Part shown: positions 1-64,000 of the stretch, piece by piece
How positions within the stretch are numbered: position 1 is the first letter of the stretch
Layout of the letters: each line of letters opens with the position of its first letter
IMG/VR virus record: IMGVR_UViG_3300020474_001469
Coordinates: 1-64,000 of that record
Reading direction: 5' to 3' (one strand)
From: a virus
DNA: 64,000 nucleotides
Notes under the pieces: model-generated
The model's database searches: none
What the model saw: the letters and a program-made list of their open reading frames with translations, nothing else
Told to the model about the DNA's origin: nothing
Translations under genes and position numbers: made by a program

Positions 1-3000
1 GGATTAATAATATAGGATCTGGAGGCTGGCTACTTTTACGTAAGATTGGAAATACAATCGGAGCAGATTATACTGTAAATTATGAAACAATTGGTAGACA
101 GAATGGCACAATAGCATTTGAAAGAACGTTATATGATACGTCAACGTCGTTCGATGGATTTGATGAAATAAGCTATGATACAAAGTTCTATGATAGTTTA
201 CCAAGTACAGAAACTAGAATAATTACCGATGCAATAAAGAAAGATTTATTCATTGAAGATCTTGAATTAGAATATAACCGGTTGTTCTTTGCATCTTTAA
301 GATATGTTTTATCTGAACAACAATATGTAGATTGGATATTTAAAACTAGCTTTATAAAAGCAAAACATAATGCAGGATCATTAAGAAAAGATCTAACATT
401 TAATAATGATAATCTTCCTAGTTATCAAAGCTACATAGACGAAGTAAAACCCTTTAAAACAAAGTTAAGGGAATATGTAAGTAGTTATGAAAGTTTAGAA
501 AACGCCAATAACTTAATTTCAGACTTTGATTTACCTCCAGCCTGGAACGATGATACTAAACAGATTGAACCTTCTAGTGCAAAAATTATAGATGGTGTAC
601 TAACAGGAGCAGAATCAAGAACAGATGTTTATCCTGCAAAAAACTGGAAGGACAATTTAGGTTTTATTGTAAAAGAAATTTTAATTAAAGATGGTGGCTC
701 AGGATATACATCACCTCCTGTCATAACAATAACTGGTGGGGGCGGATCCGGAGCAAAAGCAATAACAAAATTAGGTTTAGGAGGAAAAGTTACTGCTGTT
801 GAAGTTACAAATAATGGAACAGGATATCTATCTACTCCTACATTAAGTTTAAATGGTTCTACGTCAGACGGAGGTAAAGATGCTACTCTTAGTTTAGTAA
901 TAGGACAGTCTTTAGCTAGGTCAATGCACACTATTGTAAAATTAGATAGAACAACAGGAATTTATTTAATAACAAACTTAGCTGAATCTGAAACATATAC
1001 CGGCACAGGATCAAAGTATGTATTTGATCTACCTTGGCCGATGGATATGAAAAATACAAATGTAACTGTAAGTGTTGCTAATACAGAACTTTTAAAAAGT
1101 GAATATACTTATGAAAATATTTTAGACGTTTCAAAAGGTTATGATAGATATTTTGGAAGAATAACTTTAACACAACCTGCTGTTAATAGCAGTAGTGTCG
1201 TTGTTACTTACAAAAAAGATATAAGTTTACTCCAAGCACAAGATAGAATAAATCTTGTTTATGATCCAAAGACAGGGCAGTATGCAAAAGATCTTTCTCA
1301 GTTAATGGACGGGATAGATTATGGAGGAGTAGAAGTAAAGAGTTTTGATTTCGGAGGACCGAGTGGATGGGATAGTGCTCCTTGGTATACAGGGTCATTT
1401 GATACTTATGATACAACATTCGAAGATGAAACAATTACTGTTGATGGATCTAGTACTACAATTACTCTAAGCAAGGCATTAGAAAATGGAGTTTTATATA
1501 ATTTGTATAAAAACGGAGTTAGATTAGACGACCCTGATTGGGTAGGAGATTCGACTCAATTTACAAATCCTAATGCAATTATGAGAAGTATAACAGGAGA
1601 CGGAACAACTAATACAATTTATTTGCAGGATTTAGGTGTATCAGTAGTTGCTGATGATATTATAACTATAAGGAAAACAACAAGCGACGGAAGTTTCTTA
1701 CCAACTGATATAAGCTATGACACACAAATCACAGGTGGAGATTTAGCATATACTACTGCAAAAGGATTGAATCCTGAGGACATTGACTTAGACGGTGATG
1801 GATTTACAACGCCTACTAATTCTAAAGGACCAGAGGAGCTGGTTCCAGGATGGGTTCAAGACACTCTCGACATAAAAATATATGAAAGACCTACAACAGG
1901 TGCAAGTCAAGTTATAAGTAGAAACTACACAGGTGATGGAACAACAAAAATATTTTCTATAGGAACTAAGCCTGTAACTGAAAGTGCATTACTTGTAAAA
2001 GTTAATAATATATTGAAAAAGATCACAACAGATTACACAATAAACTATGCTACAGGAAATGTAGAGTTTGTAACAGCACCTACAACAAATCATAAAATTA
2101 ATTTTGTATCTTTAGAATATAGTGGAGCAAAGATTTTAGATATTGATGAATTTATAGGTGATGGATCTACAGTAGAATTTTTAACTAATATTAGATATAC
2201 CGAAAACATGTCTAGTTTAGTTACAATAGATGGTAAGAAAGTAGAGCATGTTTTAATAAAAAGTACATCTTCTTATATAGTTCCTAACAATGTTGTTATT
2301 AATTTTGCTGAACCTCCTAAAATGGATGCTGTGGTTAGATTTGCAATCTTTGAAGGAATAGTACAAAATTTTAGTAATGTAACTATTGATAATCTTGAAC
2401 ACGATGGAAGTTCTACATCGTATCAACTTACACAAACTCCGTTTACTGAAACTCCACATGAATGGTTTACAATAGTACAATTAAATAATCAAATTTTAAA
2501 TTCAGGTTATAGCGAATCATTTACAGTATCAGCAACTAGAGAATATAGGATGAGATTATATCAAACTCCAACAGCTTCTTTACGTAATGATCAATTGAGA
2601 GTATACCTAAATGGACAAGAAATTCATTTTCCTACAGACTGGACGTTTAGTGCGGCAGATGCATTTGATCCACTAAAGCCTTTAGATCAACAACTTGGAA
2701 GTACTATTTTATTAAATGATAGTGTAGGGGTAGCAGGTGACTCGCTAAGGGTTTACGTAACAGGATGGGACGATAGCACCATGTCCGGCGGTGATTATAG
2801 ATTTGGATATTTTGACTCAGCAGGTGATTTTGTAAGCACTCCTGGACAGCTACATTTAAGTCCTAATGTTGCAGTAGGTGATAAGATAACAGTATACCAA
2901 TTTAGTAATCATGACAGCCAAGGAATTGATAGGCAAAGTTTTGATGTCAAAGAAAGAACGTTGCTTTCTTCAGGAACACAATCAGGATCACAGACATATC

Positions 3001-4229
3001 AATTAGACGGAAGCACATCTGAACTTACTTTAAGCACAGCATTAGAACCTGACTTTAGCTATTCCGTATTTTTAAATAATGTAAGGTTAGATGATCCTAA
3101 TTTTGGAACAGGAAATCCTGTTAGTAATGTAAATGCAATTATGAAAACAATAACACCGTTGGCAACTACTAATGTTATACAACTTCAAAATTTAGGAATA
3201 AACACCAATGTTGGCGATATTCTAAAAATTGTTGAATTGAATGCCGCTATTGTTCCAGATGCAAGTACTCCTGACTGGTATGAATTGCGTAATTTAAGGA
3301 ACGGTTATGTTCCGTTAAATAGTCCTGCTGTAGATGATCAGTATGTTTGGGTAATTAAAAATGGTGTAATGTTAGATCCGTCAGTTGATTATTTTGTAAC
3401 CACTGACAAGACAAGAGTAAAAGTTATTGGTGGGTTGGCTGAAGATGACAATATTCAAACCATACATTTTAGCAACACACAGTTAAGAAATAAATTTGGA
3501 TGGAGACAATTTAAAGATATTCTAAATAGAACACATTATAAAGTTCTAGATGGAACAAAGAATATTAAATTAGTAAAAGACCTAAAATGGTATGATAAAG
3601 ATATTCAGTTAGAAAATTACGAAAGTCTACCGCAACCTAATATTAATACAAAAAATCCTGGAGTAATTTTTATAGATGGTGAAAGGATTGAATATTTTAT
3701 CAAAGACGGAAACAAGTTAAAACAGCTTAGACGAGGAACAATGGGTACTGGAGTTAAAGATAACTATACAACAGGAACTGAAGTGTATAATCAGTCTGCA
3801 ACTTCAACATTACCTTATAGAGATGAAACATATAGCACAGTATTCACAGCAGATGGTACATCTAAGGTATACGTTTTAGACTTTACTCCGTCTAGTACTA
3901 ATGAATTTGAAGTATTTGTTGCTGGAAAAAGACTACGTAAAACTACTCTTGCTTCGTATGAAATGAATACTGCAAATAGAACGGCATATGCTACAGCATC
4001 TCAAGATATTGCACAAGATTCTCCGGAAGGAGATGTAACTTTACCCGCAGAATTTAGCTTACAGAACACCAATGAGCTTGTTTTGCTGAATGTACCTTCA
4101 GAAAATCAGAAAGTGATTGTAGTCAGACGTATAGGTAAGACATGGACGAACTCGGGTAAAACTTTAAGTAACAGCGATAGTGATATTGCAAGATTCTTGA
4201 GATCTACACAGGTAGACTTGCCAAGATAA
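1..4229 (+). CDS. Giant baseplate/tail structural protein, C-terminal part (5' end outside window)
   Basis: The reading frame is open from base 3 to the stop at 4229, so the visible part is about 1408 residues and the start lies upstream. A TTG at 282 should not be taken as the start, because in-frame coding continues above it. The protein is built from repeated beta-rich modules of about 70-80 residues that begin DG(S/T)(S/T) and contain an NG.RLDDP or NN.RLDDP type strand (around 1435-1690, 1920-2115, 2145-2350, 2400-2500, 2995-3240 and 3845-3970). Near 690-880 are two glycine-rich units of the GYTSPP/GYLSTP type common in marine phage virion proteins. Its place immediately upstream of the baseplate and fibre genes suggests a baseplate wedge (gp7/gp10-like) or tail-associated role. 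That assignment is inference; structural nature is fairly sure, the exact T4 equivalent is not. Confidence 0.7.
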   Translation, partial: INNIGSGGWLLLRKIGNTIGADYTVNYETIGRQNGTIAFERTLYDTSTSFDGFDEISYDTKFYDSLPSTETRIITDAIKKDLFIEDLELEYNRLFFASLRYVLSEQQYVDWIFKTSFIKAKHNAGSLRKDLTFNNDNLPSYQSYIDEVKPFKTKLREYVSSYESLENANNLISDFDLPPAWNDDTKQIEPSSAKIIDGVLTGAESRTDVYPAKNWKDNLGFIVKEILIKDGGSGYTSPPVITITGGGGSGAKAITKLGLGGKVTAVEVTNNGTGYLSTPTLSLNGSTSDGGKDATLSLVIGQSLARSMHTIVKLDRTTGIYLITNLAESETYTGTGSKYVFDLPWPMDMKNTNVTVSVANTELLKSEYTYENILDVSKGYDRYFGRITLTQPAVNSSSVVVTYKKDISLLQAQDRINLVYDPKTGQYAKDLSQLMDGIDYGGVEVKSFDFGGPSGWDSAPWYTGSFDTYDTTFEDETITVDGSSTTITLSKALENGVLYNLYKNGVRLDDPDWVGDSTQFTNPNAIMRSITGDGTTNTIYLQDLGVSVVADDIITIRKTTSDGSFLPTDISYDTQITGGDLAYTTAKGLNPEDIDLDGDGFTTPTNSKGPEELVPGWVQDTLDIKIYERPTTGASQVISRNYTGDGTTKIFSIGTKPVTESALLVKVNNILKKITTDYTINYATGNVEFVTAPTTNHKINFVSLEYSGAKILDIDEFIGDGSTVEFLTNIRYTENMSSLVTIDGKKVEHVLIKSTSSYIVPNNVVINFAEPPKMDAVVRFAIFEGIVQNFSNVTIDNLEHDGSSTSYQLTQTPFTETPHEWFTIVQLNNQILNSGYSESFTVSATREYRMRLYQTPTASLRNDQLRVYLNGQEIHFPTDWTFSAADAFDPLKPLDQQLGSTILLNDSVGVAGDSLRVYVTGWDDSTMSGGDYRFGYFDSAGDFVSTPGQLHLSPNVAVGDKITVYQFSNHDSQGIDRQSFDVKERTLLSSGTQSGSQTYQLDGSTSELTLSTALEPDFSYSVFLNNVRLDDPNFGTGNPVSNVNAIMKTITPLATTNVIQLQNLGINTNVGDILKIVELNAAIVPDASTPDWYELRNLRNGYVPLNSPAVDDQYVWVIKNGVMLDPSVDYFVTTDKTRVKVIGGLAEDDNIQTIHFSNTQLRNKFGWRQFKDILNRTHYKVLDGTKNIKLVKDLKWYDKDIQLENYESLPQPNINTKNPGVIFIDGERIEYFIKDGNKLKQLRRGTMGTGVKDNYTTGTEVYNQSATSTLPYRDETYSTVFTADGTSKVYVLDFTPSSTNEFEVFVAGKRLRKTTLASYEMNTANRTAYATASQDIAQDSPEGDVTLPAEFSLQNTNELVLLNVPSENQKVIVVRRIGKTWTNSGKTLSNSDSDIARFLRSTQVDLPR

Positions 4230-4232
4230 ATA
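4225..4232 (+). promoter_or_regulatory. T4-type late promoter motif GATAAATA
   Basis: GATAAATA overlaps the stop codon of the giant structural gene and lies 18 bases before the ATG at 4250. T4-like phages use NATAAATA, read by a gp55-type late sigma factor, before structural genes. The match is seen directly; activity is inferred from position. Confidence 0.5.
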
Positions 4233-4249
4233 ACACAGTAGGATAAAAA

Positions 4250-4864
4250 ATGATAGATGTATTAAAAGAAAAAAACGGAATACTTGTTGAAGGGCATATA
4301 AAGATATTTGACCCTGAAAGTGATCACGTATACGTAAATAAAAGAAATGCTATTCATTATGAAAACATGAGTATTGCGTTAGCTAAAAGTTTGTCTAATG
4401 CAGGTGAAGGTTGGATATATGAAATGAGTTTTGGTAATGGCGGTACTAGTGTTGATCCTACAGGTATTATTACATATTTGACCCCAAACAGCACAGGAAC
4501 AAATGCAAGTTTATATAACCAAACATATACTAAAGTTGTAGATGACAGAAGTATTAATAATTTAGACCCTGTGAGAAATAAGATAGAAACACGACATGTA
4601 AGCGGAACAAATTATACAGATGTGCTTGTTACTTGTTTGTTAGATTACGGAGAGCCGTCAGGACAAGATGCATTTGATACAGCAACTAATGCTTCAAGTT
4701 TATATGTGTTTGACGAACTAGGATTAAAAGGTTGGGATTCCACAGGAACTGGAGATTTACTGACACATGTTATTTTTCATCCTGTACAAAAAAGTTTAAA
4801 CAGACTAATTCAAATTGACTATACTGTAAGAGTACAGAGTTTGTCTGGCTTAGCTGAGGAATAA
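4250..4864 (+). CDS. Baseplate-associated virion structural protein
   Basis: A 204-residue protein. The ATG at 4250 follows AGGA with good spacing. It resembles a family widespread in T4-like marine phages, with an early KRNAIHYENM stretch, a conserved MSFGNGG near residue 60, LYNQTY near 88, and VFDELGL near 152. The family sits among baseplate and tail-fibre genes, so a baseplate or fibre-attachment role is likely, but no enzymatic domain or T4 name can be given. It lies 20 bases after the giant structural gene and 3 bases before the first tail-fibre gene, in one late operon. Confidence 0.7.
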   Translation: MIDVLKEKNGILVEGHIKIFDPESDHVYVNKRNAIHYENMSIALAKSLSNAGEGWIYEMSFGNGGTSVDPTGIITYLTPNSTGTNASLYNQTYTKVVDDRSINNLDPVRNKIETRHVSGTNYTDVLVTCLLDYGEPSGQDAFDTATNASSLYVFDELGLKGWDSTGTGDLLTHVIFHPVQKSLNRLIQIDYTVRVQSLSGLAEE

Positions 4865-4867
4865 TAA

Positions 4868-6883
4868 ATGGCATATACTATACCATATACTGATCAAGCT
4901 AATAAGGGAACTATTACTATAGAAGATAGTACTCTTAACCAGGATACTTCTTTAAAACTACCAGGCAGAAACACAACAGCTTATGGTAGTGCAATAGCAG
5001 AAAATTTTTTACACCTACTGGAAAATTTTGCTAGTGCAACACAACCTGCTACACCAGTTGAAGGACAGTTATGGTACGATGCTACACCAGGAGTGGATCA
5101 ACTTAAAGTTTACGATGGTACTAATTGGGTAGCTTCAGGTGGACTTAAAAAAGCTAGTACAGAGCCACAAGCCGCACAAAGTTTAATCGGTGACTTATGG
5201 GTTGATACAGACAATCAACAGTTATATCTATATAGCGGAAGTGGATGGGTATTAGTAGGACCAGAGTTTAGTGATGGATTGGTTACAGGAATTTCACCTA
5301 AAGTTCTTACAGGAACTGATGATTCATCTTATAATATTTTACAAATTGATGTTTCTTCACAACCTATGGCAGTTGTAGCAACTAATAGTTTTACACCTAA
5401 GATAAAGATACCAGGTTTTACAACAATAGTTCCAGGAGTAAATTTAAGTACTGCCAACATTACAGGATCAGGAGTGCCAAAGTATGTTGGCACAGCAGAA
5501 AAGGCAGAAAGTTTAATTGTTTCAGGAAATGCTGTTGCCGCCGGAAACTTTTTAAGGGGTGATACTACTAGTACAACATCTTTTCCAATCAATGTGCAAA
5601 ATAACAGCGGTATAAACTATGGTATAAATGCGGAAATGAATATAGGTGTTGTTGGCAATGCAGGCGTAATACAACATAATATTGCAGGTAGTAGTGTTGA
5701 TTTTAAAGTTAAAAATGCTGGTATATTAAAAACTGCGTTACGGGTTGATAGTAATTTAAGAATAGGTATAAACAATGTTGCACCTGATGAAGCATTAGAT
5801 GTTACAGGAAATATTTTATCTAGCGGAACAATAAGAAATACTGATACTACTGATAGCACAAGTTTTAGTACAGGAGCAATAAGAACAGCAGGCGGAATAG
5901 GAATTTCCAAGAATTTAAATGTTGGCGGAAGTTCAGAATTTACAGGAACAATAACAACTAGGAATATCTTACCTGAACAAAACAATTTGAGAGATATAGG
6001 AGCAACAGCAACTAAGTATGCAAATGTTTATGCTACAACATTTATTGGTAATTTAACAGGTAATGTAAGTGGTACAGTAAGTGGTAGAGCAGGCTCTGCA
6101 GACAAACTTACATCTGCAACAACATTCAGACTAACAGGTGATGTTACAGCTAGTGATATTATATTTGACGGACAGGTAGGCGGATCACTTAAAACTTTTA
6201 CAACAACAATAGCTAATACTATAATTTCTGGAAAAACTAATGTTGCATCCTCACAAAATGATGACGAATTTATAATTAACAGAGTTACAGGAGCAACTGG
6301 ACTTAAGAAAATAAGCGTACAAAATTTATTGGCCGCTGTGCCAGTTACACCTATAGGTTTAATTTCTCCGTATGCAGGTACAGCCGCACCAACAGGGTGG
6401 TTATTGTGTGATGGTTCAGAGATTTTAATTTCTGCATATACACAGCTATACAATGTGCTAGGAACAACATATAAAGCTAGTCCTACATCTGGTTACTTTG
6501 CACTTCCAGATTTACGTGGTAGATTTCCATTAGGTAAAGATAATATGAACGATTCAAGTGCAAACAATGTTACAGATATTGCCGCTGATGTATTAGGTGC
6601 TAAGAACGGAGCTGAAAGCGTAAGCATACAAGTTGCAAACTTACCTGAACACAAACACGACTTAAGAGGCGATAGCGGAGACCAGTATTATGTAGTAAGA
6701 GATGTTTCAGGAACACCTAGTGATAACAATGCTATTGTTTATGATGCTCCAAACGCAACTGGAGCAGGACAAGCGTTACCAGATAGTGGAGGCATACTTA
6801 CAACTGACAGTCTAGGAACAGCAATGGACGTAATGAATCCTTACATGACTTTAAATTACATCATATATGCAGGGCAGGGGTAA
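4868..6883 (+). CDS. Tail fibre protein with C-terminal tail-collar domain
   Basis: A 671-residue fibre-like protein. Residues 1-135 form an N-terminal module also found in the next two genes: a LENFA motif, then paired Q(L/M)WYD and LWVDTDNQQLYLY-type strands ending in VLVGP. The middle is low-complexity, Ser/Thr/Gly/Asn-rich beta-structure typical of trimeric fibre shafts, with GNLTGNVSGTVSGRA-like repeats. Residues about 493-560 match the phage tail-collar domain (GWLLCDGS...PDLRGRFPLGKD), as in T4 gp12 short tail fibres. It probably takes part in host binding. It starts 3 bases after the preceding stop, consistent with co-transcription. The collar call is strong; the shaft is not assignable in detail. 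Confidence 0.85.
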   Translation: MAYTIPYTDQANKGTITIEDSTLNQDTSLKLPGRNTTAYGSAIAENFLHLLENFASATQPATPVEGQLWYDATPGVDQLKVYDGTNWVASGGLKKASTEPQAAQSLIGDLWVDTDNQQLYLYSGSGWVLVGPEFSDGLVTGISPKVLTGTDDSSYNILQIDVSSQPMAVVATNSFTPKIKIPGFTTIVPGVNLSTANITGSGVPKYVGTAEKAESLIVSGNAVAAGNFLRGDTTSTTSFPINVQNNSGINYGINAEMNIGVVGNAGVIQHNIAGSSVDFKVKNAGILKTALRVDSNLRIGINNVAPDEALDVTGNILSSGTIRNTDTTDSTSFSTGAIRTAGGIGISKNLNVGGSSEFTGTITTRNILPEQNNLRDIGATATKYANVYATTFIGNLTGNVSGTVSGRAGSADKLTSATTFRLTGDVTASDIIFDGQVGGSLKTFTTTIANTIISGKTNVASSQNDDEFIINRVTGATGLKKISVQNLLAAVPVTPIGLISPYAGTAAPTGWLLCDGSEILISAYTQLYNVLGTTYKASPTSGYFALPDLRGRFPLGKDNMNDSSANNVTDIAADVLGAKNGAESVSIQVANLPEHKHDLRGDSGDQYYVVRDVSGTPSDNNAIVYDAPNATGAGQALPDSGGILTTDSLGTAMDVMNPYMTLNYIIYAGQG

Positions 6884-6886
6884 TAA

Positions 6887-8800
6887 ATGAGTTATAGAAT
6901 AAACAGAACAGATGGAGAACTATTAATAGACCTTACTGATGGTATTATTGATATTACAACTACTGACCTTACACTTATTGGAAAAAATTATAAAGGGTTT
7001 GGCGAATATTTTAACGAAAATTTTGTTAAATTACTAGAAAATTTTGCTTCAACATCACAGCCTACAAATCCTATGGTAGGACAAATGTGGTATGACAAAC
7101 AAGATTCAAGATTAAAAGTTTATGACGGTACTGTTTTTAAAGCCGCATCGGGATCAGTTGTAGCGGCCAGTCAACCTTCTAATTTAACAACAGGCGATAT
7201 TTGGATAGACAATGAAAACAACAAATTGTATCTATGGGATGGTACTGATCTAGTATTAGTAGGACCTAATTATGATGCAGGCCAAGGAAAAACAGGGTTT
7301 GAAACAGCAAGTCAGTTAGATACAACTGACGTACAACGAACAATTTTAAAATTATTCTTAGGTGGAACATTAGTAGGAATTTATTCACCTGAAACATTTA
7401 TTTTACCACTTGATCAATCTATTGCAGGATTAAGTGTAGATCCTAATGACACTTTTAGCCCAAAAAGACAGAAACTTTACAAGGGTTTTAACATTGCAAA
7501 CACTTCAACAGAAACTGCAACTGATGGTTTTTGGTGGAGAGGAACATCGGACAAAGCTAAAAAGTTAGTTGATGATGCAGGAAATGAAAGATCCGCATCA
7601 AACTTTTTACCCACAGACGCAAACGGAGTTACAACAGGCAGTATAAGAATTAAAAATAGTGCAGGACTTAGTGTTGGCGTAGGAGATACTGAATATGGGA
7701 TACTTAAAGTATCTGGTGCAACTACATTATTAGAAACACAACAAAGTAATGCAGATTTAGCAATAAGAGTAAGATCAGGAAGTAGCTTTTTAAACGCTTT
7801 TTATATAGATTCTTCAACATCTAGAGTTGGAATGTTTAAAACAAATCCAACATCTACGTTAGATGTTAATGGAGATGTGACAGTACAAGGAAATCTTAAT
7901 GTAAAAGGAACACAGACTTTTATTGATACAGCAACTTTAAGAGTTGAAGATAAAAATATAGAATTAGGATTACAAAGTGATAGTACAGAAGGTAACGATG
8001 TAGCAGTAGACGGCGGCGGAATTATTTTAAGAAGTTCCGACGGATCTAAAGACTTTACTTGGGAAAACGGAACCGATTCTTGGACAAGTAATCAAAATGT
8101 TGATTTATCTGATGACACAACATCTTACAAAATTGCAGGAACAACAGTAGTATCAAAAAATGCATTAGGAAGCTCAATTACAAGTGCTCCTGGATTAACA
8201 AGTTTTGGTACGTTAGCAGAGCTTACTGTTGATAATATAAAATTAGACGGACAAACTATTAGTAGAGTTGGAGGTGCAGGACTAAACATTACAGCTTTAG
8301 GAGATATTACTATTGATAGTCAAAAGATTATTAGTCTAGCAGATCCTACAAATGCACAAGATGCCGCTACAAAAAATTATGTTGATACACAACTTGCGGC
8401 AAGTTCTATTATAATGTCAATGGATGTTACAGGACTTACAGATCCTAATGACATACTAACAGGTAATGGACCGACAACGTCAATTATAACAATATTAGAA
8501 GCAATGAGATCTGCAGGTAGTACATCTAACGGCACACAAGCTAAAGTTTTAGTAGTTTCGTATAGTAACAGTACAGTTTCAGGCATAAATGTTTCGGTAA
8601 GTACAGGCGGGTCAGCAGTATTACAGAAATCAACAGTTTCTGTTAGAGATGCCGCAGGTACAGGTACAGAGAGTGTAATTCAAGATGTTGTGGCTAGCAA
8701 TACTGCAAGTGGTACAGTTTCATTAACAGCCACAAGATATGTTTATGTGTTTACAAATACAGGCGGCACATGGGCGTTTACAAGCAGGGCTTCAGTATAA
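6887..8800 (+). CDS. Tail fibre-like structural protein
   Basis: A 637-residue protein with the same N-terminal module as the preceding gene (LENFAS, GQMWYD, IWIDNENNKLYLWDG, LVLVGP within residues 50-130). This suggests that both attach at the same kind of virion site. The rest is a Gly/Ser/Thr-rich shaft with phage-fibre features such as TSRVGMFKTNPTSTLDVNG near residue 310 and AATKNYVDTQLA near 500. No collar or chaperone domain is seen at the C-terminus, which ends in a Val/Thr/Ser-rich beta region. It starts 3 bases after the previous stop. Confidence 0.8.
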   Translation: MSYRINRTDGELLIDLTDGIIDITTTDLTLIGKNYKGFGEYFNENFVKLLENFASTSQPTNPMVGQMWYDKQDSRLKVYDGTVFKAASGSVVAASQPSNLTTGDIWIDNENNKLYLWDGTDLVLVGPNYDAGQGKTGFETASQLDTTDVQRTILKLFLGGTLVGIYSPETFILPLDQSIAGLSVDPNDTFSPKRQKLYKGFNIANTSTETATDGFWWRGTSDKAKKLVDDAGNERSASNFLPTDANGVTTGSIRIKNSAGLSVGVGDTEYGILKVSGATTLLETQQSNADLAIRVRSGSSFLNAFYIDSSTSRVGMFKTNPTSTLDVNGDVTVQGNLNVKGTQTFIDTATLRVEDKNIELGLQSDSTEGNDVAVDGGGIILRSSDGSKDFTWENGTDSWTSNQNVDLSDDTTSYKIAGTTVVSKNALGSSITSAPGLTSFGTLAELTVDNIKLDGQTISRVGGAGLNITALGDITIDSQKIISLADPTNAQDAATKNYVDTQLAASSIIMSMDVTGLTDPNDILTGNGPTTSIITILEAMRSAGSTSNGTQAKVLVVSYSNSTVSGINVSVSTGGSAVLQKSTVSVRDAAGTGTESVIQDVVASNTASGTVSLTATRYVYVFTNTGGTWAFTSRASV

Positions 8801-8812
8801 ATGTGTTTTTGC

Positions 8813-8820
8813 GATAAATA
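8813..8820 (+). promoter_or_regulatory. T4-type late promoter motif GATAAATA
   Basis: GATAAATA lies in the short gap before the fibre gene at 8842 and is followed by an AGGGG ribosome-binding site. It is the same motif as at 4225 and fits late transcription of a structural gene. Confidence 0.5.
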
Positions 8821-8841
8821 AAACTATAATAGGGGTAAAGA

Positions 8842-10350
8842 ATGGCGTATACTATTAACAAATATAATACAACCCAACTTGCTGTAGTCGAAGACGGGAC
8901 AATTAATCAAACTACAGACTTAAAGCTGGTTGGAAAAAACTATGCTGGTTACGGTGAAATACAAAACGAAAATTTTGTATTCTTACTAGAAAACTTTGCT
9001 GGAGCAAATCAACCGCCAAAAGCATTAAGCGGTCAAATTTGGTTTGATACTAGTAATAGTAAATTAAAATTTTATGATGGCACACAATGGAGAACAACAG
9101 GTGGTGCAGAAGTAAGTTCTTCGACTCCTGCAGGATTATCACAAGGTGATTTTTGGTGGGATACTACTAACAAACAGTTATACGCCTATGACGGATCAAG
9201 TTTTGTATTAGTAGGACCTCAAGGAGCAGGATCTGCTGTAACACAGTTTCAAAGTAGAACAATAAAAGATAACACTGGCACAAATAGAGCTGTAATTTGC
9301 TCTATTATTGCAGATGAAGTAATACACATAATAAGTGGTATACAGTTTACAATAGGATCAACAGATGCCGCAAGTTATCCAGGATTTGATGTTATTAAAC
9401 AAGGTGTAACACTTAAAAACACCATTAACAGCACCGGCGGTGTAACAAGTTCAAATCATAGATTTTTTGGTACAGCATCTAACGCAGATAAGTTAGGCGG
9501 AGTAAGTGCATCTAACTTTGTGCAGACAGGGGCGGCGACCTTTGCAAGTATGGTTGAGTTCGGCGATTTGGGTATTGCTATAGGTGCATCTAATGATTTA
9601 AAAATTAAGATTGTAAATGATGATAAAGGATTAATTTCTAACGAACAAGGTCAGCACATTTACTTCCAAGCAAATAATTCATCAGCTACATTAAAAATGC
9701 CAATGAGGCTTGAAGCTAATGCAGTTTTGCCTGGTTATAGCAATATTACTGCTTACACAGGTACAGAAACAGTAGACGTTGGAAGCTCAAGTCACAGTTT
9801 TGGCACAATGTATGCAACTACATTTAACGGATCTGCAACACTAGCACAAACCTTAGAACAAGGAGGTATAGGACGATCAGCAAGTACTTCGGCAACTGCT
9901 AATACAATAGCCGCTAGGAATTCTACAGGCGACATATATGCTAATGTGTTTAACGGAACAGCAACTTCTGCACAGTACGCTGACTTGGCAGAAAAGTATA
10001 GAGCAGATAAGGATTACGAGTGCGGTACAGTCTTAGTATATGGCGGAGAGGCAGAAGTAACAGAGTCAGTAGCATTTTGTGACAACAGATTAGCAGGAGT
10101 TGTTTCAACAGAGCCAGCACATTTAATGAATAGCGAAATTGAAGGTGTTGCTATTGCACTTAAAGGCAGGGTACCTTGCAAGGTAGAAGGTCCAGTTAAA
10201 AAAGGCGACATACTAGTAACAGGGCCAATGAAAGGCACAGCTACCGGATTGAAAAAAGATAGTGCTATGCCAAGTTGTTTATGTGTAGTAGGTAAAAGTT
10301 TAGAAGATTGTAACGAAAGTGGTGTCCGACTCATAGAAGTTGCAGTTTAA
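8842..10350 (+). CDS. Tail fibre-like protein with conserved C-terminal fibre domain
   Basis: A 502-residue protein, the third with the shared N-terminal fibre module (LLENFAG, GQIWFD, FWWDTTNKQLYAYDG, VLVGPQG). The C-terminal 130 residues begin at about 373 (YADLAEKYRADKDYECGTVL) and include VAGVVST-like and GRVPCKVEGPVKKGD strands. That domain ends many fibre proteins of T4-like cyanophages and distantly resembles self-assembly/peptidase-G2-like fibre tails; no catalytic residue can be asserted. The sequence before it (GTMYATTFNG, NVFNGTATSAQ) resembles trimeric shaft repeats. AGGGG precedes the start. Confidence 0.8.
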   Translation: MAYTINKYNTTQLAVVEDGTINQTTDLKLVGKNYAGYGEIQNENFVFLLENFAGANQPPKALSGQIWFDTSNSKLKFYDGTQWRTTGGAEVSSSTPAGLSQGDFWWDTTNKQLYAYDGSSFVLVGPQGAGSAVTQFQSRTIKDNTGTNRAVICSIIADEVIHIISGIQFTIGSTDAASYPGFDVIKQGVTLKNTINSTGGVTSSNHRFFGTASNADKLGGVSASNFVQTGAATFASMVEFGDLGIAIGASNDLKIKIVNDDKGLISNEQGQHIYFQANNSSATLKMPMRLEANAVLPGYSNITAYTGTETVDVGSSSHSFGTMYATTFNGSATLAQTLEQGGIGRSASTSATANTIAARNSTGDIYANVFNGTATSAQYADLAEKYRADKDYECGTVLVYGGEAEVTESVAFCDNRLAGVVSTEPAHLMNSEIEGVAIALKGRVPCKVEGPVKKGDILVTGPMKGTATGLKKDSAMPSCLCVVGKSLEDCNESGVRLIEVAV

Positions 10351-10355
10351 CAAAA

Positions 10356-10363
10356 CATAAATA
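10356..10363 (+). promoter_or_regulatory. Late promoter motif CATAAATA followed by TACGTATATAA
   Basis: CATAAATA lies 25 bases before the ATG at 10389 and is followed within two bases by TACGTATATAA. The second element recurs before the genes at 19210 (+) and 50516 (-). Confidence 0.5.
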
Positions 10364-10388
10364 AGTACGTATATAAAGAGGATTAAAA

Positions 10389-11351
10389 ATGGCAACAGTT
10401 TCTTCCGGACAAACGGTTACAGCGGCGCAATATAATGATTTGCAAAGTAGAACTAACCAAATTTTAGGTACTGGTTCTGGTGACTCTGGTTACGGACAGT
10501 CACTTACAAGTGCCCAGGTATTAACAGGAAATACCATAACAGCTACGCAAATGGACAATTTGCGTGTAGATATTAATAAATGTCATAACCACCAACAAGG
10601 AACAGATGCAGGTATAGGAAATATCGATGCTGGACAAATTATTGGTGCAGATGCTAGTGGAACAGCACTAGGGTCGTTGACCGAAACAACTGAAGGTTAT
10701 AACGATTACGACTCAGCTGTTACAACAATCACAACAAATAGATTTTTAATTAATGAAGTTCCTGCTAATTCAACTACAGGATCTTTAGACAGTAGTGCAA
10801 GAACAAGTTCTTGGAGTACAAGTGTTAATCATGAATTTACATGTTCTTTTACAGATGCTAATCATGCTAGACATTTTTTTAACAGTGGTGGAGAGATTAG
10901 ATTTGCTTCAACGCATACAGGCGGATCAGGATCAAAGACTACAAGTTGGCAGTCCATTCAAAGTACAATGGGAACAATTAAATTTAAGTATACTTCGACA
11001 GCTCAAACAGGTACCGGCGGTACAACTACAAGCATAGGATGGTATGATTTAACAACATCTTATCAAGAAGTTTTTAGACAAAACGCAACCGGTGCAACAT
11101 ATGGAGAAAACTACTATAAAATAAGTGCTAAAAGAAATTCTCCGAGCACAATTATTACTTTTAATGTTGAATATATAGATGCAGATACAGGTGATCCACC
11201 TATTACTCCAGTTCCTTATGGAGGTACTCCTGGAGGTGTAGACGAAAGTGTATCTGGCACAATTACAAGCGTCATAACAGGCCTAAGAGCTTCTGGCTCA
11301 AATGTTTCTGTTAATTTTCCTTCAGTATCTACTACTTCTGAACTGCAATAA
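10389..11351 (+). CDS. Fibre-like virion structural protein
   Basis: A 320-residue protein opening with a SGQTVTAAQYNDLQ motif, repeated in variant form as GNTITATQMDNLR near residue 50. This start is common in small structural or fibre proteins of marine T4-like phages. The body is Ser/Thr/Gly-rich with no recognisable enzymatic domain. Residues around 150-230 (HFFNSGGEIRF, GWYDLTTSYQ) suggest a beta-sandwich. It is the last gene of the structural block; the next gene has its own sigma70-type promoter. Function beyond virion component is unknown. Confidence 0.65.
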   Translation: MATVSSGQTVTAAQYNDLQSRTNQILGTGSGDSGYGQSLTSAQVLTGNTITATQMDNLRVDINKCHNHQQGTDAGIGNIDAGQIIGADASGTALGSLTETTEGYNDYDSAVTTITTNRFLINEVPANSTTGSLDSSARTSSWSTSVNHEFTCSFTDANHARHFFNSGGEIRFASTHTGGSGSKTTSWQSIQSTMGTIKFKYTSTAQTGTGGTTTSIGWYDLTTSYQEVFRQNATGATYGENYYKISAKRNSPSTIITFNVEYIDADTGDPPITPVPYGGTPGGVDESVSGTITSVITGLRASGSNVSVNFPSVSTTSELQ

Positions 11352-11363
11352 CCAATAAAACAC

Positions 11364-11392
11364 TTGACAATATATCCATATTAGTATATACT
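11364..11392 (+). promoter_or_regulatory. Sigma70 promoter TTGACA-N17-TATACT
   Basis: A perfect -35 (TTGACA, 11364-11369) and a good -10 (TATACT, 11387-11392) are separated by 17 bases, 20 bases before the ATG at 11413. It opens the accessory island and differs in kind from the late motifs upstream, pointing to early expression by host polymerase. Confidence 0.8.
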
Positions 11393-11412
11393 ATTACTAA
11401 TAGGAGAATACT

Positions 11413-11748
11413 ATGGATACAAAGTTAAGCAAAGCATTGGATTTTTCCCAATATATGACTACACTAAACAATCAAAAAAGGTTGTTGTGGGAAAAATACC
11501 AAGAAAGTTTGTTATATTATTGTAATGGAGGAAAGTTTACTATAACTCCTGAACTAATAGCATATTGTAATGCCGCAGGTTATGATAATGTTGTGCTAAT
11601 AGATGATAATCAATTACCCATAAAAGTTACACTGAAAGAATTTTTGTATGATATACGTGTACAATATGGAAAAGCATCTACAGAATATTATGAGCAGTAC
11701 TCCAAGTTAAAAGTAAAAAGAAAAATAGAGGATTTAATTGAAGTATGA
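11413..11748 (+). CDS. Conserved marine T4-like phage protein, unknown function
   Basis: A 111-residue protein with AGGAG before the ATG. The stretch FSQYMTTLNNQKRLL near residue 12, YYCNGGKFTI near 36, and VLIDDNQLPI near 60 resemble a small protein family often found in T4-like marine phages. No catalytic motif is visible. It is the first gene behind a strong sigma70-type promoter and overlaps the following glycosyltransferase gene by 4 bases (ATGA). Confidence 0.6.
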   Translation: MDTKLSKALDFSQYMTTLNNQKRLLWEKYQESLLYYCNGGKFTITPELIAYCNAAGYDNVVLIDDNQLPIKVTLKEFLYDIRVQYGKASTEYYEQYSKLKVKRKIEDLIEV

Positions 11749-12560
11749 GTCAAGGAGTACTGTTATTTGCACACAACAGCCCTCAAATTGATTATGTAAA
11801 ACAGGCAGTATATTGTGCTAAGAAAATAAAAAAACATTTAAGTTTACAGGTAGCACTAGTAACCGATTCTAAAGCATATTTAGAACGAGCATTTCCTTAT
11901 TATTCTAATTATATTGACATTGTTGTAAGCAAACATCATAAAACAGAACAACATAGAAAGTTCTGGAATGGCACTATGTACAAAACATTGCCTTGGAATA
12001 ACTTTACAAGATGTCATAGTTACGATCTGTCGCCATTTGATAGAACACTAGTATTAGATACAGATTTTTTAGTAGGAAATAACTTGTTGCTAAAATGTTT
12101 CAGCAACAATAACTTTAAAATTAGTAGCAGTTTTATAGATTTAAATCCAAGTAGAAATGACATTACACTAAGCAGGGTAAGTGATACATCAATTAATATG
12201 TATTGGGCAACTGTATTTTATTTTTGTAAAAATAAATTTAGCAAAACTTTTTTTAATTTAGTACAACACATACAAGATAATTGGAACTATTATAGGCTTT
12301 GTTATCAAATACAAGAAAATAACTTTAGGAATGATTTTGCATTTTCTATTGCATTGCACTTAATGGGTAATCCTCAAAAAGAATTACCTTGTAGTATATA
12401 CCTAACAACTGATAAAGACTTGCTTCTTAAAATACAAGATGATAGATATAAGATATTATTAGAGAATGAAACTTTATGTTCTGTAAACGAAACAAATATA
12501 CATCTTATGAATAAGTTTACATTGAACGACAACATACATAAGGAGTTACAAAATGAGTAA
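11745..12560 (+). CDS. Putative GT-A fold glycosyltransferase
   Basis: A 271-residue protein. Residues 101-110 (TLVLDTDFLV) carry a hydrophobic strand ending in a DxD motif (D105, D107), typical of metal-dependent nucleotide-sugar glycosyltransferases. The N-terminus (VLLFAHNSPQIDYVKQAVY) looks like the nucleotide-binding strand-helix unit of that fold, with a second strand at VALVTDS. It is a paralogue of the next gene, which has the same layout. Overlaps of 4 and 8 bases with its neighbours show translational coupling. The sugar donor and acceptor cannot be told from sequence. Confidence 0.6.
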   Translation: MSQGVLLFAHNSPQIDYVKQAVYCAKKIKKHLSLQVALVTDSKAYLERAFPYYSNYIDIVVSKHHKTEQHRKFWNGTMYKTLPWNNFTRCHSYDLSPFDRTLVLDTDFLVGNNLLLKCFSNNNFKISSSFIDLNPSRNDITLSRVSDTSINMYWATVFYFCKNKFSKTFFNLVQHIQDNWNYYRLCYQIQENNFRNDFAFSIALHLMGNPQKELPCSIYLTTDKDLLLKIQDDRYKILLENETLCSVNETNIHLMNKFTLNDNIHKELQNE

Positions 12561-13374
12561 AGGATTTTGTTTTGTAGCCCAAAATAACGATACTACAGAC
12601 TACGTAAGGCAAGCATGTCTACTTGCAGTTAGTATACACAAGTTTAACAATAGTCAAAATATTTCCTTAATTACTAATGACCAAGTTCCAAAGAAGTATA
12701 GGGTATTATTTGATAAAATTATACCAATACAAAAAGATGATGCAGAAACTGCAACAAAAAAAATGCATAATCGTTGTAAGATGTATGAGCTATCACCTTA
12801 TACACAAACTATTGGTATGGATGTAGACATGTTAGTTATGCGTGATATAACTAATTGGTGGTCATATTTAAAAAATTATGATTTATTTTTTGTAAGCAAT
12901 GTGAAAACTTATAGAAACGAAACTGTTACGTCTACCTGGCATCGAAAAGTTTTTATTAATAATAATTTACCTAACTTATACAATGGAATATTTTATTTTA
13001 AAAAGTCAAAAACAGCAAAAAAATATTTTGATTTACTAAAAATTATTACACAGAATTGGGAAACATTTTATAAAGTTTACTCTCCTATCAAAATGCAAAA
13101 GTTTTATAGTGTAGATGTTAGTACAGCTATTGCCTGTAAAATTTTAGGAATAGACAAGCAAGTATGCGATCCTAATAGTTTTATTAGTTTTGTTCATATG
13201 AAACCAGCTTTACAAAACTGGAGAGAATCCTGTCTAAATTGGACAGATAAAGTGGATTGGTCTGTAAATAATAGCAAAGAACTTATGGTAGATAACTTTA
13301 TACAAAACAATGTATTTCATTATGTAGAAGATAAGTTTTTAACAGACGAACTTATAAAGGAACTTGAAACATGA
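12553..13374 (+). CDS. Putative GT-A fold glycosyltransferase, paralogue of the preceding gene
   Basis: A 273-residue protein starting at an ATG preceded by AAGGAG. It shares the plan of the preceding gene: FVAQNNDTTDYVRQACLLA at the N-terminus, SLITNDQ as second strand, a Y.LSPY stretch near residue 79, then IGMDVDMLVM with the DxD motif at D90/D92. A later region with NGIFYFKKS and WETFY fits the acceptor-side half of the fold. The pair probably arose by duplication and may add successive sugars; substrates are unknown. Confidence 0.6.
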   Translation: MSKGFCFVAQNNDTTDYVRQACLLAVSIHKFNNSQNISLITNDQVPKKYRVLFDKIIPIQKDDAETATKKMHNRCKMYELSPYTQTIGMDVDMLVMRDITNWWSYLKNYDLFFVSNVKTYRNETVTSTWHRKVFINNNLPNLYNGIFYFKKSKTAKKYFDLLKIITQNWETFYKVYSPIKMQKFYSVDVSTAIACKILGIDKQVCDPNSFISFVHMKPALQNWRESCLNWTDKVDWSVNNSKELMVDNFIQNNVFHYVEDKFLTDELIKELET

Positions 13375-13943
13375 GTTGTTTTGCATATTTTAATGAAGAC
13401 ACGGGCGAAGTTACAGAAATAACTAGCGAAAAAGATAGCACACGTCTTTATATAGAAATAGATGATGCTCTTGCAACAAGTTTTTTAAATGCAACAGAAA
13501 GTATGTTGGATTGGATTGTAACAACTGACAGTGATAACAAGTATGTAATATCAAAAAAACAAAAAAATAAAAAAGAAGTAATAACAAACAATAGTATTTT
13601 TCCATTAAAAAGATTTAACAAAATACAAGAAACACAAGATGTATTTCAAGTTATACAAATAGGAACAAAATGGTTAGGTTATGCAAGTTTAACAAACGAG
13701 TGTAGAGATTTTTATAAACGTAGTAAAGATTATTTTGGACAATATAAGGTTTTGTATGTTACAGAAAAAGGCGATAAAAGAAAACTATTAGAAACTATTT
13801 CTGTTGACTTTGAAAATTTTTTTACTGATACTAAGTTTGAAATACAAGCAGAGACATTAAAAGATTGTGACCTGTATATTGCTTCAGGAAATGATAATTT
13901 TATACATGTAAGGTGTGATAATGAGCATGAAATACTTTACTAG
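13371..13943 (+). CDS. Hypothetical protein in glycosyltransferase operon
   Basis: A 190-residue protein, start overlapping the previous stop by 4 bases. It is acidic at the N-terminus, then has a Lys/Asn-rich linker (residues 60-75), then a mixed alpha/beta region with VFQVIQIGTKWLGYASL. I do not recognise a family. It lies between two glycosyltransferases and a thioesterase, so a role in the same pathway is only guilt by association. Confidence 0.45.
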   Translation: MSCFAYFNEDTGEVTEITSEKDSTRLYIEIDDALATSFLNATESMLDWIVTTDSDNKYVISKKQKNKKEVITNNSIFPLKRFNKIQETQDVFQVIQIGTKWLGYASLTNECRDFYKRSKDYFGQYKVLYVTEKGDKRKLLETISVDFENFFTDTKFEIQAETLKDCDLYIASGNDNFIHVRCDNEHEILY

Positions 13944-14292
13944 AAAGATGATAGCCCACAAAGACTTAAACAGTAATGGGACTCTTTTTGGCGGTCGTGT
14001 ACTTGACTGGATTGATGAGGAAGCATATATTTACTGTAGCTGTCAATTAGATAATGACAGAGTAGTAACAAGAAGTATGAGTAATATTGATTTTCTGCAT
14101 AGTGCAGTAAGAGGAGATATTATTGAAATAGGCATGGAAACAGTGAAGCTAGGAATTACAAGTATTACAATTAAATGTAACGTAAGAAATAAACGTACAG
14201 AAAAAACAATTACCAGTGTTGATAAAATTGTATTTGTAAACTTAGGACCTGATGGTAAGCCTGCACCACACGGAGTAACAAATGAAAGTTAA
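13921..14292 (+). CDS. Hotdog-fold acyl-CoA thioesterase (YciA/BFIT-like)
   Basis: A 123-residue protein. The ATG at 13921, six bases inside a possible GTG start, is preferred because AAGG lies 7 bases upstream. The motif NSNGTLFGGRVLDWIDE is the hallmark of acyl-CoA hydrolases of the YciA/cytosolic thioesterase type, with the conserved Asn, the GG turn and the catalytic-helix Asp. Length equals one hotdog domain. The expected reaction is hydrolysis of acyl-CoA to free acid and CoA. In a phage, possible roles are altering host lipid pools or supplying an acyl group to the island's product; a fatty-acid desaturase lies at the far end of the island. It overlaps neighbours by 23 and 11 bases. 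Confidence 0.8.
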   Translation: MSMKYFTRKMIAHKDLNSNGTLFGGRVLDWIDEEAYIYCSCQLDNDRVVTRSMSNIDFLHSAVRGDIIEIGMETVKLGITSITIKCNVRNKRTEKTITSVDKIVFVNLGPDGKPAPHGVTNES

Positions 14293-15871
14293 CGTTCCAG
14301 ACTGTGATGTAGTTTATTTGTCATATGACGAACCTAATGCAGAAAAAAATTATGCAGATCTTCTAACAAAAGTTCCTTGGGCAAAACGTATACACGGAGT
14401 TGAAGGATCAGATGCGGCACACAAGGCATGTGCAGAAATATCAGAAACACAGCGTTTTATAACTATAGACGGTGATAATATGGTTAAGCCAGAATTTATA
14501 AATCAAAGTGTAGAGTTTGTAGCAGGTTCAGATATTTCTAAAAATGTAATAAGTTGGACAGGATATAACAAGATTAACGGATTGATGTATGGCAACGGCG
14601 GAATAAAATGTTGGGATAGAGATACTGTGTTAAACATGAAAACACACGAAAATGCAGATCCTGATAACATACAAGCACAAGTTGATTTCTGTTGGGATTT
14701 AGAATACATTCAAATGGATGATTGTATGAGTATTGTTGAAAATAACTATAATTCCAAACAAGCATGGAGAGCTGGTTTTAGAGAAGGTGTAAAAATGTGT
14801 TTAATTGAAGGAGAAAAACCTTCCTTAGATGACCTTATAAATGTTCATTGGAAAAATATGCACAGACTATTTGTTTGGACAATGGTAGGGGCAGATGTTA
14901 AAAACGGGCAGTGGGCAATATACGGTGCTCGTGAAGGATTTTACAAAACGATGCTAACAGATTGGGATTATATAAATGTAAGAGATTTTGAATACCTTAA
15001 TGAATATTGGAAAAACAAAATAACTACTGAAGATACTGTATATGACAAGATAGAAGAATACGGAGAAGAACTTATTAACCAGATACAGGTACCTATAAGT
15101 CAATTACCACTGGACGAAGGTGGTAGCAAATTCTTCAAAACATTATATCAAAATCCTCCACGTATAACACATCATACTGTATTACCTAAAGATAGTGGAC
15201 AGTATGATATTATAATGTTATCGTATGGAGAACAAAATTCTAATGAAAATTTTGCAAAACTTAAACAGCGTTTCCCTCAAGCAAAACGTATACATGGAGT
15301 AAAAGGTATTGCAAATGGACACATTGCTTGTGCAGAAATAGCAGATACAGATATGATGTGGATTGTAGACGGAGATGCAGAAGTTTTAGATAATTTTAAT
15401 TTTAATTATGTAGTACCAGAGCATGAAAAAGATGCTGTCCATGTATGGAGAAGTGTAAATCCTGTCAACGACTTAGAATACGGATATGGTGGAGTAAAAC
15501 TTTTACCGGTAGAGCTAACAAAAGAAGTGGACACAAGTAGTGTAGATGTAAACACCAGCATTAGTACAAAATTTAAAGTCATGAAAGAGGTAAGTTGTGT
15601 TACTAAGTTTAATACAGGCCCGTACGAGGCCTGGAAAAGTGCATTTAGAGAATGTTCAAAATTAGCAAGTAAGGTAATAGATCGACAGAAAGAGGATGAA
15701 ACAAATGCCAGACTTAAAACTTGGACGACCGTGGGACACGATAGATTATATGGTGAATATGCTCTGGCAGGCGCTACCGCTGGTATGGAGTTTGGCCTTT
15801 CTGGGGGGTCTGATCTTCAGTTGATAAACGATTTTGATTGGTTAAAGGAAAGATTTGATGAACAATTCTGA
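14282..15871 (+). CDS. Tandem-domain GT-A-like glycosyltransferase
   Basis: A 529-residue protein made of two homologous halves. Each half begins with a (V/I)(V/I).LSY.E.N strand, continues with AKRIHGV and ACAEI, and reaches a DGD motif: ITIDGDN (D63/D65) in the first and WIVDGDAE (D363/D365) in the second. Each then has a GYGG or GNGG turn before a K(L/C) strand. The DxD positions support a nucleotide-sugar transferase, and the repeat suggests an internal duplication with both halves possibly active. It overlaps the thioesterase gene by 11 bases and the next gene by 14. Similar proteins occur in T4-like marine phages without assigned substrates. Confidence 0.55.
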   Translation: MKVNVPDCDVVYLSYDEPNAEKNYADLLTKVPWAKRIHGVEGSDAAHKACAEISETQRFITIDGDNMVKPEFINQSVEFVAGSDISKNVISWTGYNKINGLMYGNGGIKCWDRDTVLNMKTHENADPDNIQAQVDFCWDLEYIQMDDCMSIVENNYNSKQAWRAGFREGVKMCLIEGEKPSLDDLINVHWKNMHRLFVWTMVGADVKNGQWAIYGAREGFYKTMLTDWDYINVRDFEYLNEYWKNKITTEDTVYDKIEEYGEELINQIQVPISQLPLDEGGSKFFKTLYQNPPRITHHTVLPKDSGQYDIIMLSYGEQNSNENFAKLKQRFPQAKRIHGVKGIANGHIACAEIADTDMMWIVDGDAEVLDNFNFNYVVPEHEKDAVHVWRSVNPVNDLEYGYGGVKLLPVELTKEVDTSSVDVNTSISTKFKVMKEVSCVTKFNTGPYEAWKSAFRECSKLASKVIDRQKEDETNARLKTWTTVGHDRLYGEYALAGATAGMEFGLSGGSDLQLINDFDWLKERFDEQF

Positions 15872-16694
15872 ATCGACATTACAATGGGTTAGAGGTTTGT
15901 CAGAATATCTTGACTTTGTAAAAGACGATAAATCTAAAATGTTTATTGATTTTTTAGAACAAAGTATGTATGCAGATAATCCAGTTATTGATAATACTAA
16001 TCAAAAAGGAATGATAGAATTTATAAGTATCCTTAGAAAATTTGCTCCTAATGAGATTTTTGATATATTCCATAAGTATTATAGATTAGGTTTTGATCCA
16101 AAAGCACTTCAAGATGCATTTAGTAGAGGACAAGTATTAAGTAAAATCTGGTTAGTAAATGAGCTTGTAAAAATACAAAAAAACTTTGATATGATTCATG
16201 TACATGCAGGTTGGTTTGGGCAAATAAGATTGTACTTAGATCAGATGCAGATAAAGTATAATAAAATGCGTGTGTTTGATATAGATAAAACAGCAAATGA
16301 AGTAAGTGACAAAGTGTTTAATAATTTGTTGTTAGAAAATTATTATGTTAAAGCTTCTATTGCAGACGTAGATAATCTTGCAACACTTTATAGAACAGGA
16401 TTTGAATATCCAATTACTGAGGACAAAAATGAAAAAACAGAAGCAGACTTGATTATAAACACAAGTGCAGAACATTTTCAAGAAAATTGGTTTTTAAAAT
16501 ATAGAAATAAACCACAGTCTACAGATCCTTTGTTTATTATTCAGACAAATAATTTGCATAGTCTACCCGAGCATGTAAATACTATACACAACGTAGAAGA
16601 AATGATAAAAAAATATCCTATGTCTCGGGTAGAGTATAGTGGACAATTAGAATTACAAGGATATACTAGATATATGTTGATAGGAAGAATATAA
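15858..16694 (+). CDS. Putative class I SAM-dependent methyltransferase
   Basis: A 278-residue protein. The ATG at 15858 is preferred over an in-frame TTG three bases earlier because AAAGGAAAG lies at proper spacing. After an all-helical N-terminal third comes a Rossmann-like pattern: MIHVHAGWFGQIRLYL (SAM-loop position), then MRVFDIDKTANE with the acidic residue after the second strand, VKASIADVDNL, DLIINTSAEHF, and LFIIQTNN. This order fits class I methyltransferases. The substrate is unknown. It overlaps the glycosyltransferase upstream and shares one base with the next gene. Confidence 0.5.
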   Translation: MNNSESTLQWVRGLSEYLDFVKDDKSKMFIDFLEQSMYADNPVIDNTNQKGMIEFISILRKFAPNEIFDIFHKYYRLGFDPKALQDAFSRGQVLSKIWLVNELVKIQKNFDMIHVHAGWFGQIRLYLDQMQIKYNKMRVFDIDKTANEVSDKVFNNLLLENYYVKASIADVDNLATLYRTGFEYPITEDKNEKTEADLIINTSAEHFQENWFLKYRNKPQSTDPLFIIQTNNLHSLPEHVNTIHNVEEMIKKYPMSRVEYSGQLELQGYTRYMLIGRI

Positions 16695-17365
16695 TGTCAG
16701 TAAGAAAAATTGAAGCTGGTGAAGATTGGGCTCTATGGAGGTCAGACGTAGTAGAAAATAATATTGAACAAATGTCTGCAGAACTAGGCAGAGCATATAG
16801 GCTTTTTACAGAAACATTTACAGGTATGAATTCTTCGCTTACAAGTTTAGATCCTTTTAATAATACTTCGTTAAAAGATTTACCAAATATATTCCAAAAT
16901 GTAAAACGAGAAGAACAGGAAGATAGAAATTTTTTAAACACTAATCAAGATGTATCAGGTTACAGATTTTACAATGTGTTTGCCTTAACTACACCGAGTC
17001 CTCTTTTTTGGGAACTATTTCAAGAAATAAAATATATTGTTGAACAACAGTTTGATTATCACGGACCAAAATGGATTCAGTGCTGGTTAAATTATCACAA
17101 GCAAGATGAAGTTTTAGATTGGCATAACCATGCTTTCCCTATGCACGGGTATGTGTCTATTCGCCCTCATTATACTACAACTACTTTTGGTGATTATGAA
17201 GTTAAAAATGAAATTGGAAATATATACATTGGTCCTGGCCATAGAGATCATAAAGTAATTGTAAACAAGGAATGGAAAGATGATATGCCTAGGTTAACAC
17301 TAGGATATGATATAATTACAGATGTAAATATCCCAGACAATCAATTTTCCGCTATACCGTTATGA
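16694..17365 (+). CDS. Putative 2OG-Fe(II) oxygenase-like protein
   Basis: A 223-residue protein. In the C-terminal half, WIQCWLNYHKQDEVLDWHNH is followed by HGYVSIRP, GNIYIGPGHRDHKV and RLTLGYDI. This resembles the double-stranded beta-helix family of putative 2OG-Fe(II) oxygenases, with iron ligands expected at the HNH segment and the later HRDH segment and a following Arg for 2-oxoglutarate. The first ligand pair is not a clean HxD, so activity is uncertain. It starts at TAATG, one base shared with the methyltransferase stop, and overlaps the next gene by 4. Confidence 0.5.
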   Translation: MSVRKIEAGEDWALWRSDVVENNIEQMSAELGRAYRLFTETFTGMNSSLTSLDPFNNTSLKDLPNIFQNVKREEQEDRNFLNTNQDVSGYRFYNVFALTTPSPLFWELFQEIKYIVEQQFDYHGPKWIQCWLNYHKQDEVLDWHNHAFPMHGYVSIRPHYTTTTFGDYEVKNEIGNIYIGPGHRDHKVIVNKEWKDDMPRLTLGYDIITDVNIPDNQFSAIPL

Positions 17366-17589
17366 TTGAAAATTTAACTTTACGCAAATTACAGTTAGAA
17401 TGTGCTAGAGCTTTACAGACTATGCAAGCCACTAATAATAACATACATCAATTTAATAAAAAGGCCCACCATAATAGCCAAGACTGGTATAAGGCAGTAG
17501 TAGAATGGTATATTAATTCATATGGTGGATTACCGAGCAAGGTAGGTCCTGGCACAAAAGTAAAATTAATTATGGATAGTGAAGAATGA
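17362..17589 (+). CDS. Small hypothetical protein
   Basis: A 75-residue protein with ATGA overlaps on both sides (17362-17365 and 17586-17589). It is helical at first (LRKLQLECARALQTMQA) and ends with SYGGLPSKVGPGTKVKLIM. I recognise no family. Its small size inside an operon rich in radical SAM enzymes makes it the only short candidate for a modified peptide or adaptor, but it has no leader/core character such as Cys-, Ser/Thr- or Gly-rich repeats, so this is weak. Confidence 0.45.
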   Translation: MIENLTLRKLQLECARALQTMQATNNNIHQFNKKAHHNSQDWYKAVVEWYINSYGGLPSKVGPGTKVKLIMDSEE

Positions 17590-18134
17590 AAGATATCACA
17601 CCAAAACACAACCAACACAAACAAAACAAAAACAAAATTTTTGTTAAAAAAAATAAAGTTTATAAAACTTTACGAACCGGTAAAGTATATGGACCTGATT
17701 GGTTAAAAGCCTATCGTAAAATATATGAACGTAATAAAAATTTGGTTAAAGTTTATGATGTTTTAGAAGAAGGTACAATGATATTAATGGAGAGGCTAGA
17801 CATAATATGTACTTTAGACCAACTTTTTAGTAAAGATTCTAAACATAAAAATTTAATAACAAAAGATTTAATATGTGAAATAATTAGTGTTATAAGTAGG
17901 TCTTGGGCAATAGATTTTGAATATTCTAAAACACTTACAGGCCATGAATATTTTATACACAATGACTTAAAATTATCTAATTTAGCTTTGACTAGCGACT
18001 ATCAGATTAAATTCATAGATCCTGACTCATACGGATTTACTTTTGAATTAGATGGTGGATACACGTTTATTCAAACACATATAGAACTAATGCATAGAAT
18101 ACAAAGGTATTATAATAATATAAAAGATGTATAA
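17586..18134 (+). CDS. Mini protein-kinase/aminoglycoside-phosphotransferase-like protein
   Basis: A 182-residue protein. Residues 125-132 (HNDLKLSN) match the catalytic loop HxDxxxxN of kinase-like phosphotransferases, and IDPDSYG (D145, D147) matches the metal-binding DFG-equivalent. Upstream, MILMERLD (65-72) fits the hinge. The N-lobe is very short and Lys-rich. At 182 residues it is well below the usual 250-300, so it is a minimal version. Possible substrates are a sugar, a small metabolite or a protein. It overlaps neighbours by 4 and 8 bases between the 2OG-like and radical SAM genes. Confidence 0.6.
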   Translation: MKDITPKHNQHKQNKNKIFVKKNKVYKTLRTGKVYGPDWLKAYRKIYERNKNLVKVYDVLEEGTMILMERLDIICTLDQLFSKDSKHKNLITKDLICEIISVISRSWAIDFEYSKTLTGHEYFIHNDLKLSNLALTSDYQIKFIDPDSYGFTFELDGGYTFIQTHIELMHRIQRYYNNIKDV

Positions 18135-19191
18135 TTACGCAGATATAAAAACAATTCATTTAGAGATTACGCAGAATTGTCAAGCGGCTTGTCCTATGTG
18201 CGATCGTAACATGAATGGTGAAGGAATAAATCCTCATATAAACTTAGATGAACTATCTCTAAAAGATTGTATGGATATCTTTCCTCCAAAATTTATTAGT
18301 CAACTTGATACTATGTATATGTGTGGAAATTTAGGAGATCCTATAATTGCAAAAGACACATTAGAAGTATTTGATTATTTTAGACAAAATAATTCTACAA
18401 TGTGGTTAAGCATGAATACAAACGCAGGAGCAAAAAATGTTGAATGGTGGAAAAAACTTGCTAAAACAATTGGAAAAAAGGGTGCCGTTATATTCTCTGT
18501 TGACGGTCTTAGTGACACTAATCATCTGTATAGGCAAAATGTTGTTTGGAACAATGTAGAACGCAACATGCGAGCATTTATTGAAGCTGGAGGTAGAGCT
18601 CGTTGGGATTTTTTAATTTTTGAACATAATCAACATCAAGTAGAAGAAGCACAAGACCTTGCAAACAAATGGGGTTGTGAAAAATTTGTTGCTAAAAAAA
18701 CAGGAAGGTTTATTACACAAGATTCACAAAAGAAAGAATCACACCAAGCAGTAAGTAAGAAAGGACAAAACACAGCTGAATTAAAAAAGCCTGATCCTAA
18801 GTACCAAAACAAGGCATTAAAAAAACAAGATATTATTATAAAAAAATATGGTAGTATGGATGCATACTATGATGTTGCTCCTATTAAACCTAAATGTGTT
18901 GACAAGAAGGAAATTTACGTAAGTGCAGAAGGGTTAGTACTTCCTTGTTGTTGGACAGCAGGTAGGATGTATAAATGGTGGCATAAAGATCCTTATGTAG
19001 AACAGATATGGGATTTCATAGATAAAGATAAAATTAACGCTAAGAAAGGCTTAGAACAAGTTTTCGAGACAGACATATTTACAAATATATCTAACAGTTG
19101 GAATAAATCCAGTTGTGCTGATGGAAAATTAAAAGTTTGTGCAATGAAATGCGGAGCAGAATTTGATCCATTTACTGAACAATTTAAATAA
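18127..19191 (+). CDS. Radical SAM protein, island group I
   Basis: A 354-residue radical SAM enzyme. The CxxxCxxC cluster motif is at C18/C22/C25 (ITQNCQAACPMC). Further signatures are YMCGNLGDP near residue 63 and IFSVDGLSDTNHLYRQN near 122. The C-terminal third has a Cys-rich SPASM-like region (CVDKKEIYVS...LPCCWTAG, then Cys pairs at the end), suggesting an auxiliary cluster and a peptide or large-molecule substrate. Closest relatives in the window are 19210, 21429 and the - strand 38664 gene. Its ATG overlaps the kinase gene by 8 bases with no strong ribosome-binding site, implying coupling. Confidence 0.85.
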   Translation: MYNYADIKTIHLEITQNCQAACPMCDRNMNGEGINPHINLDELSLKDCMDIFPPKFISQLDTMYMCGNLGDPIIAKDTLEVFDYFRQNNSTMWLSMNTNAGAKNVEWWKKLAKTIGKKGAVIFSVDGLSDTNHLYRQNVVWNNVERNMRAFIEAGGRARWDFLIFEHNQHQVEEAQDLANKWGCEKFVAKKTGRFITQDSQKKESHQAVSKKGQNTAELKKPDPKYQNKALKKQDIIIKKYGSMDAYYDVAPIKPKCVDKKEIYVSAEGLVLPCCWTAGRMYKWWHKDPYVEQIWDFIDKDKINAKKGLEQVFETDIFTNISNSWNKSSCADGKLKVCAMKCGAEFDPFTEQFK

Positions 19192-19196
19192 GATAA

Positions 19197-19208
19197 GTAC
19201 GTATATAA
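19197..19208 (+). promoter_or_regulatory. TACGTATATAA motif before a radical SAM gene
   Basis: The segment ATAAGTACGTATATAAA (from about 19193) is the same as at 10359. It lies directly before the ATG at 19210, where no ribosome-binding site is visible. It may be a promoter or leader element; role inferred only from recurrence. Confidence 0.3.
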
Positions 19209-19209
19209 A

Positions 19210-20265
19210 ATGAATATAGATAGTATACGTAAAATAGAGCTAGAGATTACAAGCGATTGTAATGCGGCATGTCCAGGTTGTGCTAGGACACAACATATAG
19301 ATAAACTTGAAATTAAGAGTTTCATGTTATCTGATCTGCTTAGATTATTTCCAGACACAAAACATATTAAAGATAAGCAGTTTAAGTTTTGTGGTGTACT
19401 AGGAGATCCTGCACTTAATAAAGATGCTGTTAGTATGACAGAACATCTTACAGATCATGGCGGGTATTGCCAATGGAGTACTAACGGCGCATATCAAACT
19501 TCTGATTGGTGGCATGCATTAGGCGAGATAAGTGCTAATACTAACCTTGTTGATGTAAATTTTTGTGTAGATGGACATAAGGAAACTAATCATATCTATA
19601 GGGTAAACACAAACTGGAAAGTATTAGAACGCAACATGCAAGCCTATAGTGACGCAGGTGGAAAAGCAACTTGGATTTTTATTGTTTTTGATCATAATGA
19701 ATTTGAATTGGAAACAGCTAGAGAACATGCAAATAAATTAGGATTTACGTTTGCAACTCGTACTGGAATGAGAAACAGTTATGACGACTGGGTTTCTCAA
19801 ATAGGAAAGAAAAATGAAAAACAAAAGAAAGTCATTACTACTACTGGAAAGAAAGAACATAGTAAAAAAGATCAGGTATTGGAACTAGACAAGTTTCTTG
19901 CTAACGAAAATAAAACAAATAAAGAAACAAAAGAAATACTTACAACAATAAAATGTAAACTTGTACACGAAGGTGAAATTTTTATTAGTTCTAAACAAGA
20001 AATGTGGCCTTGTTGTTTTTTATGGGATAGTGCATTTAAAAATAAAGAAAATATTTTAAATAAACTTAGTGAATACCAAACTGGTTGGAACAGTCTTAAA
20101 ACTAACAGCATTGATACTGTTTTACAACATCCATGGTTTGACAAAATATTAGGACAAAGCTGGAACCCTAATCACGAGAAACATCTACCAAGATGTATAA
20201 AAACATGTGCTTATCATAAAGCATATCACAATGAGATAAACATAGATGTCACAAGCAATTTGTAA
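19210..20265 (+). CDS. Radical SAM protein, island group I
   Basis: A 351-residue paralogue of the preceding gene: C17/C21/C24 in ITSDCNAACPGC, then FCGVLGDPALN, VDGHKETNHIYRVNTNW, and FIVFDHNEFE. C-terminal SPASM-like cysteines appear as MWPCCFLWD and RCIKTC. An 18-base gap separates it from the previous gene and holds the TACGTATATAA motif also seen at 10366. There is no clear Shine-Dalgarno. The gene overlaps the next one by 20 bases. Substrate unknown; a peptide or protein is plausible because of the SPASM-like tail. Confidence 0.85.
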   Translation: MNIDSIRKIELEITSDCNAACPGCARTQHIDKLEIKSFMLSDLLRLFPDTKHIKDKQFKFCGVLGDPALNKDAVSMTEHLTDHGGYCQWSTNGAYQTSDWWHALGEISANTNLVDVNFCVDGHKETNHIYRVNTNWKVLERNMQAYSDAGGKATWIFIVFDHNEFELETAREHANKLGFTFATRTGMRNSYDDWVSQIGKKNEKQKKVITTTGKKEHSKKDQVLELDKFLANENKTNKETKEILTTIKCKLVHEGEIFISSKQEMWPCCFLWDSAFKNKENILNKLSEYQTGWNSLKTNSIDTVLQHPWFDKILGQSWNPNHEKHLPRCIKTCAYHKAYHNEINIDVTSNL

Positions 20266-21442
20266 ATTACAGTCAACAGGAATAACAATTGATGGTGCTG
20301 AAGGTCGTGTGAAGCCATGTTGTCATTTTGATTCAAATAAAACTTTTAATATTCCTGACGTAAGTGACATAGAAAATTTTGAGCAAGTGTTAGATAGCAA
20401 ACTTTCAAAACGTATAAAAAAGTTAACAAAAAAAGGAATTTTATTTCAAAAGGAGACAGAGATAATACCTCAGTGTAATACTTGTTGGGATAGAGAGAGA
20501 AATAAATTACAATCACGTCGTAATTGGTATAACACAAAATTAACCGGAACTGGTGCTACGGTAGAAAATTTGCAAATAGCATTAGATTATACTTGTAATC
20601 TCATGTGTAGAATTTGTGCTCCTAAGCATAGTAGTAAATGGAATAGTGCCAAAGATGTAATAAAAAAATTAAGAACAATTTATCCCGAACATCCAGTTTA
20701 TGAAGCAAATCCTATAAAACAAAATTATTCTGAGAATATAAAAAGAGTCATACAAAATAGTGATTTAACTAATTTAAAAACAATAGAACTGATAGGCGGT
20801 GAACCTTTTTACAGTAAGCATTTTAATTGGTTTATAGAAACTATATGTGAGAAATGTAATCCAGAAAATATTGAATTTTCTACAATTACCAATGGGACTA
20901 TTATACCTCCTAAAGATATATTAGATAAATTACTTAGGTTTAAATGTGTAAACATAAAATTAAGTATTGACGGGTTGGGTCCTTTAGCTGAAAGCACGAG
21001 ACACGGAGTTGATTGGAATACAATAGATAAAAATATTCACACGTGGGCCAAATTGCATAACAAAGCTAATACAAGACAGATAGAAGTCAGAGCCAATCCT
21101 ACAGTAAGTATTCTTAATGTGAATAAATTACAAGAAATTATTGATTATTTTGATGACTGGAAAAATATTACAGTTGCTCCACATGGCTTGGAAGGACCTA
21201 GTTGGTTGTGTTTAGAGCAAATTCCTATTAAAATAAGAAAAAAATGGGTACCAACTTATCGGCATCCGTATCAAAATCATCAATTTAAAAACATTGTACT
21301 AAATGATAGAGTGGTGGAAAATAAATTACAACGGTTTTTAGAAAGCACATTAGTTTTAGATAATCATTACGGCATGGCTTTCAAAGATTGTAATCCAGAA
21401 ATGTACGAAACTATAGAAAGGCTTGTCAATGTGGAACAGTGA
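20246..21442 (+). CDS. Radical SAM protein with N-terminal twitch/Cys region, island group II
   Basis: A 398-residue protein. The N-terminal 80 residues hold an extra cysteine module: VKPCCHF (C25, C26) and QCNTC (C77, C80). The radical SAM motif follows at C117/C121/C124 (YTCNLMCRIC). ELIGGEPFY near residue 180 is the GGE motif that contacts SAM, and IKLSIDGLG near 238 is a later strand. This inverted order, with the auxiliary cysteines first, is shared with 23093, 24489, 25717 and 29397. Overlaps its neighbours by 20 and 14 bases. Substrate unknown. Confidence 0.85.
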   Translation: MSQAICKLQSTGITIDGAEGRVKPCCHFDSNKTFNIPDVSDIENFEQVLDSKLSKRIKKLTKKGILFQKETEIIPQCNTCWDRERNKLQSRRNWYNTKLTGTGATVENLQIALDYTCNLMCRICAPKHSSKWNSAKDVIKKLRTIYPEHPVYEANPIKQNYSENIKRVIQNSDLTNLKTIELIGGEPFYSKHFNWFIETICEKCNPENIEFSTITNGTIIPPKDILDKLLRFKCVNIKLSIDGLGPLAESTRHGVDWNTIDKNIHTWAKLHNKANTRQIEVRANPTVSILNVNKLQEIIDYFDDWKNITVAPHGLEGPSWLCLEQIPIKIRKKWVPTYRHPYQNHQFKNIVLNDRVVENKLQRFLESTLVLDNHYGMAFKDCNPEMYETIERLVNVEQ

Positions 21443-22370
21443 TACACTAGAATGGATTGACATTGAACTTACAAGTTTTTGTAATATAAGTTGTAAAGGT
21501 TGTTTTAGGGTAATATCTAAGGAAGCAGATAAAATTCTTAACAAAACATACCTTGATTTGAATGTAATTAAAGAAAAATTTAAAAAAGAAATGTTTCCTA
21601 ATATAAAAATTATTAATTTTTGTGGAAGTGTAGACGAACCTACAACTCATCCTCAGTTTTTTGAAATAATAAAGCACTTTGCAACATGGGATTGTCATAT
21701 CAATGTTGCAACAAATGGTAGTTTAAGAACTGCTAGTTGGTGGACTAAACTTGCAGAGATAATGCCTGAAAGCCATGTTGTAACTTGGGGCATAGATGGT
21801 AGTGATGAAACTAGCGAGTTATACAGACAAGGGTCTAATTTTAAAAAAGTACAGCAAAATTTTAGGGCGTTTATAGCCGCCGGAGGCAGAGCTCATTGGC
21901 AATTTATTGTATTTGAACACAACGAGCACCAATTAGAAATTGCAAAGAAAATGGCAGTAAATGAAGGCTTTAAGGAGTTCAAAACAATCATTAGTCATAG
22001 AAAAGACATAGGTGGAGTGAAACATAAAAAGCTCGAAGTAGAAGAATCTCCTACAATAAGTTGTAAGTATGGTAATCAAAAGCGTATATTTGTAAATCAT
22101 ATGGGAAATGTAATTCCTTGTTGTCACCTTAACAGCAAAATGTTAGAATTTTCAGTTAACGATAAACAAAAAGATAGATTTGAACAAATATTAGTTGAAA
22201 ACAACTATATGTCTGATATTAATCTTAAAAATGTTTCATTAGATGATGCTATACATGGTAAAGTTTGGACAGATATACAAAAAAGTTGGAATTCAAACAA
22301 TAGAATACCAAGATGTGAAAGTGTTTGCAAACAAAACATGCGAGATAAATTTATAAAAGAAAAGTTATAG
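21429..22370 (+). CDS. Radical SAM protein, island group I
   Basis: A 313-residue protein. The ATG at 21429 is chosen over an in-frame TTG at 21423, with AAGG at proper spacing. C18/C22/C25 lie in LTSFCNISCKGC. NFCGSVDEP, WGIDGSDETSELYRQGSNF, AGGRAHWQFIVFEHNEHQ and VIPCCHLNS align with the other group I enzymes. SPASM-like cysteines are at the end (CESVC). It runs convergently into the nitroreductase gene, whose stop lies within its last 6 bases. Confidence 0.85.
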   Translation: MWNSDTLEWIDIELTSFCNISCKGCFRVISKEADKILNKTYLDLNVIKEKFKKEMFPNIKIINFCGSVDEPTTHPQFFEIIKHFATWDCHINVATNGSLRTASWWTKLAEIMPESHVVTWGIDGSDETSELYRQGSNFKKVQQNFRAFIAAGGRAHWQFIVFEHNEHQLEIAKKMAVNEGFKEFKTIISHRKDIGGVKHKKLEVEESPTISCKYGNQKRIFVNHMGNVIPCCHLNSKMLEFSVNDKQKDRFEQILVENNYMSDINLKNVSLDDAIHGKVWTDIQKSWNSNNRIPRCESVCKQNMRDKFIKEKL

Positions 22371-23009
22371 TATAGTATAGGTTACTTTTTTATCATATCG
22401 TTCTACATACCGTAGTATATCATTACTTTCATCTTTTAAAACAACATTACTGTGGAAGTTTGTATTTGGATAACCTATTCCTAACATTGTTATAATATTT
22501 GAGTCAAGAGTATACCCTATACTTTTAAGATAATTTTTAAGTAATTCGGTGTTATAACAACAACAAAATCCTGTTCTCATGCCCAGCTGATTTGCGGCTA
22601 GTGCAACAGCACCAGAGCTAATACCTGCAGATAAAGTAGCATTAAAATTGTGTACATGGTGTTGTTGCTGTATACTATCCTTTTTTTCATGGCCAGCATA
22701 TTTAAAATTATCTCCTGTGTATTCATTTTTTAAATATATGAAAAGTAAAGGACTATCAACTTGAGAGTTTCTGTCCTTAGTACCCTTGTTTTCTTCGTCA
22801 ATAGAACATTTATATATATTTTTGTTGTAAACAGGATTATCAGAAACCAATAGATGATAATACGCTTGATTTTGCTTTGTAGGAAGATCTATAGCTATAT
22901 TGATCAAGGTATACTTTACAAGTTGGGATATTTTTTTATTTCTATCCCAATTACGTTGACATTGATTTGCAGTTTTACTAGCACTTACTAGTAATTTTCT
23001 AACACCCAT
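22365..23009 (-). CDS. Nitroreductase-family FMN oxidoreductase
   Basis: A 214-residue protein, the only - strand gene in this half of the island. The signature region LSAGISSGAVALAANQLGM (near residues 126-144) and ITMLGIGYPN (near 173) match nitroreductase-fold proteins, where they line FMN and the dimer interface. The N-terminal DLPTKQNQAYYHLLV fits the usual PSxxNxQPw position, with Thr/Lys in place of the common Pro-Ser. The expected role is NAD(P)H-dependent reduction or oxidation of an unknown substrate. AGGG precedes the ATG. It faces away from the 23093 gene across an 83-base gap with late motifs on both strands. Confidence 0.75.
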   Translation of the reverse strand: MGVRKLLVSASKTANQCQRNWDRNKKISQLVKYTLINIAIDLPTKQNQAYYHLLVSDNPVYNKNIYKCSIDEENKGTKDRNSQVDSPLLFIYLKNEYTGDNFKYAGHEKKDSIQQQHHVHNFNATLSAGISSGAVALAANQLGMRTGFCCCYNTELLKNYLKSIGYTLDSNIITMLGIGYPNTNFHSNVVLKDESNDILRYVERYDKKVTYTIL

Positions 23010-23054
23010 GTGAAACCCTGTTTTTCAGCTTAAATAAATCCATACTAAGTTTAA

Positions 23055-23062
23055 TATAAATA
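23055..23062 (+). promoter_or_regulatory. T4-type late promoter TATAAATA
   Basis: An exact TATAAATA lies 30 bases before the ATG at 23093, in the divergent gap. It is immediately followed by the mirror-image motif for the other strand. Confidence 0.6.
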
Positions 23063-23070
23063 TATTTATG
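23063..23070 (-). promoter_or_regulatory. T4-type late promoter CATAAATA
   Basis: Read on the - strand this is CATAAATA, 53 bases before the nitroreductase start at 23009. With the + strand motif next to it, it forms a back-to-back late promoter pair. Confidence 0.45.
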
Positions 23071-23092
23071 TTCATTAAAGTAGTAGTTAACT

Positions 23093-24499
23093 ATGCATAG
23101 AAAACCTCCTTCAGAAACGTTTTGCTTGTTACCATGGGTGCATTTAAGCACTAGACCAGATGGAAGTATGCGAGTATGCTGTACTGCAAACGCAAGTTCA
23201 GTAGGAGCTACTAATGACCGAGAACACGGTGGGCAAGTGGGTATTTTAAAAACAGAAGATGGTAAACCAAACAATTTAAATGTAAGTGACTTCGAAACTG
23301 CTTGGAATAGCACATATATGAAAAATGTACGTAAGCAGATGCTTAACGGAGAAAAACCGCCTAGCTGTTTGAAATGTTATAAAGAAGAAGCGGCCGGCCA
23401 CAAAAGTAAGCGTATGTGGGAAACACATTACTGGGGACAGCGTGTTGATTTAGATAAAATACTAGCTGACACCAAAGAGGATGGGTCTGTTCCTCCACAA
23501 CTAGCATACATAGATTTACGTTTTGGTACCAAATGTCAGTTAGCTTGTGTTATGTGTTCTCCACATGACAGTTCTGGTTGGATTAAGGATTGGAAAGCTG
23601 TTTTTCCTGCTGTAGAAAATGCTAGTCTGAAAGAAACTATGCAATGGAAAGACAAGGGTAGTTTTAACGGAAGTAGCTATAACTGGCACAAACAAAATCC
23701 TACATTTTGGAAACAGTTTTATGAGCAGATGCCAAGTATGCAACAGATATATTTTGCAGGCGGCGAAAGTTTAATTATTGAGGAGCATTATGAAATACTT
23801 GAACATGCTATTAAAATGGGATATGCTAAAAATTTAGAGTTACGATATAATTCAAATGGTGTTGAATGGCGTGACGATTTGTTTGACCTTTGGAAGCATT
23901 TTAAATTAGTGCGTTTTCACTATAGTGTAGATAGCATAAAACAAATGAATGATTACATACGTTATCCTAGTGAGTGGAAACGGCAAGAAGAAGTTTTCCA
24001 TATTTTAGATAATGAAACAAGTGATAATGTTGAAGTAACTATAGCTTGTGCAGTACAGGCTTTAAACATTTATTACATTCCAGATTTTATAAAATGGAAA
24101 CTTGAAAAGAAATTTAGAAAAATAAACATGTGGCCGTTTGCCGCAGGAGCAATAAATTATCATTTTGTTTATCATCCGCCACATCTTAATGTAAAGATAT
24201 TACCTACATGGTTTAAAAAAGAATGTAGATTAAAGTATGAAAGATTTTATCCATGGTGGGAAGAAAATTGGGAGTTAGGTGTACCTAGTTGGCATAAAGG
24301 TAAAGTAACATATGAAGAATGGCGTAGTGCAGAATACGGCATTAAGAGACTAAAAGGTATGCTTAAATTTATGGAAAGTGAAGATTGGAGTAGGCGTCTA
24401 CCTGAGATGAAGGAATTTCTACAACTTTGTGATAAGCAAAGAGGCATAACTTTCGAAAAAACTTTTCCTGAAATGCGGGGCATATTTAATGATTTCTAA
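23093..24499 (+). CDS. Radical SAM protein, island group II (twitch-type)
   Basis: A 468-residue protein. It opens with the conserved module CLLPWVHLSTRPDGSMRVCC (C11, C29, C30) and SCLKC (C92, C95). The radical SAM cysteines are C148/C152/C155 (GTKCQLACVMC), followed by HDSSGW, and YFAGGESLII gives the GGE motif. The C-terminal 150 residues are Trp/Lys-rich and carry no further Cys cluster. It begins a new transcript from the late motif at 23055 and overlaps the next gene by 11 bases. Confidence 0.85.
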   Translation: MHRKPPSETFCLLPWVHLSTRPDGSMRVCCTANASSVGATNDREHGGQVGILKTEDGKPNNLNVSDFETAWNSTYMKNVRKQMLNGEKPPSCLKCYKEEAAGHKSKRMWETHYWGQRVDLDKILADTKEDGSVPPQLAYIDLRFGTKCQLACVMCSPHDSSGWIKDWKAVFPAVENASLKETMQWKDKGSFNGSSYNWHKQNPTFWKQFYEQMPSMQQIYFAGGESLIIEEHYEILEHAIKMGYAKNLELRYNSNGVEWRDDLFDLWKHFKLVRFHYSVDSIKQMNDYIRYPSEWKRQEEVFHILDNETSDNVEVTIACAVQALNIYYIPDFIKWKLEKKFRKINMWPFAAGAINYHFVYHPPHLNVKILPTWFKKECRLKYERFYPWWEENWELGVPSWHKGKVTYEEWRSAEYGIKRLKGMLKFMESEDWSRRLPEMKEFLQLCDKQRGITFEKTFPEMRGIFNDF

Positions 24500-25727
24500 T
24501 ACAATGTGCCCTTATCCTTACATGCATCAGTTAATTAGTTCCTCAGGAACTGTTACACCTTGCTGTCATGTTTATGAACCTCCTGGTACTCCTTGGAAAA
24601 AAGTAAATTTTAGAGATGGCATAACAACTGACTTACATAAGTTAATGCGTAAGCAAATGGAAAGTGGTAAATGGCCTGGTATTTGTGTAAAATGCAAAGA
24701 TCAAGAACTTAGGGGAGATATTAGTCATAGACAACTTGCCCTTGAACAATTTGGGAATACACACGATATTAAAATAAAATCACTTGACGTGGCATATACT
24801 AATAAATGTAATTTAGCATGTAGAATGTGTAAACCTTCAGATAGTAGTTTGCTAGACGAACTTTATATAAAAGCAAAAGAAGATGGCATAAATGAGATTC
24901 CTAGTTGGATTAAGATTTTTGGACATTCACCTACTTATGAATACGAAGCCATAGAAAAGGTTAAGTACACGAAGAAACTTATTGCAGAAGGATTAACTAA
25001 TTTAAAAGTAACTGGCGGAGAACCTACAGCGTGTAAACATTTTATGGGACTAGTTGAATGGATATTACAAAAGGGCCACGCAAAGAATATAGCTATACAA
25101 ATTACAACAAATGGTACAAAACTTAATAAAGTGTTAATTAAAAAATTACTACAGTTTAAACAAGTAAAGTTAGTATTAAGTATAGACGGCACTGGAAATG
25201 TATACAACTATGTTAGACATCACGGTTCTTGGGATAAAACATATAGTAACTTACAGGAATTATCAAAGCATCCTAGTATAACAGTAAGTGTAGCATGTAT
25301 TGCTTCTTTTTTTAACACTACTAATATAATAGATTTAATATACCAATGTGCAGAACTTGGCATTGCAGTTCATGTTGATCAAGATCTTAAACCAAGAAAT
25401 TCAGAAATAACACCGTACAATCACGATAGTAATATTTCAAGTATCCTATTAGACCAAGCGACCCAATTAAGAAAAGATTTTAAAAGTTGGAAATCGTATA
25501 GTGGTGAAGACACAAAAATGCCGGTTGGATTTAATAAAATTATTTGGTATGCAAATAAGTCAGCAAAAACACTTGAAAATATTGCTAATACTCCACGTCC
25601 TAAAGGACATATTAGAGATCGATTACAACAGACAATAAAAATACAAGACAAGTTATATAATACCAACTTTGAAGATTTTCTGCAACCTGAACAAATAAGA
25701 TACCTAGGTGGTAACTATGCCCAGTGA
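24489..25727 (+). CDS. Radical SAM protein, island group II (twitch-type)
   Basis: A 412-residue protein with the same plan as the gene before it: CPYPYMHQLISSSGTVTPCC (C7, C25, C26), GICVKCKDQE (C66, C69), then the cluster motif C107/C111/C114 (TNKCNLACRMC). VTGGEPTACKHF supplies the GGE motif and LSIDGTGNVYNYVRH is a conserved later strand. It overlaps the neighbouring genes by 11 bases on each side. Substrate unknown. Confidence 0.85.
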   Translation: MISNTMCPYPYMHQLISSSGTVTPCCHVYEPPGTPWKKVNFRDGITTDLHKLMRKQMESGKWPGICVKCKDQELRGDISHRQLALEQFGNTHDIKIKSLDVAYTNKCNLACRMCKPSDSSLLDELYIKAKEDGINEIPSWIKIFGHSPTYEYEAIEKVKYTKKLIAEGLTNLKVTGGEPTACKHFMGLVEWILQKGHAKNIAIQITTNGTKLNKVLIKKLLQFKQVKLVLSIDGTGNVYNYVRHHGSWDKTYSNLQELSKHPSITVSVACIASFFNTTNIIDLIYQCAELGIAVHVDQDLKPRNSEITPYNHDSNISSILLDQATQLRKDFKSWKSYSGEDTKMPVGFNKIIWYANKSAKTLENIANTPRPKGHIRDRLQQTIKIQDKLYNTNFEDFLQPEQIRYLGGNYAQ

Positions 25728-28239
25728 AGTTAAATTACCTTGTTACTATGCCCACGGAGGGTTGAATTATAAAAACGGATTTGCAACAGTATGTCCTATT
25801 AGCGGAGCTAGGTTAAAAGAAATAGATGAAGAACTTCCTAGTAAATTTTGGAATAATAATTATTTTACAGAATACAGAAAATCTTTAGATAGAGGCGTCT
25901 ATCCTCCTGATTGTAACCTATGTAAAACTAACGAAGAAAATAATATAAAAAGTATGAGACAGGATTACCCTGCAGATTTATCTAATTATGATCCAGCTAC
26001 TGGAAAAGTAAACTTTGCAGGATTAAAACATGTAGAACTAAGATTTAGTAATGCTTGTAATATGGCTTGCTTACATTGTAGTGATGTTTATAGTAGCCAA
26101 TGGGGTAGCAGGTTAAAAGATTATGTACCAGATGAAATAGATAAGGAATATAACTTAGAACAATTACTTAAAACACAACACCGAGTATGGTGGCCGGAAA
26201 GAGATGCTAACTGGAAAGTAGGAAATAAAGATCCGGGACCTGCAAAGTTTTTTGATGTAAACATAAGTTTAAAGACAGCCCATGTACTAGAAATTGTAGA
26301 AGATTTAATTAAAAATTTTCCTAATATAGAAAAGATAGATTTTGCAGGCGGAGAAGTATTATATCAAAAACAATTTTTTCCATGTTTACATAAATTAGCT
26401 GAACACCCTAATGCTAAAAATATATTAATATTTTTCCATAGTAATTTTAATGCTGACTTTGATGTTCAAGATCTAAGTGATGCTTTGGAACCTTTTGGCA
26501 AAAGTCAAATTCAGATTAGTGTTGATGCAGGAACAAATATATATCCTTACTTTAGAGACGGCAGTTGGAAAAAGTTAAAAGAAAATTTAAAAAACTTTAA
26601 CCAAGTAAATAACTTTACTGAGATAAATGCAGTATGTACTACTAGTGCATACCAGATAATGGATATAGAAAATGTAATAGAATCTTTACTTGAATTAAAC
26701 TTAAATGCTATAAATTGTAGTATTGTTTATACCCCAAGATACATAAATCCAGCTATAATGATGCGACATTTTTCTAAGGAAGTAATTGAAGATTTAGAAT
26801 CTACTAGAGAAATAATTAGACATATTGAATCAGTAAGATATTTAGATGATCCGAAAAAACACAGATCGTGGAACGGACAGATATTTAGTGACATTAGATC
26901 TGCACTTCAGGGTATAGACAATATAGAAGAATATGTTACTAATTACAAACATACAGTAGAAAAAGACTGGGAAGGGTTTTTACACTACAGTAAAAAAATG
27001 GACAAATTGTGGAAAAAAGATTTTAATAAACATTTTATAAAATACAAAAGAAAGGATGGTAAAATGAATAGAATAAACATAGTAAAAGCTCACGTACTTA
27101 CATATGAGTCAATTCCCTACAAGGAATCAATAAAAGTTCCTGTCAGTAACAATCATGTAGACGCTATCCTTGAGAAACAGAAATTACTTAAAAATGTCCC
27201 CCAATTAAGAAAGCGATCCGACGAAGTTGATGTTTGGAAAGAAAAATTACAAAAATTAAACGATGAAAGAAATTATTCTGAACATGTTAAGGATTTAGGA
27301 CCTGAAGAAAAGAAAGCATTTGCAGATGCAAAAAATGATAGTGAGATGTATGAGATTATTAGAACACATCATCAAGATGAAATACGCAAACGTCTATTAG
27401 ATCGACAAAACCTAAGCAAAGTAAAACTTGTAACAGAAGAAATAAGAAAAATTATTTTTTTAAGAGAAGAAGAAAATATTAGAAACTTAATTAGGCGTGG
27501 AATAAAAACATTTGATCAAGACGGAGTTGATATACCTTTGAATCCGTGTTGGAATAAAATAGCAATTATGCTAAGTGGTGGAGCAGATAGTGCTAGTCTT
27601 GCTTACATACTCTGTGCAGAAATTGAAAAAAATAAACATGAATGTACTGTAGATATTTTAAGTTCACATAGATGTTGGGAAACCAGACCATGGCAGGCAG
27701 ATATTAGCTTAAGAGTTTTTAACTGGCTAAAAGATAGATTTCCGAATATAATTGGAGAACGTTTTACAACCTTTGTTGCACCACAACTAGAACACGGTGT
27801 ATCTGGAGAGATGTTTGATGGCAGATCTGGAGAACAGGTTCTAATGTCAGAATTTAACAACTATATGGCTCATGCTAATGGATACAATGCTGTGTATAAT
27901 GCAACAACTGCTAACCTACCAGGATATACTGGGCAAAGAATGCTTAATAGAGATGAAGGTGCTGAAAAGTTTGTAGGCATAGCAAAAGAAGGAGGTTGGT
28001 GGAATTTACAACCATATTCACATGTTCCAAAAGATTGGGTAATCAAGCAGTACAAAGATTTAAATATACTGGACTTCTTAAATTTAACACGAAGCTGTGA
28101 AGGAGATTCACAAAAAGAACGTACCCATTTTGGAATGGATGCTACGTGGTACAAGTGTACTGGAGAAATACCAGACGAGTGTGGTATTTGTTATTGGTGC
28201 AAAGAAAGAAAATGGGCTATGGAAAAGAATGAGCTTTGA
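25717..28239 (+). CDS. Radical SAM-QueC-like PP-loop fusion protein
   Basis: An 840-residue fusion. The ATG at 25717 (after AGGTGG) is preferred to a GTG nine bases earlier. Residues 1-430 are a group II radical SAM unit: C9, C26, C66, C69, then C114/C118/C121 (SNACNMACLHC), with DFAGGEVLYQ as the GGE equivalent. A long charged linker follows. Residues about 600-840 are a QueC-like ATP pyrophosphatase: SGGADS (620-625) is the PP-loop, and the end carries RSC (C794) and ECGICYWCKER (C822, C825, C828), matching the zinc-binding cysteines of QueC. QueC converts 7-carboxy-7-deazaguanine to preQ0 via adenylation and amide formation. Here it could serve DNA modification or adenylate a different carboxylate handled by the fused radical SAM domain. 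Overlaps both neighbours by 11 bases. Confidence 0.8.
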   Translation: MPSEVKLPCYYAHGGLNYKNGFATVCPISGARLKEIDEELPSKFWNNNYFTEYRKSLDRGVYPPDCNLCKTNEENNIKSMRQDYPADLSNYDPATGKVNFAGLKHVELRFSNACNMACLHCSDVYSSQWGSRLKDYVPDEIDKEYNLEQLLKTQHRVWWPERDANWKVGNKDPGPAKFFDVNISLKTAHVLEIVEDLIKNFPNIEKIDFAGGEVLYQKQFFPCLHKLAEHPNAKNILIFFHSNFNADFDVQDLSDALEPFGKSQIQISVDAGTNIYPYFRDGSWKKLKENLKNFNQVNNFTEINAVCTTSAYQIMDIENVIESLLELNLNAINCSIVYTPRYINPAIMMRHFSKEVIEDLESTREIIRHIESVRYLDDPKKHRSWNGQIFSDIRSALQGIDNIEEYVTNYKHTVEKDWEGFLHYSKKMDKLWKKDFNKHFIKYKRKDGKMNRINIVKAHVLTYESIPYKESIKVPVSNNHVDAILEKQKLLKNVPQLRKRSDEVDVWKEKLQKLNDERNYSEHVKDLGPEEKKAFADAKNDSEMYEIIRTHHQDEIRKRLLDRQNLSKVKLVTEEIRKIIFLREEENIRNLIRRGIKTFDQDGVDIPLNPCWNKIAIMLSGGADSASLAYILCAEIEKNKHECTVDILSSHRCWETRPWQADISLRVFNWLKDRFPNIIGERFTTFVAPQLEHGVSGEMFDGRSGEQVLMSEFNNYMAHANGYNAVYNATTANLPGYTGQRMLNRDEGAEKFVGIAKEGGWWNLQPYSHVPKDWVIKQYKDLNILDFLNLTRSCEGDSQKERTHFGMDATWYKCTGEIPDECGICYWCKERKWAMEKNEL

Positions 28240-29404
28240 TACAATTGACTTATTAACTGGAAAAGTATTTCAAGTAACCTGGGATACTGGTAGAAGATGT
28301 AACTATGATTGTAGTTATTGTCCTGTACATCGACATGACAATTTTAGTAAACATGCAACATTAGATGAACTTAAAGCAAACACAGATTTTTTATTCGAGT
28401 ATATAGATACATACATGCAATACAGAGATTATAAGTATGCTAGTATCAGTTTTACAGGCGGAGAACCTACTGTAAACCCCAATTTTATTCCTTTTATACA
28501 ATACTTAAAAAATGAATACAATACAAGATATGCAAATAAATGGAATGCAAATTTTGCATTGACAAGTAATGGAGCCATGGGAGAAAAAATGGCTCAACGT
28601 GTAATGGAAAACATGAGACATATAACAGTAAGTTATCATGCAGAAAGCGATATTAAATTAAAGCAACAGGTTAGAGATAGAATATTACAGTTTCATACAG
28701 ACGGACCGGCTCACAAAATGACTTTAAGTATAAATGTAATGTTTCACGCAGAGCATTTTGATGAATGTAAAGACCTTTGTGAGTTTTTAGATGAGCATGG
28801 AGTAAAATATGTACCTAGAATAATAGGCGAGGAAGCGGGCAGTAGGAATAACTTTGCTCATCAATATACAGATCAACAACTAGATTACATAAAAAATTAT
28901 TGGAAATATAAAAACGAAAAACTTAATAACACCAGAGAAGAAGCTAACATTTTAAGTGCCGCCGGAGAAAAAACTACAGAAAAGAAAAAATTAGGCTTTA
29001 CAGTAGGTAGACCATGTTGTGGTAGCAGAGAAATGTGTTTAAGTATGAAAGGCAAAAGTAGAAAAGCAACCTTTGTAGATATGCGTGAATTTAAAGGTTG
29101 GAATTGTAGCGTAAACTGGTTTTTCTTACATTTAGAACAACAAACAGATAGCATTTATCATCATCAAACATGCCAAGCTAGGTTTGATAAAACTAGAGGA
29201 CCTATTGGAAAATTAAGTGAAGGCAAAAAATTAATTGCAGAACTAAAAAGTAATTTAAAAAATAATACAATGCCGACTGTAGTATGTCCTAAGCATACCT
29301 GTGGATGTGGGTTGTGTGCGCCTAAATCAAAATATAAAGAAAATTATATGGAAGTAATGAAAAATCACATAGATACTTCTGTATTAGGAACCATAAGTGG
29401 ATAA
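28229..29404 (+). CDS. Radical SAM protein, island group III
   Basis: A 391-residue protein. The start ATG at 28229 (MSFDTID) overlaps the previous stop by 11 bases; upstream in-frame sequence belongs to the other gene. C24/C28/C31 lie in GRRCNYDCSYC, followed by ISFTGGEPTVNP with the GGEP motif. The C-terminus has CCGSREMC-like and CPKHTCGCGLC cysteine sets that could hold an additional cluster. Its best match in the window is 30491. It ends 8 bases into the next gene. Confidence 0.85.
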   Translation: MSFDTIDLLTGKVFQVTWDTGRRCNYDCSYCPVHRHDNFSKHATLDELKANTDFLFEYIDTYMQYRDYKYASISFTGGEPTVNPNFIPFIQYLKNEYNTRYANKWNANFALTSNGAMGEKMAQRVMENMRHITVSYHAESDIKLKQQVRDRILQFHTDGPAHKMTLSINVMFHAEHFDECKDLCEFLDEHGVKYVPRIIGEEAGSRNNFAHQYTDQQLDYIKNYWKYKNEKLNNTREEANILSAAGEKTTEKKKLGFTVGRPCCGSREMCLSMKGKSRKATFVDMREFKGWNCSVNWFFLHLEQQTDSIYHHQTCQARFDKTRGPIGKLSEGKKLIAELKSNLKNNTMPTVVCPKHTCGCGLCAPKSKYKENYMEVMKNHIDTSVLGTISG

Positions 29405-30488
29405 GAAATATGCATGTCCTCTACCGTTCAATCATATGGCGGTAAGACCTGATGGTCAAATTTTTCCATGCTGTATTTTTAGATGGGACGATGTTCCTGA
29501 AGATTTAAATATCTATCATAAAGACCCTTTTAACCATAATTACATGAAAAAACTTAGACAAGACATGTTAGAAGATAAACCTATTTCAGGTTGTTCGCAT
29601 TGTTATGATAGGGAAAAAAGTAATGCTAGTAGTTTTAGATTAGAAGCATGGAACGAACAGGAAAAGTATGGTACGACAAGTTTGTCTACAGGACAAGAAC
29701 CTCAATTACGGTATGTTGACCTAAGTATTAGTAACACTTGTAACAACAAGTGTAGAATGTGTGTTCCTGCTTTAAGCACTCATTGGTATAGTGATGCAAA
29801 AAAATTAGGACTACAAATTCCAAAAGGAATAGTAAGAAATCCTTTTATAGAAAACACAGATTTTTCAACATTAAGTTATATAAAATTATTAGGCGGAGAG
29901 CCTTTAATGGAGCAAAATGTATTAATAAAGATTTTAAAACAATGTGATTTAGAAAATCTAACAGTACATTTAATTACAAATGCAACTTTAAGACCTAACG
30001 AAGAATTGCTTAATTTATTTGAAAAATGTAAACAAGTAAAGGTTACATTAAGCATAGATGCATATGGAGATTTAAATGACTTTTTACGTAAAGGAAGTTA
30101 CTGGAAAACTACATTTAAAAATCTGCTGTGGTTTTTAGATATGTTTCCAAAGTCCTCTGTTCATAGTGTTCTAAGCATTTACAATATAAACAAAGCAAAA
30201 GAATTTGTTTATTTTTGCAATGAATTAAAAAAAGGCTGTCAAAAGTATTTTCTTATAGATGGACCCGATTATATGATGCCAAGACATTTACCAGAACAAG
30301 TTAAACCAAAAATACTAGAAAGTTTACAAGGTATAGAAAGTTTTGAAGTATATGAAAAAGAATTACATAAAACGGGAGATTTTAATATATTTGTTAAACA
30401 AGACAAAGTAATGAATAATTTGCGTAATGAACATTGGAAAAATGCAAATCCGGACTTGCATAATCTTGTAAAAGAGTATATAATATAA
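29397..30488 (+). CDS. Radical SAM protein, island group II (twitch-type)
   Basis: A 363-residue protein. The GTG start at 29397 is kept because it preserves the family module CPLPFNHMAVRPDGQIFPCC (C7, C25, C26); AGGA lies upstream. SGCSHC (C66, C69) and the cluster motif C115/C119/C122 (SNTCNNKCRMC) follow, with LLGGEPLMEQ as the GGE motif. It is the most compact group II member. Overlaps the previous gene by 8 bases and lies 2 bases before the next. Confidence 0.85.
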   Translation: MDKKYACPLPFNHMAVRPDGQIFPCCIFRWDDVPEDLNIYHKDPFNHNYMKKLRQDMLEDKPISGCSHCYDREKSNASSFRLEAWNEQEKYGTTSLSTGQEPQLRYVDLSISNTCNNKCRMCVPALSTHWYSDAKKLGLQIPKGIVRNPFIENTDFSTLSYIKLLGGEPLMEQNVLIKILKQCDLENLTVHLITNATLRPNEELLNLFEKCKQVKVTLSIDAYGDLNDFLRKGSYWKTTFKNLLWFLDMFPKSSVHSVLSIYNINKAKEFVYFCNELKKGCQKYFLIDGPDYMMPRHLPEQVKPKILESLQGIESFEVYEKELHKTGDFNIFVKQDKVMNNLRNEHWKNANPDLHNLVKEYII

Positions 30489-30490
30489 GT

Positions 30491-31603
30491 ATGACCGAAG
30501 ATTTAAAATGGAGTAATTATGACTTTTCTAAAATACCATTTGACGACATTGTTAAGGTCGGCCAAAGGACGCTTCTATACAGAGATCTGTTTACTGTTAG
30601 TTGGCTTCTTGGTCGCTTTTGCAACTATCGTTGCAGTTATTGTTGGCCATACGCCAGATCAGATAAAAAAGATCACAGGCCCACACAGCTCGCTTATCAT
30701 ACAATCGATGAGATAAAGAGGCAAGCACGTGACAACAATTTTAATTCTTTTCATTTTAGTCTTTCTGGTGGCGAGCCTACGTTTCACCCAGGATACCTTG
30801 ACATCCTTAAATATTTGGCTGATGATGTCGACAATACTAATTATACTAGTATACACATGACAAGTAATTGTTCGAGACCAATGAAGTGGTTTCGTACGTA
30901 TGTAGATTATGCAAAGCCGTTTCATCGTGCCAGCATAACTGCAAGCCTACATGTTGAACATGTAAATACAAAAGATAAGATGCAAGACTTTGCAGACAAG
31001 TTAAATTTATGTCAGGAGTACGATGTTCAAGTTACAATTAATCAGGTTATGGTTCCAGAACATTTTGAAAGAGATTGGGAAAATGCTCTTTTCTTTCACG
31101 AACAAGGAATCAACGTTACCCTTAAACCTCAGTCGGATCCGACTGCGTCCAGAGTGGTTGATGGATACAAAGACGAAGATCTCAAAAGACTCTACAACGG
31201 AATGCCGCAAAGAGCCTTCACCGAAACGAAACGTATTTGGAATAACCGTCCACGACCACAGTTTCAAGTTCCCGCAGGAATAACAGGAAAAAATGATGCT
31301 AGTGTGCCTTGGCATATGCAGGTTGAATTAGAAGATAGCAAAGGTAAAAAATGGTATATGGACCAAGCAGAACGGTTTAATGCCTTTAATTTTAACAATT
31401 TTGAAGGATGGGCATGTAACGCCGGTTACAGCGGAATAATAATACGGGAGCCTGACGGTTCGGTAAAAAGGAGTTATTCGTGCCATGATGTGCCCCTTGG
31501 TAACATCGAAACAGGTTTCGAGCTATTTAAGGCACCTAAACCTTGTATTACAAAAAGTTGCGTAAGTTCCGCCGATTCTAAAATACCAAAAAACAAGTAC
31601 TAA
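30491..31603 (+). CDS. Radical SAM protein, island group III, with unlike base composition
   Basis: A 370-residue protein. C44/C48/C51 lie in LGRFCNYRCSYC, then SLSGGEPTFHPGYL. It shares the layout of 28229 but has a shorter Cys-bearing tail (YSCHDVPLGN, KPCITKSC). By hand count, 30541-30720 and 31141-31200 are about 40-47% G+C, against about 20% in a line of the gene just before it (30361-30420), and codons such as CTC, CGC and GCC appear that are rare nearby. This suggests later arrival than its neighbours. The last third returns to the local composition. Substrate unknown. Confidence 0.85.
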   Translation: MTEDLKWSNYDFSKIPFDDIVKVGQRTLLYRDLFTVSWLLGRFCNYRCSYCWPYARSDKKDHRPTQLAYHTIDEIKRQARDNNFNSFHFSLSGGEPTFHPGYLDILKYLADDVDNTNYTSIHMTSNCSRPMKWFRTYVDYAKPFHRASITASLHVEHVNTKDKMQDFADKLNLCQEYDVQVTINQVMVPEHFERDWENALFFHEQGINVTLKPQSDPTASRVVDGYKDEDLKRLYNGMPQRAFTETKRIWNNRPRPQFQVPAGITGKNDASVPWHMQVELEDSKGKKWYMDQAERFNAFNFNNFEGWACNAGYSGIIIREPDGSVKRSYSCHDVPLGNIETGFELFKAPKPCITKSCVSSADSKIPKNKY

Positions 31604-31619
31604 CAAGTTAAATATTAAT

Positions 31620-32378
31620 ATGAGTCTAGTATGTGAAGAAATATTATCCTTAAGCACAGCAGTACGTACAAACGTGTTAGAAGATGTTAACCGTGCTGTA
31701 GAGGGCTTAAAATGCGATTTAGACGGTGTTTTAAAGTACTCTACTAATATAGTTGAGTGGTTAAAACCGGTTGTAGATCTGTCTAATTTCCATGTATATC
31801 CTATGAATGGAATAACGCAAGGACTAGATTGGTGGTACGATAAAGAGTCTAGATGCGTGGTTATGAAGCCAGGAGATTACCAATGGATATCTCCAAAAGG
31901 TGGATATGGAAGGGTATGTTACATCAGTGTACCGAGTGCTATTGATGGTAACTTTGTTGATATTCCAAAAGACAATCCTACAGTGGTTGACTTAGCTTAT
32001 GTTGGAAGTACAAAAGTTAAAAAAATAAATATTCCAGAAAATACACAATTTGCATTTTATAGTTTTAGTAAACCGTTTGGCATTAGGAATGTAAGAACAG
32101 GATGGATTTTTACAAAGAAACCCGATCTTAGATTAGAAGCACTTACCCATAGTGCAAAGTACTACAATTATCATGCTCATAATATTGCAGAAACTATAAT
32201 TAATAATTTTGATATTGATTATGTTTGGAACCAATTAAAAGAAAAACAAAAAGTCGTATGTGAAAAATATAGCTTTACACCAAGTGATAGTGTTTGGTTA
32301 GCATCTACACAAGATCCAGCTTACGATAAATTTAAAAGAGGGGAACGTGCCAGGTTATGTCTCGCACCGTGTTATTAG
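31620..32378 (+). CDS. Mini PLP-dependent aminotransferase-like protein
   Basis: A 252-residue protein. YPMNGITQGLDWW (60-72) resembles the T.G..e.l segment of fold-type-I aminotransferases. TVVDLAYVGS (121-130) matches the strand with Asp (D124) and Tyr that hold the cofactor. FSKPFGIRNVRTGW (149-162) matches SK.fg..g.R.G, making K151 the expected PLP lysine. The usual length is 350-400 residues; this lacks much of the N-terminal arm and C-terminal domain, so it may be a reduced enzyme or need a partner. It overlaps the B12-type radical SAM gene by 22 bases. Confidence 0.6.
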   Translation: MSLVCEEILSLSTAVRTNVLEDVNRAVEGLKCDLDGVLKYSTNIVEWLKPVVDLSNFHVYPMNGITQGLDWWYDKESRCVVMKPGDYQWISPKGGYGRVCYISVPSAIDGNFVDIPKDNPTVVDLAYVGSTKVKKINIPENTQFAFYSFSKPFGIRNVRTGWIFTKKPDLRLEALTHSAKYYNYHAHNIAETIINNFDIDYVWNQLKEKQKVVCEKYSFTPSDSVWLASTQDPAYDKFKRGERARLCLAPCY

Positions 32379-33877
32379 GAACTATCTCAAGTGTATATCA
32401 CGACTGGGTACCATACCCGGTTGGTTGCCTAATCTCTCACTGTCTAAAAAATCCTAAAATAAAAAAAGAATACAAATTTCTTGAACCTTTATATAAGAAT
32501 AAATGGGATAATCAAGAAACCCACGATAAATTAAAACAAGCAGATATATTAGGTTTAACCTGTTATGTTTGGAATCAAAATGCAAATGATGAAATAGCTC
32601 AAATATTTAAACAGTACAATCCTGCAGGTATTGTTGTGTACGGAGGACCTAACGTACCAGAAGAAAATTTACAAGAATTTAAACGTAACTATGTAGATCA
32701 TTACATGACAGGCCCTGGAGAATTACAATGGGAAAAATTATTAGATCCTGCTAGTGATAGCGAATATGCAATACCAACTCCTTACACTGACGGAATATTT
32801 GATAATATTTTAAAACACGAAGATGATATTGCTGTTGCATTTGAAACAAACAGAGGATGTCCATATCACTGTGCATTTTGTGATTGGGGAGGAGTCAGTC
32901 GTAGTAAAATTACAAAACTTAAAGATGCCGCAGTAAAAGAAACTATAGAACACGTATTAAGTTTTGACAAAGTAAAACGTTTAGAAATACTAGATGCAAA
33001 CTATGGTATATTTCCAAGAGATGTGGATTTTGTACAGCATATAGTCGATAATAAAAAACGTGATGATATGTTATTAACCTTTGCAGGATTTGCTAAAAAT
33101 GGATCGCCATACCTTCCTGATATAATGAATTTAACAATGGATAATTTTAACGACAAGTTAAGGAATGTAAAAATAAGTTTGCAGACATTAACGCCTGATG
33201 TGTTAGATACAATACAAAGAAAAAATATTTCTACAGATAAATTACTCCGTATCATGGATCAGTTGAGAGATATAAAAGTAAATTCAGAACTTATAATAGG
33301 CTTGCCTGGAGAAACAGCAAGTAGTTGGGCTGATACTTTGTTCAAACATCCTGAGTTAGGAATAGATTTTGCTAGAGCATACCCGTTATACGTATTGCCT
33401 AATACGCCTATGGCTACACAAGATTATAGAACTAAACACAAAATAAAAACTAAAAAAATTAATTTGCCTAATAAAGAAACGTTTGAAATGATATATGAGT
33501 GTAGTAGTTATGATTTAGATGAAATTACACAAATATATTTAAACTGGTGGTACTTTAACACTTTTTATAATTTTGGTATAGATAAAACTATTACAAAAGA
33601 TACTATGAATGACTTTTTTGCAAATTTAAAAGATACGCCTTTTATGAGTTGTTGTGTAGAAGAAGTAAGAAATATATTACACAGAATATTCAAACCAGAG
33701 GACGAAATGTTGTTAGAAGGATATGATTATAACTTTTTACATAAACAGCTAGGCAGAGGAAAAGAATTGTTATACATGAAGAAACACAACAAGACAGTAC
33801 AACAAGAACTAGGAATAAAGTTTGACATAAAAAATGATGATAAAGAACTAGGGAGCGCCTTTGCGTATATAAAATGA
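32357..33877 (+). CDS. Radical SAM protein with B12-binding-like N-terminal domain
   Basis: A 506-residue protein. Residues 1-125 have the strand pattern of a cobalamin-binding Rossmann domain (ADILGLTCYVWN, GIVVYGGPNVPE, MTGPGE), as in BchE/HpnP-type enzymes; the classical DxHxxG cobalamin-ligand motif is not apparent. The cluster motif is C168/C172/C175 (NRGCPYHCAFC), followed by DWGG. Later ISLQTLTPDVLDTIQRKN and SELIIGLPGETASSW are typical of this superfamily. Family members often methylate unactivated carbons or rearrange rings. Overlaps its neighbours by 22 and 4 bases. Confidence 0.8.
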   Translation: MSRTVLLGTISSVYHDWVPYPVGCLISHCLKNPKIKKEYKFLEPLYKNKWDNQETHDKLKQADILGLTCYVWNQNANDEIAQIFKQYNPAGIVVYGGPNVPEENLQEFKRNYVDHYMTGPGELQWEKLLDPASDSEYAIPTPYTDGIFDNILKHEDDIAVAFETNRGCPYHCAFCDWGGVSRSKITKLKDAAVKETIEHVLSFDKVKRLEILDANYGIFPRDVDFVQHIVDNKKRDDMLLTFAGFAKNGSPYLPDIMNLTMDNFNDKLRNVKISLQTLTPDVLDTIQRKNISTDKLLRIMDQLRDIKVNSELIIGLPGETASSWADTLFKHPELGIDFARAYPLYVLPNTPMATQDYRTKHKIKTKKINLPNKETFEMIYECSSYDLDEITQIYLNWWYFNTFYNFGIDKTITKDTMNDFFANLKDTPFMSCCVEEVRNILHRIFKPEDEMLLEGYDYNFLHKQLGRGKELLYMKKHNKTVQQELGIKFDIKNDDKELGSAFAYIK

Positions 33878-34539
33878 AAGACGTAATTTTTACACCATTA
33901 GCAATTCCACCAATACCAGAAAAACAAAAAGTATTAGATAGATTTAATGCTCCAGATTTTTATGTTTGGTGGGACGAAGAAACACTATTAGGAGAAAAAG
34001 AAAATAACAATCCATTAGGACATCCTCAACAATGGACAGATAATGCAAGAAATAACTATCCAGAACTTATAGATTGGGTTGAAACTTACATTCCTTGCGA
34101 CGAATGGTATTACATACGTATAGCAAGAGCTAAGGAAGAGATACCTCCACACGTAGATGGCAACTCTGTAAATCCTACACATAAGCACCATCTTGCAATA
34201 CTTCCAGAAGCACTAGAATATAATATGAAACACGAGCCAATAGGATATAGATTTGTTATAGCAGGTAGCAAAGACAAAATGTACATGTGTAAAGAACATG
34301 ATTACTCTAAAGATATGACATGGCAGGAAAAACATATGTGTATTGTCCCTGAAGATACAGATGCATTTGTTATTAGAAACCAAGACCAAGCACATGGTGT
34401 TGAAGCTGATACAGATGATCGATTAATAGGTTTTATACTAGGAAAAGTAAATGCCAAAAAACATTGGGACCTAATAGAAAAGAGTGTAAGTACATACAGC
34501 GATAAAGTGATAAGGAAACAAGATGTATTCAATGCATGA
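33874..34539 (+). CDS. Putative 2OG-Fe(II) oxygenase (Asp/Asn hydroxylase-like)
   Basis: A 221-residue protein. YIRIARAKEEIPPHVDGN holds an HxD iron-ligand pair preceded by the arm typical of aspartyl/asparaginyl hydroxylase-like folds, and DAFVIRNQDQAHGVE supplies the distal His. A following DDRLIGFIL gives an Arg at the expected place for 2-oxoglutarate. It starts with an ATGA overlap on the radical SAM gene and overlaps the next gene by 17 bases. Substrate unknown. Confidence 0.6.
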   Translation: MKDVIFTPLAIPPIPEKQKVLDRFNAPDFYVWWDEETLLGEKENNNPLGHPQQWTDNARNNYPELIDWVETYIPCDEWYYIRIARAKEEIPPHVDGNSVNPTHKHHLAILPEALEYNMKHEPIGYRFVIAGSKDKMYMCKEHDYSKDMTWQEKHMCIVPEDTDAFVIRNQDQAHGVEADTDDRLIGFILGKVNAKKHWDLIEKSVSTYSDKVIRKQDVFNA

Positions 34540-35107
34540 TGGTATGGACACAAGCATACATTTAGAAGTAGCTGAAAGGCTTAATCCTAGCACCTGTGTA
34601 GAAGTAGGCACTTATTACGGAGGTATAACTTACAAACTATGTAAAGCATTACCCCATTGTCATTTTTTTGCAGTCCAGGCATACCACGATCATAAACTTA
34701 ATCACATGCCGGATACAATAAGAGGAGAATACAGCCAAGGAGTAGCTGATAAGACAAAAAGCATTAATCTAGATCCTAGCTTGAAAAACCAAGATTGGAA
34801 AAGAGCAGTAGCACAAAATTTTCCTCCTGAATATCATGATTATTTTGATTTTAATTTATTAGTAAAAACATTCCAAGATTGTAACAATGTAAGCATAATA
34901 TTAGATACAAGTCCATTTAAATGGCAGTTTCCTGAAGTAGATTTAACTATTTTTGATTTATCTCCATTACTAGAAGAGAATATAAAACAGTATGAATTTT
35001 GGAAAAATAAAAGTAAAAATATTTTAGTAGGAGCATATAATCATCAACAAGAGTTTATTGATTATGCAGGCGGAGCAAAAATGAGAAAGGATTATGTATT
35101 GGTATGA
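34523..35107 (+). CDS. Putative class I SAM-dependent methyltransferase
   Basis: A 194-residue protein. The ATG at 34523 follows AAGGA at good spacing. CVEVGTYYGGITYKL near residue 28 is a glycine-rich SAM loop, and HFFAVQAYHD follows as the next strand. DLTIFDLSPLL near 140 and KNILVGAYNH near 160 fit later strands of the fold. The acidic ribose-binding residue is not clear, so the call is moderate. It sits between two 2OG-like genes with overlaps of 17 and 4 bases. Confidence 0.5.
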   Translation: MYSMHDGMDTSIHLEVAERLNPSTCVEVGTYYGGITYKLCKALPHCHFFAVQAYHDHKLNHMPDTIRGEYSQGVADKTKSINLDPSLKNQDWKRAVAQNFPPEYHDYFDFNLLVKTFQDCNNVSIILDTSPFKWQFPEVDLTIFDLSPLLEENIKQYEFWKNKSKNILVGAYNHQQEFIDYAGGAKMRKDYVLV

Positions 35108-35817
35108 CAAAGAATTATCACGAAGCAGTTGGCTTTTATCAAACATATGAATTAAATGTAGATTTTGTTGAAAGAGTAAGAGAAGAGATTACACCTTTTT
35201 TTGAAAATTATGTTGTTGATGATGTAGCACAAGGAGGATGGGGTAGCGGTTATGTGCCTTTTGAAGATTGCGGTCCTTGGACACACAAGTTTATAGATTT
35301 GTTTAAAGGCAACTTTTTAAGTAATATAAGATTAAGTGCTTTCAGTCCAACAAATAGTTATGATTGGCATATTGGTATAGAGAAAGAAAACAATAAATGG
35401 AAACAGGGTGGTGAGAACGAAGAACCGGAAATTTATCCTTATCAAGTTAAATGTAGCACACTAAATGTTTTTTGTAGTCCTTCTATAGGTGATAGAACAT
35501 TGTTTGCAACCGATATGGATATGCCTCCTTATAGAGGATATTATATTGGATATGGCACCAAAAAGAAGATGCTTGTAATAGATGAAATGGTTGTAGATAG
35601 AAATCCTGTTATTTTAAATACAGGGCTATGGCATAAAATAGATGCAAGTGGAGAAAGAAACATGGCTAGTTTTCTGTTTACTCCTTATCTTAGTTTTGCA
35701 GGATTAGTAGCATATTGTAGAGAAGTAGGATTATTGATCGAAAGGACTAATCCTATTATACCTTATTACGAAGAAGATTGGGAAGACAAGTATATGCAAG
35801 GAAGAAAATTTGACTAA
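35104..35817 (+). CDS. 2OG-Fe(II) oxygenase-like protein, WHK family member 1
   Basis: A 237-residue protein sharing with 35810 and 37543 a C-terminal signature: NTGLWHKID near residue 175, then R.MASFLF, then CREVGLLIER. NSYDWHIGIE near 85 is at the position of the first iron ligand but is HxG rather than HxD, so it may be inactive, a halogenase-like variant, or use another residue. It overlaps the methyltransferase by 4 bases and the next gene by 8. Assignment to the 2OG fold is by pattern only. Confidence 0.5.
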   Translation: MTKNYHEAVGFYQTYELNVDFVERVREEITPFFENYVVDDVAQGGWGSGYVPFEDCGPWTHKFIDLFKGNFLSNIRLSAFSPTNSYDWHIGIEKENNKWKQGGENEEPEIYPYQVKCSTLNVFCSPSIGDRTLFATDMDMPPYRGYYIGYGTKKKMLVIDEMVVDRNPVILNTGLWHKIDASGERNMASFLFTPYLSFAGLVAYCREVGLLIERTNPIIPYYEEDWEDKYMQGRKFD

Positions 35818-36400
35818 TTGTGCATATAATTTAAATATTGATGTTACTGATCTTAGAAAAGAATTATTAGAGTATCAAAAGACACTTTCTTATACTAAAG
35901 AAGATTGGGGTAGCTTATTTGTAGAAAGAGAAAAATTAGGAAAACATACAGAAAATTTTTATAAAATACTTCCTAATTGTTTTTTAAGTAAAATAAGATT
36001 TATAGATTATACACAATTTGACGAAGAAAATCCCCATTTATATCATATAGATGTTGATGTAGCTAATCAAGGTTATTATGATGGTGAGATACATCACATG
36101 CAGATTAGACAAGCATCAATTAACATTTTACTTTCAGGCAATGAGAATATAGAAACATTATTTGCTGTAGATCTTGAAAGTGAATATAGTGACAAGCTAC
36201 ATTATTTCAAAGAAAGAAATATGAAAGTTGTCGATAGAAAAAAAGCTACTAAGTTTCCAATGCTTATTAATACAGGAATGTGGCATAAGTCAGATCCAAT
36301 TGATAACACAAGAAAGCTAGCCAGTTTTATATTTCATCCTTTTGTATCATTTATTGAAGCAAGAGAAAGGTGCAAACATAAAGGAGTATTAATAGAATGA
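35810..36400 (+). CDS. 2OG-Fe(II) oxygenase-like protein, WHK family member 2
   Basis: A 196-residue protein starting at a TTG preceded by AAGGAAG; no ATG is available near the N-terminus, so the TTG start is accepted. LYHIDVD gives an HxD pair, and INTGMWHKSDP followed by RKLASFIFHPFVSF gives the distal His and an Arg/Lys. The end, GVLIE, matches the other two family members. An ATGA overlap leads into the next gene. Substrate unknown. Confidence 0.55.
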   Translation: MTNCAYNLNIDVTDLRKELLEYQKTLSYTKEDWGSLFVEREKLGKHTENFYKILPNCFLSKIRFIDYTQFDEENPHLYHIDVDVANQGYYDGEIHHMQIRQASINILLSGNENIETLFAVDLESEYSDKLHYFKERNMKVVDRKKATKFPMLINTGMWHKSDPIDNTRKLASFIFHPFVSFIEARERCKHKGVLIE

Positions 36401-37008
36401 AAAAGAATCAATTACCTAGTATACATAATTTAAATTTAGATATAGATCTAAAAACATTGCAAAATGAATGTGATAAACTTGCAGAAAAATTTGTTGATGT
36501 AAAAACTGCAAATCCAATGTTGTGTGATAATCATATGGAATTGGTTGCAGATGTATATGATAATTTTGAACAAATAAATCTAACAACTCCGAGCGAAATA
36601 CTGCCTTATACTGCTAGTATAAAAGAAAGACTAAAACGTAAGGAAGAACACTTATACAATATTCCTACAGAAGATTACACAGGAAGTTATTTTGAAAAAA
36701 TTGTTACACAACTTAAAGCACCTGCAAGTAGAATACGTATAACAAAATTAGCACCAGGAAAAAATATTCCGTTTCATGTTGATTATGATGTCAGTTATGC
36801 TGTAAGATGTATAGTTCCAATTTACGGAGATAAGCAAGTAATTAATTTATTCAAGCGTGACGGAAAGTTAGAAGCCTATAATCTAGATAGTGGAAATGCA
36901 TATTTTTTAAATATCGGATATCCACATGCTGTTATTAACATGAGTACAAAACCAAGAATTGCACTTATGTTTAGTTTAAATGGTACTGAAGATCTAGAAT
37001 CAATATGA
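36397..37008 (+). CDS. Putative 2OG-Fe(II) oxygenase (Asp/Asn hydroxylase-like)
   Basis: A 203-residue protein. RIRITKLAPGKNIPFHVDYD (near 112-131) has the hydroxylase-type strand leading to an HxD pair, and AYFLNIGYPHAVINMS gives the distal His, followed by KPRIALMF with an Arg. This is one of the cleaner iron-site patterns in the island. It is translationally coupled at both ends (ATGA-type overlaps). Target unknown. Confidence 0.65.
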   Translation: MKKNQLPSIHNLNLDIDLKTLQNECDKLAEKFVDVKTANPMLCDNHMELVADVYDNFEQINLTTPSEILPYTASIKERLKRKEEHLYNIPTEDYTGSYFEKIVTQLKAPASRIRITKLAPGKNIPFHVDYDVSYAVRCIVPIYGDKQVINLFKRDGKLEAYNLDSGNAYFLNIGYPHAVINMSTKPRIALMFSLNGTEDLESI

Positions 37009-37550
37009 TTATATTTCCAGATAGGATTTTTATTCTTATTCCTAAGTGTGGCTGTAACAGTATTATGAGTATGTATGGTGTAAATCCTTGGGCAAAACAT
37101 AGACAACATATTGAAAATAAAGAGGAAGCAGTTTTATATTTAAAAGGAGATTATCCCCATATGCCTGTTAGTCAGATTCCAGAAAGATTTTCTTATCTGC
37201 CTACAGAAGCGATAGTCAGAAACCCTTGGCATAGAACTGTAAGTAGATATTTTTATCTACAAAAAATGAACGACTTCGAAATGAGTTTTGAAGAATTTGT
37301 AAAAAGTAAGTATATACATCCTATGTACAAACAAGATCCTGATTATGCCAAATGGGGTAGTGTAAGTTGGACACAACAGATTGAATGGATTGACGATAAT
37401 ACAAAGGTACATAAATTTGAAGAGTATGATTTTACGTTACATGAAAATAAATCACATAGTCGAGATTTTGAAAGTATGTATAATAACGAGTTATATAAAA
37501 TAGTAGGAGATTATTACATAAAAGATGTAGAAAGGTTTAATTATGTATAA
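37005..37550 (+). CDS. Sulfotransferase-family protein
   Basis: A 181-residue protein. ILIPKCGCNSI (10-20) matches the 5'-phosphosulfate loop of carbohydrate-type sulfotransferases (P.KCG..S), and AIVRNPWHRTVSRYFY near 68 matches the 3'-phosphate-binding RNP.eR..S.Y motif. The predicted reaction is sulfate transfer from PAPS to a sugar or other hydroxyl. At 181 residues it is short but has both motifs. It overlaps the flanking 2OG-like genes by 4 and 8 bases. A second sulfotransferase-like gene is on the - strand at 40369. Confidence 0.75.
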   Translation: MIIFPDRIFILIPKCGCNSIMSMYGVNPWAKHRQHIENKEEAVLYLKGDYPHMPVSQIPERFSYLPTEAIVRNPWHRTVSRYFYLQKMNDFEMSFEEFVKSKYIHPMYKQDPDYAKWGSVSWTQQIEWIDDNTKVHKFEEYDFTLHENKSHSRDFESMYNNELYKIVGDYYIKDVERFNYV

Positions 37551-38130
37551 AAGTTGTTATGAAGTAGATGTTAAATTGCCAGATGATTATGTAGATAAGG
37601 CATTAAAAGCATTTCACGAAAGATTGCCGGAGGCTTATACAGATAGAGCACCTGATGCCCATATAGATGAGTATCCCGAATTGTTTGAAATATTTGGAGA
37701 TATGAAAGGTTGGTTTGCACCAAAGGTTAGATTGCTTAACCACACTCCTAACGAACTAGGGACAACGGCACCACACTTTGATGTCAATGAGCATTGGCAA
37801 TATGAAGATATGGATAGATTTATTAAAATTGAAGCAAGTTTGAATGTTCCATTATTTGCCCCAGAAGGCGTTGTTACACGTTGGTATCAACAAAAGAATC
37901 CAGATGTTATACACCCATATGACTTTTGGGAAGGTAAAAAATATGAAATGCGAACAGTAGATGAATTTGAAATTACAAATAAGCCTGTATTGTTTAGAAC
38001 AGGTATTTGGCATGCTGTAGAAAAATCAGACAGCAAACGCACTATGCTAAGTTTCAGTGCAAGATATGGTATCGATTGGGATACTTTTGTAAATTGTTGG
38101 AGAGACAGCGGATTACTTATTGAGCGTTAG
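37543..38130 (+). CDS. 2OG-Fe(II) oxygenase-like protein, WHK family member 3
   Basis: A 195-residue protein, last gene of the + strand half of the island. TAPHFDVNEHW near residue 75 supplies an HxD pair, FRTGIWHAVEKSD near 148 the distal His, and KRTMLSFSARYG an Arg. The tail CWRDSGLLIER matches the two earlier members. Its final 14 bases overlap the end of the convergent gene 38117-38677. Confidence 0.6.
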   Translation: MYKSCYEVDVKLPDDYVDKALKAFHERLPEAYTDRAPDAHIDEYPELFEIFGDMKGWFAPKVRLLNHTPNELGTTAPHFDVNEHWQYEDMDRFIKIEASLNVPLFAPEGVVTRWYQQKNPDVIHPYDFWEGKKYEMRTVDEFEITNKPVLFRTGIWHAVEKSDSKRTMLSFSARYGIDWDTFVNCWRDSGLLIER

Positions 38131-38677
38131 ACTCGCCCTTCCAGCGTAAAAATGGTTCTTCACTTGCAAAAGGCCAACCACTAATATTTAATCTATCACC
38201 AGTACAGTTATCTACTTCATGTAGTATGTCTACATGCATACATACAAGCCTATTTCGTTTAGGTAATATGCTTATACCATCGACACGTAAAGCACCATCA
38301 GTTTCGTCTGTCAGGTATAACATGTATGTCCAATCACCGTATATTTTATGATCCTCTATATGTGGAGCACAGAAACTTCTTTCTGGTTCAAACTTTTTTG
38401 CAAACAGTTGCAGGGGATTAAGTTTTTCTGTTGGAAGATCTAAACCTATTACATTGCCTATTTTTTTCAACAAAGGATAACGCAAGTCACTTCGCCTAAG
38501 TTCTGTGCGTAGCATATACCAATCATAGTCTGTTTTTTCTTCCATTACATGATTACAGTCTTCATTGTTTAATGAAATAGTTTCAGCTCCGGTAACTAAC
38601 TTTGTAAGATCTGTAATTAATTCTTCTTCTAAAAAATTATCACAAATTATTAATGTATCAAACTCAGTTCTTAGCAT
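38117..38677 (-). CDS. 2OG-Fe(II) oxygenase, prolyl-4-hydroxylase-like, HxE variant
   Basis: A 186-residue protein. KKFEPERSFCAPHIEDH (94-110) precedes WTYMLYLTDETDGALRV, the usual P4H core. CMHVDILHEVDN gives the distal His (H153) and DRLNISGW the Arg (R162). The proximal ligand pair reads H106-I-E108 rather than HxD, as in a few family members such as clavaminate synthase. The function is probably hydroxylation of an unknown substrate. It overlaps the upstream radical SAM gene by 14 bases. Confidence 0.75.
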   Translation of the reverse strand: MLRTEFDTLIICDNFLEEELITDLTKLVTGAETISLNNEDCNHVMEEKTDYDWYMLRTELRRSDLRYPLLKKIGNVIGLDLPTEKLNPLQLFAKKFEPERSFCAPHIEDHKIYGDWTYMLYLTDETDGALRVDGISILPKRNRLVCMHVDILHEVDNCTGDRLNISGWPFASEEPFLRWKGESNAQ

Positions 38678-39737
38678 AATTTAATTCCTTTGTATTCCAA
38701 TTTTTTCCATATCCACTACTGTATTCAAATTTTTGCCCACATGTCCTTCCACATGTATATATTCTTTTATATTTGTCATCAGGATTATTCCAGGATCTTT
38801 CTAAATAAGTTTGGAAAAATTCGTTTTGTAAAACATTCCAACCATATTTTCTCATATCATTAAAATCTTCGCCATACAAGTCTAAAAAATATTTAAAACT
38901 TTCCCATTGTTTAGTATGCCTTTTGTCGGCAAAATATTTAGGACCACCAAACCAACAGCATGGCCATAGGCGCATATCCATATCAATAAATAATCTAAAA
39001 TCTTTTTTAAACTTACAAGTGATATCTGTATTTGCAACATAATCATCAAAGTTTTTGTATTGAGAAAGTACAGAAGAAAAGTCTTGTGTTACGTGACTGT
39101 CTTTATTTTTTACCGTATTGCCTTTTCTAGTTTTAACTTGCGTTTTTGTATCTTGAAATCTAGCAGTATATTTTACAGTAAAATTGGTAAATCCTAATTT
39201 ACTTGCTAATTTTTCTGCATCATCTATTTGATGATAATTATGTGCAAACTCTATAAATTGCCATTCTGCTTTCCCACCAGCTTTTATATAAGCAGTTGCA
39301 TTTTCAATAATTTTTTCGAAATTACTTCCTATTCTATACAAATGATTAGTATCTTTTAATCCGTCTATTGAAAATACTACAGATAGTTTTTCTTTGCCGT
39401 TATTAGCTAAGTCAGTCCACCACTTAGGTTTCCTAGCACTACCATTTGTTTCTATTCTCATTGTTCTTGTAAAATCTAAACTGTATAAAAAAGTTTCTTC
39501 AAAGGTCGGACTTGCTATTATATCTCCAAAGTTTCCACAATGAATAATTTGGTCTAATTTATTATTTGTAAAAGGTTCTAATATAATTTTATAATCTTGT
39601 AAAGTTAAATCAGTGATTGGCATACCTGGATTTACTTTTTGATCTTTACTTACCCTGCCACATTGTGGACACATTAAATTACATCTGCTTGTATGATCAA
39701 GCATTAATTTTTTAATGTATGAAGTATTAGTAAACAT
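38664..39737 (-). CDS. Radical SAM protein, island group I
   Basis: A 357-residue protein. The ATG at 39737 shares a base with the upstream stop codon and is preferred to in-frame starts 36 bases earlier that lie inside the other gene. C19/C23/C26 lie in TSRCNLMCPQC. IIHCGNFGDI, FSIDGLKDTNHLYRIGSNF and FIEFAHNYHQ line up with 18127, 19210 and 21429, although this copy is on the other strand. A SPASM-like tail includes LWPCCWFGG and CGRTCG. Substrate unknown. Confidence 0.85.
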   Translation of the reverse strand: MFTNTSYIKKLMLDHTSRCNLMCPQCGRVSKDQKVNPGMPITDLTLQDYKIILEPFTNNKLDQIIHCGNFGDIIASPTFEETFLYSLDFTRTMRIETNGSARKPKWWTDLANNGKEKLSVVFSIDGLKDTNHLYRIGSNFEKIIENATAYIKAGGKAEWQFIEFAHNYHQIDDAEKLASKLGFTNFTVKYTARFQDTKTQVKTRKGNTVKNKDSHVTQDFSSVLSQYKNFDDYVANTDITCKFKKDFRLFIDMDMRLWPCCWFGGPKYFADKRHTKQWESFKYFLDLYGEDFNDMRKYGWNVLQNEFFQTYLERSWNNPDDKYKRIYTCGRTCGQKFEYSSGYGKNWNTKELNYAKN

Positions 39738-40384
39738 TATTTTATAAGTGCAAATTTCTTGCAGTCGTCCCAACTTTCAGTATCGTAAGGTATATGGGCA
39801 ACTACTCGCCAATGATCAGTAGGATTCACAACCTGATGAAACTGATGTCTATTAAAGATAGCAGGCTTTTCGTGTAAACAATATTCTACAGCAACTTCTT
39901 CGTCTGGTATTTCTGATAATTCTGGCCTGCCTTTAATATAATTATAGCTGTCTATATATCTATTATCTTCTGGATCGTGCCAATGTGCATACTTTGTTAT
40001 GCTTTGTTCATCAGTGCCTATTAATGGTAACATTAAGGCACCTGCATGCCAATCAGGTGAAGGAGCAGGATGTCTGTGCGGGACAAATATAGGAGTTATT
40101 TCTGGACATGTAACAAAAAACATAACATCAGATACAAGATGAAACTTAGGTATTAATCTTTGCCATTCGTTGTATTCAGGTAAATGCATAATTTGTCCAA
40201 TACGAACTTTTGTCCACATTCTGGCTCTATAAAATGCATCATTGCGTTCAAAATGTTTTTTAAAGTAATCGGTTCTTGGTTGGTTAGTGACTAAGCTAGG
40301 ACATATATTAAATATATCTCTACACATCCTTTGCATTAACGTATAATCTTCACTCCATTCAAGTTCTATTATAAAATCATCCAT
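39737..40384 (-). CDS. Putative 2OG-Fe(II) oxygenase/cupin-like protein
   Basis: A 215-residue protein. VPHRHPAPSPDWHAGALMLP near residues 112-131 and PAIFNRHQFHQVVN near 177 form a beta-helix-like pattern with His at both expected iron positions, then HWRVVAHIP with an Arg. The first pair is not a standard HxD. It overlaps the sulfotransferase-like gene upstream by 16 bases. Function unknown. Confidence 0.45.
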   Translation of the reverse strand: MDDFIIELEWSEDYTLMQRMCRDIFNICPSLVTNQPRTDYFKKHFERNDAFYRARMWTKVRIGQIMHLPEYNEWQRLIPKFHLVSDVMFFVTCPEITPIFVPHRHPAPSPDWHAGALMLPLIGTDEQSITKYAHWHDPEDNRYIDSYNYIKGRPELSEIPDEEVAVEYCLHEKPAIFNRHQFHQVVNPTDHWRVVAHIPYDTESWDDCKKFALIK

Positions 40385-41010
40385 TTATATTCCCTTGCAT
40401 TTTCTATTACTGACTCGTAATCTATGTAATCTCTCATTTTAGCATATTCAGTAGATAAATTCATTTCCTCATAGTTAAATGTTTTAAGTTTATTAAATTT
40501 TCTCAAATCTAAACTGTTATCACGGTTATTAATATCTAACCATAATTCTACGTCAGATTTATCAATTTGTATTTTTTGTTTTTTAATTTTGTTCATTTCA
40601 CTTACTTTAGGATTAGGATGCTCCCAACCTGTTTTTTGTTGATATGTATGACTTAAAAACTGCTCCCATTTGTTTTGTCTTTGTAAATAGTATACATTTT
40701 TATCTTCGTAAAAACTATATAACCATTCTCTATGATCTTCCCAGTTATATATCTGACTTGGAAATAGTTTTATACAATAGTGCCTGTCTTTTTTTATTTC
40801 TGATTCAATAAACTTGGTTTTTGAAGCAAGATTGTCTTTATCTAACTGGTCAAACATTTCTAATAGATGTTTATGGTTTCTTCTTTTAATCCAATATAAC
40901 CAATCTTTGTTAAAGTATTCTCCAATGTAATTACTAGGTTTATCCAAGTAGCTATCTATAAACCAAGTGCTTCCACTTCTTGGACTAGCTATTAGTAGTT
41001 TAGTATCCAT
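40369..41010 (-). CDS. Sulfotransferase-like protein
   Basis: A 213-residue protein; the ATG at 41010 starts right before the motif. LLIASPRSGSTWF (5-17) is the phosphosulfate-binding loop of the PAPS-dependent sulfotransferase family. VYYLQRQNKWEQFLSH near 103 takes the place of the 3'-phosphate motif R....S, in weakened form. It overlaps the upstream gene by 11 bases. It is the second sulfotransferase of the island and not a close copy of the one at 37005. Confidence 0.65.
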   Translation of the reverse strand: MDTKLLIASPRSGSTWFIDSYLDKPSNYIGEYFNKDWLYWIKRRNHKHLLEMFDQLDKDNLASKTKFIESEIKKDRHYCIKLFPSQIYNWEDHREWLYSFYEDKNVYYLQRQNKWEQFLSHTYQQKTGWEHPNPKVSEMNKIKKQKIQIDKSDVELWLDINNRDNSLDLRKFNKLKTFNYEEMNLSTEYAKMRDYIDYESVIENAREYKWMIL

Positions 41011-41743
41011 TTTGTTTCTGCCAGTCACTCCAATCAAAACTTCCATCTTCTAGCCACTGATTATTATGAGTATCACCCTTGCTTTGCAGACCGTGAATAC
41101 TACCTACTAAGTGTAATCTTTTATAATCTGTATATGGAACTTGATGAGGGCGAACAGTATTAAGTAGGAATGCTTCTCCTGGATCACACATAATAGGCCC
41201 AGCATCAGTATCTATTGCACTTACTTTAGGATCATTTTCTAATACATGATGATATCTAAATCCAGTATCTCCATCTGTATGCCATTCAAAGATACATTCA
41301 TTTTCCATATAGCTATACCAATAATTACTTCGACCCATATTATTACAATATTCATTTAATGCCTGATAATGATGTTCGCCTAGTTTTTTCATATCATTAT
41401 GTAAAAAACACCAAATATCTTTTTGTGTATAGTTTCCTAGTCTTGCATTTTCTTGGCGCATCATTATCTTATATAGTGTTCCTGTTTCAAGATGATGTTC
41501 TTCAGTGTAATCTTCCCAGTCTGGTTCATCTTCTATTACAAACCCACGTAAGCTATCAACAAAATCTTTTTTATGCATAAGTTTGTCACTACGTTTTAGA
41601 TATACATTCATGTATGTTTGGTTGCCAAACTTAATATCATCAAAAAATTCTTCAGTCATCTCATAGAATAGATCTGTCATTTCTTTTGTATTACTGATAG
41701 GCGGAATCTTTTTCCAAGCGTCTGTCATATGTGGGTCAAACAT
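41000..41743 (-). CDS. Putative 2OG-Fe(II) oxygenase
   Basis: A 247-residue protein. The ATG at 41743 is chosen because AGAGGAAG lies 7 bases upstream; another ATG at 41728 forms an ATGA overlap but has no ribosome-binding site. FEWHTDGDTGFRYH gives an HxD pair, and AFLLNTVRPHQVPYTD followed by KRLHLVGSI gives the distal His and Arg. The N-terminal half is helical and Met/Lys-rich. Part of an unbroken - strand run with overlapping ends. Confidence 0.65.
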   Translation of the reverse strand: MFDPHMTDAWKKIPPISNTKEMTDLFYEMTEEFFDDIKFGNQTYMNVYLKRSDKLMHKKDFVDSLRGFVIEDEPDWEDYTEEHHLETGTLYKIMMRQENARLGNYTQKDIWCFLHNDMKKLGEHHYQALNEYCNNMGRSNYWYSYMENECIFEWHTDGDTGFRYHHVLENDPKVSAIDTDAGPIMCDPGEAFLLNTVRPHQVPYTDYKRLHLVGSIHGLQSKGDTHNNQWLEDGSFDWSDWQKQNGY

Positions 41744-42183
41744 TCGTATACTTCCTCTATTGGTTCTGCAAAACAAATTTGAAAATTTGTCCGCACATGG
41801 TTATTATTATTTACAAAATGTTCCTTTTGTGTATTCATTAGCACAGGAGTTTCATGTGTAACAATAGGACCATCTACAAATTCACAGTTAGCGTAATCTT
41901 TGTGCCAATAAAGTGGAACAATCAATACTGTGTTTCTATCCCATTTGTCGTTGTCTATATGGGGAATAACTTTTGATCCAGGCGGCTGTTGAACAAACAT
42001 AGTATAACTTTTTAACGGAAACCTATTATACTTTTCAATGTTGTTATCCCAACATAGGTTGCCGTCATATGCTCCACCTTTTGTTGGATATGATATAAAA
42101 TTACTCCAGTCTAGACTTAGTTCTAATTCTTTAACTTCGCCATCAGAGATAACATTAGGTATCGCTATCCAATAAGGTAGCAT
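41725..42183 (-). CDS. Putative 2OG-Fe(II) oxygenase, compact
   Basis: A 152-residue protein, close to the minimum for this fold. FVQQPPGSKVIPHIDNDKWD near residue 63 has an HxD pair, TVLIVPLYW follows, and PVLMNTQKEHFVNNN then HVRTNFQICF give the distal His and Arg. It shares one base with the gene upstream (42183) and overlaps the gene downstream by 19 bases. Substrate unknown. Confidence 0.65.
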   Translation of the reverse strand: MLPYWIAIPNVISDGEVKELELSLDWSNFISYPTKGGAYDGNLCWDNNIEKYNRFPLKSYTMFVQQPPGSKVIPHIDNDKWDRNTVLIVPLYWHKDYANCEFVDGPIVTHETPVLMNTQKEHFVNNNNHVRTNFQICFAEPIEEVYECLTHI

Positions 42184-42833
42184 TATGTATATACCGCAAA
42201 TTTTTGTGCTTGTACAGCTTCTTCACAAACTTTAACATTAAGTATTAGCCATAAGCTATCACTGTTTACACTATTATTAAATAGGCAATGCGGTTTATGT
42301 GTGTTCATAAAGTATGATGTACCTTGTTGCCAATAGATAGGTTGCATGGTTGCTCCACCACCAAACATAAAATGAAATGTTGGAGGGTTTACATTTTTAA
42401 TAGGAGTTATAATCCTAAATACTTCCGGATCGTTGATTCTGTCACCGTCACAATGTGTGGGAAAATAACCTCCTGGCGGCAGTTTAATAAAATGACTTCT
42501 TGCTATCCAATCCTTCCAAGGGTCAACTAATTTACGTACTTCCTCGCACTGGTGATAGACAGGTGTAAGTGTTGTATAACTTGCTTCGTAAAAAATTTCG
42601 CCTGTTCGTTCCATTACGTCTTTGAGGCTATCTAGGTCGTTACCATCAAAACCCCCATCAATACTAGTTACACTTAATCCGTCTCGTAGGATATGTGGTT
42701 TACCAGGATTAAATTTTTTCCATTTATCTTTAAATGGCTCTAGTTCTTTTTGTAATTTACCTGTATTACATTTAAATTTTGTTGGTAGTAAATCACCATA
42801 GTTACACATTATATTGTAAAGATGCCAACTCAT
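42183..42833 (-). CDS. Putative 2OG-Fe(II) oxygenase
   Basis: A 216-residue protein. FIKLPPGGYFPTHCDGDRIN near residue 119 has the HxD pair after the LPPGG arm common in Asp/Asn hydroxylase-like proteins. SYFMNTHKPHCLFNNS near 177 provides the distal His, followed by LWLILNV. It overlaps the SDR-like gene upstream by 32 bases, an unusually long overlap here. Confidence 0.65.
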   Translation of the reverse strand: MSWHLYNIMCNYGDLLPTKFKCNTGKLQKELEPFKDKWKKFNPGKPHILRDGLSVTSIDGGFDGNDLDSLKDVMERTGEIFYEASYTTLTPVYHQCEEVRKLVDPWKDWIARSHFIKLPPGGYFPTHCDGDRINDPEVFRIITPIKNVNPPTFHFMFGGGATMQPIYWQQGTSYFMNTHKPHCLFNNSVNSDSLWLILNVKVCEEAVQAQKFAVYT

Positions 42834-43281
42834 TTATAACCTCCTGTACTGCTTCTTCTAGTGTTGTTTTTGTTATTAGATTAGGATTATCTTTTGTAAG
42901 TTCATGATTTTTTAGAAATCCCCATGTAAGATACTTTTGATTAAGTGTAGTACTTATATTCCTTAATGCTAATTTATTCTGTTTCTTGATTTTATATTCT
43001 TCATCTATAACATTAGCTTCAGTAATATTACTGCCTATATTGATACAAGGAATCTTTTTTTTATTTGCTAGTACACTTATATTTACTTGTGCATTTCCAA
43101 CTTCTGCGTTGTTTACAATTACATCAAACTTTGTTTCAAAAATAGCATCAGCATTGAACAATAAATTATAACCATTTGTTCTACTAAATCCTACTACCTC
43201 GTATCCTCCTTGAATACATTTTTCTTTAATATGTTTGCCGAAGCCTTTCGTATGCCCGGTTATGCCAATCGTAATACCCAT
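42802..43281 (-). CDS. Short-chain dehydrogenase/reductase-like protein
   Basis: A 159-residue protein beginning ITIGITGHTKGFGKHI, a TGxxxGxG NAD(P)-binding loop, followed by YEVVGFSR and FDVIVNNAEVGN, the NNAG-like strand. The catalytic Tyr-xxx-Lys is replaced or displaced (EEYKIKKQNKLAL is the nearest), and the protein is about 90 residues shorter than typical SDRs. It may be a degenerate or minimal nucleotide-sugar epimerase or reductase. Overlaps its neighbours by 32 and 22 bases. Confidence 0.6.
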   Translation of the reverse strand: MGITIGITGHTKGFGKHIKEKCIQGGYEVVGFSRTNGYNLLFNADAIFETKFDVIVNNAEVGNAQVNISVLANKKKIPCINIGSNITEANVIDEEYKIKKQNKLALRNISTTLNQKYLTWGFLKNHELTKDNPNLITKTTLEEAVQEVINELASLQYNV

Positions 43282-43715
43282 TGCAGGCCTCCTCGTGGTA
43301 TATCTTCCTGTGTCAAATTCCAGTTATAAAAGTTATGTTTTTGAAACCATTCCAGTAATTTAGGATTTTCTTCTCTGCTTATCCAGATATCTTTATATCC
43401 TAATTCTAATGCATACTTTGTACTTTGTTCTAACGTTTCGTTTCCTCGTTGCAGATCATCGTTCATACTCCCCCAATCATAATCTCTATCTCTTGTATGT
43501 CTACTCATAATACGTATGCTACCATTATATTCAGGACGTTCTATGCCTGCACTATAATAAATTAGATGGGGATCGTATGCCATACGGGAAAATTTAGTAT
43601 GTTCAAATAATGGCCATTGTACATAATTAGATTCATGTTTATGACCTTTTGTTTTTTTAAATAGTTCTTTTATATCATTTAAATGAGGATTAATATCTTC
43701 TAGTAACCATTTCAT
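43260..43715 (-). CDS. GNAT-like acetyltransferase (tentative)
   Basis: A 151-residue protein. IYYSAGIERPEYNGSIRIMS near residue 52 could be the central beta strands. LEQSTKYALELGYKDIWISR and NPKLLEWFQKHNFYNW resemble the final helix-strand and N...fyek.GF end of GNAT folds. A clear acetyl-CoA pyrophosphate loop (Q/RxxGxG/A) is not evident. It overlaps the desaturase gene upstream by 4 bases (ATGA). Confidence 0.4.
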   Translation of the reverse strand: MKWLLEDINPHLNDIKELFKKTKGHKHESNYVQWPLFEHTKFSRMAYDPHLIYYSAGIERPEYNGSIRIMSRHTRDRDYDWGSMNDDLQRGNETLEQSTKYALELGYKDIWISREENPKLLEWFQKHNFYNWNLTQEDIPRGGLQWVLRLA

Positions 43716-44287
43716 GGAATGCTTTCTTCGTGATGATCTTTATGGTTACCTTCAAAGGGTGCAATAACATTTACCCATAATCTGTTTGCAGGACCTTCTG
43801 CGTCGTGACCAAACAAGTTTAGCACACCAAAACCTAAGTATGCAAGAAGAAATATTATTGATAAAATTACTAGAGCATTTACACCGAAAAGTAAAAACCA
43901 TAAAATAGTGTTTGCAATATAGATTGTATATCTATGTTTATGGAAAAATACTACTCTTGGATTCTTTATCATGTCTTTTATATATTTCCTTGGTATTGAT
44001 TCAATATGCCATAAACTAAAAAGTATATTATACCAGGGTTGGAACTTAGCACTATGGGGGTCTTTTTCAGTATCAGCAAATTCGTGGTGCATACGATGTA
44101 CGCCAACCCATCCTAAAGGACTTCTTAGCCCACATAGCAATCCGCAGTAAAGCATTACAATTTCTTGCCACTTATTTGCCTTAAAACTTTTATGTGAAAA
44201 ATACCTATGATAACCATAAGTAACACCTATTGTTACAACAACCATGTAACAAAAATAAGATAAGAGTATAAGATATAGTACTTCCAT
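43712..44287 (-). CDS. Membrane fatty-acid desaturase, short
   Basis: A 191-residue membrane protein with all three histidine boxes of acyl-lipid/acyl-CoA delta-9-type desaturases: HRYFSH (27-32), HRMHH (64-68) and HKDHH (182-186). Hydrophobic segments lie near residues 3-22, 42-58 and 120-155. It ends six residues after the third box, where the usual family continues, so it is at the lower size limit. It would introduce a double bond in a fatty acyl chain at the host membrane. With the thioesterase at 13921 it hints at lipid remodelling or acyl supply to the island's product. Confidence 0.85.
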   Translation of the reverse strand: MEVLYLILLSYFCYMVVVTIGVTYGYHRYFSHKSFKANKWQEIVMLYCGLLCGLRSPLGWVGVHRMHHEFADTEKDPHSAKFQPWYNILFSLWHIESIPRKYIKDMIKNPRVVFFHKHRYTIYIANTILWFLLFGVNALVILSIIFLLAYLGFGVLNLFGHDAEGPANRLWVNVIAPFEGNHKDHHEESIP

Positions 44288-44329
44288 ACTAATACTTATC
44301 TCAATTATGTTGGGTATAAATTAATGTGA

Positions 44330-45613
44330 TTAGTTTAGGTTTTCCCAAGCACCACCATTGTATCCTTGGAACTTGGCTCCTGCTGTATTAAATACAATCA
44401 TTCCTGCTGAAGGGCTTGAAAGTGCGGTATCACGTGCAGAATCATTTGCATATACAGGTAGCATAAATGCACCTGAAGCTTTTACATTACCTACTACTTC
44501 AACTGCTTCTGTAACTGCACCAAAACTAGTATTTGCAGGATCAACTCTAAGTTTAACACCACCACTTACCATGTAGTCATTAAATAAACTTAAACCTTTA
44601 CCGCCACCGTTTGAATTAATAAACATAGCTGTTTTTGATGCTGATATATAACCATATGTAGTATTATTATCATTAAATTTTACTGAACCTAATGTTGTTG
44701 AAGAACCTGCTCCTGCTGTTCCATATTCTAATCTTAGTTCTGCGTCTGTTGCATCAATTGTTTTGACTGTAACTTGTTTTGTTTGTACTAATGCATTGTC
44801 TACGGTACCTACAAGTTTTGATAATATACCATCAACAAGTATTGTAGAATCATCTGAATAAACTGATCCAGTTAGTTCTCCGTCTAATGTACCGTTAACT
44901 GCTCCACTAAATGTTCCTTTAACTATACTAGCTGATATTTGTCCGTTGACAGCATCAACCAGTAATGTTGAATTATCTGCAAATACTGAACCGCTTAGAT
45001 CACCGTCTATTGCTGTTGCATTTACTGTTGCGGCAGTAATAGTTGTAACGTTAGTTATTGCCTGGGTATTCATATTCAATGCGCCACTGCCCATTGTTAA
45101 CCCGTTAAGGTTAATAATAGTATTGGAGTTTGCATCAATATTGCCTGACATTGTTAAGCCAGATATACTTAGAGTGCTTGTCGGTGCCCAATTTGCGCCG
45201 CCCCAAGCTAGTAATTGATTTGTACTAGGGGTTCCTATAGCTACATCACTTAGGTCTTTAATTGAATTATTTGTTAGGACAATTTTACTATTAACAGCAT
45301 CTACAAGGATAGTAGAATCATCGCCAACAATACTACCTTTATAATCTCCTACGAAGTTAGTAGCAGTAACAGAGCCAGTTATATTAATATTACCATTACC
45401 AGTAATATTTTTACTGTTCATATCTAAATTTCCGCCAAGTTGTGGAGTAACATCTTCTAAAAGATCGTTCATTCCACTTACAAGGTTTCCACCTAATGTA
45501 GTGCCGTCTCCAGCATACAGTTTTTTCGTATCAGTAGTGTATACTATTTCGCCTTCTGCTGGCGTTACGCCCGTTCTACTAGCATTAGTACCGCGTCTAA
45601 GTCTTAAAGCCAT
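44330..45613 (-). CDS. Virion structural/fibre-like protein
   Basis: A 427-residue protein beginning MALRLRRGTNASRTGVTPAE, then EIVYTTDTKKLYAGDG. This N-terminal module opens many tail and fibre proteins of T4-like marine phages. The body has repeats of the GS(V/I)..DDSTILVDA(V/I) type (near 90, 210, 250), with about 40-residue spacing, consistent with a fibrous or beta-helical shaft. It has its own late promoter (45644-45651). It marks the boundary between the accessory island and the core - strand genes. Confidence 0.75.
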   Translation of the reverse strand: MALRLRRGTNASRTGVTPAEGEIVYTTDTKKLYAGDGTTLGGNLVSGMNDLLEDVTPQLGGNLDMNSKNITGNGNINITGSVTATNFVGDYKGSIVGDDSTILVDAVNSKIVLTNNSIKDLSDVAIGTPSTNQLLAWGGANWAPTSTLSISGLTMSGNIDANSNTIINLNGLTMGSGALNMNTQAITNVTTITAATVNATAIDGDLSGSVFADNSTLLVDAVNGQISASIVKGTFSGAVNGTLDGELTGSVYSDDSTILVDGILSKLVGTVDNALVQTKQVTVKTIDATDAELRLEYGTAGAGSSTTLGSVKFNDNNTTYGYISASKTAMFINSNGGGKGLSLFNDYMVSGGVKLRVDPANTSFGAVTEAVEVVGNVKASGAFMLPVYANDSARDTALSSPSAGMIVFNTAGAKFQGYNGGAWENLN

Positions 45614-45643
45614 GTCTTTTAACTCCTAGTGAATTACTATATG

Positions 45644-45651
45644 TATTTATA
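45644..45651 (-). promoter_or_regulatory. T4-type late promoter TATAAATA
   Basis: On the - strand the sequence reads exactly TATAAATA, 30 bases before the ATG at 45613 of a structural gene. It is the best-placed late promoter in the window. Confidence 0.65.
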
Positions 45652-45668
45652 CATTTAGCCATCTAAAC

Positions 45669-45998
45669 TTACCTGCGTTTTTTTAAGAAACTTGCTGTTC
45701 GACGTTGAATATCTTGCTTTATTCTTTTGGTATCTAGTCTAAAATCAATGTGCTTTATGTCGTTTTCGTATTCAGCAAACAAATCACCCATTGACTTCTC
45801 TACAGCCTCCGGACTGTCTTTTAATTTAGACTTTGCAACATCTATATCCCATATCTTTCCATCACTAAATTGTACACGAACAGAATGAAGATATTTAATT
45901 GGCACAACATTTAATTCAACATCTTGAAATATTTCCGGCCAATGCGATATAACGTCTTCTGGAAGCTTCTTGGTCTTTTTAGGCACTTTCGTTAGCAA
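45669..45998 (-). CDS. Conserved hypothetical phage protein
   Basis: A 109-residue basic protein (VPKKTKKLPEDVISHWPEIF at the start, RRTASFLKKRR at the end). KYLHSVRVQFSDGKIWDIDV near residue 40 resembles a small protein often seen in T4-like marine phages. No functional motif. It overlaps the gene upstream by 20 bases. Confidence 0.55.
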   Translation of the reverse strand: MLTKVPKKTKKLPEDVISHWPEIFQDVELNVVPIKYLHSVRVQFSDGKIWDIDVAKSKLKDSPEAVEKSMGDLFAEYENDIKHIDFRLDTKRIKQDIQRRTASFLKKRR

Positions 45999-46611
45999 CT
46001 TTTTTCTTCTTGGTAGGCGCTAACTCTTCTGCTTGTTCTCTAAGTTTCTTTGCTTCTTTGAATAACCTATCAGCTTGTGATCTGTACCCAGAGGCAATTT
46101 GTTCATCGCTTAATACACCATCTTGTGGAGCAGTTAAGTTTGTAGTTGCATCGTCTGCAATCGGTTGTGCAGGCGTTGTTTTAGCAGATTCTGTTGCTGT
46201 TTTAGGAGCATCTGAAACTTCTGCTCTTGGATCTTTTAGAGCTAAATCATCAATGCTAACTCCTTTTTGATCAGCAATAATTTTGTTAAGCTCATCTAAA
46301 GAAACTACAGTCTTATTGTCAGGAGTCATTTCAACATCAGATGTGTTAAACTTTACCATCTTTCCTGTTGTATGAAACCTTGCTAACATATTACTTCCAT
46401 CTGAAAGTTGTGTTCTAGCCATTACTTCAGCTAGTTCGTTAGCACTCTGAGCGGCATTAGATTCAACAAGACTAATCAAACTATCATGATCAGCCGCTTC
46501 TAAGTTTTCAGTTGTTACACATACACACTGATCAGATTCACCTGGTACAGTTCTATATGCAACTACTAGTTTTCGTTGATTGGTTTTCAATCTTCCTACA
46601 TGTTTAAGCAT
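45979..46611 (-). CDS. Conserved hypothetical phage protein with disordered Lys-rich tail
   Basis: A 210-residue protein; the ATG at 46611 follows AAGGAG. A folded N-terminal part (NQRKLVVAYRTVPGESDQC to near residue 110) is followed by an Ala/Thr/Pro-rich linker and a coiled-coil-like end (ADRLFKEAKKLREQAEEL, then KKKK). Such proteins are common in T4-like marine phages beside structural and assembly genes. The role is unknown, possibly structural or scaffolding. Confidence 0.55.
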   Translation of the reverse strand: MLKHVGRLKTNQRKLVVAYRTVPGESDQCVCVTTENLEAADHDSLISLVESNAAQSANELAEVMARTQLSDGSNMLARFHTTGKMVKFNTSDVEMTPDNKTVVSLDELNKIIADQKGVSIDDLALKDPRAEVSDAPKTATESAKTTPAQPIADDATTNLTAPQDGVLSDEQIASGYRSQADRLFKEAKKLREQAEELAPTKKKKVANESA

Positions 46612-46867
46612 TTTTTGCTCCTTCTTGTGCCTTCTGTTGAGCGGCAACGGCTGTTAGAAAGGCTTCTAGTTTGGTATAAACGGTGCCTACTACAGTCATT
46701 TCGTTTGGTTTAAATGCACCTCTGCCACTTGCAACATCAATAATTTGTTTCAAATTATTTAAATCGGCAACGGTTAATTCAACTGGTCCTTCTGCTCCTT
46801 CTGGTGTAGAAGTTTGTTCTTCTACAGGTGCAACAGACTCAGCTGGTTTTTCTTTCTCGTCGGTCAT
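46604..46867 (-). CDS. Conserved small acidic phage protein
   Basis: An 87-residue protein with a Glu/Pro-rich N-terminus and a helical C-terminus: LTVADLNNLKQIIDVASGRG, then KPNEMTVVGTVYTKLEAFL. Widely found in T4-like cyanophages, function unknown. AAGGAG precedes the ATG. A TATAAT-like element is seen at 46884-46889 on this strand, without a clear -35. Confidence 0.6.
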   Translation of the reverse strand: MTDEKEKPAESVAPVEEQTSTPEGAEGPVELTVADLNNLKQIIDVASGRGAFKPNEMTVVGTVYTKLEAFLTAVAAQQKAQEGAKNA

Positions 46868-46904
46868 ACAAGTTTCTCCTTATATTATAATTATGACTTA
46901 ATAT

Positions 46905-47195
46905 TTACTTATATTTTAAATGTGGACAAGCTAAAGTGAAATACGATAGCTCTTTAGGTTCTTCAAAACCTACCTTTAAAGACTCTGACATGGTGTTTGA
47001 TGTATCAACATGTATTCCTCTTCCTATGTAAAACCTACCTTTAAGGTGGCTTTTAATCCATTTACCTATTGTGTGATCAAGGTTATACCTCATAGGAACA
47101 TGTATGTATTCAAAATGAGGAGGCGGATTATTCGGAGTTCTTACACCGAAGAAGTCTAAACGATTAGGTTTTTTAATTGTTAATTGCTTCTTCAT
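46905..47195 (-). CDS. Conserved hypothetical phage protein
   Basis: A 96-residue protein with HFEYIHVPMRYNLDHTIGKW near residue 27 and GRFYIGRGIHVD near 53. I recognise no domain. It overlaps the VWA/metallopeptidase gene by 23 bases and may be coupled to it. Confidence 0.5.
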   Translation of the reverse strand: MKKQLTIKKPNRLDFFGVRTPNNPPPHFEYIHVPMRYNLDHTIGKWIKSHLKGRFYIGRGIHVDTSNTMSESLKVGFEEPKELSYFTLACPHLKYK

Positions 47196-48561
47196 AATGT
47201 GCAGTTATCCCAAATGGTGCTTCAAAATTTTTATCATGATATCCATGTATAATGAATACAGTATCGCAATACTCTTCGTCACCCCAACTATCCCAAGGAT
47301 AGCCATCTGTAAACATAATAAATTTCTTAGGTTGAATGTCGTTTTCTTTCATGTATTTCCAATTACACATGAAGTCTGTACCACCTCCACCTTTGATGTC
47401 GTAGTTTAATAAATCATCACTATTGTCAGATGAAAAATCTTGTTCATTATAAACTTTTGTATCAAAGCACCATACTTTAATATTAAAGTCTTTGTATTGA
47501 TCCATAATGCCTTTTAGCTCAGACATCATTTCCTTAGCTTGTTCGTTACCAATTGAACCGCTCATGTCAAGTCCAACGGCAATGTCAATTGTTTCTTCAA
47601 AATTCATTCCAGGAAGAACTGCACCAATGTGCCAACCTTTACGTGAAGGCCTCATAAAAGTGTAATCGCTCTTTATTACAGATTGAATCTGTTGCTGAAT
47701 TATTTCTCGCCAATTCATTTTAGGTTCTGTAAGTTCCTTTATCATTCTTTCTATTTCACCAGGAACATTACCAGCACCTGCGGCTTGTGCCGCCGCCATC
47801 ATACCTTCTTTAATTTCTTCTTTAATCTTACGAAGTTGCTCTTTTGAATACTTAGGAGGTCCTTTTTTCTTATTTCCATTAGCACCTTTTCCTTGATTAT
47901 CACCGTCTTCACCCCAGTCGATATGATCATCTAACAATTCACCTAATTGATCTAAATCAATTTTTTCCGCATTTTCATATAAGTGATCGTATACTTGTTC
48001 TGACGACCAACCTTCGTATTTGTAGTCTTGATAGATAGGTATTTGTGTAACTTTTTCTCCTATCTTTTCTCTAACAAGTAAGTTGTTTACAAGATAGTCA
48101 CAAGCAATATTATATAAGTGAGGATCTCTATCTACCCTTCGCTCTAAATGATCGAATGCACAATGTAATATTTCGTGTGCAATTACAAATTCAATTTGTT
48201 TTTCTGTAAGGTTATTAAAAAATTGTGTGTTGTAATATAAATGTCTACCGTCTGTTGCGGCAGTAGGACACCAATCATCACAACTAGCTATTTTTAATCT
48301 TGTAGCCATGTTACCAAAGAATGGATGTCTCAATAAAAGTCCAACCCTTGCTACAATAACTTTATCTAAAACTTCTTTAGACATTTTTTCAAGAACTTCT
48401 GGATCAATATCTGGATCTGGTTGCCAATTCTTTTTGCCAAGTTTTTCAGGTAAAGTTGATCCTGGAACTGGCATATTATTAACGTCTGCAACCTCACCCA
48501 TAATGATGTCGTTCATATGTGCTTGGAATTCACCTTCTGTATTTGCTTGTGATATTGTCAT
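47173..48561 (-). CDS. VWA domain protein with putative metallopeptidase domain
   Basis: A 462-residue protein. The N-terminal domain has FVIAHEILHCAFDHLERR with a zinc-peptidase HExxH at 129-133. After a Gly/Lys-rich linker (217-240), the C-terminal VWA domain begins with IDIAVGLDMSGSIGN, where DxSxS (D332, S334, S336) forms a metal-ion adhesion site. Such DUF2201-like proteins work with MoxR AAA+ ATPases, here encoded just upstream. The pair is common in T4-like marine phages, with proposed chaperone or complex-assembly roles that are not established. It has its own sigma70-type promoter. Confidence 0.8.
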   Translation of the reverse strand: MTISQANTEGEFQAHMNDIIMGEVADVNNMPVPGSTLPEKLGKKNWQPDPDIDPEVLEKMSKEVLDKVIVARVGLLLRHPFFGNMATRLKIASCDDWCPTAATDGRHLYYNTQFFNNLTEKQIEFVIAHEILHCAFDHLERRVDRDPHLYNIACDYLVNNLLVREKIGEKVTQIPIYQDYKYEGWSSEQVYDHLYENAEKIDLDQLGELLDDHIDWGEDGDNQGKGANGNKKKGPPKYSKEQLRKIKEEIKEGMMAAAQAAGAGNVPGEIERMIKELTEPKMNWREIIQQQIQSVIKSDYTFMRPSRKGWHIGAVLPGMNFEETIDIAVGLDMSGSIGNEQAKEMMSELKGIMDQYKDFNIKVWCFDTKVYNEQDFSSDNSDDLLNYDIKGGGGTDFMCNWKYMKENDIQPKKFIMFTDGYPWDSWGDEEYCDTVFIIHGYHDKNFEAPFGITAHYEEAINN

Positions 48562-48596
48562 GTTATGTTCCCTATTCAGTGCCTTATTATGTATAT

Positions 48597-48625
48597 ACTA
48601 TACTATATTTAATGAAAGAAGTCAA
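48597..48625 (-). promoter_or_regulatory. Sigma70 promoter TTGACT-N17-TATAGT
   Basis: Read on the - strand: TTGACT at 48625-48620, 17-base spacer, TATAGT at 48602-48597, 36 bases before the ATG at 48561. The leader holds AGGCACTGA (48584-48576), also present in the leader of the MoxR gene. Confidence 0.75.
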
Positions 48626-48631
48626 GAGAAA

Positions 48632-48659
48632 TGGGCATTTTTTGTAAGAGAAATGCCCA
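48632..48659 (-). terminator. Inverted repeat after the MoxR gene, possible terminator or operator
   Basis: Nine-base arms TGGGCATTT (48632-48640) and AAATGCCCA (48651-48659) flank a 10-base loop. It lies 12 bases past the MoxR stop and directly upstream of the VWA gene promoter. On the - strand it is followed by TTTCTCTT, only moderately U-rich, so it may be a weak terminator or a protein-binding site. A direct repeat AAGAGAAATG overlaps it (48624-48633, 48646-48655). Confidence 0.45.
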
Positions 48660-48670
48660 AAACTCATATA

Positions 48671-49756
48671 TTATGCCTGTTGTGCTTTGGTAATATATCT
48701 ACCAAAACGATCATGAAACTCATCAAAACACTTAACTTCATCTGGATCAATTGGAAGAGCATATTGTGTGAGGGCCAACTTTACACCCATAACAACCAAT
48801 TCAGTTTCGAAGTTGTCCATCATAAAACGTAAAAATCTATCAACCATATCATCGAAGTCTTTATCGTTTTTATCAGATGCTTCTTTAAGTTCATAACAGA
48901 GTGAGACCGCTAAGGAATACATGGCACTGATTTCTTTGGTCTGCAACTCCTTTACCTTGCCGTTTAATATGTCGGCTGGGTTAGGCATTTGTGATGCTAC
49001 CTTACGGTGAGCAACAAACTTGAGAGCCAGGCCTTCGCCTACTGAACCACTAACAAGATCTGTTGTAGTTTCCTCGTCAAGTTCATCTTCAAGCAACTCA
49101 CTAACAAAACTCCATGAACGCGGAGTTGCAAATGATCGGCTTGGAGATTTCGGATCAAAGTCGTATAGGTCCTTTTTGCTAAATTGCAAATAACCTACAA
49201 CGTCTTTATGAATTTTGTTATCAACGGCCCATGAAAACCAATCTGGAAAATCAACTGAAAGTTCTAAGTGAACAAACCTGTTTGCTAATGGAGCCGGCAT
49301 TCTATAAACAACACCTTTATCTGCTTCTCTGTTACCTGCGGCAACAATATAAACATTATCAGGTAGTTCATAAGTGCCAACACGTCTATTAAGAATAAGC
49401 TGATAAGCCGCCGCCTGTACAGCCGGAGCCGCAGAATTCATTTCGTCTAAGAAAAGGATAATTGCCTTATGTTTCTTAGCCATTTTAGCATTTGGAAGTT
49501 CAACAGGTGGTGCCCATTGCATAGTATTATCGTTTGCTGAATAATACGGAATTCCTTTAATATCTGTTGGTTCCCAAAGTGATAACCTAACATCAATTAC
49601 GTGAGCTTCAATAGACTCACCAATTTGATGAACGATATCTGATTTACCAATGCCTGGAGGTCCCCAAATAAATACGGGCCTCTTTTTGTTCATTGCATGT
49701 AATATTCTTGATTTTGCCGTATTCGGGCCTAGTGTGCGAACTGCTACATTTTCCAT
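48671..49756 (-). CDS. MoxR-family AAA+ ATPase
   Basis: A 361-residue protein. Walker A is WGPPGIGKS (31-39), Walker B is IILFLDEMNS (99-108, D104/E105), and AAGNREADKG near 142 has the sensor-1 Asn. MoxR ATPases remodel or load metal on partner proteins and pair with VWA-domain proteins, exactly the next gene here. In the phage the client is unknown. AAGGAG precedes the start. It has its own promoter, and its leader shares AGGCACTGA with the VWA gene. Confidence 0.9.
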   Translation of the reverse strand: MENVAVRTLGPNTAKSRILHAMNKKRPVFIWGPPGIGKSDIVHQIGESIEAHVIDVRLSLWEPTDIKGIPYYSANDNTMQWAPPVELPNAKMAKKHKAIILFLDEMNSAAPAVQAAAYQLILNRRVGTYELPDNVYIVAAGNREADKGVVYRMPAPLANRFVHLELSVDFPDWFSWAVDNKIHKDVVGYLQFSKKDLYDFDPKSPSRSFATPRSWSFVSELLEDELDEETTTDLVSGSVGEGLALKFVAHRKVASQMPNPADILNGKVKELQTKEISAMYSLAVSLCYELKEASDKNDKDFDDMVDRFLRFMMDNFETELVVMGVKLALTQYALPIDPDEVKCFDEFHDRFGRYITKAQQA

Positions 49757-49803
49757 TTTGTACTCCTTTTTTTCGTCAGTGCCTAATTTCTAACTATATA
49801 TAC

Positions 49804-49831
49804 AGTATAGCATCACTAGAATAAAAGTCAA
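49804..49831 (-). promoter_or_regulatory. Sigma70 promoter TTGACT-N16-TATACT
   Basis: On the - strand: TTGACT at 49831-49826 and TATACT at 49809-49804, 16 bases apart, 48 bases before the MoxR ATG. The transcribed leader holds TTAGGCACTGA (at 49786-49776). Confidence 0.7.
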
Positions 49832-49851
49832 CCTTTTGTTTACCAAAAAGT

Positions 49852-50232
49852 TTAAGATTGTCGTTTCATTGCTTTAACAAGTCCATATTTACGTAGATCT
49901 CCTGCGAAAAGATGCAGTTCTAATGACTTCTTTTCGTTCGTAACGTAAAGACTATCTTTAGCCATAAAATATGGACAAGTTATAAACTTGTCAAGGAAAA
50001 TTATTGTTTGAGTTGTAATTGCTTTGTTTTTAGGATAAGGTATTTGATAAAATCTAAGATCAAGTGTTTCTTTCAAAAAGATAAATCCTGATTCTGTAAG
50101 ACGTAATCCGCCTTCTTTTTTATCGCGAGTGTTTTGCCACCATAGAGGCATGTGTTCTTTTAGTGTAGCTTCTGATATACTAATGTTTGCTTGTTTTAGA
50201 AATATTTTTGTATATGTTTCTTTTAAGTTCAT
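49852..50232 (-). CDS. Conserved hypothetical phage protein
   Basis: A 126-residue protein. MPLWWQNTRDKKEGGLRLTE near residue 28 and GFIFLKETLDLRFYQIPYP are recurrent in T4-like marine phages. It may have a winged-helix-like fold (helix, LRLTESGF turn, strand), but I cannot support DNA binding. Overlaps the gene upstream by 4 bases. Confidence 0.5.
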   Translation of the reverse strand: MNLKETYTKIFLKQANISISEATLKEHMPLWWQNTRDKKEGGLRLTESGFIFLKETLDLRFYQIPYPKNKAITTQTIIFLDKFITCPYFMAKDSLYVTNEKKSLELHLFAGDLRKYGLVKAMKRQS

Positions 50233-50516
50233 TCTTTCACTTCTTCACCTGAAGTTAGCTTTATTACCTTGAAGTCTTTAGAATCAAACATGTCGTTTAA
50301 TTTTTCAGCCAAGTTATGAGCATGTCCAGGATTAGAAAATGAAACCTTTTTATATTTAGGACCGGGATAATTTGTTAAAGAGTTGGAACTTTTTAAATTA
50401 AATGGTTTGTTTTTGTAGAAAACAGCCCATATAGCTTCTGCGTCTAAAACTTGCTCTGCTCTATACGATTTTTTGTCAATAAATTCTAACAATACATTTG
50501 GCTTTGGTCTACTCAT
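50229..50516 (-). CDS. Hypothetical phage protein
   Basis: A 95-residue protein: VLDAEAIWAVFYKNKPFNLK near residue 19, then YKKVSFSNPGHAHNLAEKLN near 55, ending in a Lys/Glu-rich tail. No recognised domain. The leader has GATAAATA plus TACGTATATAA on this strand (50550-50531). Confidence 0.45.
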   Translation of the reverse strand: MSRPKPNVLLEFIDKKSYRAEQVLDAEAIWAVFYKNKPFNLKSSNSLTNYPGPKYKKVSFSNPGHAHNLAEKLNDMFDSKDFKVIKLTSGEEVKE

Positions 50517-50530
50517 ATACGTTCCTTAGT

Positions 50531-50550
50531 TATATACGTATATATTTATC
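50531..50550 (-). promoter_or_regulatory. GATAAATA plus TACGTATATAA motif
   Basis: On the - strand GATAAATA (50550-50543) runs directly into a TATATACGTATATAA element, 27 bases before the ATG at 50516. The same composite precedes the structural gene at 10389, and the second half precedes the radical SAM gene at 19210. Confidence 0.4.
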
Positions 50551-50552
50551 TT

Positions 50553-50789
50553 TTAAAAGCCTCGACCGCCGTCCATTTGTATTTCTATAGGTTGATCTTC
50601 TTGGGTATTTTTTTGAATAAGTTTTTCTAAATCGCCGTTTAACCTAGCTAAAACAATACCTAAAGTAAATGCTAACGTTTTAGCTTGAGAAATATCAAGT
50701 CTTACTTCATTAGACCTACTCTGATCTGCACCTTTTACCTGTTTTAAGAACTGTTCTAATGGTGCAGTATTAATTGGTTCTTTTTCCAT
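50553..50789 (-). CDS. Conserved small phage protein
   Basis: A 78-residue protein with RLDISQAKTLAFTLGIVLAR and LNGDLEKL near the centre, a stretch common to a small protein family of T4-like cyanophages. No function known. Its start overlaps the gene upstream by 20 bases. Confidence 0.55.
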   Translation of the reverse strand: MEKEPINTAPLEQFLKQVKGADQSRSNEVRLDISQAKTLAFTLGIVLARLNGDLEKLIQKNTQEDQPIEIQMDGGRGF

Positions 50790-51246
50790 TTGCTCTTCCT
50801 AATGCTTCTCGCATTTCTATTTTTGTTTTGAAAGGCCCTTGGTAATCATAAGTTTCTAAAGTAATAAGTTTAGGACAAAAACTTTTCACCCAACCTTTAT
50901 CAAATTTAATTATATAAAATCCTGCACAATATAAACTTTTTGACTTGTAACTTTTTGTAAATAATGGCAGTTTATTTTTTACATCATACAGTGGATTATA
51001 AGGAACAGTAGTTGTAGGAAATCCGTGGCATTCTTTGGTATCAATTACAGTAATTTGCAGTTTATTCCACTTTATTGGTTCCCCTATTGCTCCAGTTACA
51101 TCTCCTTCGCTATCAAAAAATCTTGTACCATTTGAATCGCTAAGTAGATATTTTTCATCTGAAAGAGTTAATGTTGCAACTTTTTGTCCGTTCTCTTCTA
51201 ATATCCAAAATTTGCCATCAACTATTTCTTTTGCAGTTATACTCAT
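50770..51246 (-). CDS. Conserved hypothetical phage protein
   Basis: A 158-residue protein; the ATG at 51246 follows AAGGAG and shares its first base with the upstream gene's stop region. It is beta-rich at the N-terminus (DGKFWILEENGQKVATLTLS) and ends in a basic region. YCAGFYIIKFDKGWVKSFCP near 106 is a notable hydrophobic-aromatic stretch. Function unknown. Confidence 0.5.
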   Translation of the reverse strand: MSITAKEIVDGKFWILEENGQKVATLTLSDEKYLLSDSNGTRFFDSEGDVTGAIGEPIKWNKLQITVIDTKECHGFPTTTVPYNPLYDVKNKLPLFTKSYKSKSLYCAGFYIIKFDKGWVKSFCPKLITLETYDYQGPFKTKIEMREALGRANGKRTN

Positions 51247-51515
51247 TATGTTTCTAACTCCTTTTCTATTATTCCTTCTTTTGTTAGTTGTTTTACTACG
51301 TCTTGATCCACACATGAAACCATATGTGGTCTGTAGTCGCTTCCAAACTCTTCGTACAATTTAAACAATATTTTATTTCCGTTTAAGGTTGCATATCGCT
51401 TACATTGATCTACTGAGGTGAAAGTTGGTTCGGTAAAGACATATGCCATTGGCGGTTCAACTCCTTGTAGTTGACTGTTTAGCAATGTCATTAGTGCTAC
51501 GATATAGACTGTCAT
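51246..51515 (-). CDS. Small protein with possible N-terminal signal/anchor
   Basis: An 89-residue protein. The N-terminus MTVYIVALMTLLNSQL is hydrophobic enough for a signal or anchor, followed by FTEPTFTSVDQCKRYATLNG. Its layout resembles the gene at 52886-53173 (hydrophobic start, aromatic/Cys segment, second Cys), suggesting a small exported family. Unknown function. Overlaps RNase H by 4 bases. Confidence 0.5.
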   Translation of the reverse strand: MTVYIVALMTLLNSQLQGVEPPMAYVFTEPTFTSVDQCKRYATLNGNKILFKLYEEFGSDYRPHMVSCVDQDVVKQLTKEGIIEKELET

Positions 51516-52501
51516 TTGTATCTTCCATTCAAAGGTTCAGCATATAGTTGTGCTTGTTCGCTTACTCTTTGTAAGTCCCACTTAGCACAGAATTTCATTA
51601 GTTTCATGCCTACTTGTGTTACTGATTTAGGGTTCTCTGTAGCATCTTCAACTACATCATTTATAATCGATCTAATGTTGCCAGGTTGTGCAGTCAAATC
51701 ACATAGTATTACATTACGATTGTAGTCATCTAGTACACGATGTTCTACACCTTCGTGATCAACCCACCTTTGTAACATCATATTATTCCAGTTATAGCCT
51801 TTTGTATCTTTATCTTCAAATGCCTCTTGTAAGCCTACTTTGTTTCTTGTGCCTTTTTTACGTACACCAGGAAAAGCACTAAACACATTATCACTAGTAT
51901 CTCCTCGCATACACTTTTCAAATAACATATATGCAGGATTAGGTGCAGGCTTAGGTTCTCCTGTCTTTTTGTCAAGCACGGGTTTCTTTTTCTTATCGTC
52001 AAAGTAACCTTCATGTGTAATAATTGTATTGCTAACACCGTTATATTGTTTTACATTAGGTGCAATAAGTTGTGCAAAGTCTCCATCAGTTGAAATAATA
52101 ACATGATTATCATTTGGATGTGCTTGTACCCAACCTGCAATTAAGTCATCTGCTTCTAGTTGCGGATTTTGTAATACAGTACAGTTTGTCTTTTCTTTTA
52201 CAAAGTCTTTAAATAGATCAAATGTTTCCCAAAAAGTTTTATTTTCTTCTTGCTCTGCTTCTGTCAGTGCCTCTCTAGCATCTTGTCTATTTCGTTTGTA
52301 AGGCTCGTAAAAGTCTTTACGCCAACTACGACCTTCTAAACAGAATACAACATGATCACCATCAAAGTCTGCCCATGCTTTTTTTACACCACTAAGTGAA
52401 ATGTGCAAAGCCATGCCAATCTTTGTGTCAAGGTCTCCCCTTACTACATGTCTTGCACGAAAAAATGTATTAGCAGTATCAACTAGTATATATGTGGCCA
52501 T
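51512..52501 (-). CDS. rnh: RNase H / 5'-3' exonuclease (T4 Rnh-like, FEN superfamily)
   Basis: A 329-residue nuclease of the FEN/5'-nuclease superfamily, like T4 RNase H, which removes RNA primers from lagging-strand fragments. Metal-binding acidic residues are visible: D8 in ILVDTANTFFR, the EADD box at 116-119 (LEADDLIAGW), and D139/D141 in STDGDFAQL. FEPYKRNR-type sequence (KDFYEPYKRNR, 63-73) fits the helical arch. Length is close to T4 Rnh (305). Start overlaps the DNA glycosylase-like gene by 23 bases. It sits in the replication-side operon. Confidence 0.9.
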   Translation of the reverse strand: MATYILVDTANTFFRARHVVRGDLDTKIGMALHISLSGVKKAWADFDGDHVVFCLEGRSWRKDFYEPYKRNRQDAREALTEAEQEENKTFWETFDLFKDFVKEKTNCTVLQNPQLEADDLIAGWVQAHPNDNHVIISTDGDFAQLIAPNVKQYNGVSNTIITHEGYFDDKKKKPVLDKKTGEPKPAPNPAYMLFEKCMRGDTSDNVFSAFPGVRKKGTRNKVGLQEAFEDKDTKGYNWNNMMLQRWVDHEGVEHRVLDDYNRNVILCDLTAQPGNIRSIINDVVEDATENPKSVTQVGMKLMKFCAKWDLQRVSEQAQLYAEPLNGRYK

Positions 52502-52886
52502 TTAACTCTTCTCTTACGTATCGTTGCAATTCGTGATCTCCCACGTCTTCGGGTATTTCGTTCTTGTAAAAAAGTCTATAACTATCAGAACCATATTTCC
52601 CAACTCCATATAACATAGTAGCATCTTCTCCGTCCCATGTCAAGTAACTTTGGGTCATTTTTCTTATAGAATTTTCACGCCTGTTATAAAATCCTAAACT
52701 TCTGATAACTTCTACAACATCTTCTTTTTTACTTTTAAGAAATGATTCAGCAGTAGGCCATTTTGCAAAGAATACAGGTAGTACACGTTTCACTTGAACT
52801 CTACCTGTTTGATTTAGACAAATTACACCTACAAAGTGTTGCCATAAATTTGCAACCTGTTGTTGCACCATTAGATCTTCTCTCAT
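52479..52886 (-). CDS. HhH-GPD DNA glycosylase-like protein (MBD4-like)
   Basis: A 135-residue protein. LYGVGKYGSDSYRLFYKNE (92-110) is a helix-hairpin-helix closely resembling that of MBD4 thymine DNA glycosylase, and D117 in VGDHELQRY matches the catalytic Asp in the EDHKLNKY segment of MBD4. FFAKWPTAESFLKSKKEDV and IRSLGFYNRR correspond to earlier helices. No iron-sulfur cysteines are present, as in MBD4. The likely role is excision of mismatched or damaged bases in phage or host DNA. It lies directly beside RNase H. Confidence 0.7.
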   Translation of the reverse strand: MREDLMVQQQVANLWQHFVGVICLNQTGRVQVKRVLPVFFAKWPTAESFLKSKKEDVVEVIRSLGFYNRRENSIRKMTQSYLTWDGEDATMLYGVGKYGSDSYRLFYKNEIPEDVGDHELQRYVREELNGHIYTS

Positions 52887-53173
52887 TAGTCTTCTCTTTT
52901 ATATACAGGCCTTTGACCAAGTACCATAGGAACATCTAAATTAGGTGTAATTTCCACTTCTGCACAACTAAGATACTCTATATTAACATCGCCAAATTTC
53001 TTTTTGCTATGGTCTAATAATCCATTAAGCAATTTTGCTTCATAGTCGTTATAAAAAATTACACATTCATCGTATGAAGGAAACTGTAGTTGATAACTAA
53101 ATAGGTTTTCAGTTTTATTAGGGTTATCTATATAGCTTACTGTAGCTAAAAATATTATAGCAAAAAATTTCAT
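52886..53173 (-). CDS. Small putative exported protein
   Basis: A 95-residue protein; the ATG at 53173 is used (AGAGG upstream), not one 30 bases earlier that overlaps the preceding gene. MKFFAIIFLATVSYI is signal-peptide-like. The mature part has two Cys (near 38 and 73). It resembles the layout of 51246-51515. Function unknown. Confidence 0.5.
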   Translation of the reverse strand: MKFFAIIFLATVSYIDNPNKTENLFSYQLQFPSYDECVIFYNDYEAKLLNGLLDHSKKKFGDVNIEYLSCAEVEITPNLDVPMVLGQRPVYKRED

Positions 53174-53174
53174 G

Positions 53175-53573
53175 TTAGCTAACCTCTGATTTTTCTTTAT
53201 CAATTGGCTTCACATTGATATATCCTATATCTCTTTGTGTGTCAATGCCATCTTCTTCTAGAATTTGAATTGCAATAGTTCTAAACCAACCGTTCACAAT
53301 TTCTTCATTAGTTTCACCTGAGTAACCTGCATCAAGTAGTTGTTCAATAAACTCGTTATTCCAATCGAGCTCGAAGAATCCGTTCTTGATGTTCTCAGGA
53401 TTTACTTGAGTATCAAGAACACCTACCCAAGGTTTACCTTCTTTTGTAGCTTCATCTTTTTCTTTTTGTAGAATAGCTCTACGTTGTTCTTCTGAACTAG
53501 TTTCAGGTGCAGTTTTTTCAATCTTAGGTGTAACTCCTAATATTGTTTTTAACTTTTGCCATTTATTTTCCAT
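53175..53573 (-). CDS. Conserved hypothetical phage protein
   Basis: A 132-residue protein; the ATG at 53573 follows AAAGGAAA. PWVGVLDTQVNPENIKNGFF near residue 48, FELDWNNEFIEQLLDAGYSG near 67 and IVNGWFRTIAIQILEEDG near 92 make a recurring family in T4-like marine phages. No function known. Confidence 0.6.
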   Translation of the reverse strand: MENKWQKLKTILGVTPKIEKTAPETSSEEQRRAILQKEKDEATKEGKPWVGVLDTQVNPENIKNGFFELDWNNEFIEQLLDAGYSGETNEEIVNGWFRTIAIQILEEDGIDTQRDIGYINVKPIDKEKSEVS

Positions 53574-53587
53574 ATGTTTTCCTTTCA

Positions 53588-53767
53588 TTACCATCCTGCC
53601 TTTCTTATTCTATCTGAAGGGTCTTTATCAACCTTAGCCTTCATTGCTTTTTGATGTTGTTTATTTTTGTATTCACGTATGTTTTCAAGTTCGTATTCTG
53701 GATACGGTGGATGGTAGGGCTTGTTTGCTGGCTTACTTTTAAATAGATTTTTTATAAACTGTAACAT
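53588..53767 (-). CDS. Small basic phage protein (59 residues)
   Basis: An open frame from ATG at 53767 to TAA at 53588, preceded by AGGAA at good spacing, filling the gap between the QueE gene and the next one. It begins MLQFIKNLFKSKPANKPYHP and ends DKDPSDRIRKAGW. The protein is rich in Lys/Pro/Tyr with a central helix of charged residues. No function known. Coding is supported by the start signal and fit to the operon spacing. Confidence 0.6.
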   Translation of the reverse strand: MLQFIKNLFKSKPANKPYHPPYPEYELENIREYKNKQHQKAMKAKVDKDPSDRIRKAGW

Positions 53768-53768
53768 G

Positions 53769-54698
53769 TTAAGTTCCTATTGCATTACCAAACAAGTATA
53801 CATGTACTCTTGCCGCTACATTATATCCACGTTTAAATGCCTTTTCAGCAACTTTGCCTGCACCTGCTATTTGTTCTTCTTCTCTAGCACCTGTTGGCAT
53901 AACCCATATAGGCCAATCTACACCTTCTGCTTTAAACAGTTTAATAACTTCTTCCATTTCTTCCCACTCTCTATCGTCTGGACCAACTACAAACTTTAAT
54001 TGTCCTTTATCAGAAAGTTCTCTGTACTCTGCTACTATTTGAGGCTTGATTGCTTTTTCTCTTTTCTCACCTGCAACTGACCATAGTTTAGGACTACAAC
54101 TAAAAAATATTTCTGTGTCTATCCTGTTTACCCATTCCTTAAACGGATCTCTTAACTTTTGTGTTCCGTTAGTTTCAAATGTCATACTGCCCGGCAAGTT
54201 ACCTTGTCTTTCAAGTTCTTCATATATTCCGACAGTTGCTGTCTGTCCAGTTACCATTAAAGGCTCTCCGCCTGTAATACATAAGTGTTGACTTTGTCCT
54301 GTTACTGGATGTTTAAATAATCCTTCAGGATTACTTTCGTTTTTCAATATGTCAATAATTTTATTCGCCATTACTGTCGGCGTTTCTTGACCCATCAAGT
54401 CTTTAAACTTCTTTGCCCATGTGTAACTACTATCACAACCTTTATCCCACACAGGCAAGTCTTCAACTTTTTTTACTGTTGATACATCAAAATCTTGAAA
54501 AGGTAATTCATATGTATCTGGATTTGTAGGATCTAATTGTCCAAATCCGTTGCATTGTAAATTACATAAAAAGAAACGTATCCAAGCCGTAGGCACTCCT
54601 GTGTAATGTCCTTCGCCTTGAATACTATGAAATATTTCTGAATAGTAAAACTTCTTTTCTACAGTTTTACCAAATTCATGTTGTGCTAATGCAGACAT
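53769..54698 (-). CDS. queE: QueE-like 7-carboxy-7-deazaguanine synthase
   Basis: A 309-residue radical SAM enzyme of the preQ0 pathway. YYSEIFHSIQGEGHYTGVPT (18-37) is the QueE opening. Cluster cysteines are C45 and C49 (FLCNLQC), but the third is C88 (GCDSSYTW), with 38 residues between instead of the usual 2-14. CITGGEPLM near 138 is the GGEP motif. It converts 6-carboxy-tetrahydropterin to 7-carboxy-7-deazaguanine. At 309 residues it is longer than most QueE (about 220). It is co-directional with FolE, with one small gene between them. Confidence 0.85.
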   Translation of the reverse strand: MSALAQHEFGKTVEKKFYYSEIFHSIQGEGHYTGVPTAWIRFFLCNLQCNGFGQLDPTNPDTYELPFQDFDVSTVKKVEDLPVWDKGCDSSYTWAKKFKDLMGQETPTVMANKIIDILKNESNPEGLFKHPVTGQSQHLCITGGEPLMVTGQTATVGIYEELERQGNLPGSMTFETNGTQKLRDPFKEWVNRIDTEIFFSCSPKLWSVAGEKREKAIKPQIVAEYRELSDKGQLKFVVGPDDREWEEMEEVIKLFKAEGVDWPIWVMPTGAREEEQIAGAGKVAEKAFKRGYNVAARVHVYLFGNAIGT

Positions 54699-54898
54699 TA
54701 TACTATCTCTTCTACAATGCCTAACACTTCAGCTAGTACAAAACCAATACCTGCAAACATCATTAAGTAACCTGAGTAAGCAATAACTATATCTGTATAG
54801 TCGTTTGCCGCCCAAAGTTCATAACCTGCGTAAGCCAATACGCCGCCTGCTAATATTCTTAAAACACTCTTTACCATACTTACTGTAAAATGATTCAT
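54698..54898 (-). CDS. Small membrane protein
   Basis: A 66-residue protein with two hydrophobic segments (about 13-30 and 37-58), probably a hairpin in the inner membrane. AAGGAG precedes the ATG. It lies between FolE and QueE with no evident role in their pathway. Confidence 0.55.
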   Translation of the reverse strand: MNHFTVSMVKSVLRILAGGVLAYAGYELWAANDYTDIVIAYSGYLMMFAGIGFVLAEVLGIVEEIV

Positions 54899-54909
54899 AA
54901 TATATCTCC

Positions 54910-55599
54910 TTATTTGTTACAAGCAAATTCTTGTTGTAGTTTAATATTATCCATAAACTCTTTTTTAGTACCTGGATCGTCACCAAATGCTCCACGTAGT
55001 ACAGTTGTTTGTGTTAAACTACTATGAGCACCAATACCTCTATTCTCACAACAACCGTGTGTTGCTTGTAAATAAACACCTACATTAGGACTATTAGTTG
55101 CATGTTGTATTTTATTAGCAATAACGTTATTAAGTTCTTCTTGTAGTGTTCCACGTCTAGCACACCATTGTGCAATACGTGTATATTTAGAAAGTCCTAT
55201 AAGTGTTTCTGCGGCAATTATGCCAATATATGCAACACCGCTTACTGGTTGATGATGATGCGAACACATACTTTTAATTTCGCTTCTTACAACTAACATT
55301 CCTTTATAACTTTCTGTACTGTCATTAGGAAATGCAGTTGCATTAGGCATAGGATTATACCTACCACTCATCAGTTCATTTATATACATTTTTGCTAGTC
55401 GCCTGCCAGTATCCATACTGTTAGGATCATTAAACCTATCAATTACTAAGCCATCTAGTACAGATTCAAACTTAGGAGTCAATTCTTCAATTAGTGCCTC
55501 TTTGTCGCCTTTTTGTAAGACCTCAGAAATGTTGTCACCTGCCCAATAGCGGATGCCAGCATCTTGTAGTCTCATGATAATTTCTTTACTTTTACTCAT
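54910..55599 (-). CDS. folE: GTP cyclohydrolase I (FolE)
   Basis: A 229-residue enzyme. SMCSHHHQPVSGVAYIGI (111-128) and THGCCENRGI (180-189) carry the zinc ligands C112, H115 and C183, the signature of GTP cyclohydrolase I. It makes 7,8-dihydroneopterin triphosphate from GTP, the first step of the preQ0 pathway. The ATG at 55599 is preferred to one at 55605 because GGAGA directly abuts the earlier codon. The gene has a consensus sigma70 promoter 44 bases upstream. Confidence 0.9.
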   Translation of the reverse strand: MSKSKEIIMRLQDAGIRYWAGDNISEVLQKGDKEALIEELTPKFESVLDGLVIDRFNDPNSMDTGRRLAKMYINELMSGRYNPMPNATAFPNDSTESYKGMLVVRSEIKSMCSHHHQPVSGVAYIGIIAAETLIGLSKYTRIAQWCARRGTLQEELNNVIANKIQHATNSPNVGVYLQATHGCCENRGIGAHSSLTQTTVLRGAFGDDPGTKKEFMDNIKLQQEFACNK

Positions 55600-55642
55600 T
55601 TTCATTCTCCGAGTTATAGACGAGGATGTCTATTATGTTATT

Positions 55643-55671
55643 ATTATACAATATATTTAGGCGATTGTCAA
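55643..55671 (-). promoter_or_regulatory. Consensus sigma70 promoter TTGACA-N17-TATAAT
   Basis: A perfect -35 (TTGACA, 55671-55666) and -10 (TATAAT, 55648-55643) on the - strand, 17 bases apart, before FolE. The -35 lies between GGCGA and TCGCC arms (about 55684-55660) that could form a hairpin, perhaps an operator. The rest of the 113-base gap shows nothing else. Confidence 0.85.
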
Positions 55672-55718
55672 TCAAAACATTCGCCCAAATTAAATTTTTG
55701 CTTGTATTTAGGTTTTTC

Positions 55719-55955
55719 TTACCCATTCAATACAGTTTTGTCGGAACTTTCAGAAAAATATTTGTCCAACATAGATAGTCTATCGTCTGCCGCCGCTAGT
55801 TTGTTTAATTCTTCTATCACTGCTTCTGTAATATCAGAATGTTCACCTATTCCAGCGGGCATAGTTTGATAGACTTTAATATTGGCCATATGGACCGCTA
55901 TCTCCCCCTCTGCCTGCTTTCTAGCCGCAATCAATAAAGCTTCACCTGGCTTCAT
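55719..55955 (-). CDS. Conserved small phage protein
   Basis: A 78-residue helical protein: GEALLIAARKQAEGEIAVHM, then ITEAVIEELNKLAAADDRL. Such alpha-helical small proteins recur in T4-like marine phages. Function unknown. It overlaps the HIT gene upstream by 4 bases; a promoter for FolE follows. Confidence 0.5.
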   Translation of the reverse strand: MKPGEALLIAARKQAEGEIAVHMANIKVYQTMPAGIGEHSDITEAVIEELNKLAAADDRLSMLDKYFSESSDKTVLNG

Positions 55956-56308
55956 CCATTACTCTCCTTACGTTTTAGGTAATTTCCTTTGTTAGGAATT
56001 ACGTTTCTGACCCCACCTCTGGGATCCTCGATATCCCCCTTATTACGGGGAATTAAGTGTACATGAGGATACATCACAGTTTGTCCTGCGGCCTCACCTA
56101 CATTTTGTCCTATATTAAATCCATCACATATATTATCTTGTACCCATTCATATCCCCAGCCGTATGCGGCTTTATAACAATATGCTAAACACTCCCATGT
56201 TTCTTCTTTAGGCACAAACAAAATATGTCCGTCTGTGACCGGAAATCCGTCTCTATAAACTGTATAATGCTTCGTATCTATTACTATGTCAGTCCAAGGT
56301 TTATCCAT
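55952..56308 (-). CDS. HIT-family hydrolase
   Basis: A 118-residue protein. VMYPHVHLIPR near residue 88 is the histidine triad (HxH, with the third His position replaced), after an IGQNVGEAAGQT stretch. An upstream HILFVPKEE segment fits the N-terminal strand. HIT proteins hydrolyse nucleotide conjugates such as dinucleoside polyphosphates or AMP-linked molecules. It sits between membrane, phosphoribosyltransferase and FolE genes, suggesting nucleotide metabolism. Confidence 0.8.
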   Translation of the reverse strand: MDKPWTDIVIDTKHYTVYRDGFPVTDGHILFVPKEETWECLAYCYKAAYGWGYEWVQDNICDGFNIGQNVGEAAGQTVMYPHVHLIPRNKGDIEDPRGGVRNVIPNKGNYLKRKESNG

Positions 56309-56313
56309 AATAT

Positions 56314-56652
56314 TTAATTTCCTACAAAAAAGTTAACAATGCCTGTTGCAAAAATAAAAACTGCTACTCCATTAATAAAAACTAGTGCTCTGTCATGCCA
56401 AAGCATACCTACTACTCCCCAACCCATTACTCCACCAAGATGAAAGAATAAGTTATATGGCTCCATACCTCCAGCACTGGTCAATACCATTCCAATAAGA
56501 ATAATAAAACTAGAAGCCCATTTAATATACCAACTTAGATCGTACTTAGGTGTAATCTTTTTAAACACTCTACTAGAGTTTAACTCCTTAATCTTATCGT
56601 CTAAATTAGGAACCCACTTTTTTATTTCTTTTTCTATATCTTTTTTATTCAT
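56314..56652 (-). CDS. Small multi-span membrane protein
   Basis: A 112-residue protein with a charged N-terminal 40 residues, then three hydrophobic segments (about 45-61, 68-84, 89-109). No recognised family. It overlaps the phosphoribosyltransferase gene by 8 bases. Confidence 0.5.
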   Translation of the reverse strand: MNKKDIEKEIKKWVPNLDDKIKELNSSRVFKKITPKYDLSWYIKWASSFIILIGMVLTSAGGMEPYNLFFHLGGVMGWGVVGMLWHDRALVFINGVAVFIFATGIVNFFVGN

Positions 56653-57178
56653 ATGTTCCTACATTTTCCCAAGGGTAAACTAACCAAACATCTTCTTCTG
56701 CCTTGTTCACCTCATGACAAGAATAGTGTGTCTTAAATTTAAAGTCACTAGCTAAATTATCTGTTATAACCGCAAATCTTACATTTTCACACCAAACATT
56801 ACGCCAATGATCATCTTCAGGGTAACAACTACTTTGCCAGTCTTCAACAATCCAATTGAATGTTGATCCTGTATCGTTAATATCGTCAACAATTAATATA
56901 TTCTTTCCTTGTCCGTTACTGTCTGCATTAGGTGTTCCAAATGCATCTTCTGCCATCCAAGCATTAGATTCGTTTGCATATCCACTGTCACGTAAACTAA
57001 CTTTTATTGCTTCACAACGTATGCCGGTCATATTAGAAATAATTGTTGCAGGAACATTGCCGCCTCTTGTTATTCCTACAATATAATCAGGTGTCCATTG
57101 ATCCTTATACATTTGATTTACAATACTTGTGCTACAATTTTCTATGTCTTTCCATGTATAGAAATGCTTTTTAATCAT
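56645..57178 (-). CDS. Phosphoribosyltransferase-family protein
   Basis: A 177-residue protein. IVGITRGGNVPATIIS (33-48) is the N-terminal loop, and ILIVDDINDTGST (94-106) is the PRPP-binding motif of type I phosphoribosyltransferases such as xanthine or hypoxanthine salvage enzymes. It transfers ribose 5-phosphate between PRPP and a base. In the 7-deazaguanine context it could handle purines or deazapurines. The ATG at 57178 is used since the upstream ATG overlaps a neighbouring gene. Confidence 0.8.
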   Translation of the reverse strand: MIKKHFYTWKDIENCSTSIVNQMYKDQWTPDYIVGITRGGNVPATIISNMTGIRCEAIKVSLRDSGYANESNAWMAEDAFGTPNADSNGQGKNILIVDDINDTGSTFNWIVEDWQSSCYPEDDHWRNVWCENVRFAVITDNLASDFKFKTHYSCHEVNKAEEDVWLVYPWENVGTYE

Positions 57179-57179
57179 A

Positions 57180-57740
57180 TTACCAAACCCAAGATACAAA
57201 ACTGTACCTTGTCCCTTCTGTTATTAATGTTACTTTGTGTGAGTACATAAATGTACTTGGAAATATAAGAATATCTCCTGCTCCTAGCTCAACTTTATTG
57301 TCGTCTAGCATAATAAAATCGCCGCCTGTAAAGTTATCGTTTAGTAATCCTACTACAGACAGGGTAGGAATACCTTTTCTTTCACCGTCGAACATCTGTT
57401 GAACTCGATCGGCATGCATATGCATCTGTGTATTTTCATCATACTTATTAAACCTAACATCCGTAAATCCGTCGAATCCTTGAAGTGTAGGTAATGCTAT
57501 ATCTTTTTCTATGTATTGTATTAGACTATCTTTAACAATATGATGTAGTTCTTTATAGTGAGGCACTACTTGGTGAGATATAGAAAGTTCAGTATCTGTA
57601 CTAAATTTCTCTTTTTCACTATGGGAATAAAATGTATGCTTTTGCCAATCATCTTGGAAATTATCAATTATAGTATTGCATATGTTTACAGGAACTTTTT
57701 GTTTTTGAACGACTACATAAGACATAAGATCTTTCTTCAT
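57180..57740 (-). CDS. 2OG-Fe(II) oxygenase, prolyl-4-hydroxylase-like
   Basis: A 186-residue protein. QMHMHADRV (105-113) gives H109/D111, GLLNDNFTGGDFIM (131-144) is the P4H core, and MYSHKVT (H168) then RYSFVSW (R178) complete the iron and 2-oxoglutarate sites. It is the clearest 2OG enzyme in the window and stands apart from the island. Such proteins are frequent in T4-like cyanophages. Its target is unknown; base or protein hydroxylation are both possible. It overlaps the gene upstream by 1 base. Confidence 0.85.
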   Translation of the reverse strand: MKKDLMSYVVVQKQKVPVNICNTIIDNFQDDWQKHTFYSHSEKEKFSTDTELSISHQVVPHYKELHHIVKDSLIQYIEKDIALPTLQGFDGFTDVRFNKYDENTQMHMHADRVQQMFDGERKGIPTLSVVGLLNDNFTGGDFIMLDDNKVELGAGDILIFPSTFMYSHKVTLITEGTRYSFVSWVW

Positions 57741-58105
57741 TATACATCGCCCTCCTTCTTTTTATTAAAGTCTGACTTACACATATCATAAAATAATTTA
57801 AAATTTCTCCAAGCCTTATCTAAACCTGGATAATCTTTAGACATTTCTTCCACATCATTTTTAAAATTAGTTTCTGTATAGGATGCTTCTCCGGGACTAA
57901 TATTCACTGTGAACTCTGATCCAGTATCATTTGTTCCATATGTTAAAGGATCAAACCTTCCATCTCCATAAGATACACCGCTTGTTCCTCCGCCTGTTGA
58001 TGTTACATCGTATGTAATAGTATCGCCTAAATCTAAATTGAGTTGATCGATATTAACAGTTACAGTATCTTCCAAGTTTATTTTGTAAGTGGTATCATCT
58101 CCCAT
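57740..58105 (-). CDS. Hypothetical phage protein
   Basis: A 121-residue protein: an N-terminal beta-rich part (INLEDTVTVNIDQLNLDL), a Gly/Ser/Thr linker near residues 37-55, and a helical end (GLDKAWRNFKLFYDMCK). No recognised domain. It shares single bases with its neighbours at both ends. Confidence 0.4.
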   Translation of the reverse strand: MGDDTTYKINLEDTVTVNIDQLNLDLGDTITYDVTSTGGGTSGVSYGDGRFDPLTYGTNDTGSEFTVNISPGEASYTETNFKNDVEEMSKDYPGLDKAWRNFKLFYDMCKSDFNKKKEGDV

Positions 58106-59154
58106 TATATAGCCTCATATAACTGCTTACCAGAAAAGAAATCTGTGTTAAGTTTTTTTACTTGTTTATCTAATGGTACAAGAAAGTCTTCGTAGTGTTC
58201 CATGTATTCGGATATCTGATTAACAACTTCTGATCTATGAATTTTGTAACTTGCAAAACTTTCTGTCCATTTGCTAGGATATTTAAAATCTGGCAAAGCC
58301 ATTTCTTCGTAGCTAAGTCTGTCTGGAACCATTGGTATTGCACCAACAACTGCTCCTTCGTACCAACTAATACCTAGTGTTTCTTGTAAGTTTGCACTAA
58401 ACACCATCTTAGCTTCTCCTAGCAAGTTATGATATTGATTCTTATCAAGTTGTTTTTCTTGACAAACAACAAAATCGTATTGTGGTAACTGTGTTGCTAA
58501 ATCACTGAAGATTTCTAGTTGTTTCTCTGGAGCAATTCTATGTGGAAAAAGTATTAAATTACGTTTCTGCATTCCTTTATATGGAAGCAATTCTTCACGT
58601 AAATACTCCATAGGCCACCCGACTCGAACACTTTTTTCATCTAATTCTATTCCTTCTAACATAAGTTCATTACTAAACATATTAATATGAAACTCTGTAG
58701 CAAAGAAGTTGTGATTATAGCATTCATACATACTAGCTTCAGCTTTTCTAACCCAAGGTTTGTTACCAATTAGTCTACCTAAAAAGTCGTGCGGATCATA
58801 ACTACCAGCATGCCACATGCCACCAATGCTAATGTCAACACCCAATAATTCTGCCATATAACGCAATTGAATAACTGTAGGATTCCAGGCATCGGTGTAC
58901 AAAAAATAATCATCGTCTTTAACCTTGCCATTGCAGAACATTTCTCCTATTTGTTCGAGTTGTTTACTCTTATATATGTTCGTTCCGCCAAAGTTAAGAA
59001 ACGCCCCAGGCGTTGTTGCTTGAGGAGTCTCTCCTCCACTTATAGTGACGACTTCCTCATTAGTAGACCGTTTAAGTTGCTTAGGAAGATGCTCCTTCCA
59101 CTGTTTAGTATACCTAGTGTCTACTGCTTCAATGTCTACTATATAAATGGTCAT
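58105..59154 (-). CDS. GT-B fold glycosyltransferase (family 1-like)
   Basis: A 349-residue protein. NLILFPHRIAPEKQLEIFSD near residue 203 and AKMVFSANLQETLGISWYEG near 253 match the C-terminal nucleotide-sugar half of GT-B enzymes, with the paired Glu in ETLGISWYEGAVVGAIPMVP. It lies in a - strand run beside QueD-like and 2OG genes, near DpdA. In T4 the comparable role is glucosylation of modified DNA bases, so DNA-base glycosylation is an attractive but unproven role here. Overlaps the next gene by 4 bases. Confidence 0.75.
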   Translation of the reverse strand: MTIYIVDIEAVDTRYTKQWKEHLPKQLKRSTNEEVVTISGGETPQATTPGAFLNFGGTNIYKSKQLEQIGEMFCNGKVKDDDYFLYTDAWNPTVIQLRYMAELLGVDISIGGMWHAGSYDPHDFLGRLIGNKPWVRKAEASMYECYNHNFFATEFHINMFSNELMLEGIELDEKSVRVGWPMEYLREELLPYKGMQKRNLILFPHRIAPEKQLEIFSDLATQLPQYDFVVCQEKQLDKNQYHNLLGEAKMVFSANLQETLGISWYEGAVVGAIPMVPDRLSYEEMALPDFKYPSKWTESFASYKIHRSEVVNQISEYMEHYEDFLVPLDKQVKKLNTDFFSGKQLYEAI

Positions 59155-59336
59155 CGTCTTTTATTATTCCTCCATTTTTTTCTAGTTCTAGACCAAGCCA
59201 TATAACTTTCCCAAGTTCTGTCGCCTTTTTTATAAAGGCTGGCTTCTTTAAAAACTTTACCTTCGAGTCTACAGTAATCTCGGAATGTGTCGAGATCGTC
59301 AAAAATTTTCCTAATAAGGGGATTCTTAATTGCCAT
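59151..59336 (-). CDS. Conserved small phage protein
   Basis: A 61-residue protein; the ATG at 59336 (AAGGAA upstream) is used. LDTFRDYCRLEGKVFKEASL near residue 15 and DRTWESYMAW match a small family found in T4-like cyanophages. Strongly basic end (RTRKKWRNNKRR), possibly nucleic-acid binding. Function unknown. Confidence 0.6.
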   Translation of the reverse strand: MAIKNPLIRKIFDDLDTFRDYCRLEGKVFKEASLYKKGDRTWESYMAWSRTRKKWRNNKRR

Positions 59337-59352
59337 GATAGTTCCTTGTATA

Positions 59353-59841
59353 TCATTGTGTGGGGTAATAAATCGAACAGCCGTTTTCACCGTCTTCAGC
59401 AACGTCAATCTCTACAAATCGGCCTGGGTATTTTGCAGAAATCTCTTGATATAAGTCATCAGCAATCATTTCGCATGACTTATGATTTAATTCTATTACA
59501 TCTTCATTGTATAGTTTTTCCATCCATCGTTTAAACTGAATAAATTCAATATCACGATCATCATGGAATACTTCTATTCGCACTTTGAAGTGGAATATAT
59601 GTCGATGTGCAACGCCTAAGAAGCTCACGTCGTCCCAGTCTCCTGTTGCAAGTTTTGGATCATCTTTAGCCGCTGGATACAAATGTATTCCTTCTTTTCT
59701 AAATGTTACCCAAATACTTCGCTTTGCATTTTTCACTGCATCTTCCATACCTTTTACCTTCTCCATAAGTTCTTCAAACCGAGCTTCTCTCTTATTGACT
59801 AAGTTTATTATATTATCTTTAGATGATTTTGTCAAGTCCAT
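59353..59841 (-). CDS. QueD-like 6-carboxy-tetrahydropterin synthase
   Basis: A 162-residue protein. SFLGVAHRHIFHFKVRIEV (near 77-95) contains the HxH zinc motif of the PTPS/QueD fold, IEFIQFKRWMEKLY the middle strand-helix, ELNHKSCEMIADDLYQEI the typical LxH..S.E.IA helix, and VAEDGENGCSIYY the final strand with the conserved Glu. The catalytic Cys that normally precedes the HGH motif is not there (the segment reads LGVAHRH), and there is an N-terminal extension of about 38 residues. It is likely the pathway step between FolE and QueE. Confidence 0.7.
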   Translation of the reverse strand: MDLTKSSKDNIINLVNKREARFEELMEKVKGMEDAVKNAKRSIWVTFRKEGIHLYPAAKDDPKLATGDWDDVSFLGVAHRHIFHFKVRIEVFHDDRDIEFIQFKRWMEKLYNEDVIELNHKSCEMIADDLYQEISAKYPGRFVEIDVAEDGENGCSIYYPTQ

Positions 59842-60334
59842 AATCTTTCCATTCTGTAAATTTATCTCTATGCATCAAATCATGTAGACTATGACACCAA
59901 ACACCAGGATTAGATGCCTTAAAGTCTTTATCGTCAATTTTTAACATAGTGTTATAGTTCCATTGTTTTATATAAGGAACAGGTACACGCAGTTGCGGAA
60001 TAAAATTATCATATTCGCAAAGTCCACCCTCTAAAAATTCTTCTGCGTATTTTATAGGAATATCTAGAGAGCATAACTTACCAGCTGACAAAAATGCTTT
60101 AATAAGATTCTCCCATGATTCCCATTCTTTATCATTCTCTGGATGGAATGAATGATTTGCACCAAAGAATATATGTTCACATTGATTTTCATCATAATGT
60201 TTTTGTATTTCGTGAGGTTCGTGTACTCCTGTAACAAATAGTGTTTTTAATCCATATGCAGGAGTCTTTTCTACTTCATTACCTATGAACATTTTAACAT
60301 CAGTTTGTGTGCCGTTTTCGTAATCTCTATTCAT
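59819..60334 (-). CDS. Hypothetical protein of the 7-deazaguanine region
   Basis: A 171-residue protein. LKTLFVTGVHEPHEIQKHYD near residue 29 and EHIFFGANHSFHPENDKEWE near 53 suggest alternating alpha/beta structure. LIKAFLSAGKLCSLDIPIKY continues the pattern. Family not recognised. It overlaps the QueD-like gene by 23 bases and follows small membrane genes downstream of DpdA. Confidence 0.45.
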   Translation of the reverse strand: MNRDYENGTQTDVKMFIGNEVEKTPAYGLKTLFVTGVHEPHEIQKHYDENQCEHIFFGANHSFHPENDKEWESWENLIKAFLSAGKLCSLDIPIKYAEEFLEGGLCEYDNFIPQLRVPVPYIKQWNYNTMLKIDDKDFKASNPGVWCHSLHDLMHRDKFTEWKDYGLDKII

Positions 60335-60540
60335 TTGCTTATCATCACTAAAATTGCAGTAAAGAAAAGTGCAAAGAACACAACCGTATAGTCTTTTTTT
60401 GGTTCTATTTTACAAGCCTCCTCAAACTCACTGTAATCTAAAGGCATATAATCTCTGTTCCATGCATCTCTTCTTGTATCTTTCTTACGTTGATCGACTT
60501 TGATAGATCCTGGGTCTACTTTATAATCTTCCTTTTTCAT
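60331..60540 (-). CDS. Small C-terminal membrane-anchored protein
   Basis: A 69-residue protein with a charged, basic first half and a C-terminal hydrophobic segment (VVFFALFFTAILVMI, 52-66). Probably tail-anchored. Function unknown. Overlaps its neighbours by 4 bases each. Confidence 0.5.
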   Translation of the reverse strand: MKKEDYKVDPGSIKVDQRKKDTRRDAWNRDYMPLDYSEFEEACKIEPKKDYTVVFFALFFTAILVMISK

Positions 60541-60935
60541 CTATCATTTCCTTTCATTGCAAAATACAATCCACCAACCCATAGCATAACATGAAAGTTA
60601 TCATAAAGGATAACATCCATAAAGCTCTCAGGTTGTCCTACCCAAATCACTCCAGTCATAATACATCCAATAGTAAATCCACTGAACTTAGTTATTAAAT
60701 TTCCTACCCAGGGCCATAATCTTTTCCAAAGTGCAGAAATTCCTCCGATTAGCAGGCCAAACCCTGCTCCTAGTTCACCTAATATTACAAATACCCAAAC
60801 TATATAAGGCAATTCGAAACTTTGTGCATCTTCAATTGAGATAGGTAGTTTAATAAGTCCTTGTTGAATAAACACTATTGCAAGAGGTACTCTTAGCAAC
60901 CAACCAGGTAAGTGTTCGTTTATTTTCTGTATCAT
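60537..60935 (-). CDS. DoxX-like membrane protein
   Basis: A 132-residue protein with about four membrane segments. LLRVPLAIVFIQQGLIKLP near the N-terminus and VFVILGELGAGFGLLIGG near 48 match the DoxX family opening and its conserved G-E-L-G-x-G. GLLIGGIS and GGLYFAMKG fit later helices. The family is linked to quinone or redox functions in host membranes; role in the phage is unknown. Confidence 0.65.
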   Translation of the reverse strand: MIQKINEHLPGWLLRVPLAIVFIQQGLIKLPISIEDAQSFELPYIVWVFVILGELGAGFGLLIGGISALWKRLWPWVGNLITKFSGFTIGCIMTGVIWVGQPESFMDVILYDNFHVMLWVGGLYFAMKGNDR

Positions 60936-61114
60936 TTTCTTTTTATATGATCCTTTAGTGCTAACTTTTGTTTCTTTAATTTTACTAGATGTTCTTTAGT
61001 TTCCCAACTTCTATCGTAATTTCTTTCTGCTTCTACTTGCTCTACTTTCTTATGAAAGTAATCAAACATATTTTGCATCTTTTTAGCCTTCTTGGTGGCT
61101 CTTCCAGTACTCAT
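60932..61114 (-). CDS. Small basic coiled-coil protein
   Basis: A 60-residue Lys-rich protein: TGRATKKAKKMQNMFDYFHK, then VEQVEAERNYDR, and a helical end (KLKKQKLALKDHIKRK). It is likely helical and basic. No family assigned. It shares the ATGA-type junction with DpdA (1 base) and the DoxX gene (4 bases). Confidence 0.5.
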   Translation of the reverse strand: MSTGRATKKAKKMQNMFDYFHKKVEQVEAERNYDRSWETKEHLVKLKKQKLALKDHIKRK

Positions 61115-62574
61115 TATATCTCCTCAAACAAATTATTGAACTGCGAACTTGCATTTACAGTTCTCTTTCCAGTAGCACCTCTTGTTCCAATAATCGACAT
61201 CCAAAACTTTGAAAACTCTTCTATCACAAGATTTGCTTCATCTCTGCTACTTGTAGCAAAAATAGCTTCAACGACATCTTTGAAGTATACTCTATCAAAT
61301 CGTTCGTCTACTAACATAGCAGGAATAGTATTATTGTCGTATTTTCTATTTGCTTCTTGTACTGCATTAATGTGCATCCATACATTGTGTCCCATCATTA
61401 TTGCATAAGAAAAACTATCCCAACTAGTTTTACCTTCTTTTCCTATTTTATTTAGGTCTCCTGGACCATATATACAAATGTCTTTAGCCATTAATTCTGC
61501 AGTAATAGGAGAGTCTAAGAAACTTGTATGTTTTCCTTCTCTAACAAATGCAGTACCAAACGGCGTAGTATCTGTAGATAAACTTTTGTCATCTATACTA
61601 GGAACCATTCTGTATACCCATTTAGATCTATCTTGGGTTTCTAGTTCGCAATATATTTGTCCATTCGCTGTTGCTAAAAACGGACTAGCACAGTCAAATG
61701 TTACAGTAAAGTTTTCGTTATGATACTTACGAACTGCTCTTTGTATATCAGTAAGTAGTGTAGCCCATTCTAGTTTGCTTGTGCCTAAAAAGTGCATTAC
61801 ATCATGTATACCTTTTTCTAGTAATCCGTCAAATCTTAGTGCAACTAGTCGTTTCAAAACAAGATGCACATCACACATATTCTGTCCACCCATTGACCAT
61901 CCATTAAAGTGATCATTAGGATATTTTTTAGGATCACAATAGTCTTTCATCTGATTATACCAGTCATCTGCATCAGCATGATTTTCGCCTTGTAAAACAT
62001 TTAGGAATTTACAAGCACCAGATCTATTTTTCATCCAATAATCGTTATTGATACGTGTGGCATTTACTGCATCTTGGTAGTTGTCAATACCAGTAGCTTT
62101 TGCACCCTCGGGTGAACGTGAAACCCAAGCCGGAATATCTAATATCATTCCATAGTCCATGTAAGCATCCATCCATCGTAGAACACCATCACGTTTCTTT
62201 TGTGCTTTAGGACAATTAGGATCTTTCCAATCGCCTTCCCAAACACCTTTACCTATTTGAAATCCACCAGAGTCTCCTAATATCCAACTGTTATTTCTAT
62301 CTCTGTTCCGAATCATATCTTCTTTAGGAGAATCTTTGTTAATATCTAGCTCAGCATGACCTGCAGAATACAAAGTCCATTTGTACTGAAATTGACCCTG
62401 TGTTGGATTAATGTAATTAAGACCTTCTACACCATTTTTTAAGTTACTAGGTATTCTTGACGTTTCAACATATTCATCAAAACGTTGTTTTCCAACATAT
62501 GTAGCATAAAATCCGCTTAAAGCTGGAAGAAATCTAGCATAATCTTTTTGTTGTGCAGTTAAGTCTGTAATCAT
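61114..62574 (-). CDS. dpdA: DpdA-like tRNA-guanine transglycosylase family protein (DNA 7-deazaguanine insertion)
   Basis: A 486-residue protein of the TGT superfamily. ILGDSGGFQIGKG (98-110) is the base-binding DSGGFQ motif. YMDYGMILDIPAW, CKFLNVLQGEN, HFLGTSKLEWATLL and VTFDCASPFLAT (expected catalytic Asp) follow in the family order. The C-terminal zinc-binding CxCxxC of tRNA-TGT is not evident, consistent with DNA-acting DpdA rather than a tRNA enzyme. It would exchange guanine in DNA for preQ0 or a derivative, protecting phage DNA from restriction. FolE, QueD-like and QueE genes nearby supply the precursor. Confidence 0.8.
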   Translation of the reverse strand: MITDLTAQQKDYARFLPALSGFYATYVGKQRFDEYVETSRIPSNLKNGVEGLNYINPTQGQFQYKWTLYSAGHAELDINKDSPKEDMIRNRDRNNSWILGDSGGFQIGKGVWEGDWKDPNCPKAQKKRDGVLRWMDAYMDYGMILDIPAWVSRSPEGAKATGIDNYQDAVNATRINNDYWMKNRSGACKFLNVLQGENHADADDWYNQMKDYCDPKKYPNDHFNGWSMGGQNMCDVHLVLKRLVALRFDGLLEKGIHDVMHFLGTSKLEWATLLTDIQRAVRKYHNENFTVTFDCASPFLATANGQIYCELETQDRSKWVYRMVPSIDDKSLSTDTTPFGTAFVREGKHTSFLDSPITAELMAKDICIYGPGDLNKIGKEGKTSWDSFSYAIMMGHNVWMHINAVQEANRKYDNNTIPAMLVDERFDRVYFKDVVEAIFATSSRDEANLVIEEFSKFWMSIIGTRGATGKRTVNASSQFNNLFEEI

Positions 62575-62831
62575 GAATCAGCTCTCCACCTATACACTTC
62601 TGGGATACAAAAATTTCTGCCCCATTTACAAGTATTATCTTCTTTGCATACACGTTCGTGTTTACTGTTTTCCCAACAATCACCTGTTAGTCCTCGCATC
62701 TTTACAAGTTTCGCAAATCCATCATCTATTGATAGCATAATAATAGAAGGAAAAATTAAGCCCATGGTTACAATCCAAAAGAATGCCCAACCAAAGCCTT
62801 TATTATGATATGGTTGATTTGGATCACTCAT
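62571..62831 (-). CDS. Small single-span membrane protein with Cys-rich tail
   Basis: An 86-residue protein: a hydrophobic segment WAFFWIVTMGLIFPSIIML (15-33), then DCWENSKHERVCKEDNTCKW and FCIPE, four cysteines that could form disulfides outside the cytoplasm. No family recognised. Coupled to gp45 upstream (1-base overlap) and DpdA downstream (4-base overlap). Confidence 0.5.
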   Translation of the reverse strand: MSDPNQPYHNKGFGWAFFWIVTMGLIFPSIIMLSIDDGFAKLVKMRGLTGDCWENSKHERVCKEDNTCKWGRNFCIPEVYRWRADS

Positions 62832-63559
62832 TATTTGCTCTGAGCTGGTAGTATATAGTCGTATTTTACCATACCACTATCTACTGAAATTTGCATAGCA
62901 CCTTGATCACTCAAACTCATAGTTAAATTACCGTCTAAGTTAAGTATAGATTGAACTTGTGCGACAGGCCAACTCCAAGTATGTGCTAGTGTACCTTCTA
63001 TTCCGTGATGGAAAACAAATTCACCTGCATGTGTGCTTTGATCACCGAACGCAAAAACAAGATTACCATCTTTTGTACTAACATTAAAGTTAGGCTCTTC
63101 TGAATGTGCCGCACTCATTAGTTTCATTCTTGCAATACTTGCCACACTTGGGGCAAATGTAACTTGCCACTGGGCACCTTTAAATTTTACTGTTTTAAGT
63201 TTTTCGTCAATGATTGCTTTGTTCATAAAACGATAATCATTTTGGAAATCACCAGCCGCATTTTCAAAATGAATATGTGTAGGAACAGTTTCTCCGTTTC
63301 TTTCTGCTTTTACAACTTCTATCTTTGCATCTTTTTGATATTCTGGATTCTTTAAATGCAATGCAAGTTTGTCTAAATTTGGCATACCAAAAGTATTTTG
63401 AAATTCGCCTACTGCTGACTGTGCTTCAGCAGATAGTATAACACTACGGTCTTCAGCCATAGAGTCAATCTGTGTTCCTTCTTCGTTTGTAACTTTTACC
63501 AAGCTCAAGAACCCTAAAGCATGAGTGTGTGCTACAATATCTTGTAAGATGTCTTTCAT
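62831..63559 (-). CDS. 45: DNA polymerase sliding clamp, gp45-like
   Basis: A 242-residue protein matching the T4-type clamp in length and pattern: ILQDIVAHTHALGFLSLVKV at the start, PNLDKLALHLK near 80, VTFAPSVASIARMKLMSAAH near 154, and GNLTMSLSDQGAMQISVDSG near 210. It trimerises round DNA as processivity factor for the replisome and, in T4, activates late transcription with gp33/gp55, which suits the NATAAATA late motifs here. Its own sigma70 promoter lies just upstream. Confidence 0.9.
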   Translation of the reverse strand: MKDILQDIVAHTHALGFLSLVKVTNEEGTQIDSMAEDRSVILSAEAQSAVGEFQNTFGMPNLDKLALHLKNPEYQKDAKIEVVKAERNGETVPTHIHFENAAGDFQNDYRFMNKAIIDEKLKTVKFKGAQWQVTFAPSVASIARMKLMSAAHSEEPNFNVSTKDGNLVFAFGDQSTHAGEFVFHHGIEGTLAHTWSWPVAQVQSILNLDGNLTMSLSDQGAMQISVDSGMVKYDYILPAQSK

Positions 63560-63579
63560 ATTATTCTCCTATTGTTATT

Positions 63580-63608
63580 ATTATAGTATCTAAGTGGTTG
63601 AAAGTCAA
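63580..63608 (-). promoter_or_regulatory. Sigma70 promoter TTGACT-N17-TATAAT
   Basis: On the - strand TTGACT (63608-63603), 17-base spacer, TATAAT (63585-63580), 21 bases before the gp45 ATG. The -35 overlaps the stop codon of the upstream dehydrogenase gene. Early-type promoter for the replication/deazaguanine operon. Confidence 0.8.
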
Positions 63609-64000
63609 GTGTTTTTCCTAACTTTATTGTTATATTCTACCGCTGATCTTATGATATTTAGATCGATGCCGGCATTGTCTGCTGATTTTAGGATAGCATT
63701 TGCATCCTTTGGAAAGCAATGACCACCAAAGCCTCTTTCTTCTGTGACCTTGGTATGACTATGTCCTATTCTAGGATCTTCGCCAATTTCTTGAGCTACT
63801 TTATCGAAGTCTATATTTAATTTTTTACACATATCAAATATCTGATTAAAAAAACTTACCTTAGTAGCTAAAAATGCATTGCGAAATACCTTTGCAATTA
63901 TTAATTCTTTAGGTTCGCTTATAATAATGTTTTTGCCACAGTTATTAAAAACTTCAGTCCAATACGGAATATCATCGCCACCAAGAGATATATCTTCACA
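63605..64000 (-). CDS. UDP-glucose 6-dehydrogenase-family protein, C-terminal part (partial)
   Basis: The frame is open to the window end, so about 131 residues of the C-terminal part are seen; the start is outside. RNAFLATKVSFFNQI is the dimerisation helix with the conserved Lys, and RGFGGHCFPKD contains the catalytic Cys in the family GFGG.C.PKD motif. These enzymes oxidise UDP-glucose or UDP-ManNAc to uronic acids. It stops at 63605. Linking it to the island's glycosyltransferases is only a possibility. Confidence 0.85.
   Translation of the reverse strand, partial: CEDISLGGDDIPYWTEVFNNCGKNIIISEPKELIIAKVFRNAFLATKVSFFNQIFDMCKKLNIDFDKVAQEIGEDPRIGHSHTKVTEERGFGGHCFPKDANAILKSADNAGIDLNIIRSAVEYNNKVRKNT

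Follow-up and report, generated by a model that had tools for sequence, protein, structure and literature searches.

Two adjoining units of radical SAM, 2OG oxygenase and transferase genes in a T4-like large phage, with a possible glycoconjugate product

Gene content and layout of the island

What does a large bacterial virus make with about 40 closely packed enzyme genes? The window analysed here is a stretch of 64,000 nucleotides (positions 1 to 64,000 of the IMG/VR record IMGVR_UViG_3300020474_001469), and it carries such an island at positions 11413-44287. The phage is T4-like and of the Atu_ph07/Phosso kind; its DNA polymerase is closest to those of the jumbo phages Phosso and Atu_ph07. 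The initial annotation had described a single 33-kb cluster and had offered a decorated glycan or lipid, a modified virion protein, or a hypermodified nucleotide as candidate products. We propose, with a probability of roughly 45%, a phage glycoconjugate pathway with radical SAM (rSAM) and 2OG tailoring that acts on the phage adhesion apparatus or the host envelope.

The 12 annotated rSAM genes were all real and lie within 18127-39773. The motif CxxxCxxC, which together with a PF04055 match marks the radical SAM superfamily, was intact in 12/12, and ten of the proteins passed the PF04055 cut-off, with g17 and g38 just below it. Twelve rSAM enzymes in about 22 kb are far beyond what cultivated phages carry. 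The further rSAM expected outside the island was the QueE-like gene at 53769-54698. Eleven genes had been called 2OG-oxygenase-like. Eight of these were well supported, g34 and g37 by Pfam and the others by hhalign profile comparison with g34 (g33, g43, g41, g36, g42 and g32, all at least 92%); g30 was borderline (59%), and neither Pfam nor the comparison supported g14 and g39.

Neighbouring genes overlapped at 35 of 39 junctions, in line with the tight packing first described. The largest overlap, 143 nt between g24 and g25, becomes 11 nt when g25 starts at the ATG at 28229. Tail-fibre/virion genes (g03-g06, 4868..11351, + strand) form the left border; phrogs tail/virion matches were obtained for g03-g05 and none for g06, and g02-g06 flank the island in relatives. 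The island was not one unit. Positions 11413-31603 (unit A) and 31620-44287 (unit B) are distributed differently among relatives, and the two were therefore treated separately.

Conserved core of unit A

Six genes beside the tail-fibre genes, g12-g13-g15-g17-g22-g27 (all + strand), constitute the core of unit A. The AlphaFold2 model of g12 (14282..15871; pLDDT 86.8), Foldseek and a weak Pfam GT2 match support a tandem two-domain GT-A glycosyltransferase, as the annotated GT-A class had suggested. Its top Foldseek matches were the chondroitin polymerase K4CP and heparosan synthase; single-domain GT-A matches had a probability of about 1, global TM-scores were low (about 0.2), and the protein glycosyltransferases SunS and pp-GalNAc-T were also matched. 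Like the bifunctional GT-A polymerases K4CP and heparosan synthase 2, g12 has two GT-A domains per chain, but the identity is about 8-9% and the domain packing is different. The counterpart of g12 is split into two adjacent genes in several relatives.

PDB profile searches gave no match for g12 or for g13 (15855..16694), a class-I methyltransferase-like protein by its motif (by eye) and by a homologue in Pelagibacter phage Mosig annotated as a methyltransferase (E 1e-19). Conservation and an AlphaFold2 model describe g15 (17362..17589) as a 75-aa three-helix protein. It was found in 66 of about 80 loci with a mean column identity of 64%, and its helical model (pLDDT 79.5) had no fold match. 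The core triad consists of rSAM genes: g17 (18127..19191), with a C-terminal SPASM-like Cys motif seen by eye; g22 (23093..24499), an N-terminal-twitch rSAM that is the hallmark of the core (NF033640, 422.6 bits); and g27 (30491..31603) at the right end. The identity of g27 was 69-99% in the relatives G001, G003-G005 and G007-G009, and the contigs of G002 and G006 end before it.

Variable and border genes of unit A

At the tail-fibre border, g07 (11413..11748, +) encodes a small conserved protein found in the same place in relatives. The next genes, g08 and g09 (11745..13374, +), are GT8-like glycosyltransferase-like and syntenic in relatives; a DxD motif was seen by eye and no Pfam GT match was obtained, so their part in the annotated GT-A set is a matter of motif. 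The annotated thioesterase was confirmed as a 4HBT protein (g11, 13915..14292, +; Pfam E 2e-14), and tblastn did not find it in the nine relatives G001-G009. For the kinase-like gene, g16, the match exists and falls below the Pfam cut-off. The annotated nitroreductase corresponds to g21 (22365..23009, - strand), nitroreductase-like by its similarity to Mosig_00093, a gene annotated as such.

The other genes of unit A described here are rSAMs on the + strand. The paralogue of g17, g18 (19210..20265), shares 72% DNA identity with it over 114 nt, and g20 (21423..22370) is variable; g17-g18-g20 look like a local duplication, as expected of a diversifying pathway. The N-terminal-twitch rSAMs include the variable g19 (20246..21442; 202.6 bits) and g23 (24489..25727; 220.4 bits), as well as g24 (25708..28239; 203.6 bits) and g26 (29397..30488; 229.1 bits). 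Together with g22 these passed the NF033640 (twitch radical SAM) cut-off, set above 170 bits, in a scan of the island rSAMs other than g18 and g20, whereas g17, g25, g27 and g38 were below it and g29 is of the other (B12) type. The nearest named models of the island rSAMs were mostly peptide maturases, at scores far under the model cut-offs.

In g24 the rSAM part is joined in one chain to a PP-loop ATPase domain that has an SGGADS and CxxC pattern and Cys residues near the end. This Cys pattern prompted the idea of a QueC domain, which was rejected: the NCBIfam matches of the C-terminal domain were only weak TilS_N matches, present in 10/10 members. The gene is represented by two genes in relatives G002-G009, and g25 (28229..29404; longest ORF from 28097) by two in most of G003-G009.

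Genes of unit B

The core of unit B comprises a PLP enzyme, an Asp/Asn-hydroxylase-like oxygenase and a desaturase (g28-g34-g46). The aminotransferase-like g28 (31620..32378, +) has 43% identity to a Mosig protein annotated as an aminotransferase and an SFSKPFG motif seen by eye. Asp/Asn beta-hydroxylase-like g34 (36397..37008, +) matched PF05118. The annotated desaturase, g46 (43712..44287, -), is a fatty-acid-desaturase-like membrane protein with a strong Pfam match (7e-11).

Between them, on the + strand, lie g29 (32357..33877), a KedN5-like B12-binding rSAM with 93-94% matches in two loci (L148, L218); g30-g33 (33874..36400), including the oxygenase-like g32 and g33 and the borderline g30; the sulfotransferase g35 (37005..37550; PF03567 above cut-off); and the oxygenase-like g36 (37543..38130; hhalign 95% to g34). 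The - strand carries the 2OG-Fe(II) oxygenase g37 (38117..38677; PF13640 above cut-off), the g17-related rSAM g38 (38664..39773), the oxygenase-like g41-g43 (41000..42833; hhalign 93-100% to g34), and g44, weakly SDR/epimerase-like, with g45 (42802..43715). The second annotated sulfotransferase, g40 (40369..41046, -), was recognised by its PRSGSTW motif by eye, with no Pfam match. Around unit B, scans for promoters and terminators gave results at the level of shuffled sequence.

Desaturase, thioesterase, PLP enzyme and B12-rSAM would fit a pathway that makes or alters a lipid or a diffusible metabolite inside infected cells; lipid A hydroxylases such as LpxO belong to the Asp/Asn-hydroxylase-like family of g34. 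However, the thioesterase was missing from 9/9 relatives tested, no acyl-carrier or synthase genes were seen, and the core of unit A has no lipid enzymes. A lipid or small-molecule pathway is therefore quite improbable.

Recurrence in uncultivated viruses

Relatives of g22 were encoded by 544 IMG/VR stretches, and the synteny counts of unit A rest on the best 80 of them. In most of these the unit A core kept a fixed gene order, and the additional rSAMs differed from locus to locus. Among the 73 of these loci with sufficient upstream sequence, the complete order was found in 46, g17 in 73, g12 in 68 and g15 in 60; gene content between the core genes varied strongly. Relatives of g34 occurred in 76 viral loci at 73-91%, accompanied by g28 in 54, g46 in 59 and g45 in 27. 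Unit B was whole or nearly so, and syntenic, in eight loci, and its core genes were present in 54-76 of the 76. It was found also apart from unit A, and here it occupies the site where relatives have g27 almost adjoining g48.

The island might be two or more unrelated accessory gene sets that have gathered at a hypervariable site and share no product. The separate occurrence of units A and B and the strongly varying content between core genes are consistent with this. However, core order is kept within each unit across many contigs, for unit A across phage and bacteria, and g17-g18-g20 show the apparent duplication that a diversifying pathway would predict. We therefore regard unrelated cargo as improbable. 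The idea that homologues are scattered and never occur together fails, since the cores of both units recur in order in other contigs; for unit A this holds in most of the nearest viral loci, and for unit B in the eight syntenic ones. Because both sets recur in this way, the island is more than a chance assembly. The proposal of a phage-borne biosynthetic or tailoring cluster thus gains support from conserved cores, and its description as one pathway is replaced by two modules that are not proven to be a single pathway. As the core is common in uncultivated viruses, its chemistry is probably widespread. The two-unit structure, the cores and the bacterial counterpart appear not to have been described before.

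The viral scan with g41 was empty, although eight of the loci obtained with g34 contained g41 relatives by tblastn; empty pattern scans are therefore weak evidence.

Bacterial counterpart in Bdellovibrionia

Bdellovibrionia is a class that includes predatory bacteria. A g22 relative was present in 13 of 144 Bdellovibrionia genomes, and some carried a chromosomal trio orthologous to phage g17-g22-g27, on contigs up to 937 kb and often with g12 or g13 relatives. Unlike the phage island, these loci are without tail fibres and have GT2, SDR-like and pilus-type neighbours. GT2 glycosyltransferases made up 13 of the 80 scanned neighbours of the trio, and an rSAM-like/GT2 fusion was present in one locus (L053). 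Tad or prepilin-like genes were seen by eye near the trio in several loci (Tad Pfam matches, 2). Repeat-rich ORFs beside three trios (L140, L142, L144) were considered as precursors and rejected, as by eye they adjoin or end GT2 genes.

The main rival to the glycoconjugate reading is modification of a ribosomal product (a tail fibre, a virion protein, a bacterial pilin-like protein or a RiPP-like small peptide) by the rSAM, 2OG, glycosyltransferase and sulfotransferase enzymes. In its favour, the distant relatives of the rSAMs are most often peptide maturases, and Asp/Asn-hydroxylase-like enzymes and nitroreductases recur together with one ATE_C match. The island adjoins tail-fibre genes, several bacterial trios have Tad or prepilin-like genes nearby, and a small protein, g15, is encoded between g13 and g17. 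However, no recognisable precursor or recognition element was found among island ORFs of at least 60 aa, in agreement with the initial annotation that no product or precursor gene is identifiable. A PqqD-like RiPP recognition element had no Pfam match among the island proteins. A role of g15 as precursor or recognition element found no support: it is conserved over its whole length, unlike a leader/core precursor, and its helical model has no fold match. Collagen-like substrate repeats were not found in the tail proteins. The bacterial GT2 neighbours fit glycans better, and protein or peptide tailoring is in our view rather unlikely.

Possible product of the island

Of the products first suggested, a glycan or glycoconjugate has the best support, because the core holds a tandem GT-A protein and 13 of the 80 bacterial neighbours are GT2; a modified virion protein is a less likely candidate, and a hypermodified nucleotide has the least support. 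Sulfotransferase-, methyltransferase-, aminotransferase- and carbamoyltransferase-type genes, here or in the Mosig island, also favour a glycoconjugate. It would most likely be made or remodelled at a surface, either on the phage adhesion apparatus or on the infected host's envelope. Sugars would be transferred by g12, probably from host sugar nucleotides; g13 and the rSAMs g17, g22 and g27 would afterwards work on the chain of sugars or on its carrier, and g15 may serve as carrier or scaffold. The varying further rSAMs, including the one tied to a PP-loop ATPase, would diversify the product. Unit B would be a separable decoration module with its PLP enzyme, Asp/Asn-hydroxylase-like 2OG oxygenases, desaturase, sulfotransferase and B12-rSAM. 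We infer joint action of the two units; against this, they may serve different products. More tentatively, the core may belong to a pathway, shared with Bdellovibrionia, for radically modified glycans or glycoproteins of a new class, which would be diversified by swapping of rSAM and 2OG modules in a surface chemical arms race. The product can be tested through the core genes, their counterpart in bacteria and a cultured pelagiphage that has genes of unit B.

Phage DNA hypermodification employs glycosyltransferases and tailoring enzymes, and decoration of the phage's own DNA bases would suit such a gene set. This phage has FolE, QueE-like, QueD-like and DpdA-like genes, the last in 11 of 14 related records. 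However, these genes are some 10-18 kb away from the island, Tet_JBP was found in 0/14 records (a control search was likewise without any match), and the g17-g22-g27 trio is chromosomal in bacteria. The separate 7-deazaguanine-type gene set and the bacterial core thus make a hypermodified nucleotide the least supported product, and we consider it very improbable.

Counting against the glycoconjugate reading, the Pfam scans of the island found no flippase, polymerase or nucleotide-sugar genes of the kind that mark self-contained O-antigen or capsule clusters. Among 110 representative variable proteins there were only one cytidylyltransferase and one NTP-transferase in the 25 of 30 families listed. 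The peptide-maturase models nearest to the rSAMs, and the matches of g12 to protein glycosyltransferases and its low TM-scores, also speak against it.

Related systems in cultivated phages

Cassettes of rSAM genes together with glycosyltransferases in the host-recognition clusters of pelagimyophages are already known (PMC7029224). The island shares with the clusters of pelagimyophages and cyanomyophages a hypervariable region adjoining the tail fibres of a T4-like phage, rSAM cassettes and glycosyltransferases, here g12 by model and g08/g09 by motif only. Unlike those clusters (PMC7029224), it has a defined six-gene core, 12 rSAMs, a bacterial counterpart and a Phosso/Atu_ph07-like DNA polymerase.

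Among 50,697 phage records, searches with g22, g24 and g27 matched no more than two, with an identity of about 20%. The cultivated Vibrio phage K566/K567 has a few clustered N-twitch-like rSAM genes, at about 20% identity, and no g12, g13, g15 or g27 relatives were found in that stretch.

Pelagibacter phage Mosig EXVC030M (MT647606.1) has a tailoring island at about 54.7-71.8 kb, between the tail fibres and VrlC. It has no g12, g15 or g22 relative, a marginal g27 match, and weak relatives of g13, g17/g18/g20 and g21. Three MoaA-like genes are annotated there, and carbamoyltransferase and ArnB-like genes are present instead. Unit B is represented there by g34 (70%), g28 (43%), g43 (39%) and g46 (37%).

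Enzyme Content of the Island

The window covers bases 1–64000 of an IMG/VR virus record that is 85,654 bases long. All 12 PF04055 matches in that record lay within 11413–44287 and kept CxxxCxxC intact, so the twelve radical SAM (rSAM) genes of the island in the initial annotation were confirmed. Five of these proteins exceeded the N-twitch family cut-off. The eleven 2OG-oxygenases proposed there were partly upheld: two were supported by Pfam and six by profile–profile comparison (at least 92%), one was borderline, and g14 and g39 had no support. Overlaps, claimed for nearly all genes, occurred at 35 of 39 junctions, which would be compatible with co-translation of the island genes. Functions of g13, g28, g40 and g08/g09 were assigned by eye from motifs or from annotations of distant homologues.

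The record's DNA polymerase is T4-type (phrog_262), with its nearest relatives (42–50% identity) in jumbo phages including Phosso and Atu_ph07. Related records bearing the rSAM gene g22 reached 236 and 257 kb.

Two Separate Units

The supposed single 33-kb island resolved instead into unit A (11413–31603) and unit B (31620–44287). Nine related contigs (G001–G009) were recovered by a g24 scan and compared by tblastn. Most of g02–g27 was present in them in conserved order, whereas tblastn found no relatives of g28–g46 except g38, which matched as an rSAM paralogue. Between g27 and g48, a single other gene was found in G004, G005 and G007, so the segment from 31620 to about 45600 is additional sequence by comparison with those contigs.

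The scan with g34, an Asp/Asn-hydroxylase-like 2OG oxygenase, returned 76 viral loci. Most of unit B was found in order in eight (L148, L149, L153, L154, L155, L158, L181 and L218), five of which adjoined g27 within the fetched sequence. The genes g46 (desaturase-like), g28 (PLP-aminotransferase-like) and g34 each recurred in more than 50 of the 76 loci, many without unit A genes within the fetched 10 kb on either side. The core of unit B also occurs in a far larger phage: L193, a virus record of 518,643 bases, has relatives of all three genes (30–78% identity).

Among cultivated phages, Pelagibacter phage EXVC030M (Mosig) has unit B relatives and is the best experimental handle. The rSAMs of the cultivated Vibrio phages K566 and K567 are only distantly related. 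K566 carries a small N-twitch-like rSAM cluster (VPHK566_0303–0308; L048:19971–26707) at about 20% identity.

Core of Unit A

The alignment of g22 orthologues matched 544 viral stretches. Among the best 80, a biased sample, 73 loci had at least 6 kb upstream; g17 was found in 73/73, g12 in 68/73, g15 in 60/73 and g13 in 55/73, and the complete order g12-g13-g15-g17-g22 in 46/73, missing genes being partly due to gene fusions and thresholds. The loci had a median of nine labelled rSAM-family ORFs, and those outside the core differed from locus to locus. A DNA stretch common to g17, g18 and g20 (63–72% identity) is consistent with local duplication.

The rSAM plus PP-loop ATPase gene g24 (25708–28239) is undivided in this record and in G001, a close relative, but corresponds to two separate genes in G002–G009; most of G003–G009 also have g25 as two genes. 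Contigs in Neisseriaceae and Planctomycetota MAGs (L049, L050) carry unit A core genes (g22 identity 65–74%) and may be misbinned phage sequence.

Counterpart in Bdellovibrionia

Relatives of g22 at E below 1e-100 were found in 13 of 144 genomes from the class Bdellovibrionia. In the fetched loci, g17 lay close to g22 in nearly all, g27 in most, and g12 or g13 relatives were present in many; L231 has a g22 paralogue without the g17-g22-g27 trio. Two contigs of 494 and 937 kb have housekeeping-type neighbours, indicating that the loci are chromosomal. Glycos_transf_2 matched 13 of 80 scanned neighbours (raw count over ten pooled loci), and several loci contain pilus-type genes. Two Bdellovibrionia proteins (L053:14174–15679, L054:13684–15186) carry an rSAM-like CxxxCxxC stretch at the N-terminus, fused in the former to a GT2 domain.

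Searches of the open-licence PMC literature yielded no paper on the core of six genes, on unit B as a separable module or on the equivalent loci in Bdellovibrionia. Added rSAM cassettes distinguish two pelagimyophage host-recognition clusters, whose glycosyltransferases were proposed to modify the host O-chain (PMC7029224), and Tasman Sea viral contigs are enriched in rSAM and glycosyltransferase genes (PMC7150976).

Putative Product

The confident g12 model (pLDDT 86.8, pTM 0.58) has two GT-A domains. Its top structural matches, at an E of about 1e-5, were bifunctional glycosaminoglycan synthases. Their global TM-scores were low, probably due to different domain packing; against individual GT-A enzymes the match probability was about 1. 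Together with the bacterial GT2 neighbours and the glycosyltransferases that related marine phages carry in their host-recognition clusters (PMC7029224), this model makes a glycoconjugate the best reading of the putative product; a protein target follows close behind.

The 801-aa protein L010:2–2404 (−), near its record's end, has many tandem QQCSxxALHDxxCPGYATAYFN-type repeats with two Cys each and may be a substrate of tailoring enzymes.

A role in DNA is the least likely. An apparent 7-deazaguanine DNA-modification set lies outside the island at 53769–62574 (−), comprising QueE-like (53769–54698, −; phrog_2076), FolE (54910–55605, −; Pfam), QueD-like (59353–59841, −) and DpdA/TGT-like (61114–62574, −) genes, the last two assigned by eye from motifs or from distant homologues' annotations. 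Among 14 related records, DpdA/TGT-like relatives occurred in 11 and FolE in 9. The QueE-like protein has CNLQC with the third Cys not until residue 88, a long insertion inside the usual CxxxCxxC motif.

Follow-up and report, generated by a model that had tools for sequence, protein, structure and literature searches.

A twitch-type radical SAM enzyme fused to a remodelled QueC-like PP-loop domain in a variable island of an uncultured virus

The window analysed here is a stretch of 64,000 nucleotides, positions 1 to 64,000 of IMG/VR record IMGVR_UViG_3300020474_001469, whose source virus is probably a bacteriophage. At 25717-28239 it contains one uninterrupted open frame of 840 codons, encoding an 840-residue protein in which a helical linker connects an N-terminal twitch-type radical SAM enzyme with a PP-loop domain at the C-terminus. 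The gene overlaps a radical SAM gene at either end, and the features of the locus, with the evidence for each in brackets, are as follows.

23093-24499, plus strand: N_Twi radical SAM protein of the same island (NF033640, 423 bits)
24489-25727, plus strand: N_Twi radical SAM protein directly upstream, its gene running into the start of the fusion (NF033640, 220 bits)
25717-28239, plus strand: fused gene, twitch radical SAM and QueC-like PP-loop (one frame, recurrence, purifying selection)
25717-27051, plus strand: N_Twi radical SAM half, residues 1-445 (NF033640, PF04055, fold)
25741-25923, plus strand: N-terminal cysteines C9, C26, C66 and C69, which may bind an auxiliary Fe-S cluster
26056-26079, plus strand: CNMACLHC, radical SAM [4Fe-4S] motif C114/C118/C121 (16/16 aligned radical SAM rows)
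27052-27486, plus strand: helical linker, residues 446-590 (full-length model, alignment)
27487-28236, plus strand: QueC-like PP-loop ATP-pyrophosphatase domain, residues 591-840 (model, fold, hhalign)
27574-27591, plus strand: SGGADS PP-loop, residues 620-625 (S, G, G, D and S 44/44, A623 43/44)
28096-28098, plus strand: C794 in TRSCEG, first cysteine of the predicted zinc site (44/44)
28180-28200, plus strand: C822/C825/C828 in CGICYWC, remaining cysteines of the predicted zinc site (44/44)
28229-29404, plus strand: second radical SAM protein, c1, its gene starting within the last bases of the fused gene (start taken by eye as the in-frame ATG overlapping the stop)
29397-30488, plus strand: N_Twi radical SAM protein of the same island (NF033640, 229 bits)
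30491-31603, plus strand: c1-type radical SAM protein of the same island (cluster 1)
31620-32378, plus strand: PLP fold-type I aminotransferase-like protein, cluster c9 (invariant GxT, D, SxSK, RxG)

A sequence-only reading of this DNA had described the gene as a fusion of a QueC-type PP-loop with a twitch-type radical SAM enzyme, a description borne out by fold, hhalign and conservation, and the motifs on which it relied (SGGADS, the four C-terminal cysteines and the radical SAM CX3CX2C) were all confirmed in place. The search it proposed for the same fusion in other genomes was successful, returning L024, L026, L027, L028, L029 and L030. Because other contigs share the fusion, and because dN/dS relative to L024 is low throughout (0.13 in the radical SAM half, 0.19 in the linker and 0.15 in the PP-loop domain), indicating purifying selection on all parts, a read-through artefact can be ruled out. 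The linker, 43% identical to its L024 counterpart, is modelled as helices with low confidence at residues 456-504, and aligns in the split relatives with an N-terminal extension of the QueC-like protein. The domain order and placement in the full-length model were set aside, given its pTM of 0.54.

The radical SAM half scores 203 bits against NF033640 (curated cut-off 170) and 38.5 bits against PF04055 (cut-off 29.5), and differs from other NF033640 twitch radical SAM proteins in the QueC-like domain added at its C-terminus. Its fold matches include CteB (Z 12.0), BlsE (11.7), anSME (11.6) and SkfB (11.5). Residues C9, C66 and C69 are kept in 16/16 aligned radical SAM rows and C26 in 10/16, most of the remaining rows having a Cys at neighbouring columns, a pattern that makes these residues candidate ligands of a putative auxiliary Fe-S cluster. 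Fused proteins aside, this half is nearest to the separate radical SAM protein of L034-L036 (52-59% identity), where its gene and the QueC-like one overlap.

Taken alone, the PP-loop half lies under all Pfam cut-offs (13.4 bits against PF06508, cut-off 22), and motif reading was therefore needed to spot the domain. Its predicted structure (258 residues, pLDDT 88.6, pTM 0.89) matches QueC (3bl5) best, with Z 15.1 over 182 residues and coverage of model residues 30-258, followed by MesJ, Cap9 (Z 13.1) and QatC (Z 12.9); NcsA (Z 12.6), LarE (Z 12.1) and TtuA are also among the hits, and TilS, NcsA and LarE trail QueC by only 1.5-3 Z. Profile-profile comparison with nine QueC proteins gave an hhalign probability of 93% (E 3e-7), and PHROG 1550, 'QueC-like', matches the same half (E 1e-6). 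For comparison across the family we fetched the best 80 of 375 loci, and in all 44 dereplicated relatives the SGG-DS residues and the four cysteines are invariant. The cysteines follow the QueC order, but where QueC has C(x)8CxxCxxC the window protein has C-x27-CxxCxxC, with a spacing of about 20 in many relatives; the predicted zinc site is judged from conservation and fold, rather than from coordinates. Neither of the outcomes that had been named in advance as speaking against a QueC-type domain, a match to another PP-loop family or a missing QueC zinc pattern, was observed, given the fold (by margins of 1.5-3 Z), hhalign and the four cysteines. We reject an asparagine-synthase-like, TilS or NcsA domain, since the fold is nearer to QueC, by small Z margins, and the four cysteines are of QueC type.

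The QueC-like family is carried by at least 375 IMG/VR contigs, all from uncultured viruses, and was seen only there in our searches. Two scans of 84,980 species genomes returned no relative, which disfavours a cellular origin as far as scans for short peptide patterns, prone to missing divergent relatives, can tell, and tblastn searches of 50,697 phage records with four family members found no match. Most members stand alone and are not fused. Of the 42 dereplicated loci (the best 80 of 375 were fetched), 41 have an N_Twi radical SAM partner (c0) at most two genes upstream or three downstream, or fused, and 40 have in addition a second radical SAM gene (c1) beside the QueC-like gene. Radical SAM genes make up 56% of near neighbours vs 24% of far ones (Fisher p 1e-14), and a reverse search from the radical SAM half found a QueC-like gene adjacent or fused in 9/11 loci. 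The fused forms fall in two separate, supported clades, whose relatives keep both genes split but overlapping, and in most loci the QueC-like gene also overlaps the gene that follows it. No small open reading frame near the set is common to more than four loci, and we reject on this basis a RiPP system with a discrete precursor, while an unusual or distant precursor is possible. The recurring combination of QueC-like and radical SAM genes points to an undescribed biosynthetic or modification step, although co-occurrence does not prove that the enzymes share a substrate.

Could the protein simply be the QueC of its pathway, as the sequence-only reading had considered, that is, a phage preQ0 synthase acting on 7-carboxy-7-deazaguanine for DNA or tRNA modification and fused to a radical SAM enzyme? 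The likeness extends from the fold to the SGGxDS motif, a P-x5-K segment, the lysine aligned with QueC K165 and the four C-terminal cysteines, all retained in the family at 14-18% identity. R99, Y131 and Y189 are essential in E. coli QueC, where their roles and mutants have been described (PMC13329287, PMC13279940), but the aligned residues are replaced in the family. The R99 column holds D, N or E in 44/44 and never R, and VPxRN is absent; the Y131 column holds G or R, in an uncertain register, and YPDC, the motif that includes Y131 and serves CDG recognition, is missing from the window protein; and E795, next to the unambiguous first zinc cysteine, replaces Y189 in 44/44. The Y-x-D pair that reads CDG is replaced in the profile alignment, with the same uncertainty of register around Y131, and YxQxHxxE after strand 2 is lacking, the window protein having SHRCWETRPW with a conserved RxW instead (read by eye, outside the profile alignment).

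In favour of a preQ0 synthase, the window record contains FolE and a QueE-like protein (PHROG 2076, E 6e-55) and no QueC detectable by Pfam, and the family occurs, with no QueC above the Pfam cut-off, in three long contigs that also encode FolE, QueD and proteins of QueE-like and TGT-like type. PF06508 may overlook divergent QueC proteins, having scored the clearly QueC-like L108 below the cut-off, and since contigs are fragments a missing FolE, QueD or QueC is weak evidence. The window record has no QueD, and its fused gene lies in a radical SAM island about 25 kb from FolE and from the QueE-like gene, the latter on the opposite strand, rather than beside QueD or QueE. Nor does the family track FolE, QueE or TGT-like genes: G005 (158 kb) carries it with no FolE, QueE-like or TGT-like match, and G022 (182 kb) and G026 (165 kb) have a TGT-like gene but neither the family nor a QueC above the cut-off. 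In the window itself, a gene at 61114-62574 was read as TGT-like from its motifs, with no match in Pfam, PHROG, NCBIfam or the PDB. Taken together, the replaced residues, the distance and the independent occurrence make a preQ0 synthase improbable; judged from sequence, 7-carboxy-7-deazaguanine is probably not the substrate, and the other suggestion of the earlier reading, an enzyme acting on a different carboxylate, fits better.

Other members of the QueC fold offer further models. The domain could act like Cap9 of type IV CBASS, perhaps like QatC of qatABCD, attaching CDG or another carboxylate to a protein of the virus or its host, at the N-terminus, while the radical SAM half prepares or edits the product. 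Cap9, with its minimal QueC fold, and QatC are among the nearest folds; the sequence SCE followed by CxxCxxC, which many members combine with a loop about 20 residues long, resembles their zinc regions (PMC13329287); QatC likewise has a remodelled CDG pocket; and the radical SAM half resembles the protein- or peptide-modifying enzymes CteB, anSME, SkfB and ChlB. On the other hand, the columns aligned with the CDG-binding Tyr/Asp pair of Cap9 (PMC13279940) hold G/R and variable residues, in an uncertain register, no conserved protein starting with glycine emerged as an acceptor, and the family sits in a viral context, next to genes that, where assigned to a class, encode radical SAM proteins. 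PADLOC models match weakly (a scan of 44 members gave weak QueC hits and no QatC-type match), and the fused form is extended by a radical SAM enzyme, unlike QatC. We regard this model as unlikely. Amidation of a sugar or of another component from which the cell surface is built, as by the WbpG-type N-sugar amidotransferases of the same Pfam family, would make the island a means of altering the host surface. It would suit the PLP aminotransferase-like neighbour and the position beside the tail fibres, among glycosyltransferase-, epimerase-, GNAT- and SGNH-like genes recognised by eye in the window or its relatives, and a study of pelagimyophages describes glycosyltransferases and radical SAM cassettes in islands of this type (PMC7029224). 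Yet proteins of the WbpG cluster carry another cysteine motif, CxxC-x6-CxC (PMC13329287), and non-systematic inspection recognised no amidotransferase partner; this reading has a low probability. Sulphur transfer of the TtuA, NcsA or LarE type, which the Z scores of these enzymes might suggest, appears very improbable: such enzymes need a catalytic Cys or [4Fe-4S] cluster at other positions, and beyond the four zinc positions of QueC type the 44 dereplicated relatives share no conserved cysteine, which counts against this chemistry.

QueC-fold enzymes have recently been found to modify proteins in bacterial immunity, and PP-loop folds also serve thiolation, lysidine and NAD synthesis. On balance, we favour the view that the fused protein is bifunctional, coupling the ATP-dependent activation of a non-canonical carboxylate, for amide formation or ligation, to radical chemistry; the activation of a carboxylate, which had also been proposed from the sequence, is a prediction from the fold. 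The remodelled C-terminal ATP pyrophosphatase would adenylate the carboxylate at its PP-loop, giving AMP and PPi, the acyl group would then be handed to an amine to yield an amide or conjugate, and the N-terminal radical SAM enzyme would work on that same substrate or modify the product. The fused protein belongs to a conserved set that includes the QueC-like protein, an N_Twi radical SAM, a second radical SAM and often a PLP aminotransferase-like protein. One could also speculate, though we consider it doubtful, that the family consists of virus-specific QueC-like ligases, physically joined to radical SAM enzymes, which during infection use ATP to link a radically made or altered carboxylate to a surface molecule, a peptide or a protein and so make a new kind of conjugate, as a viral counterpart of Cap9-type immunity modification. 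The proteins form a QueC-like branch, confined in these searches to uncultured viruses, with an altered substrate pocket, strict linkage to radical SAM genes and fused forms in two clades. The fusion identifies the partner and offers one construct for a substrate hunt, the family could help to show what the radical SAM genes that abound in islands of aquatic phages do, and genes of the QueC-like family should not be annotated as queC in surveys of viral auxiliary metabolism.

Fusions of a QueC fold to a partner enzyme have a precedent in phage Gat-QueC (e.g. phage 9g), where the partner is a glutamine amidotransferase and the product is archaeosine in DNA (PMC6884629), in contrast to the radical SAM partner described here. 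The carriers resemble pelagimyophages, and the set sits in a tail-fibre-adjacent variable island, like the host recognition cluster with radical SAM genes of those phages; the part of that study consulted names no QueC-like partner or fusion for its cassettes (PMC7029224). A partner-type radical SAM protein matches Vibrio phages, at about 23% identity. In many other loci the c9 gene directly precedes the QueC-like gene, and its profile hits, at E 9e-4 to 2e-3, are ACC synthase and histidinol-P aminotransferase.

The frame at 25717-28239 (+) stays open without a break for 840 codons, in an uncultured virus record of 85,654 bases of which the window is a part and whose virus is probably a bacteriophage. 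The N-terminal half of the encoded protein is a member of the twitch-type radical SAM family NF033640 (203 bits against a cut-off of 170), with C114, C118 and C121 making up the CX3CX2C motif. Across 16 aligned radical SAM rows, C9, C66 and C69 are invariant and a fourth N-terminal cysteine stands at or near C26 in most rows; an auxiliary Fe-S cluster likely accounts for these cysteines. In fold this half resembles CteB, BlsE, anSME and SkfB (Z 11.5-12.0), whose targets range from peptides and proteins to a small molecule derived from a nucleoside. The C-terminal quarter contains the motifs claimed by the sequence-only reading, SGGADS at 620-625 and C794, C822, C825 and C828. The full-length model (pTM 0.54) does not give the domain placement.

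Taken by itself, the sequence would tie the C-terminal domain only weakly to QueC: Pfam PF06508 scores 13.4 bits, under its cut-off of 22, and PHROG 1550, annotated 'QueC-like', matches with an E-value of 1e-6. What settles the domain as QueC-like is its relatives, since they supply a structural model, a profile alignment and a measure of conservation. We compared the model derived from 44 sequences (pLDDT 88.6, pTM 0.89) with known folds, a comparison proposed by the sequence-only reading, and QueC ranks first: the best match is Bacillus subtilis QueC (Z 15.1 over 182 residues), followed by Erwinia QueC (14.1), MesJ/TilS (13.6), Cap9 (13.1) and QatC (12.9), with NcsA and LarE near 12. Profile-profile comparison of the family with nine QueC proteins gives an alignment that runs through the zinc region (probability 93%, E 3e-7), and SGG-DS and the four cysteines never vary among the 44 family sequences. 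The observed fusion is confirmed and its structural reading was right; the most fitting description is a fusion between a twitch radical SAM enzyme and a branch of QueC-like PP-loop proteins. Targeted searches of the open-licence literature found no earlier description.

The substrate pocket departs from that of canonical QueC. Y35, R99, Y131 and Y189 are essential in E. coli QueC (2026 study, PMC13329287), and structures of Cap9 and QueC have the Tyr and Asp of the YPD segment reading the 7-deazaguanine base (PMC13279940). In the new family, the column aligned with R99 holds D, N or E; that aligned with Y131 holds mostly G or R, in a less certain alignment register; and the Y189 position is E in 44/44 sequences, a firm change, given that the first zinc cysteine lies right next to it. 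A conserved RxWxTRPW replaces YxQxHxxE. Since SGG-DS and the cysteines are invariant and these positions are replaced, the alignment indicates that the ATP and zinc sites are retained and the substrate pocket is rebuilt.

These replacements bear on the earlier suggestion that the protein might be the QueC of the 7-deazaguanine pathway. The window does encode:

53769-54698, minus strand, QueE-like protein (PHROG 2076)
54910-55605, minus strand, FolE (PF01227)
61114-62574, minus strand, large protein resembling tRNA-guanine-transglycosylase (TGT)/DpdA, by eye

The last had no match in any library searched, and its relatives are very common in viral contigs (at least 599 matches). QueC and QueD models found no match within the virus record. 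Long contigs with the new family often have FolE, QueE-like and TGT-like genes, three of them QueD too, and none has QueC above the cut-off, which is the best evidence that the fused protein fills that role. The counter-evidence is a 158 kb contig in which the new family occurs without a FolE, QueE-like or TGT-like match, and two contigs of 182 kb and 165 kb that carry a TGT-like gene and neither the new family nor QueC above the cut-off. With the R99, Y131 and Y189 columns replaced and the family not tracking these genes, the evidence does not support assigning the protein as the QueC of that pathway. The family is represented by a divergent branch in five other TGT-like contigs, again lying among radical SAM genes in the four fetched. 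One further viral locus (L108, 1480-2097, minus strand) encodes a separate QueC-like protein with SGGLDS and CGRCDTC, under the Pfam QueC cut-off, on a contig that carries the new family as well.

Relatives turn up in no fewer than 375 viral contigs. Neither two scans of genome contigs by pattern nor tblastn with four family members against 50,697 phage records returned any, although divergent ones could escape. The best 80 of the at least 375 loci gave 43 after dereplication, 42 of them scorable for neighbours. In this sample an NF033640-type radical SAM protein lies no more than two genes before the QueC-like gene or three after it, or is fused to it, in 41/42 loci, with a second radical SAM in 40/42; radical SAM genes make up 56% of near against 24% of far neighbours within these loci (Fisher p 1e-14). 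In most loci the QueC-like gene overlaps the gene downstream. Starting in reverse from the radical SAM half, a QueC-like gene was adjacent or fused in 9/11 loci. Because the halves are joined in one chain and strictly linked when separate, a shared substrate is suggested. Beyond sequence, predicted fold, conservation and linkage, which are directly supported, fold and motifs suggest that the fused protein would activate a carboxylate with ATP for attack by an amine, the chemistry of QueC and Cap9 and, by proposal, of QatC. A search near the set turned up no small precursor peptide common to the loci. In the window the set is followed by a protein that bears the hallmarks of PLP fold-type I aminotransferases; at many other loci its counterpart stands immediately ahead of the QueC-like gene. 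Beta-hydroxylase-like proteins (cluster c4; profile E 4e-19 to 7v4f), encoded in divergent orientation, adjoin the QueC-like gene at many loci, L039 and others among them, for example:

L076 2765-3436, minus strand, c4 beta-hydroxylase-like protein (profile match)

The surrounding island also holds oxygenase-like, glycosyltransferase-like and further radical SAM genes, and tail-fibre-like genes, read by eye, adjoin it. In a paper on pelagimyophages, an island of this kind is called a host recognition cluster, and radical SAM cassettes are noted in it (PMC7029224). Five more radical SAM-type genes bring the island's total, not counting the fused gene, to ten or more:

18127-19191, plus strand, radical SAM-type gene
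19210-20265, plus strand, radical SAM-type gene
20246-21442, plus strand, radical SAM-type gene
21423-22370, plus strand, radical SAM-type gene
38664-39773, minus strand, radical SAM-type gene

The same island and the wider window also encode:

32357-33877, plus strand, B12-type radical SAM protein of the island, resembling KedN5-family C-methyltransferases (NF033712, E 2e-45, under cut-off)
43712-44287, minus strand, fatty acid desaturase (PF00487)
13915-14292, plus strand, hot-dog thioesterase (PF03061)

In most relatives the QueC-like protein stands alone, with a length of about 240-320 aa. The same fusion, which the sequence-only reading had proposed seeking elsewhere, recurs at six further loci (L024 and L026-L030). 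Outside fused proteins, the N-terminal half best matches the separate radical SAM genes of L036, L035 and L034 (59%, 55% and 52% identity), which overlap the QueC-like gene. In the QueC-like domain tree, split forms stand between two supported groups of fused forms, which means that fusion either happened twice or occurred once and was followed by splits. Purifying selection acts on all three parts of the fused gene. A second, shorter QueC-like paralog occurs in two fused-gene phages (L026, L027) and in that of L034; these paralogs (L107, L106 and L105, respectively) are 219-225 aa long and carry TRSCEA and CGKCWWC-type motifs.
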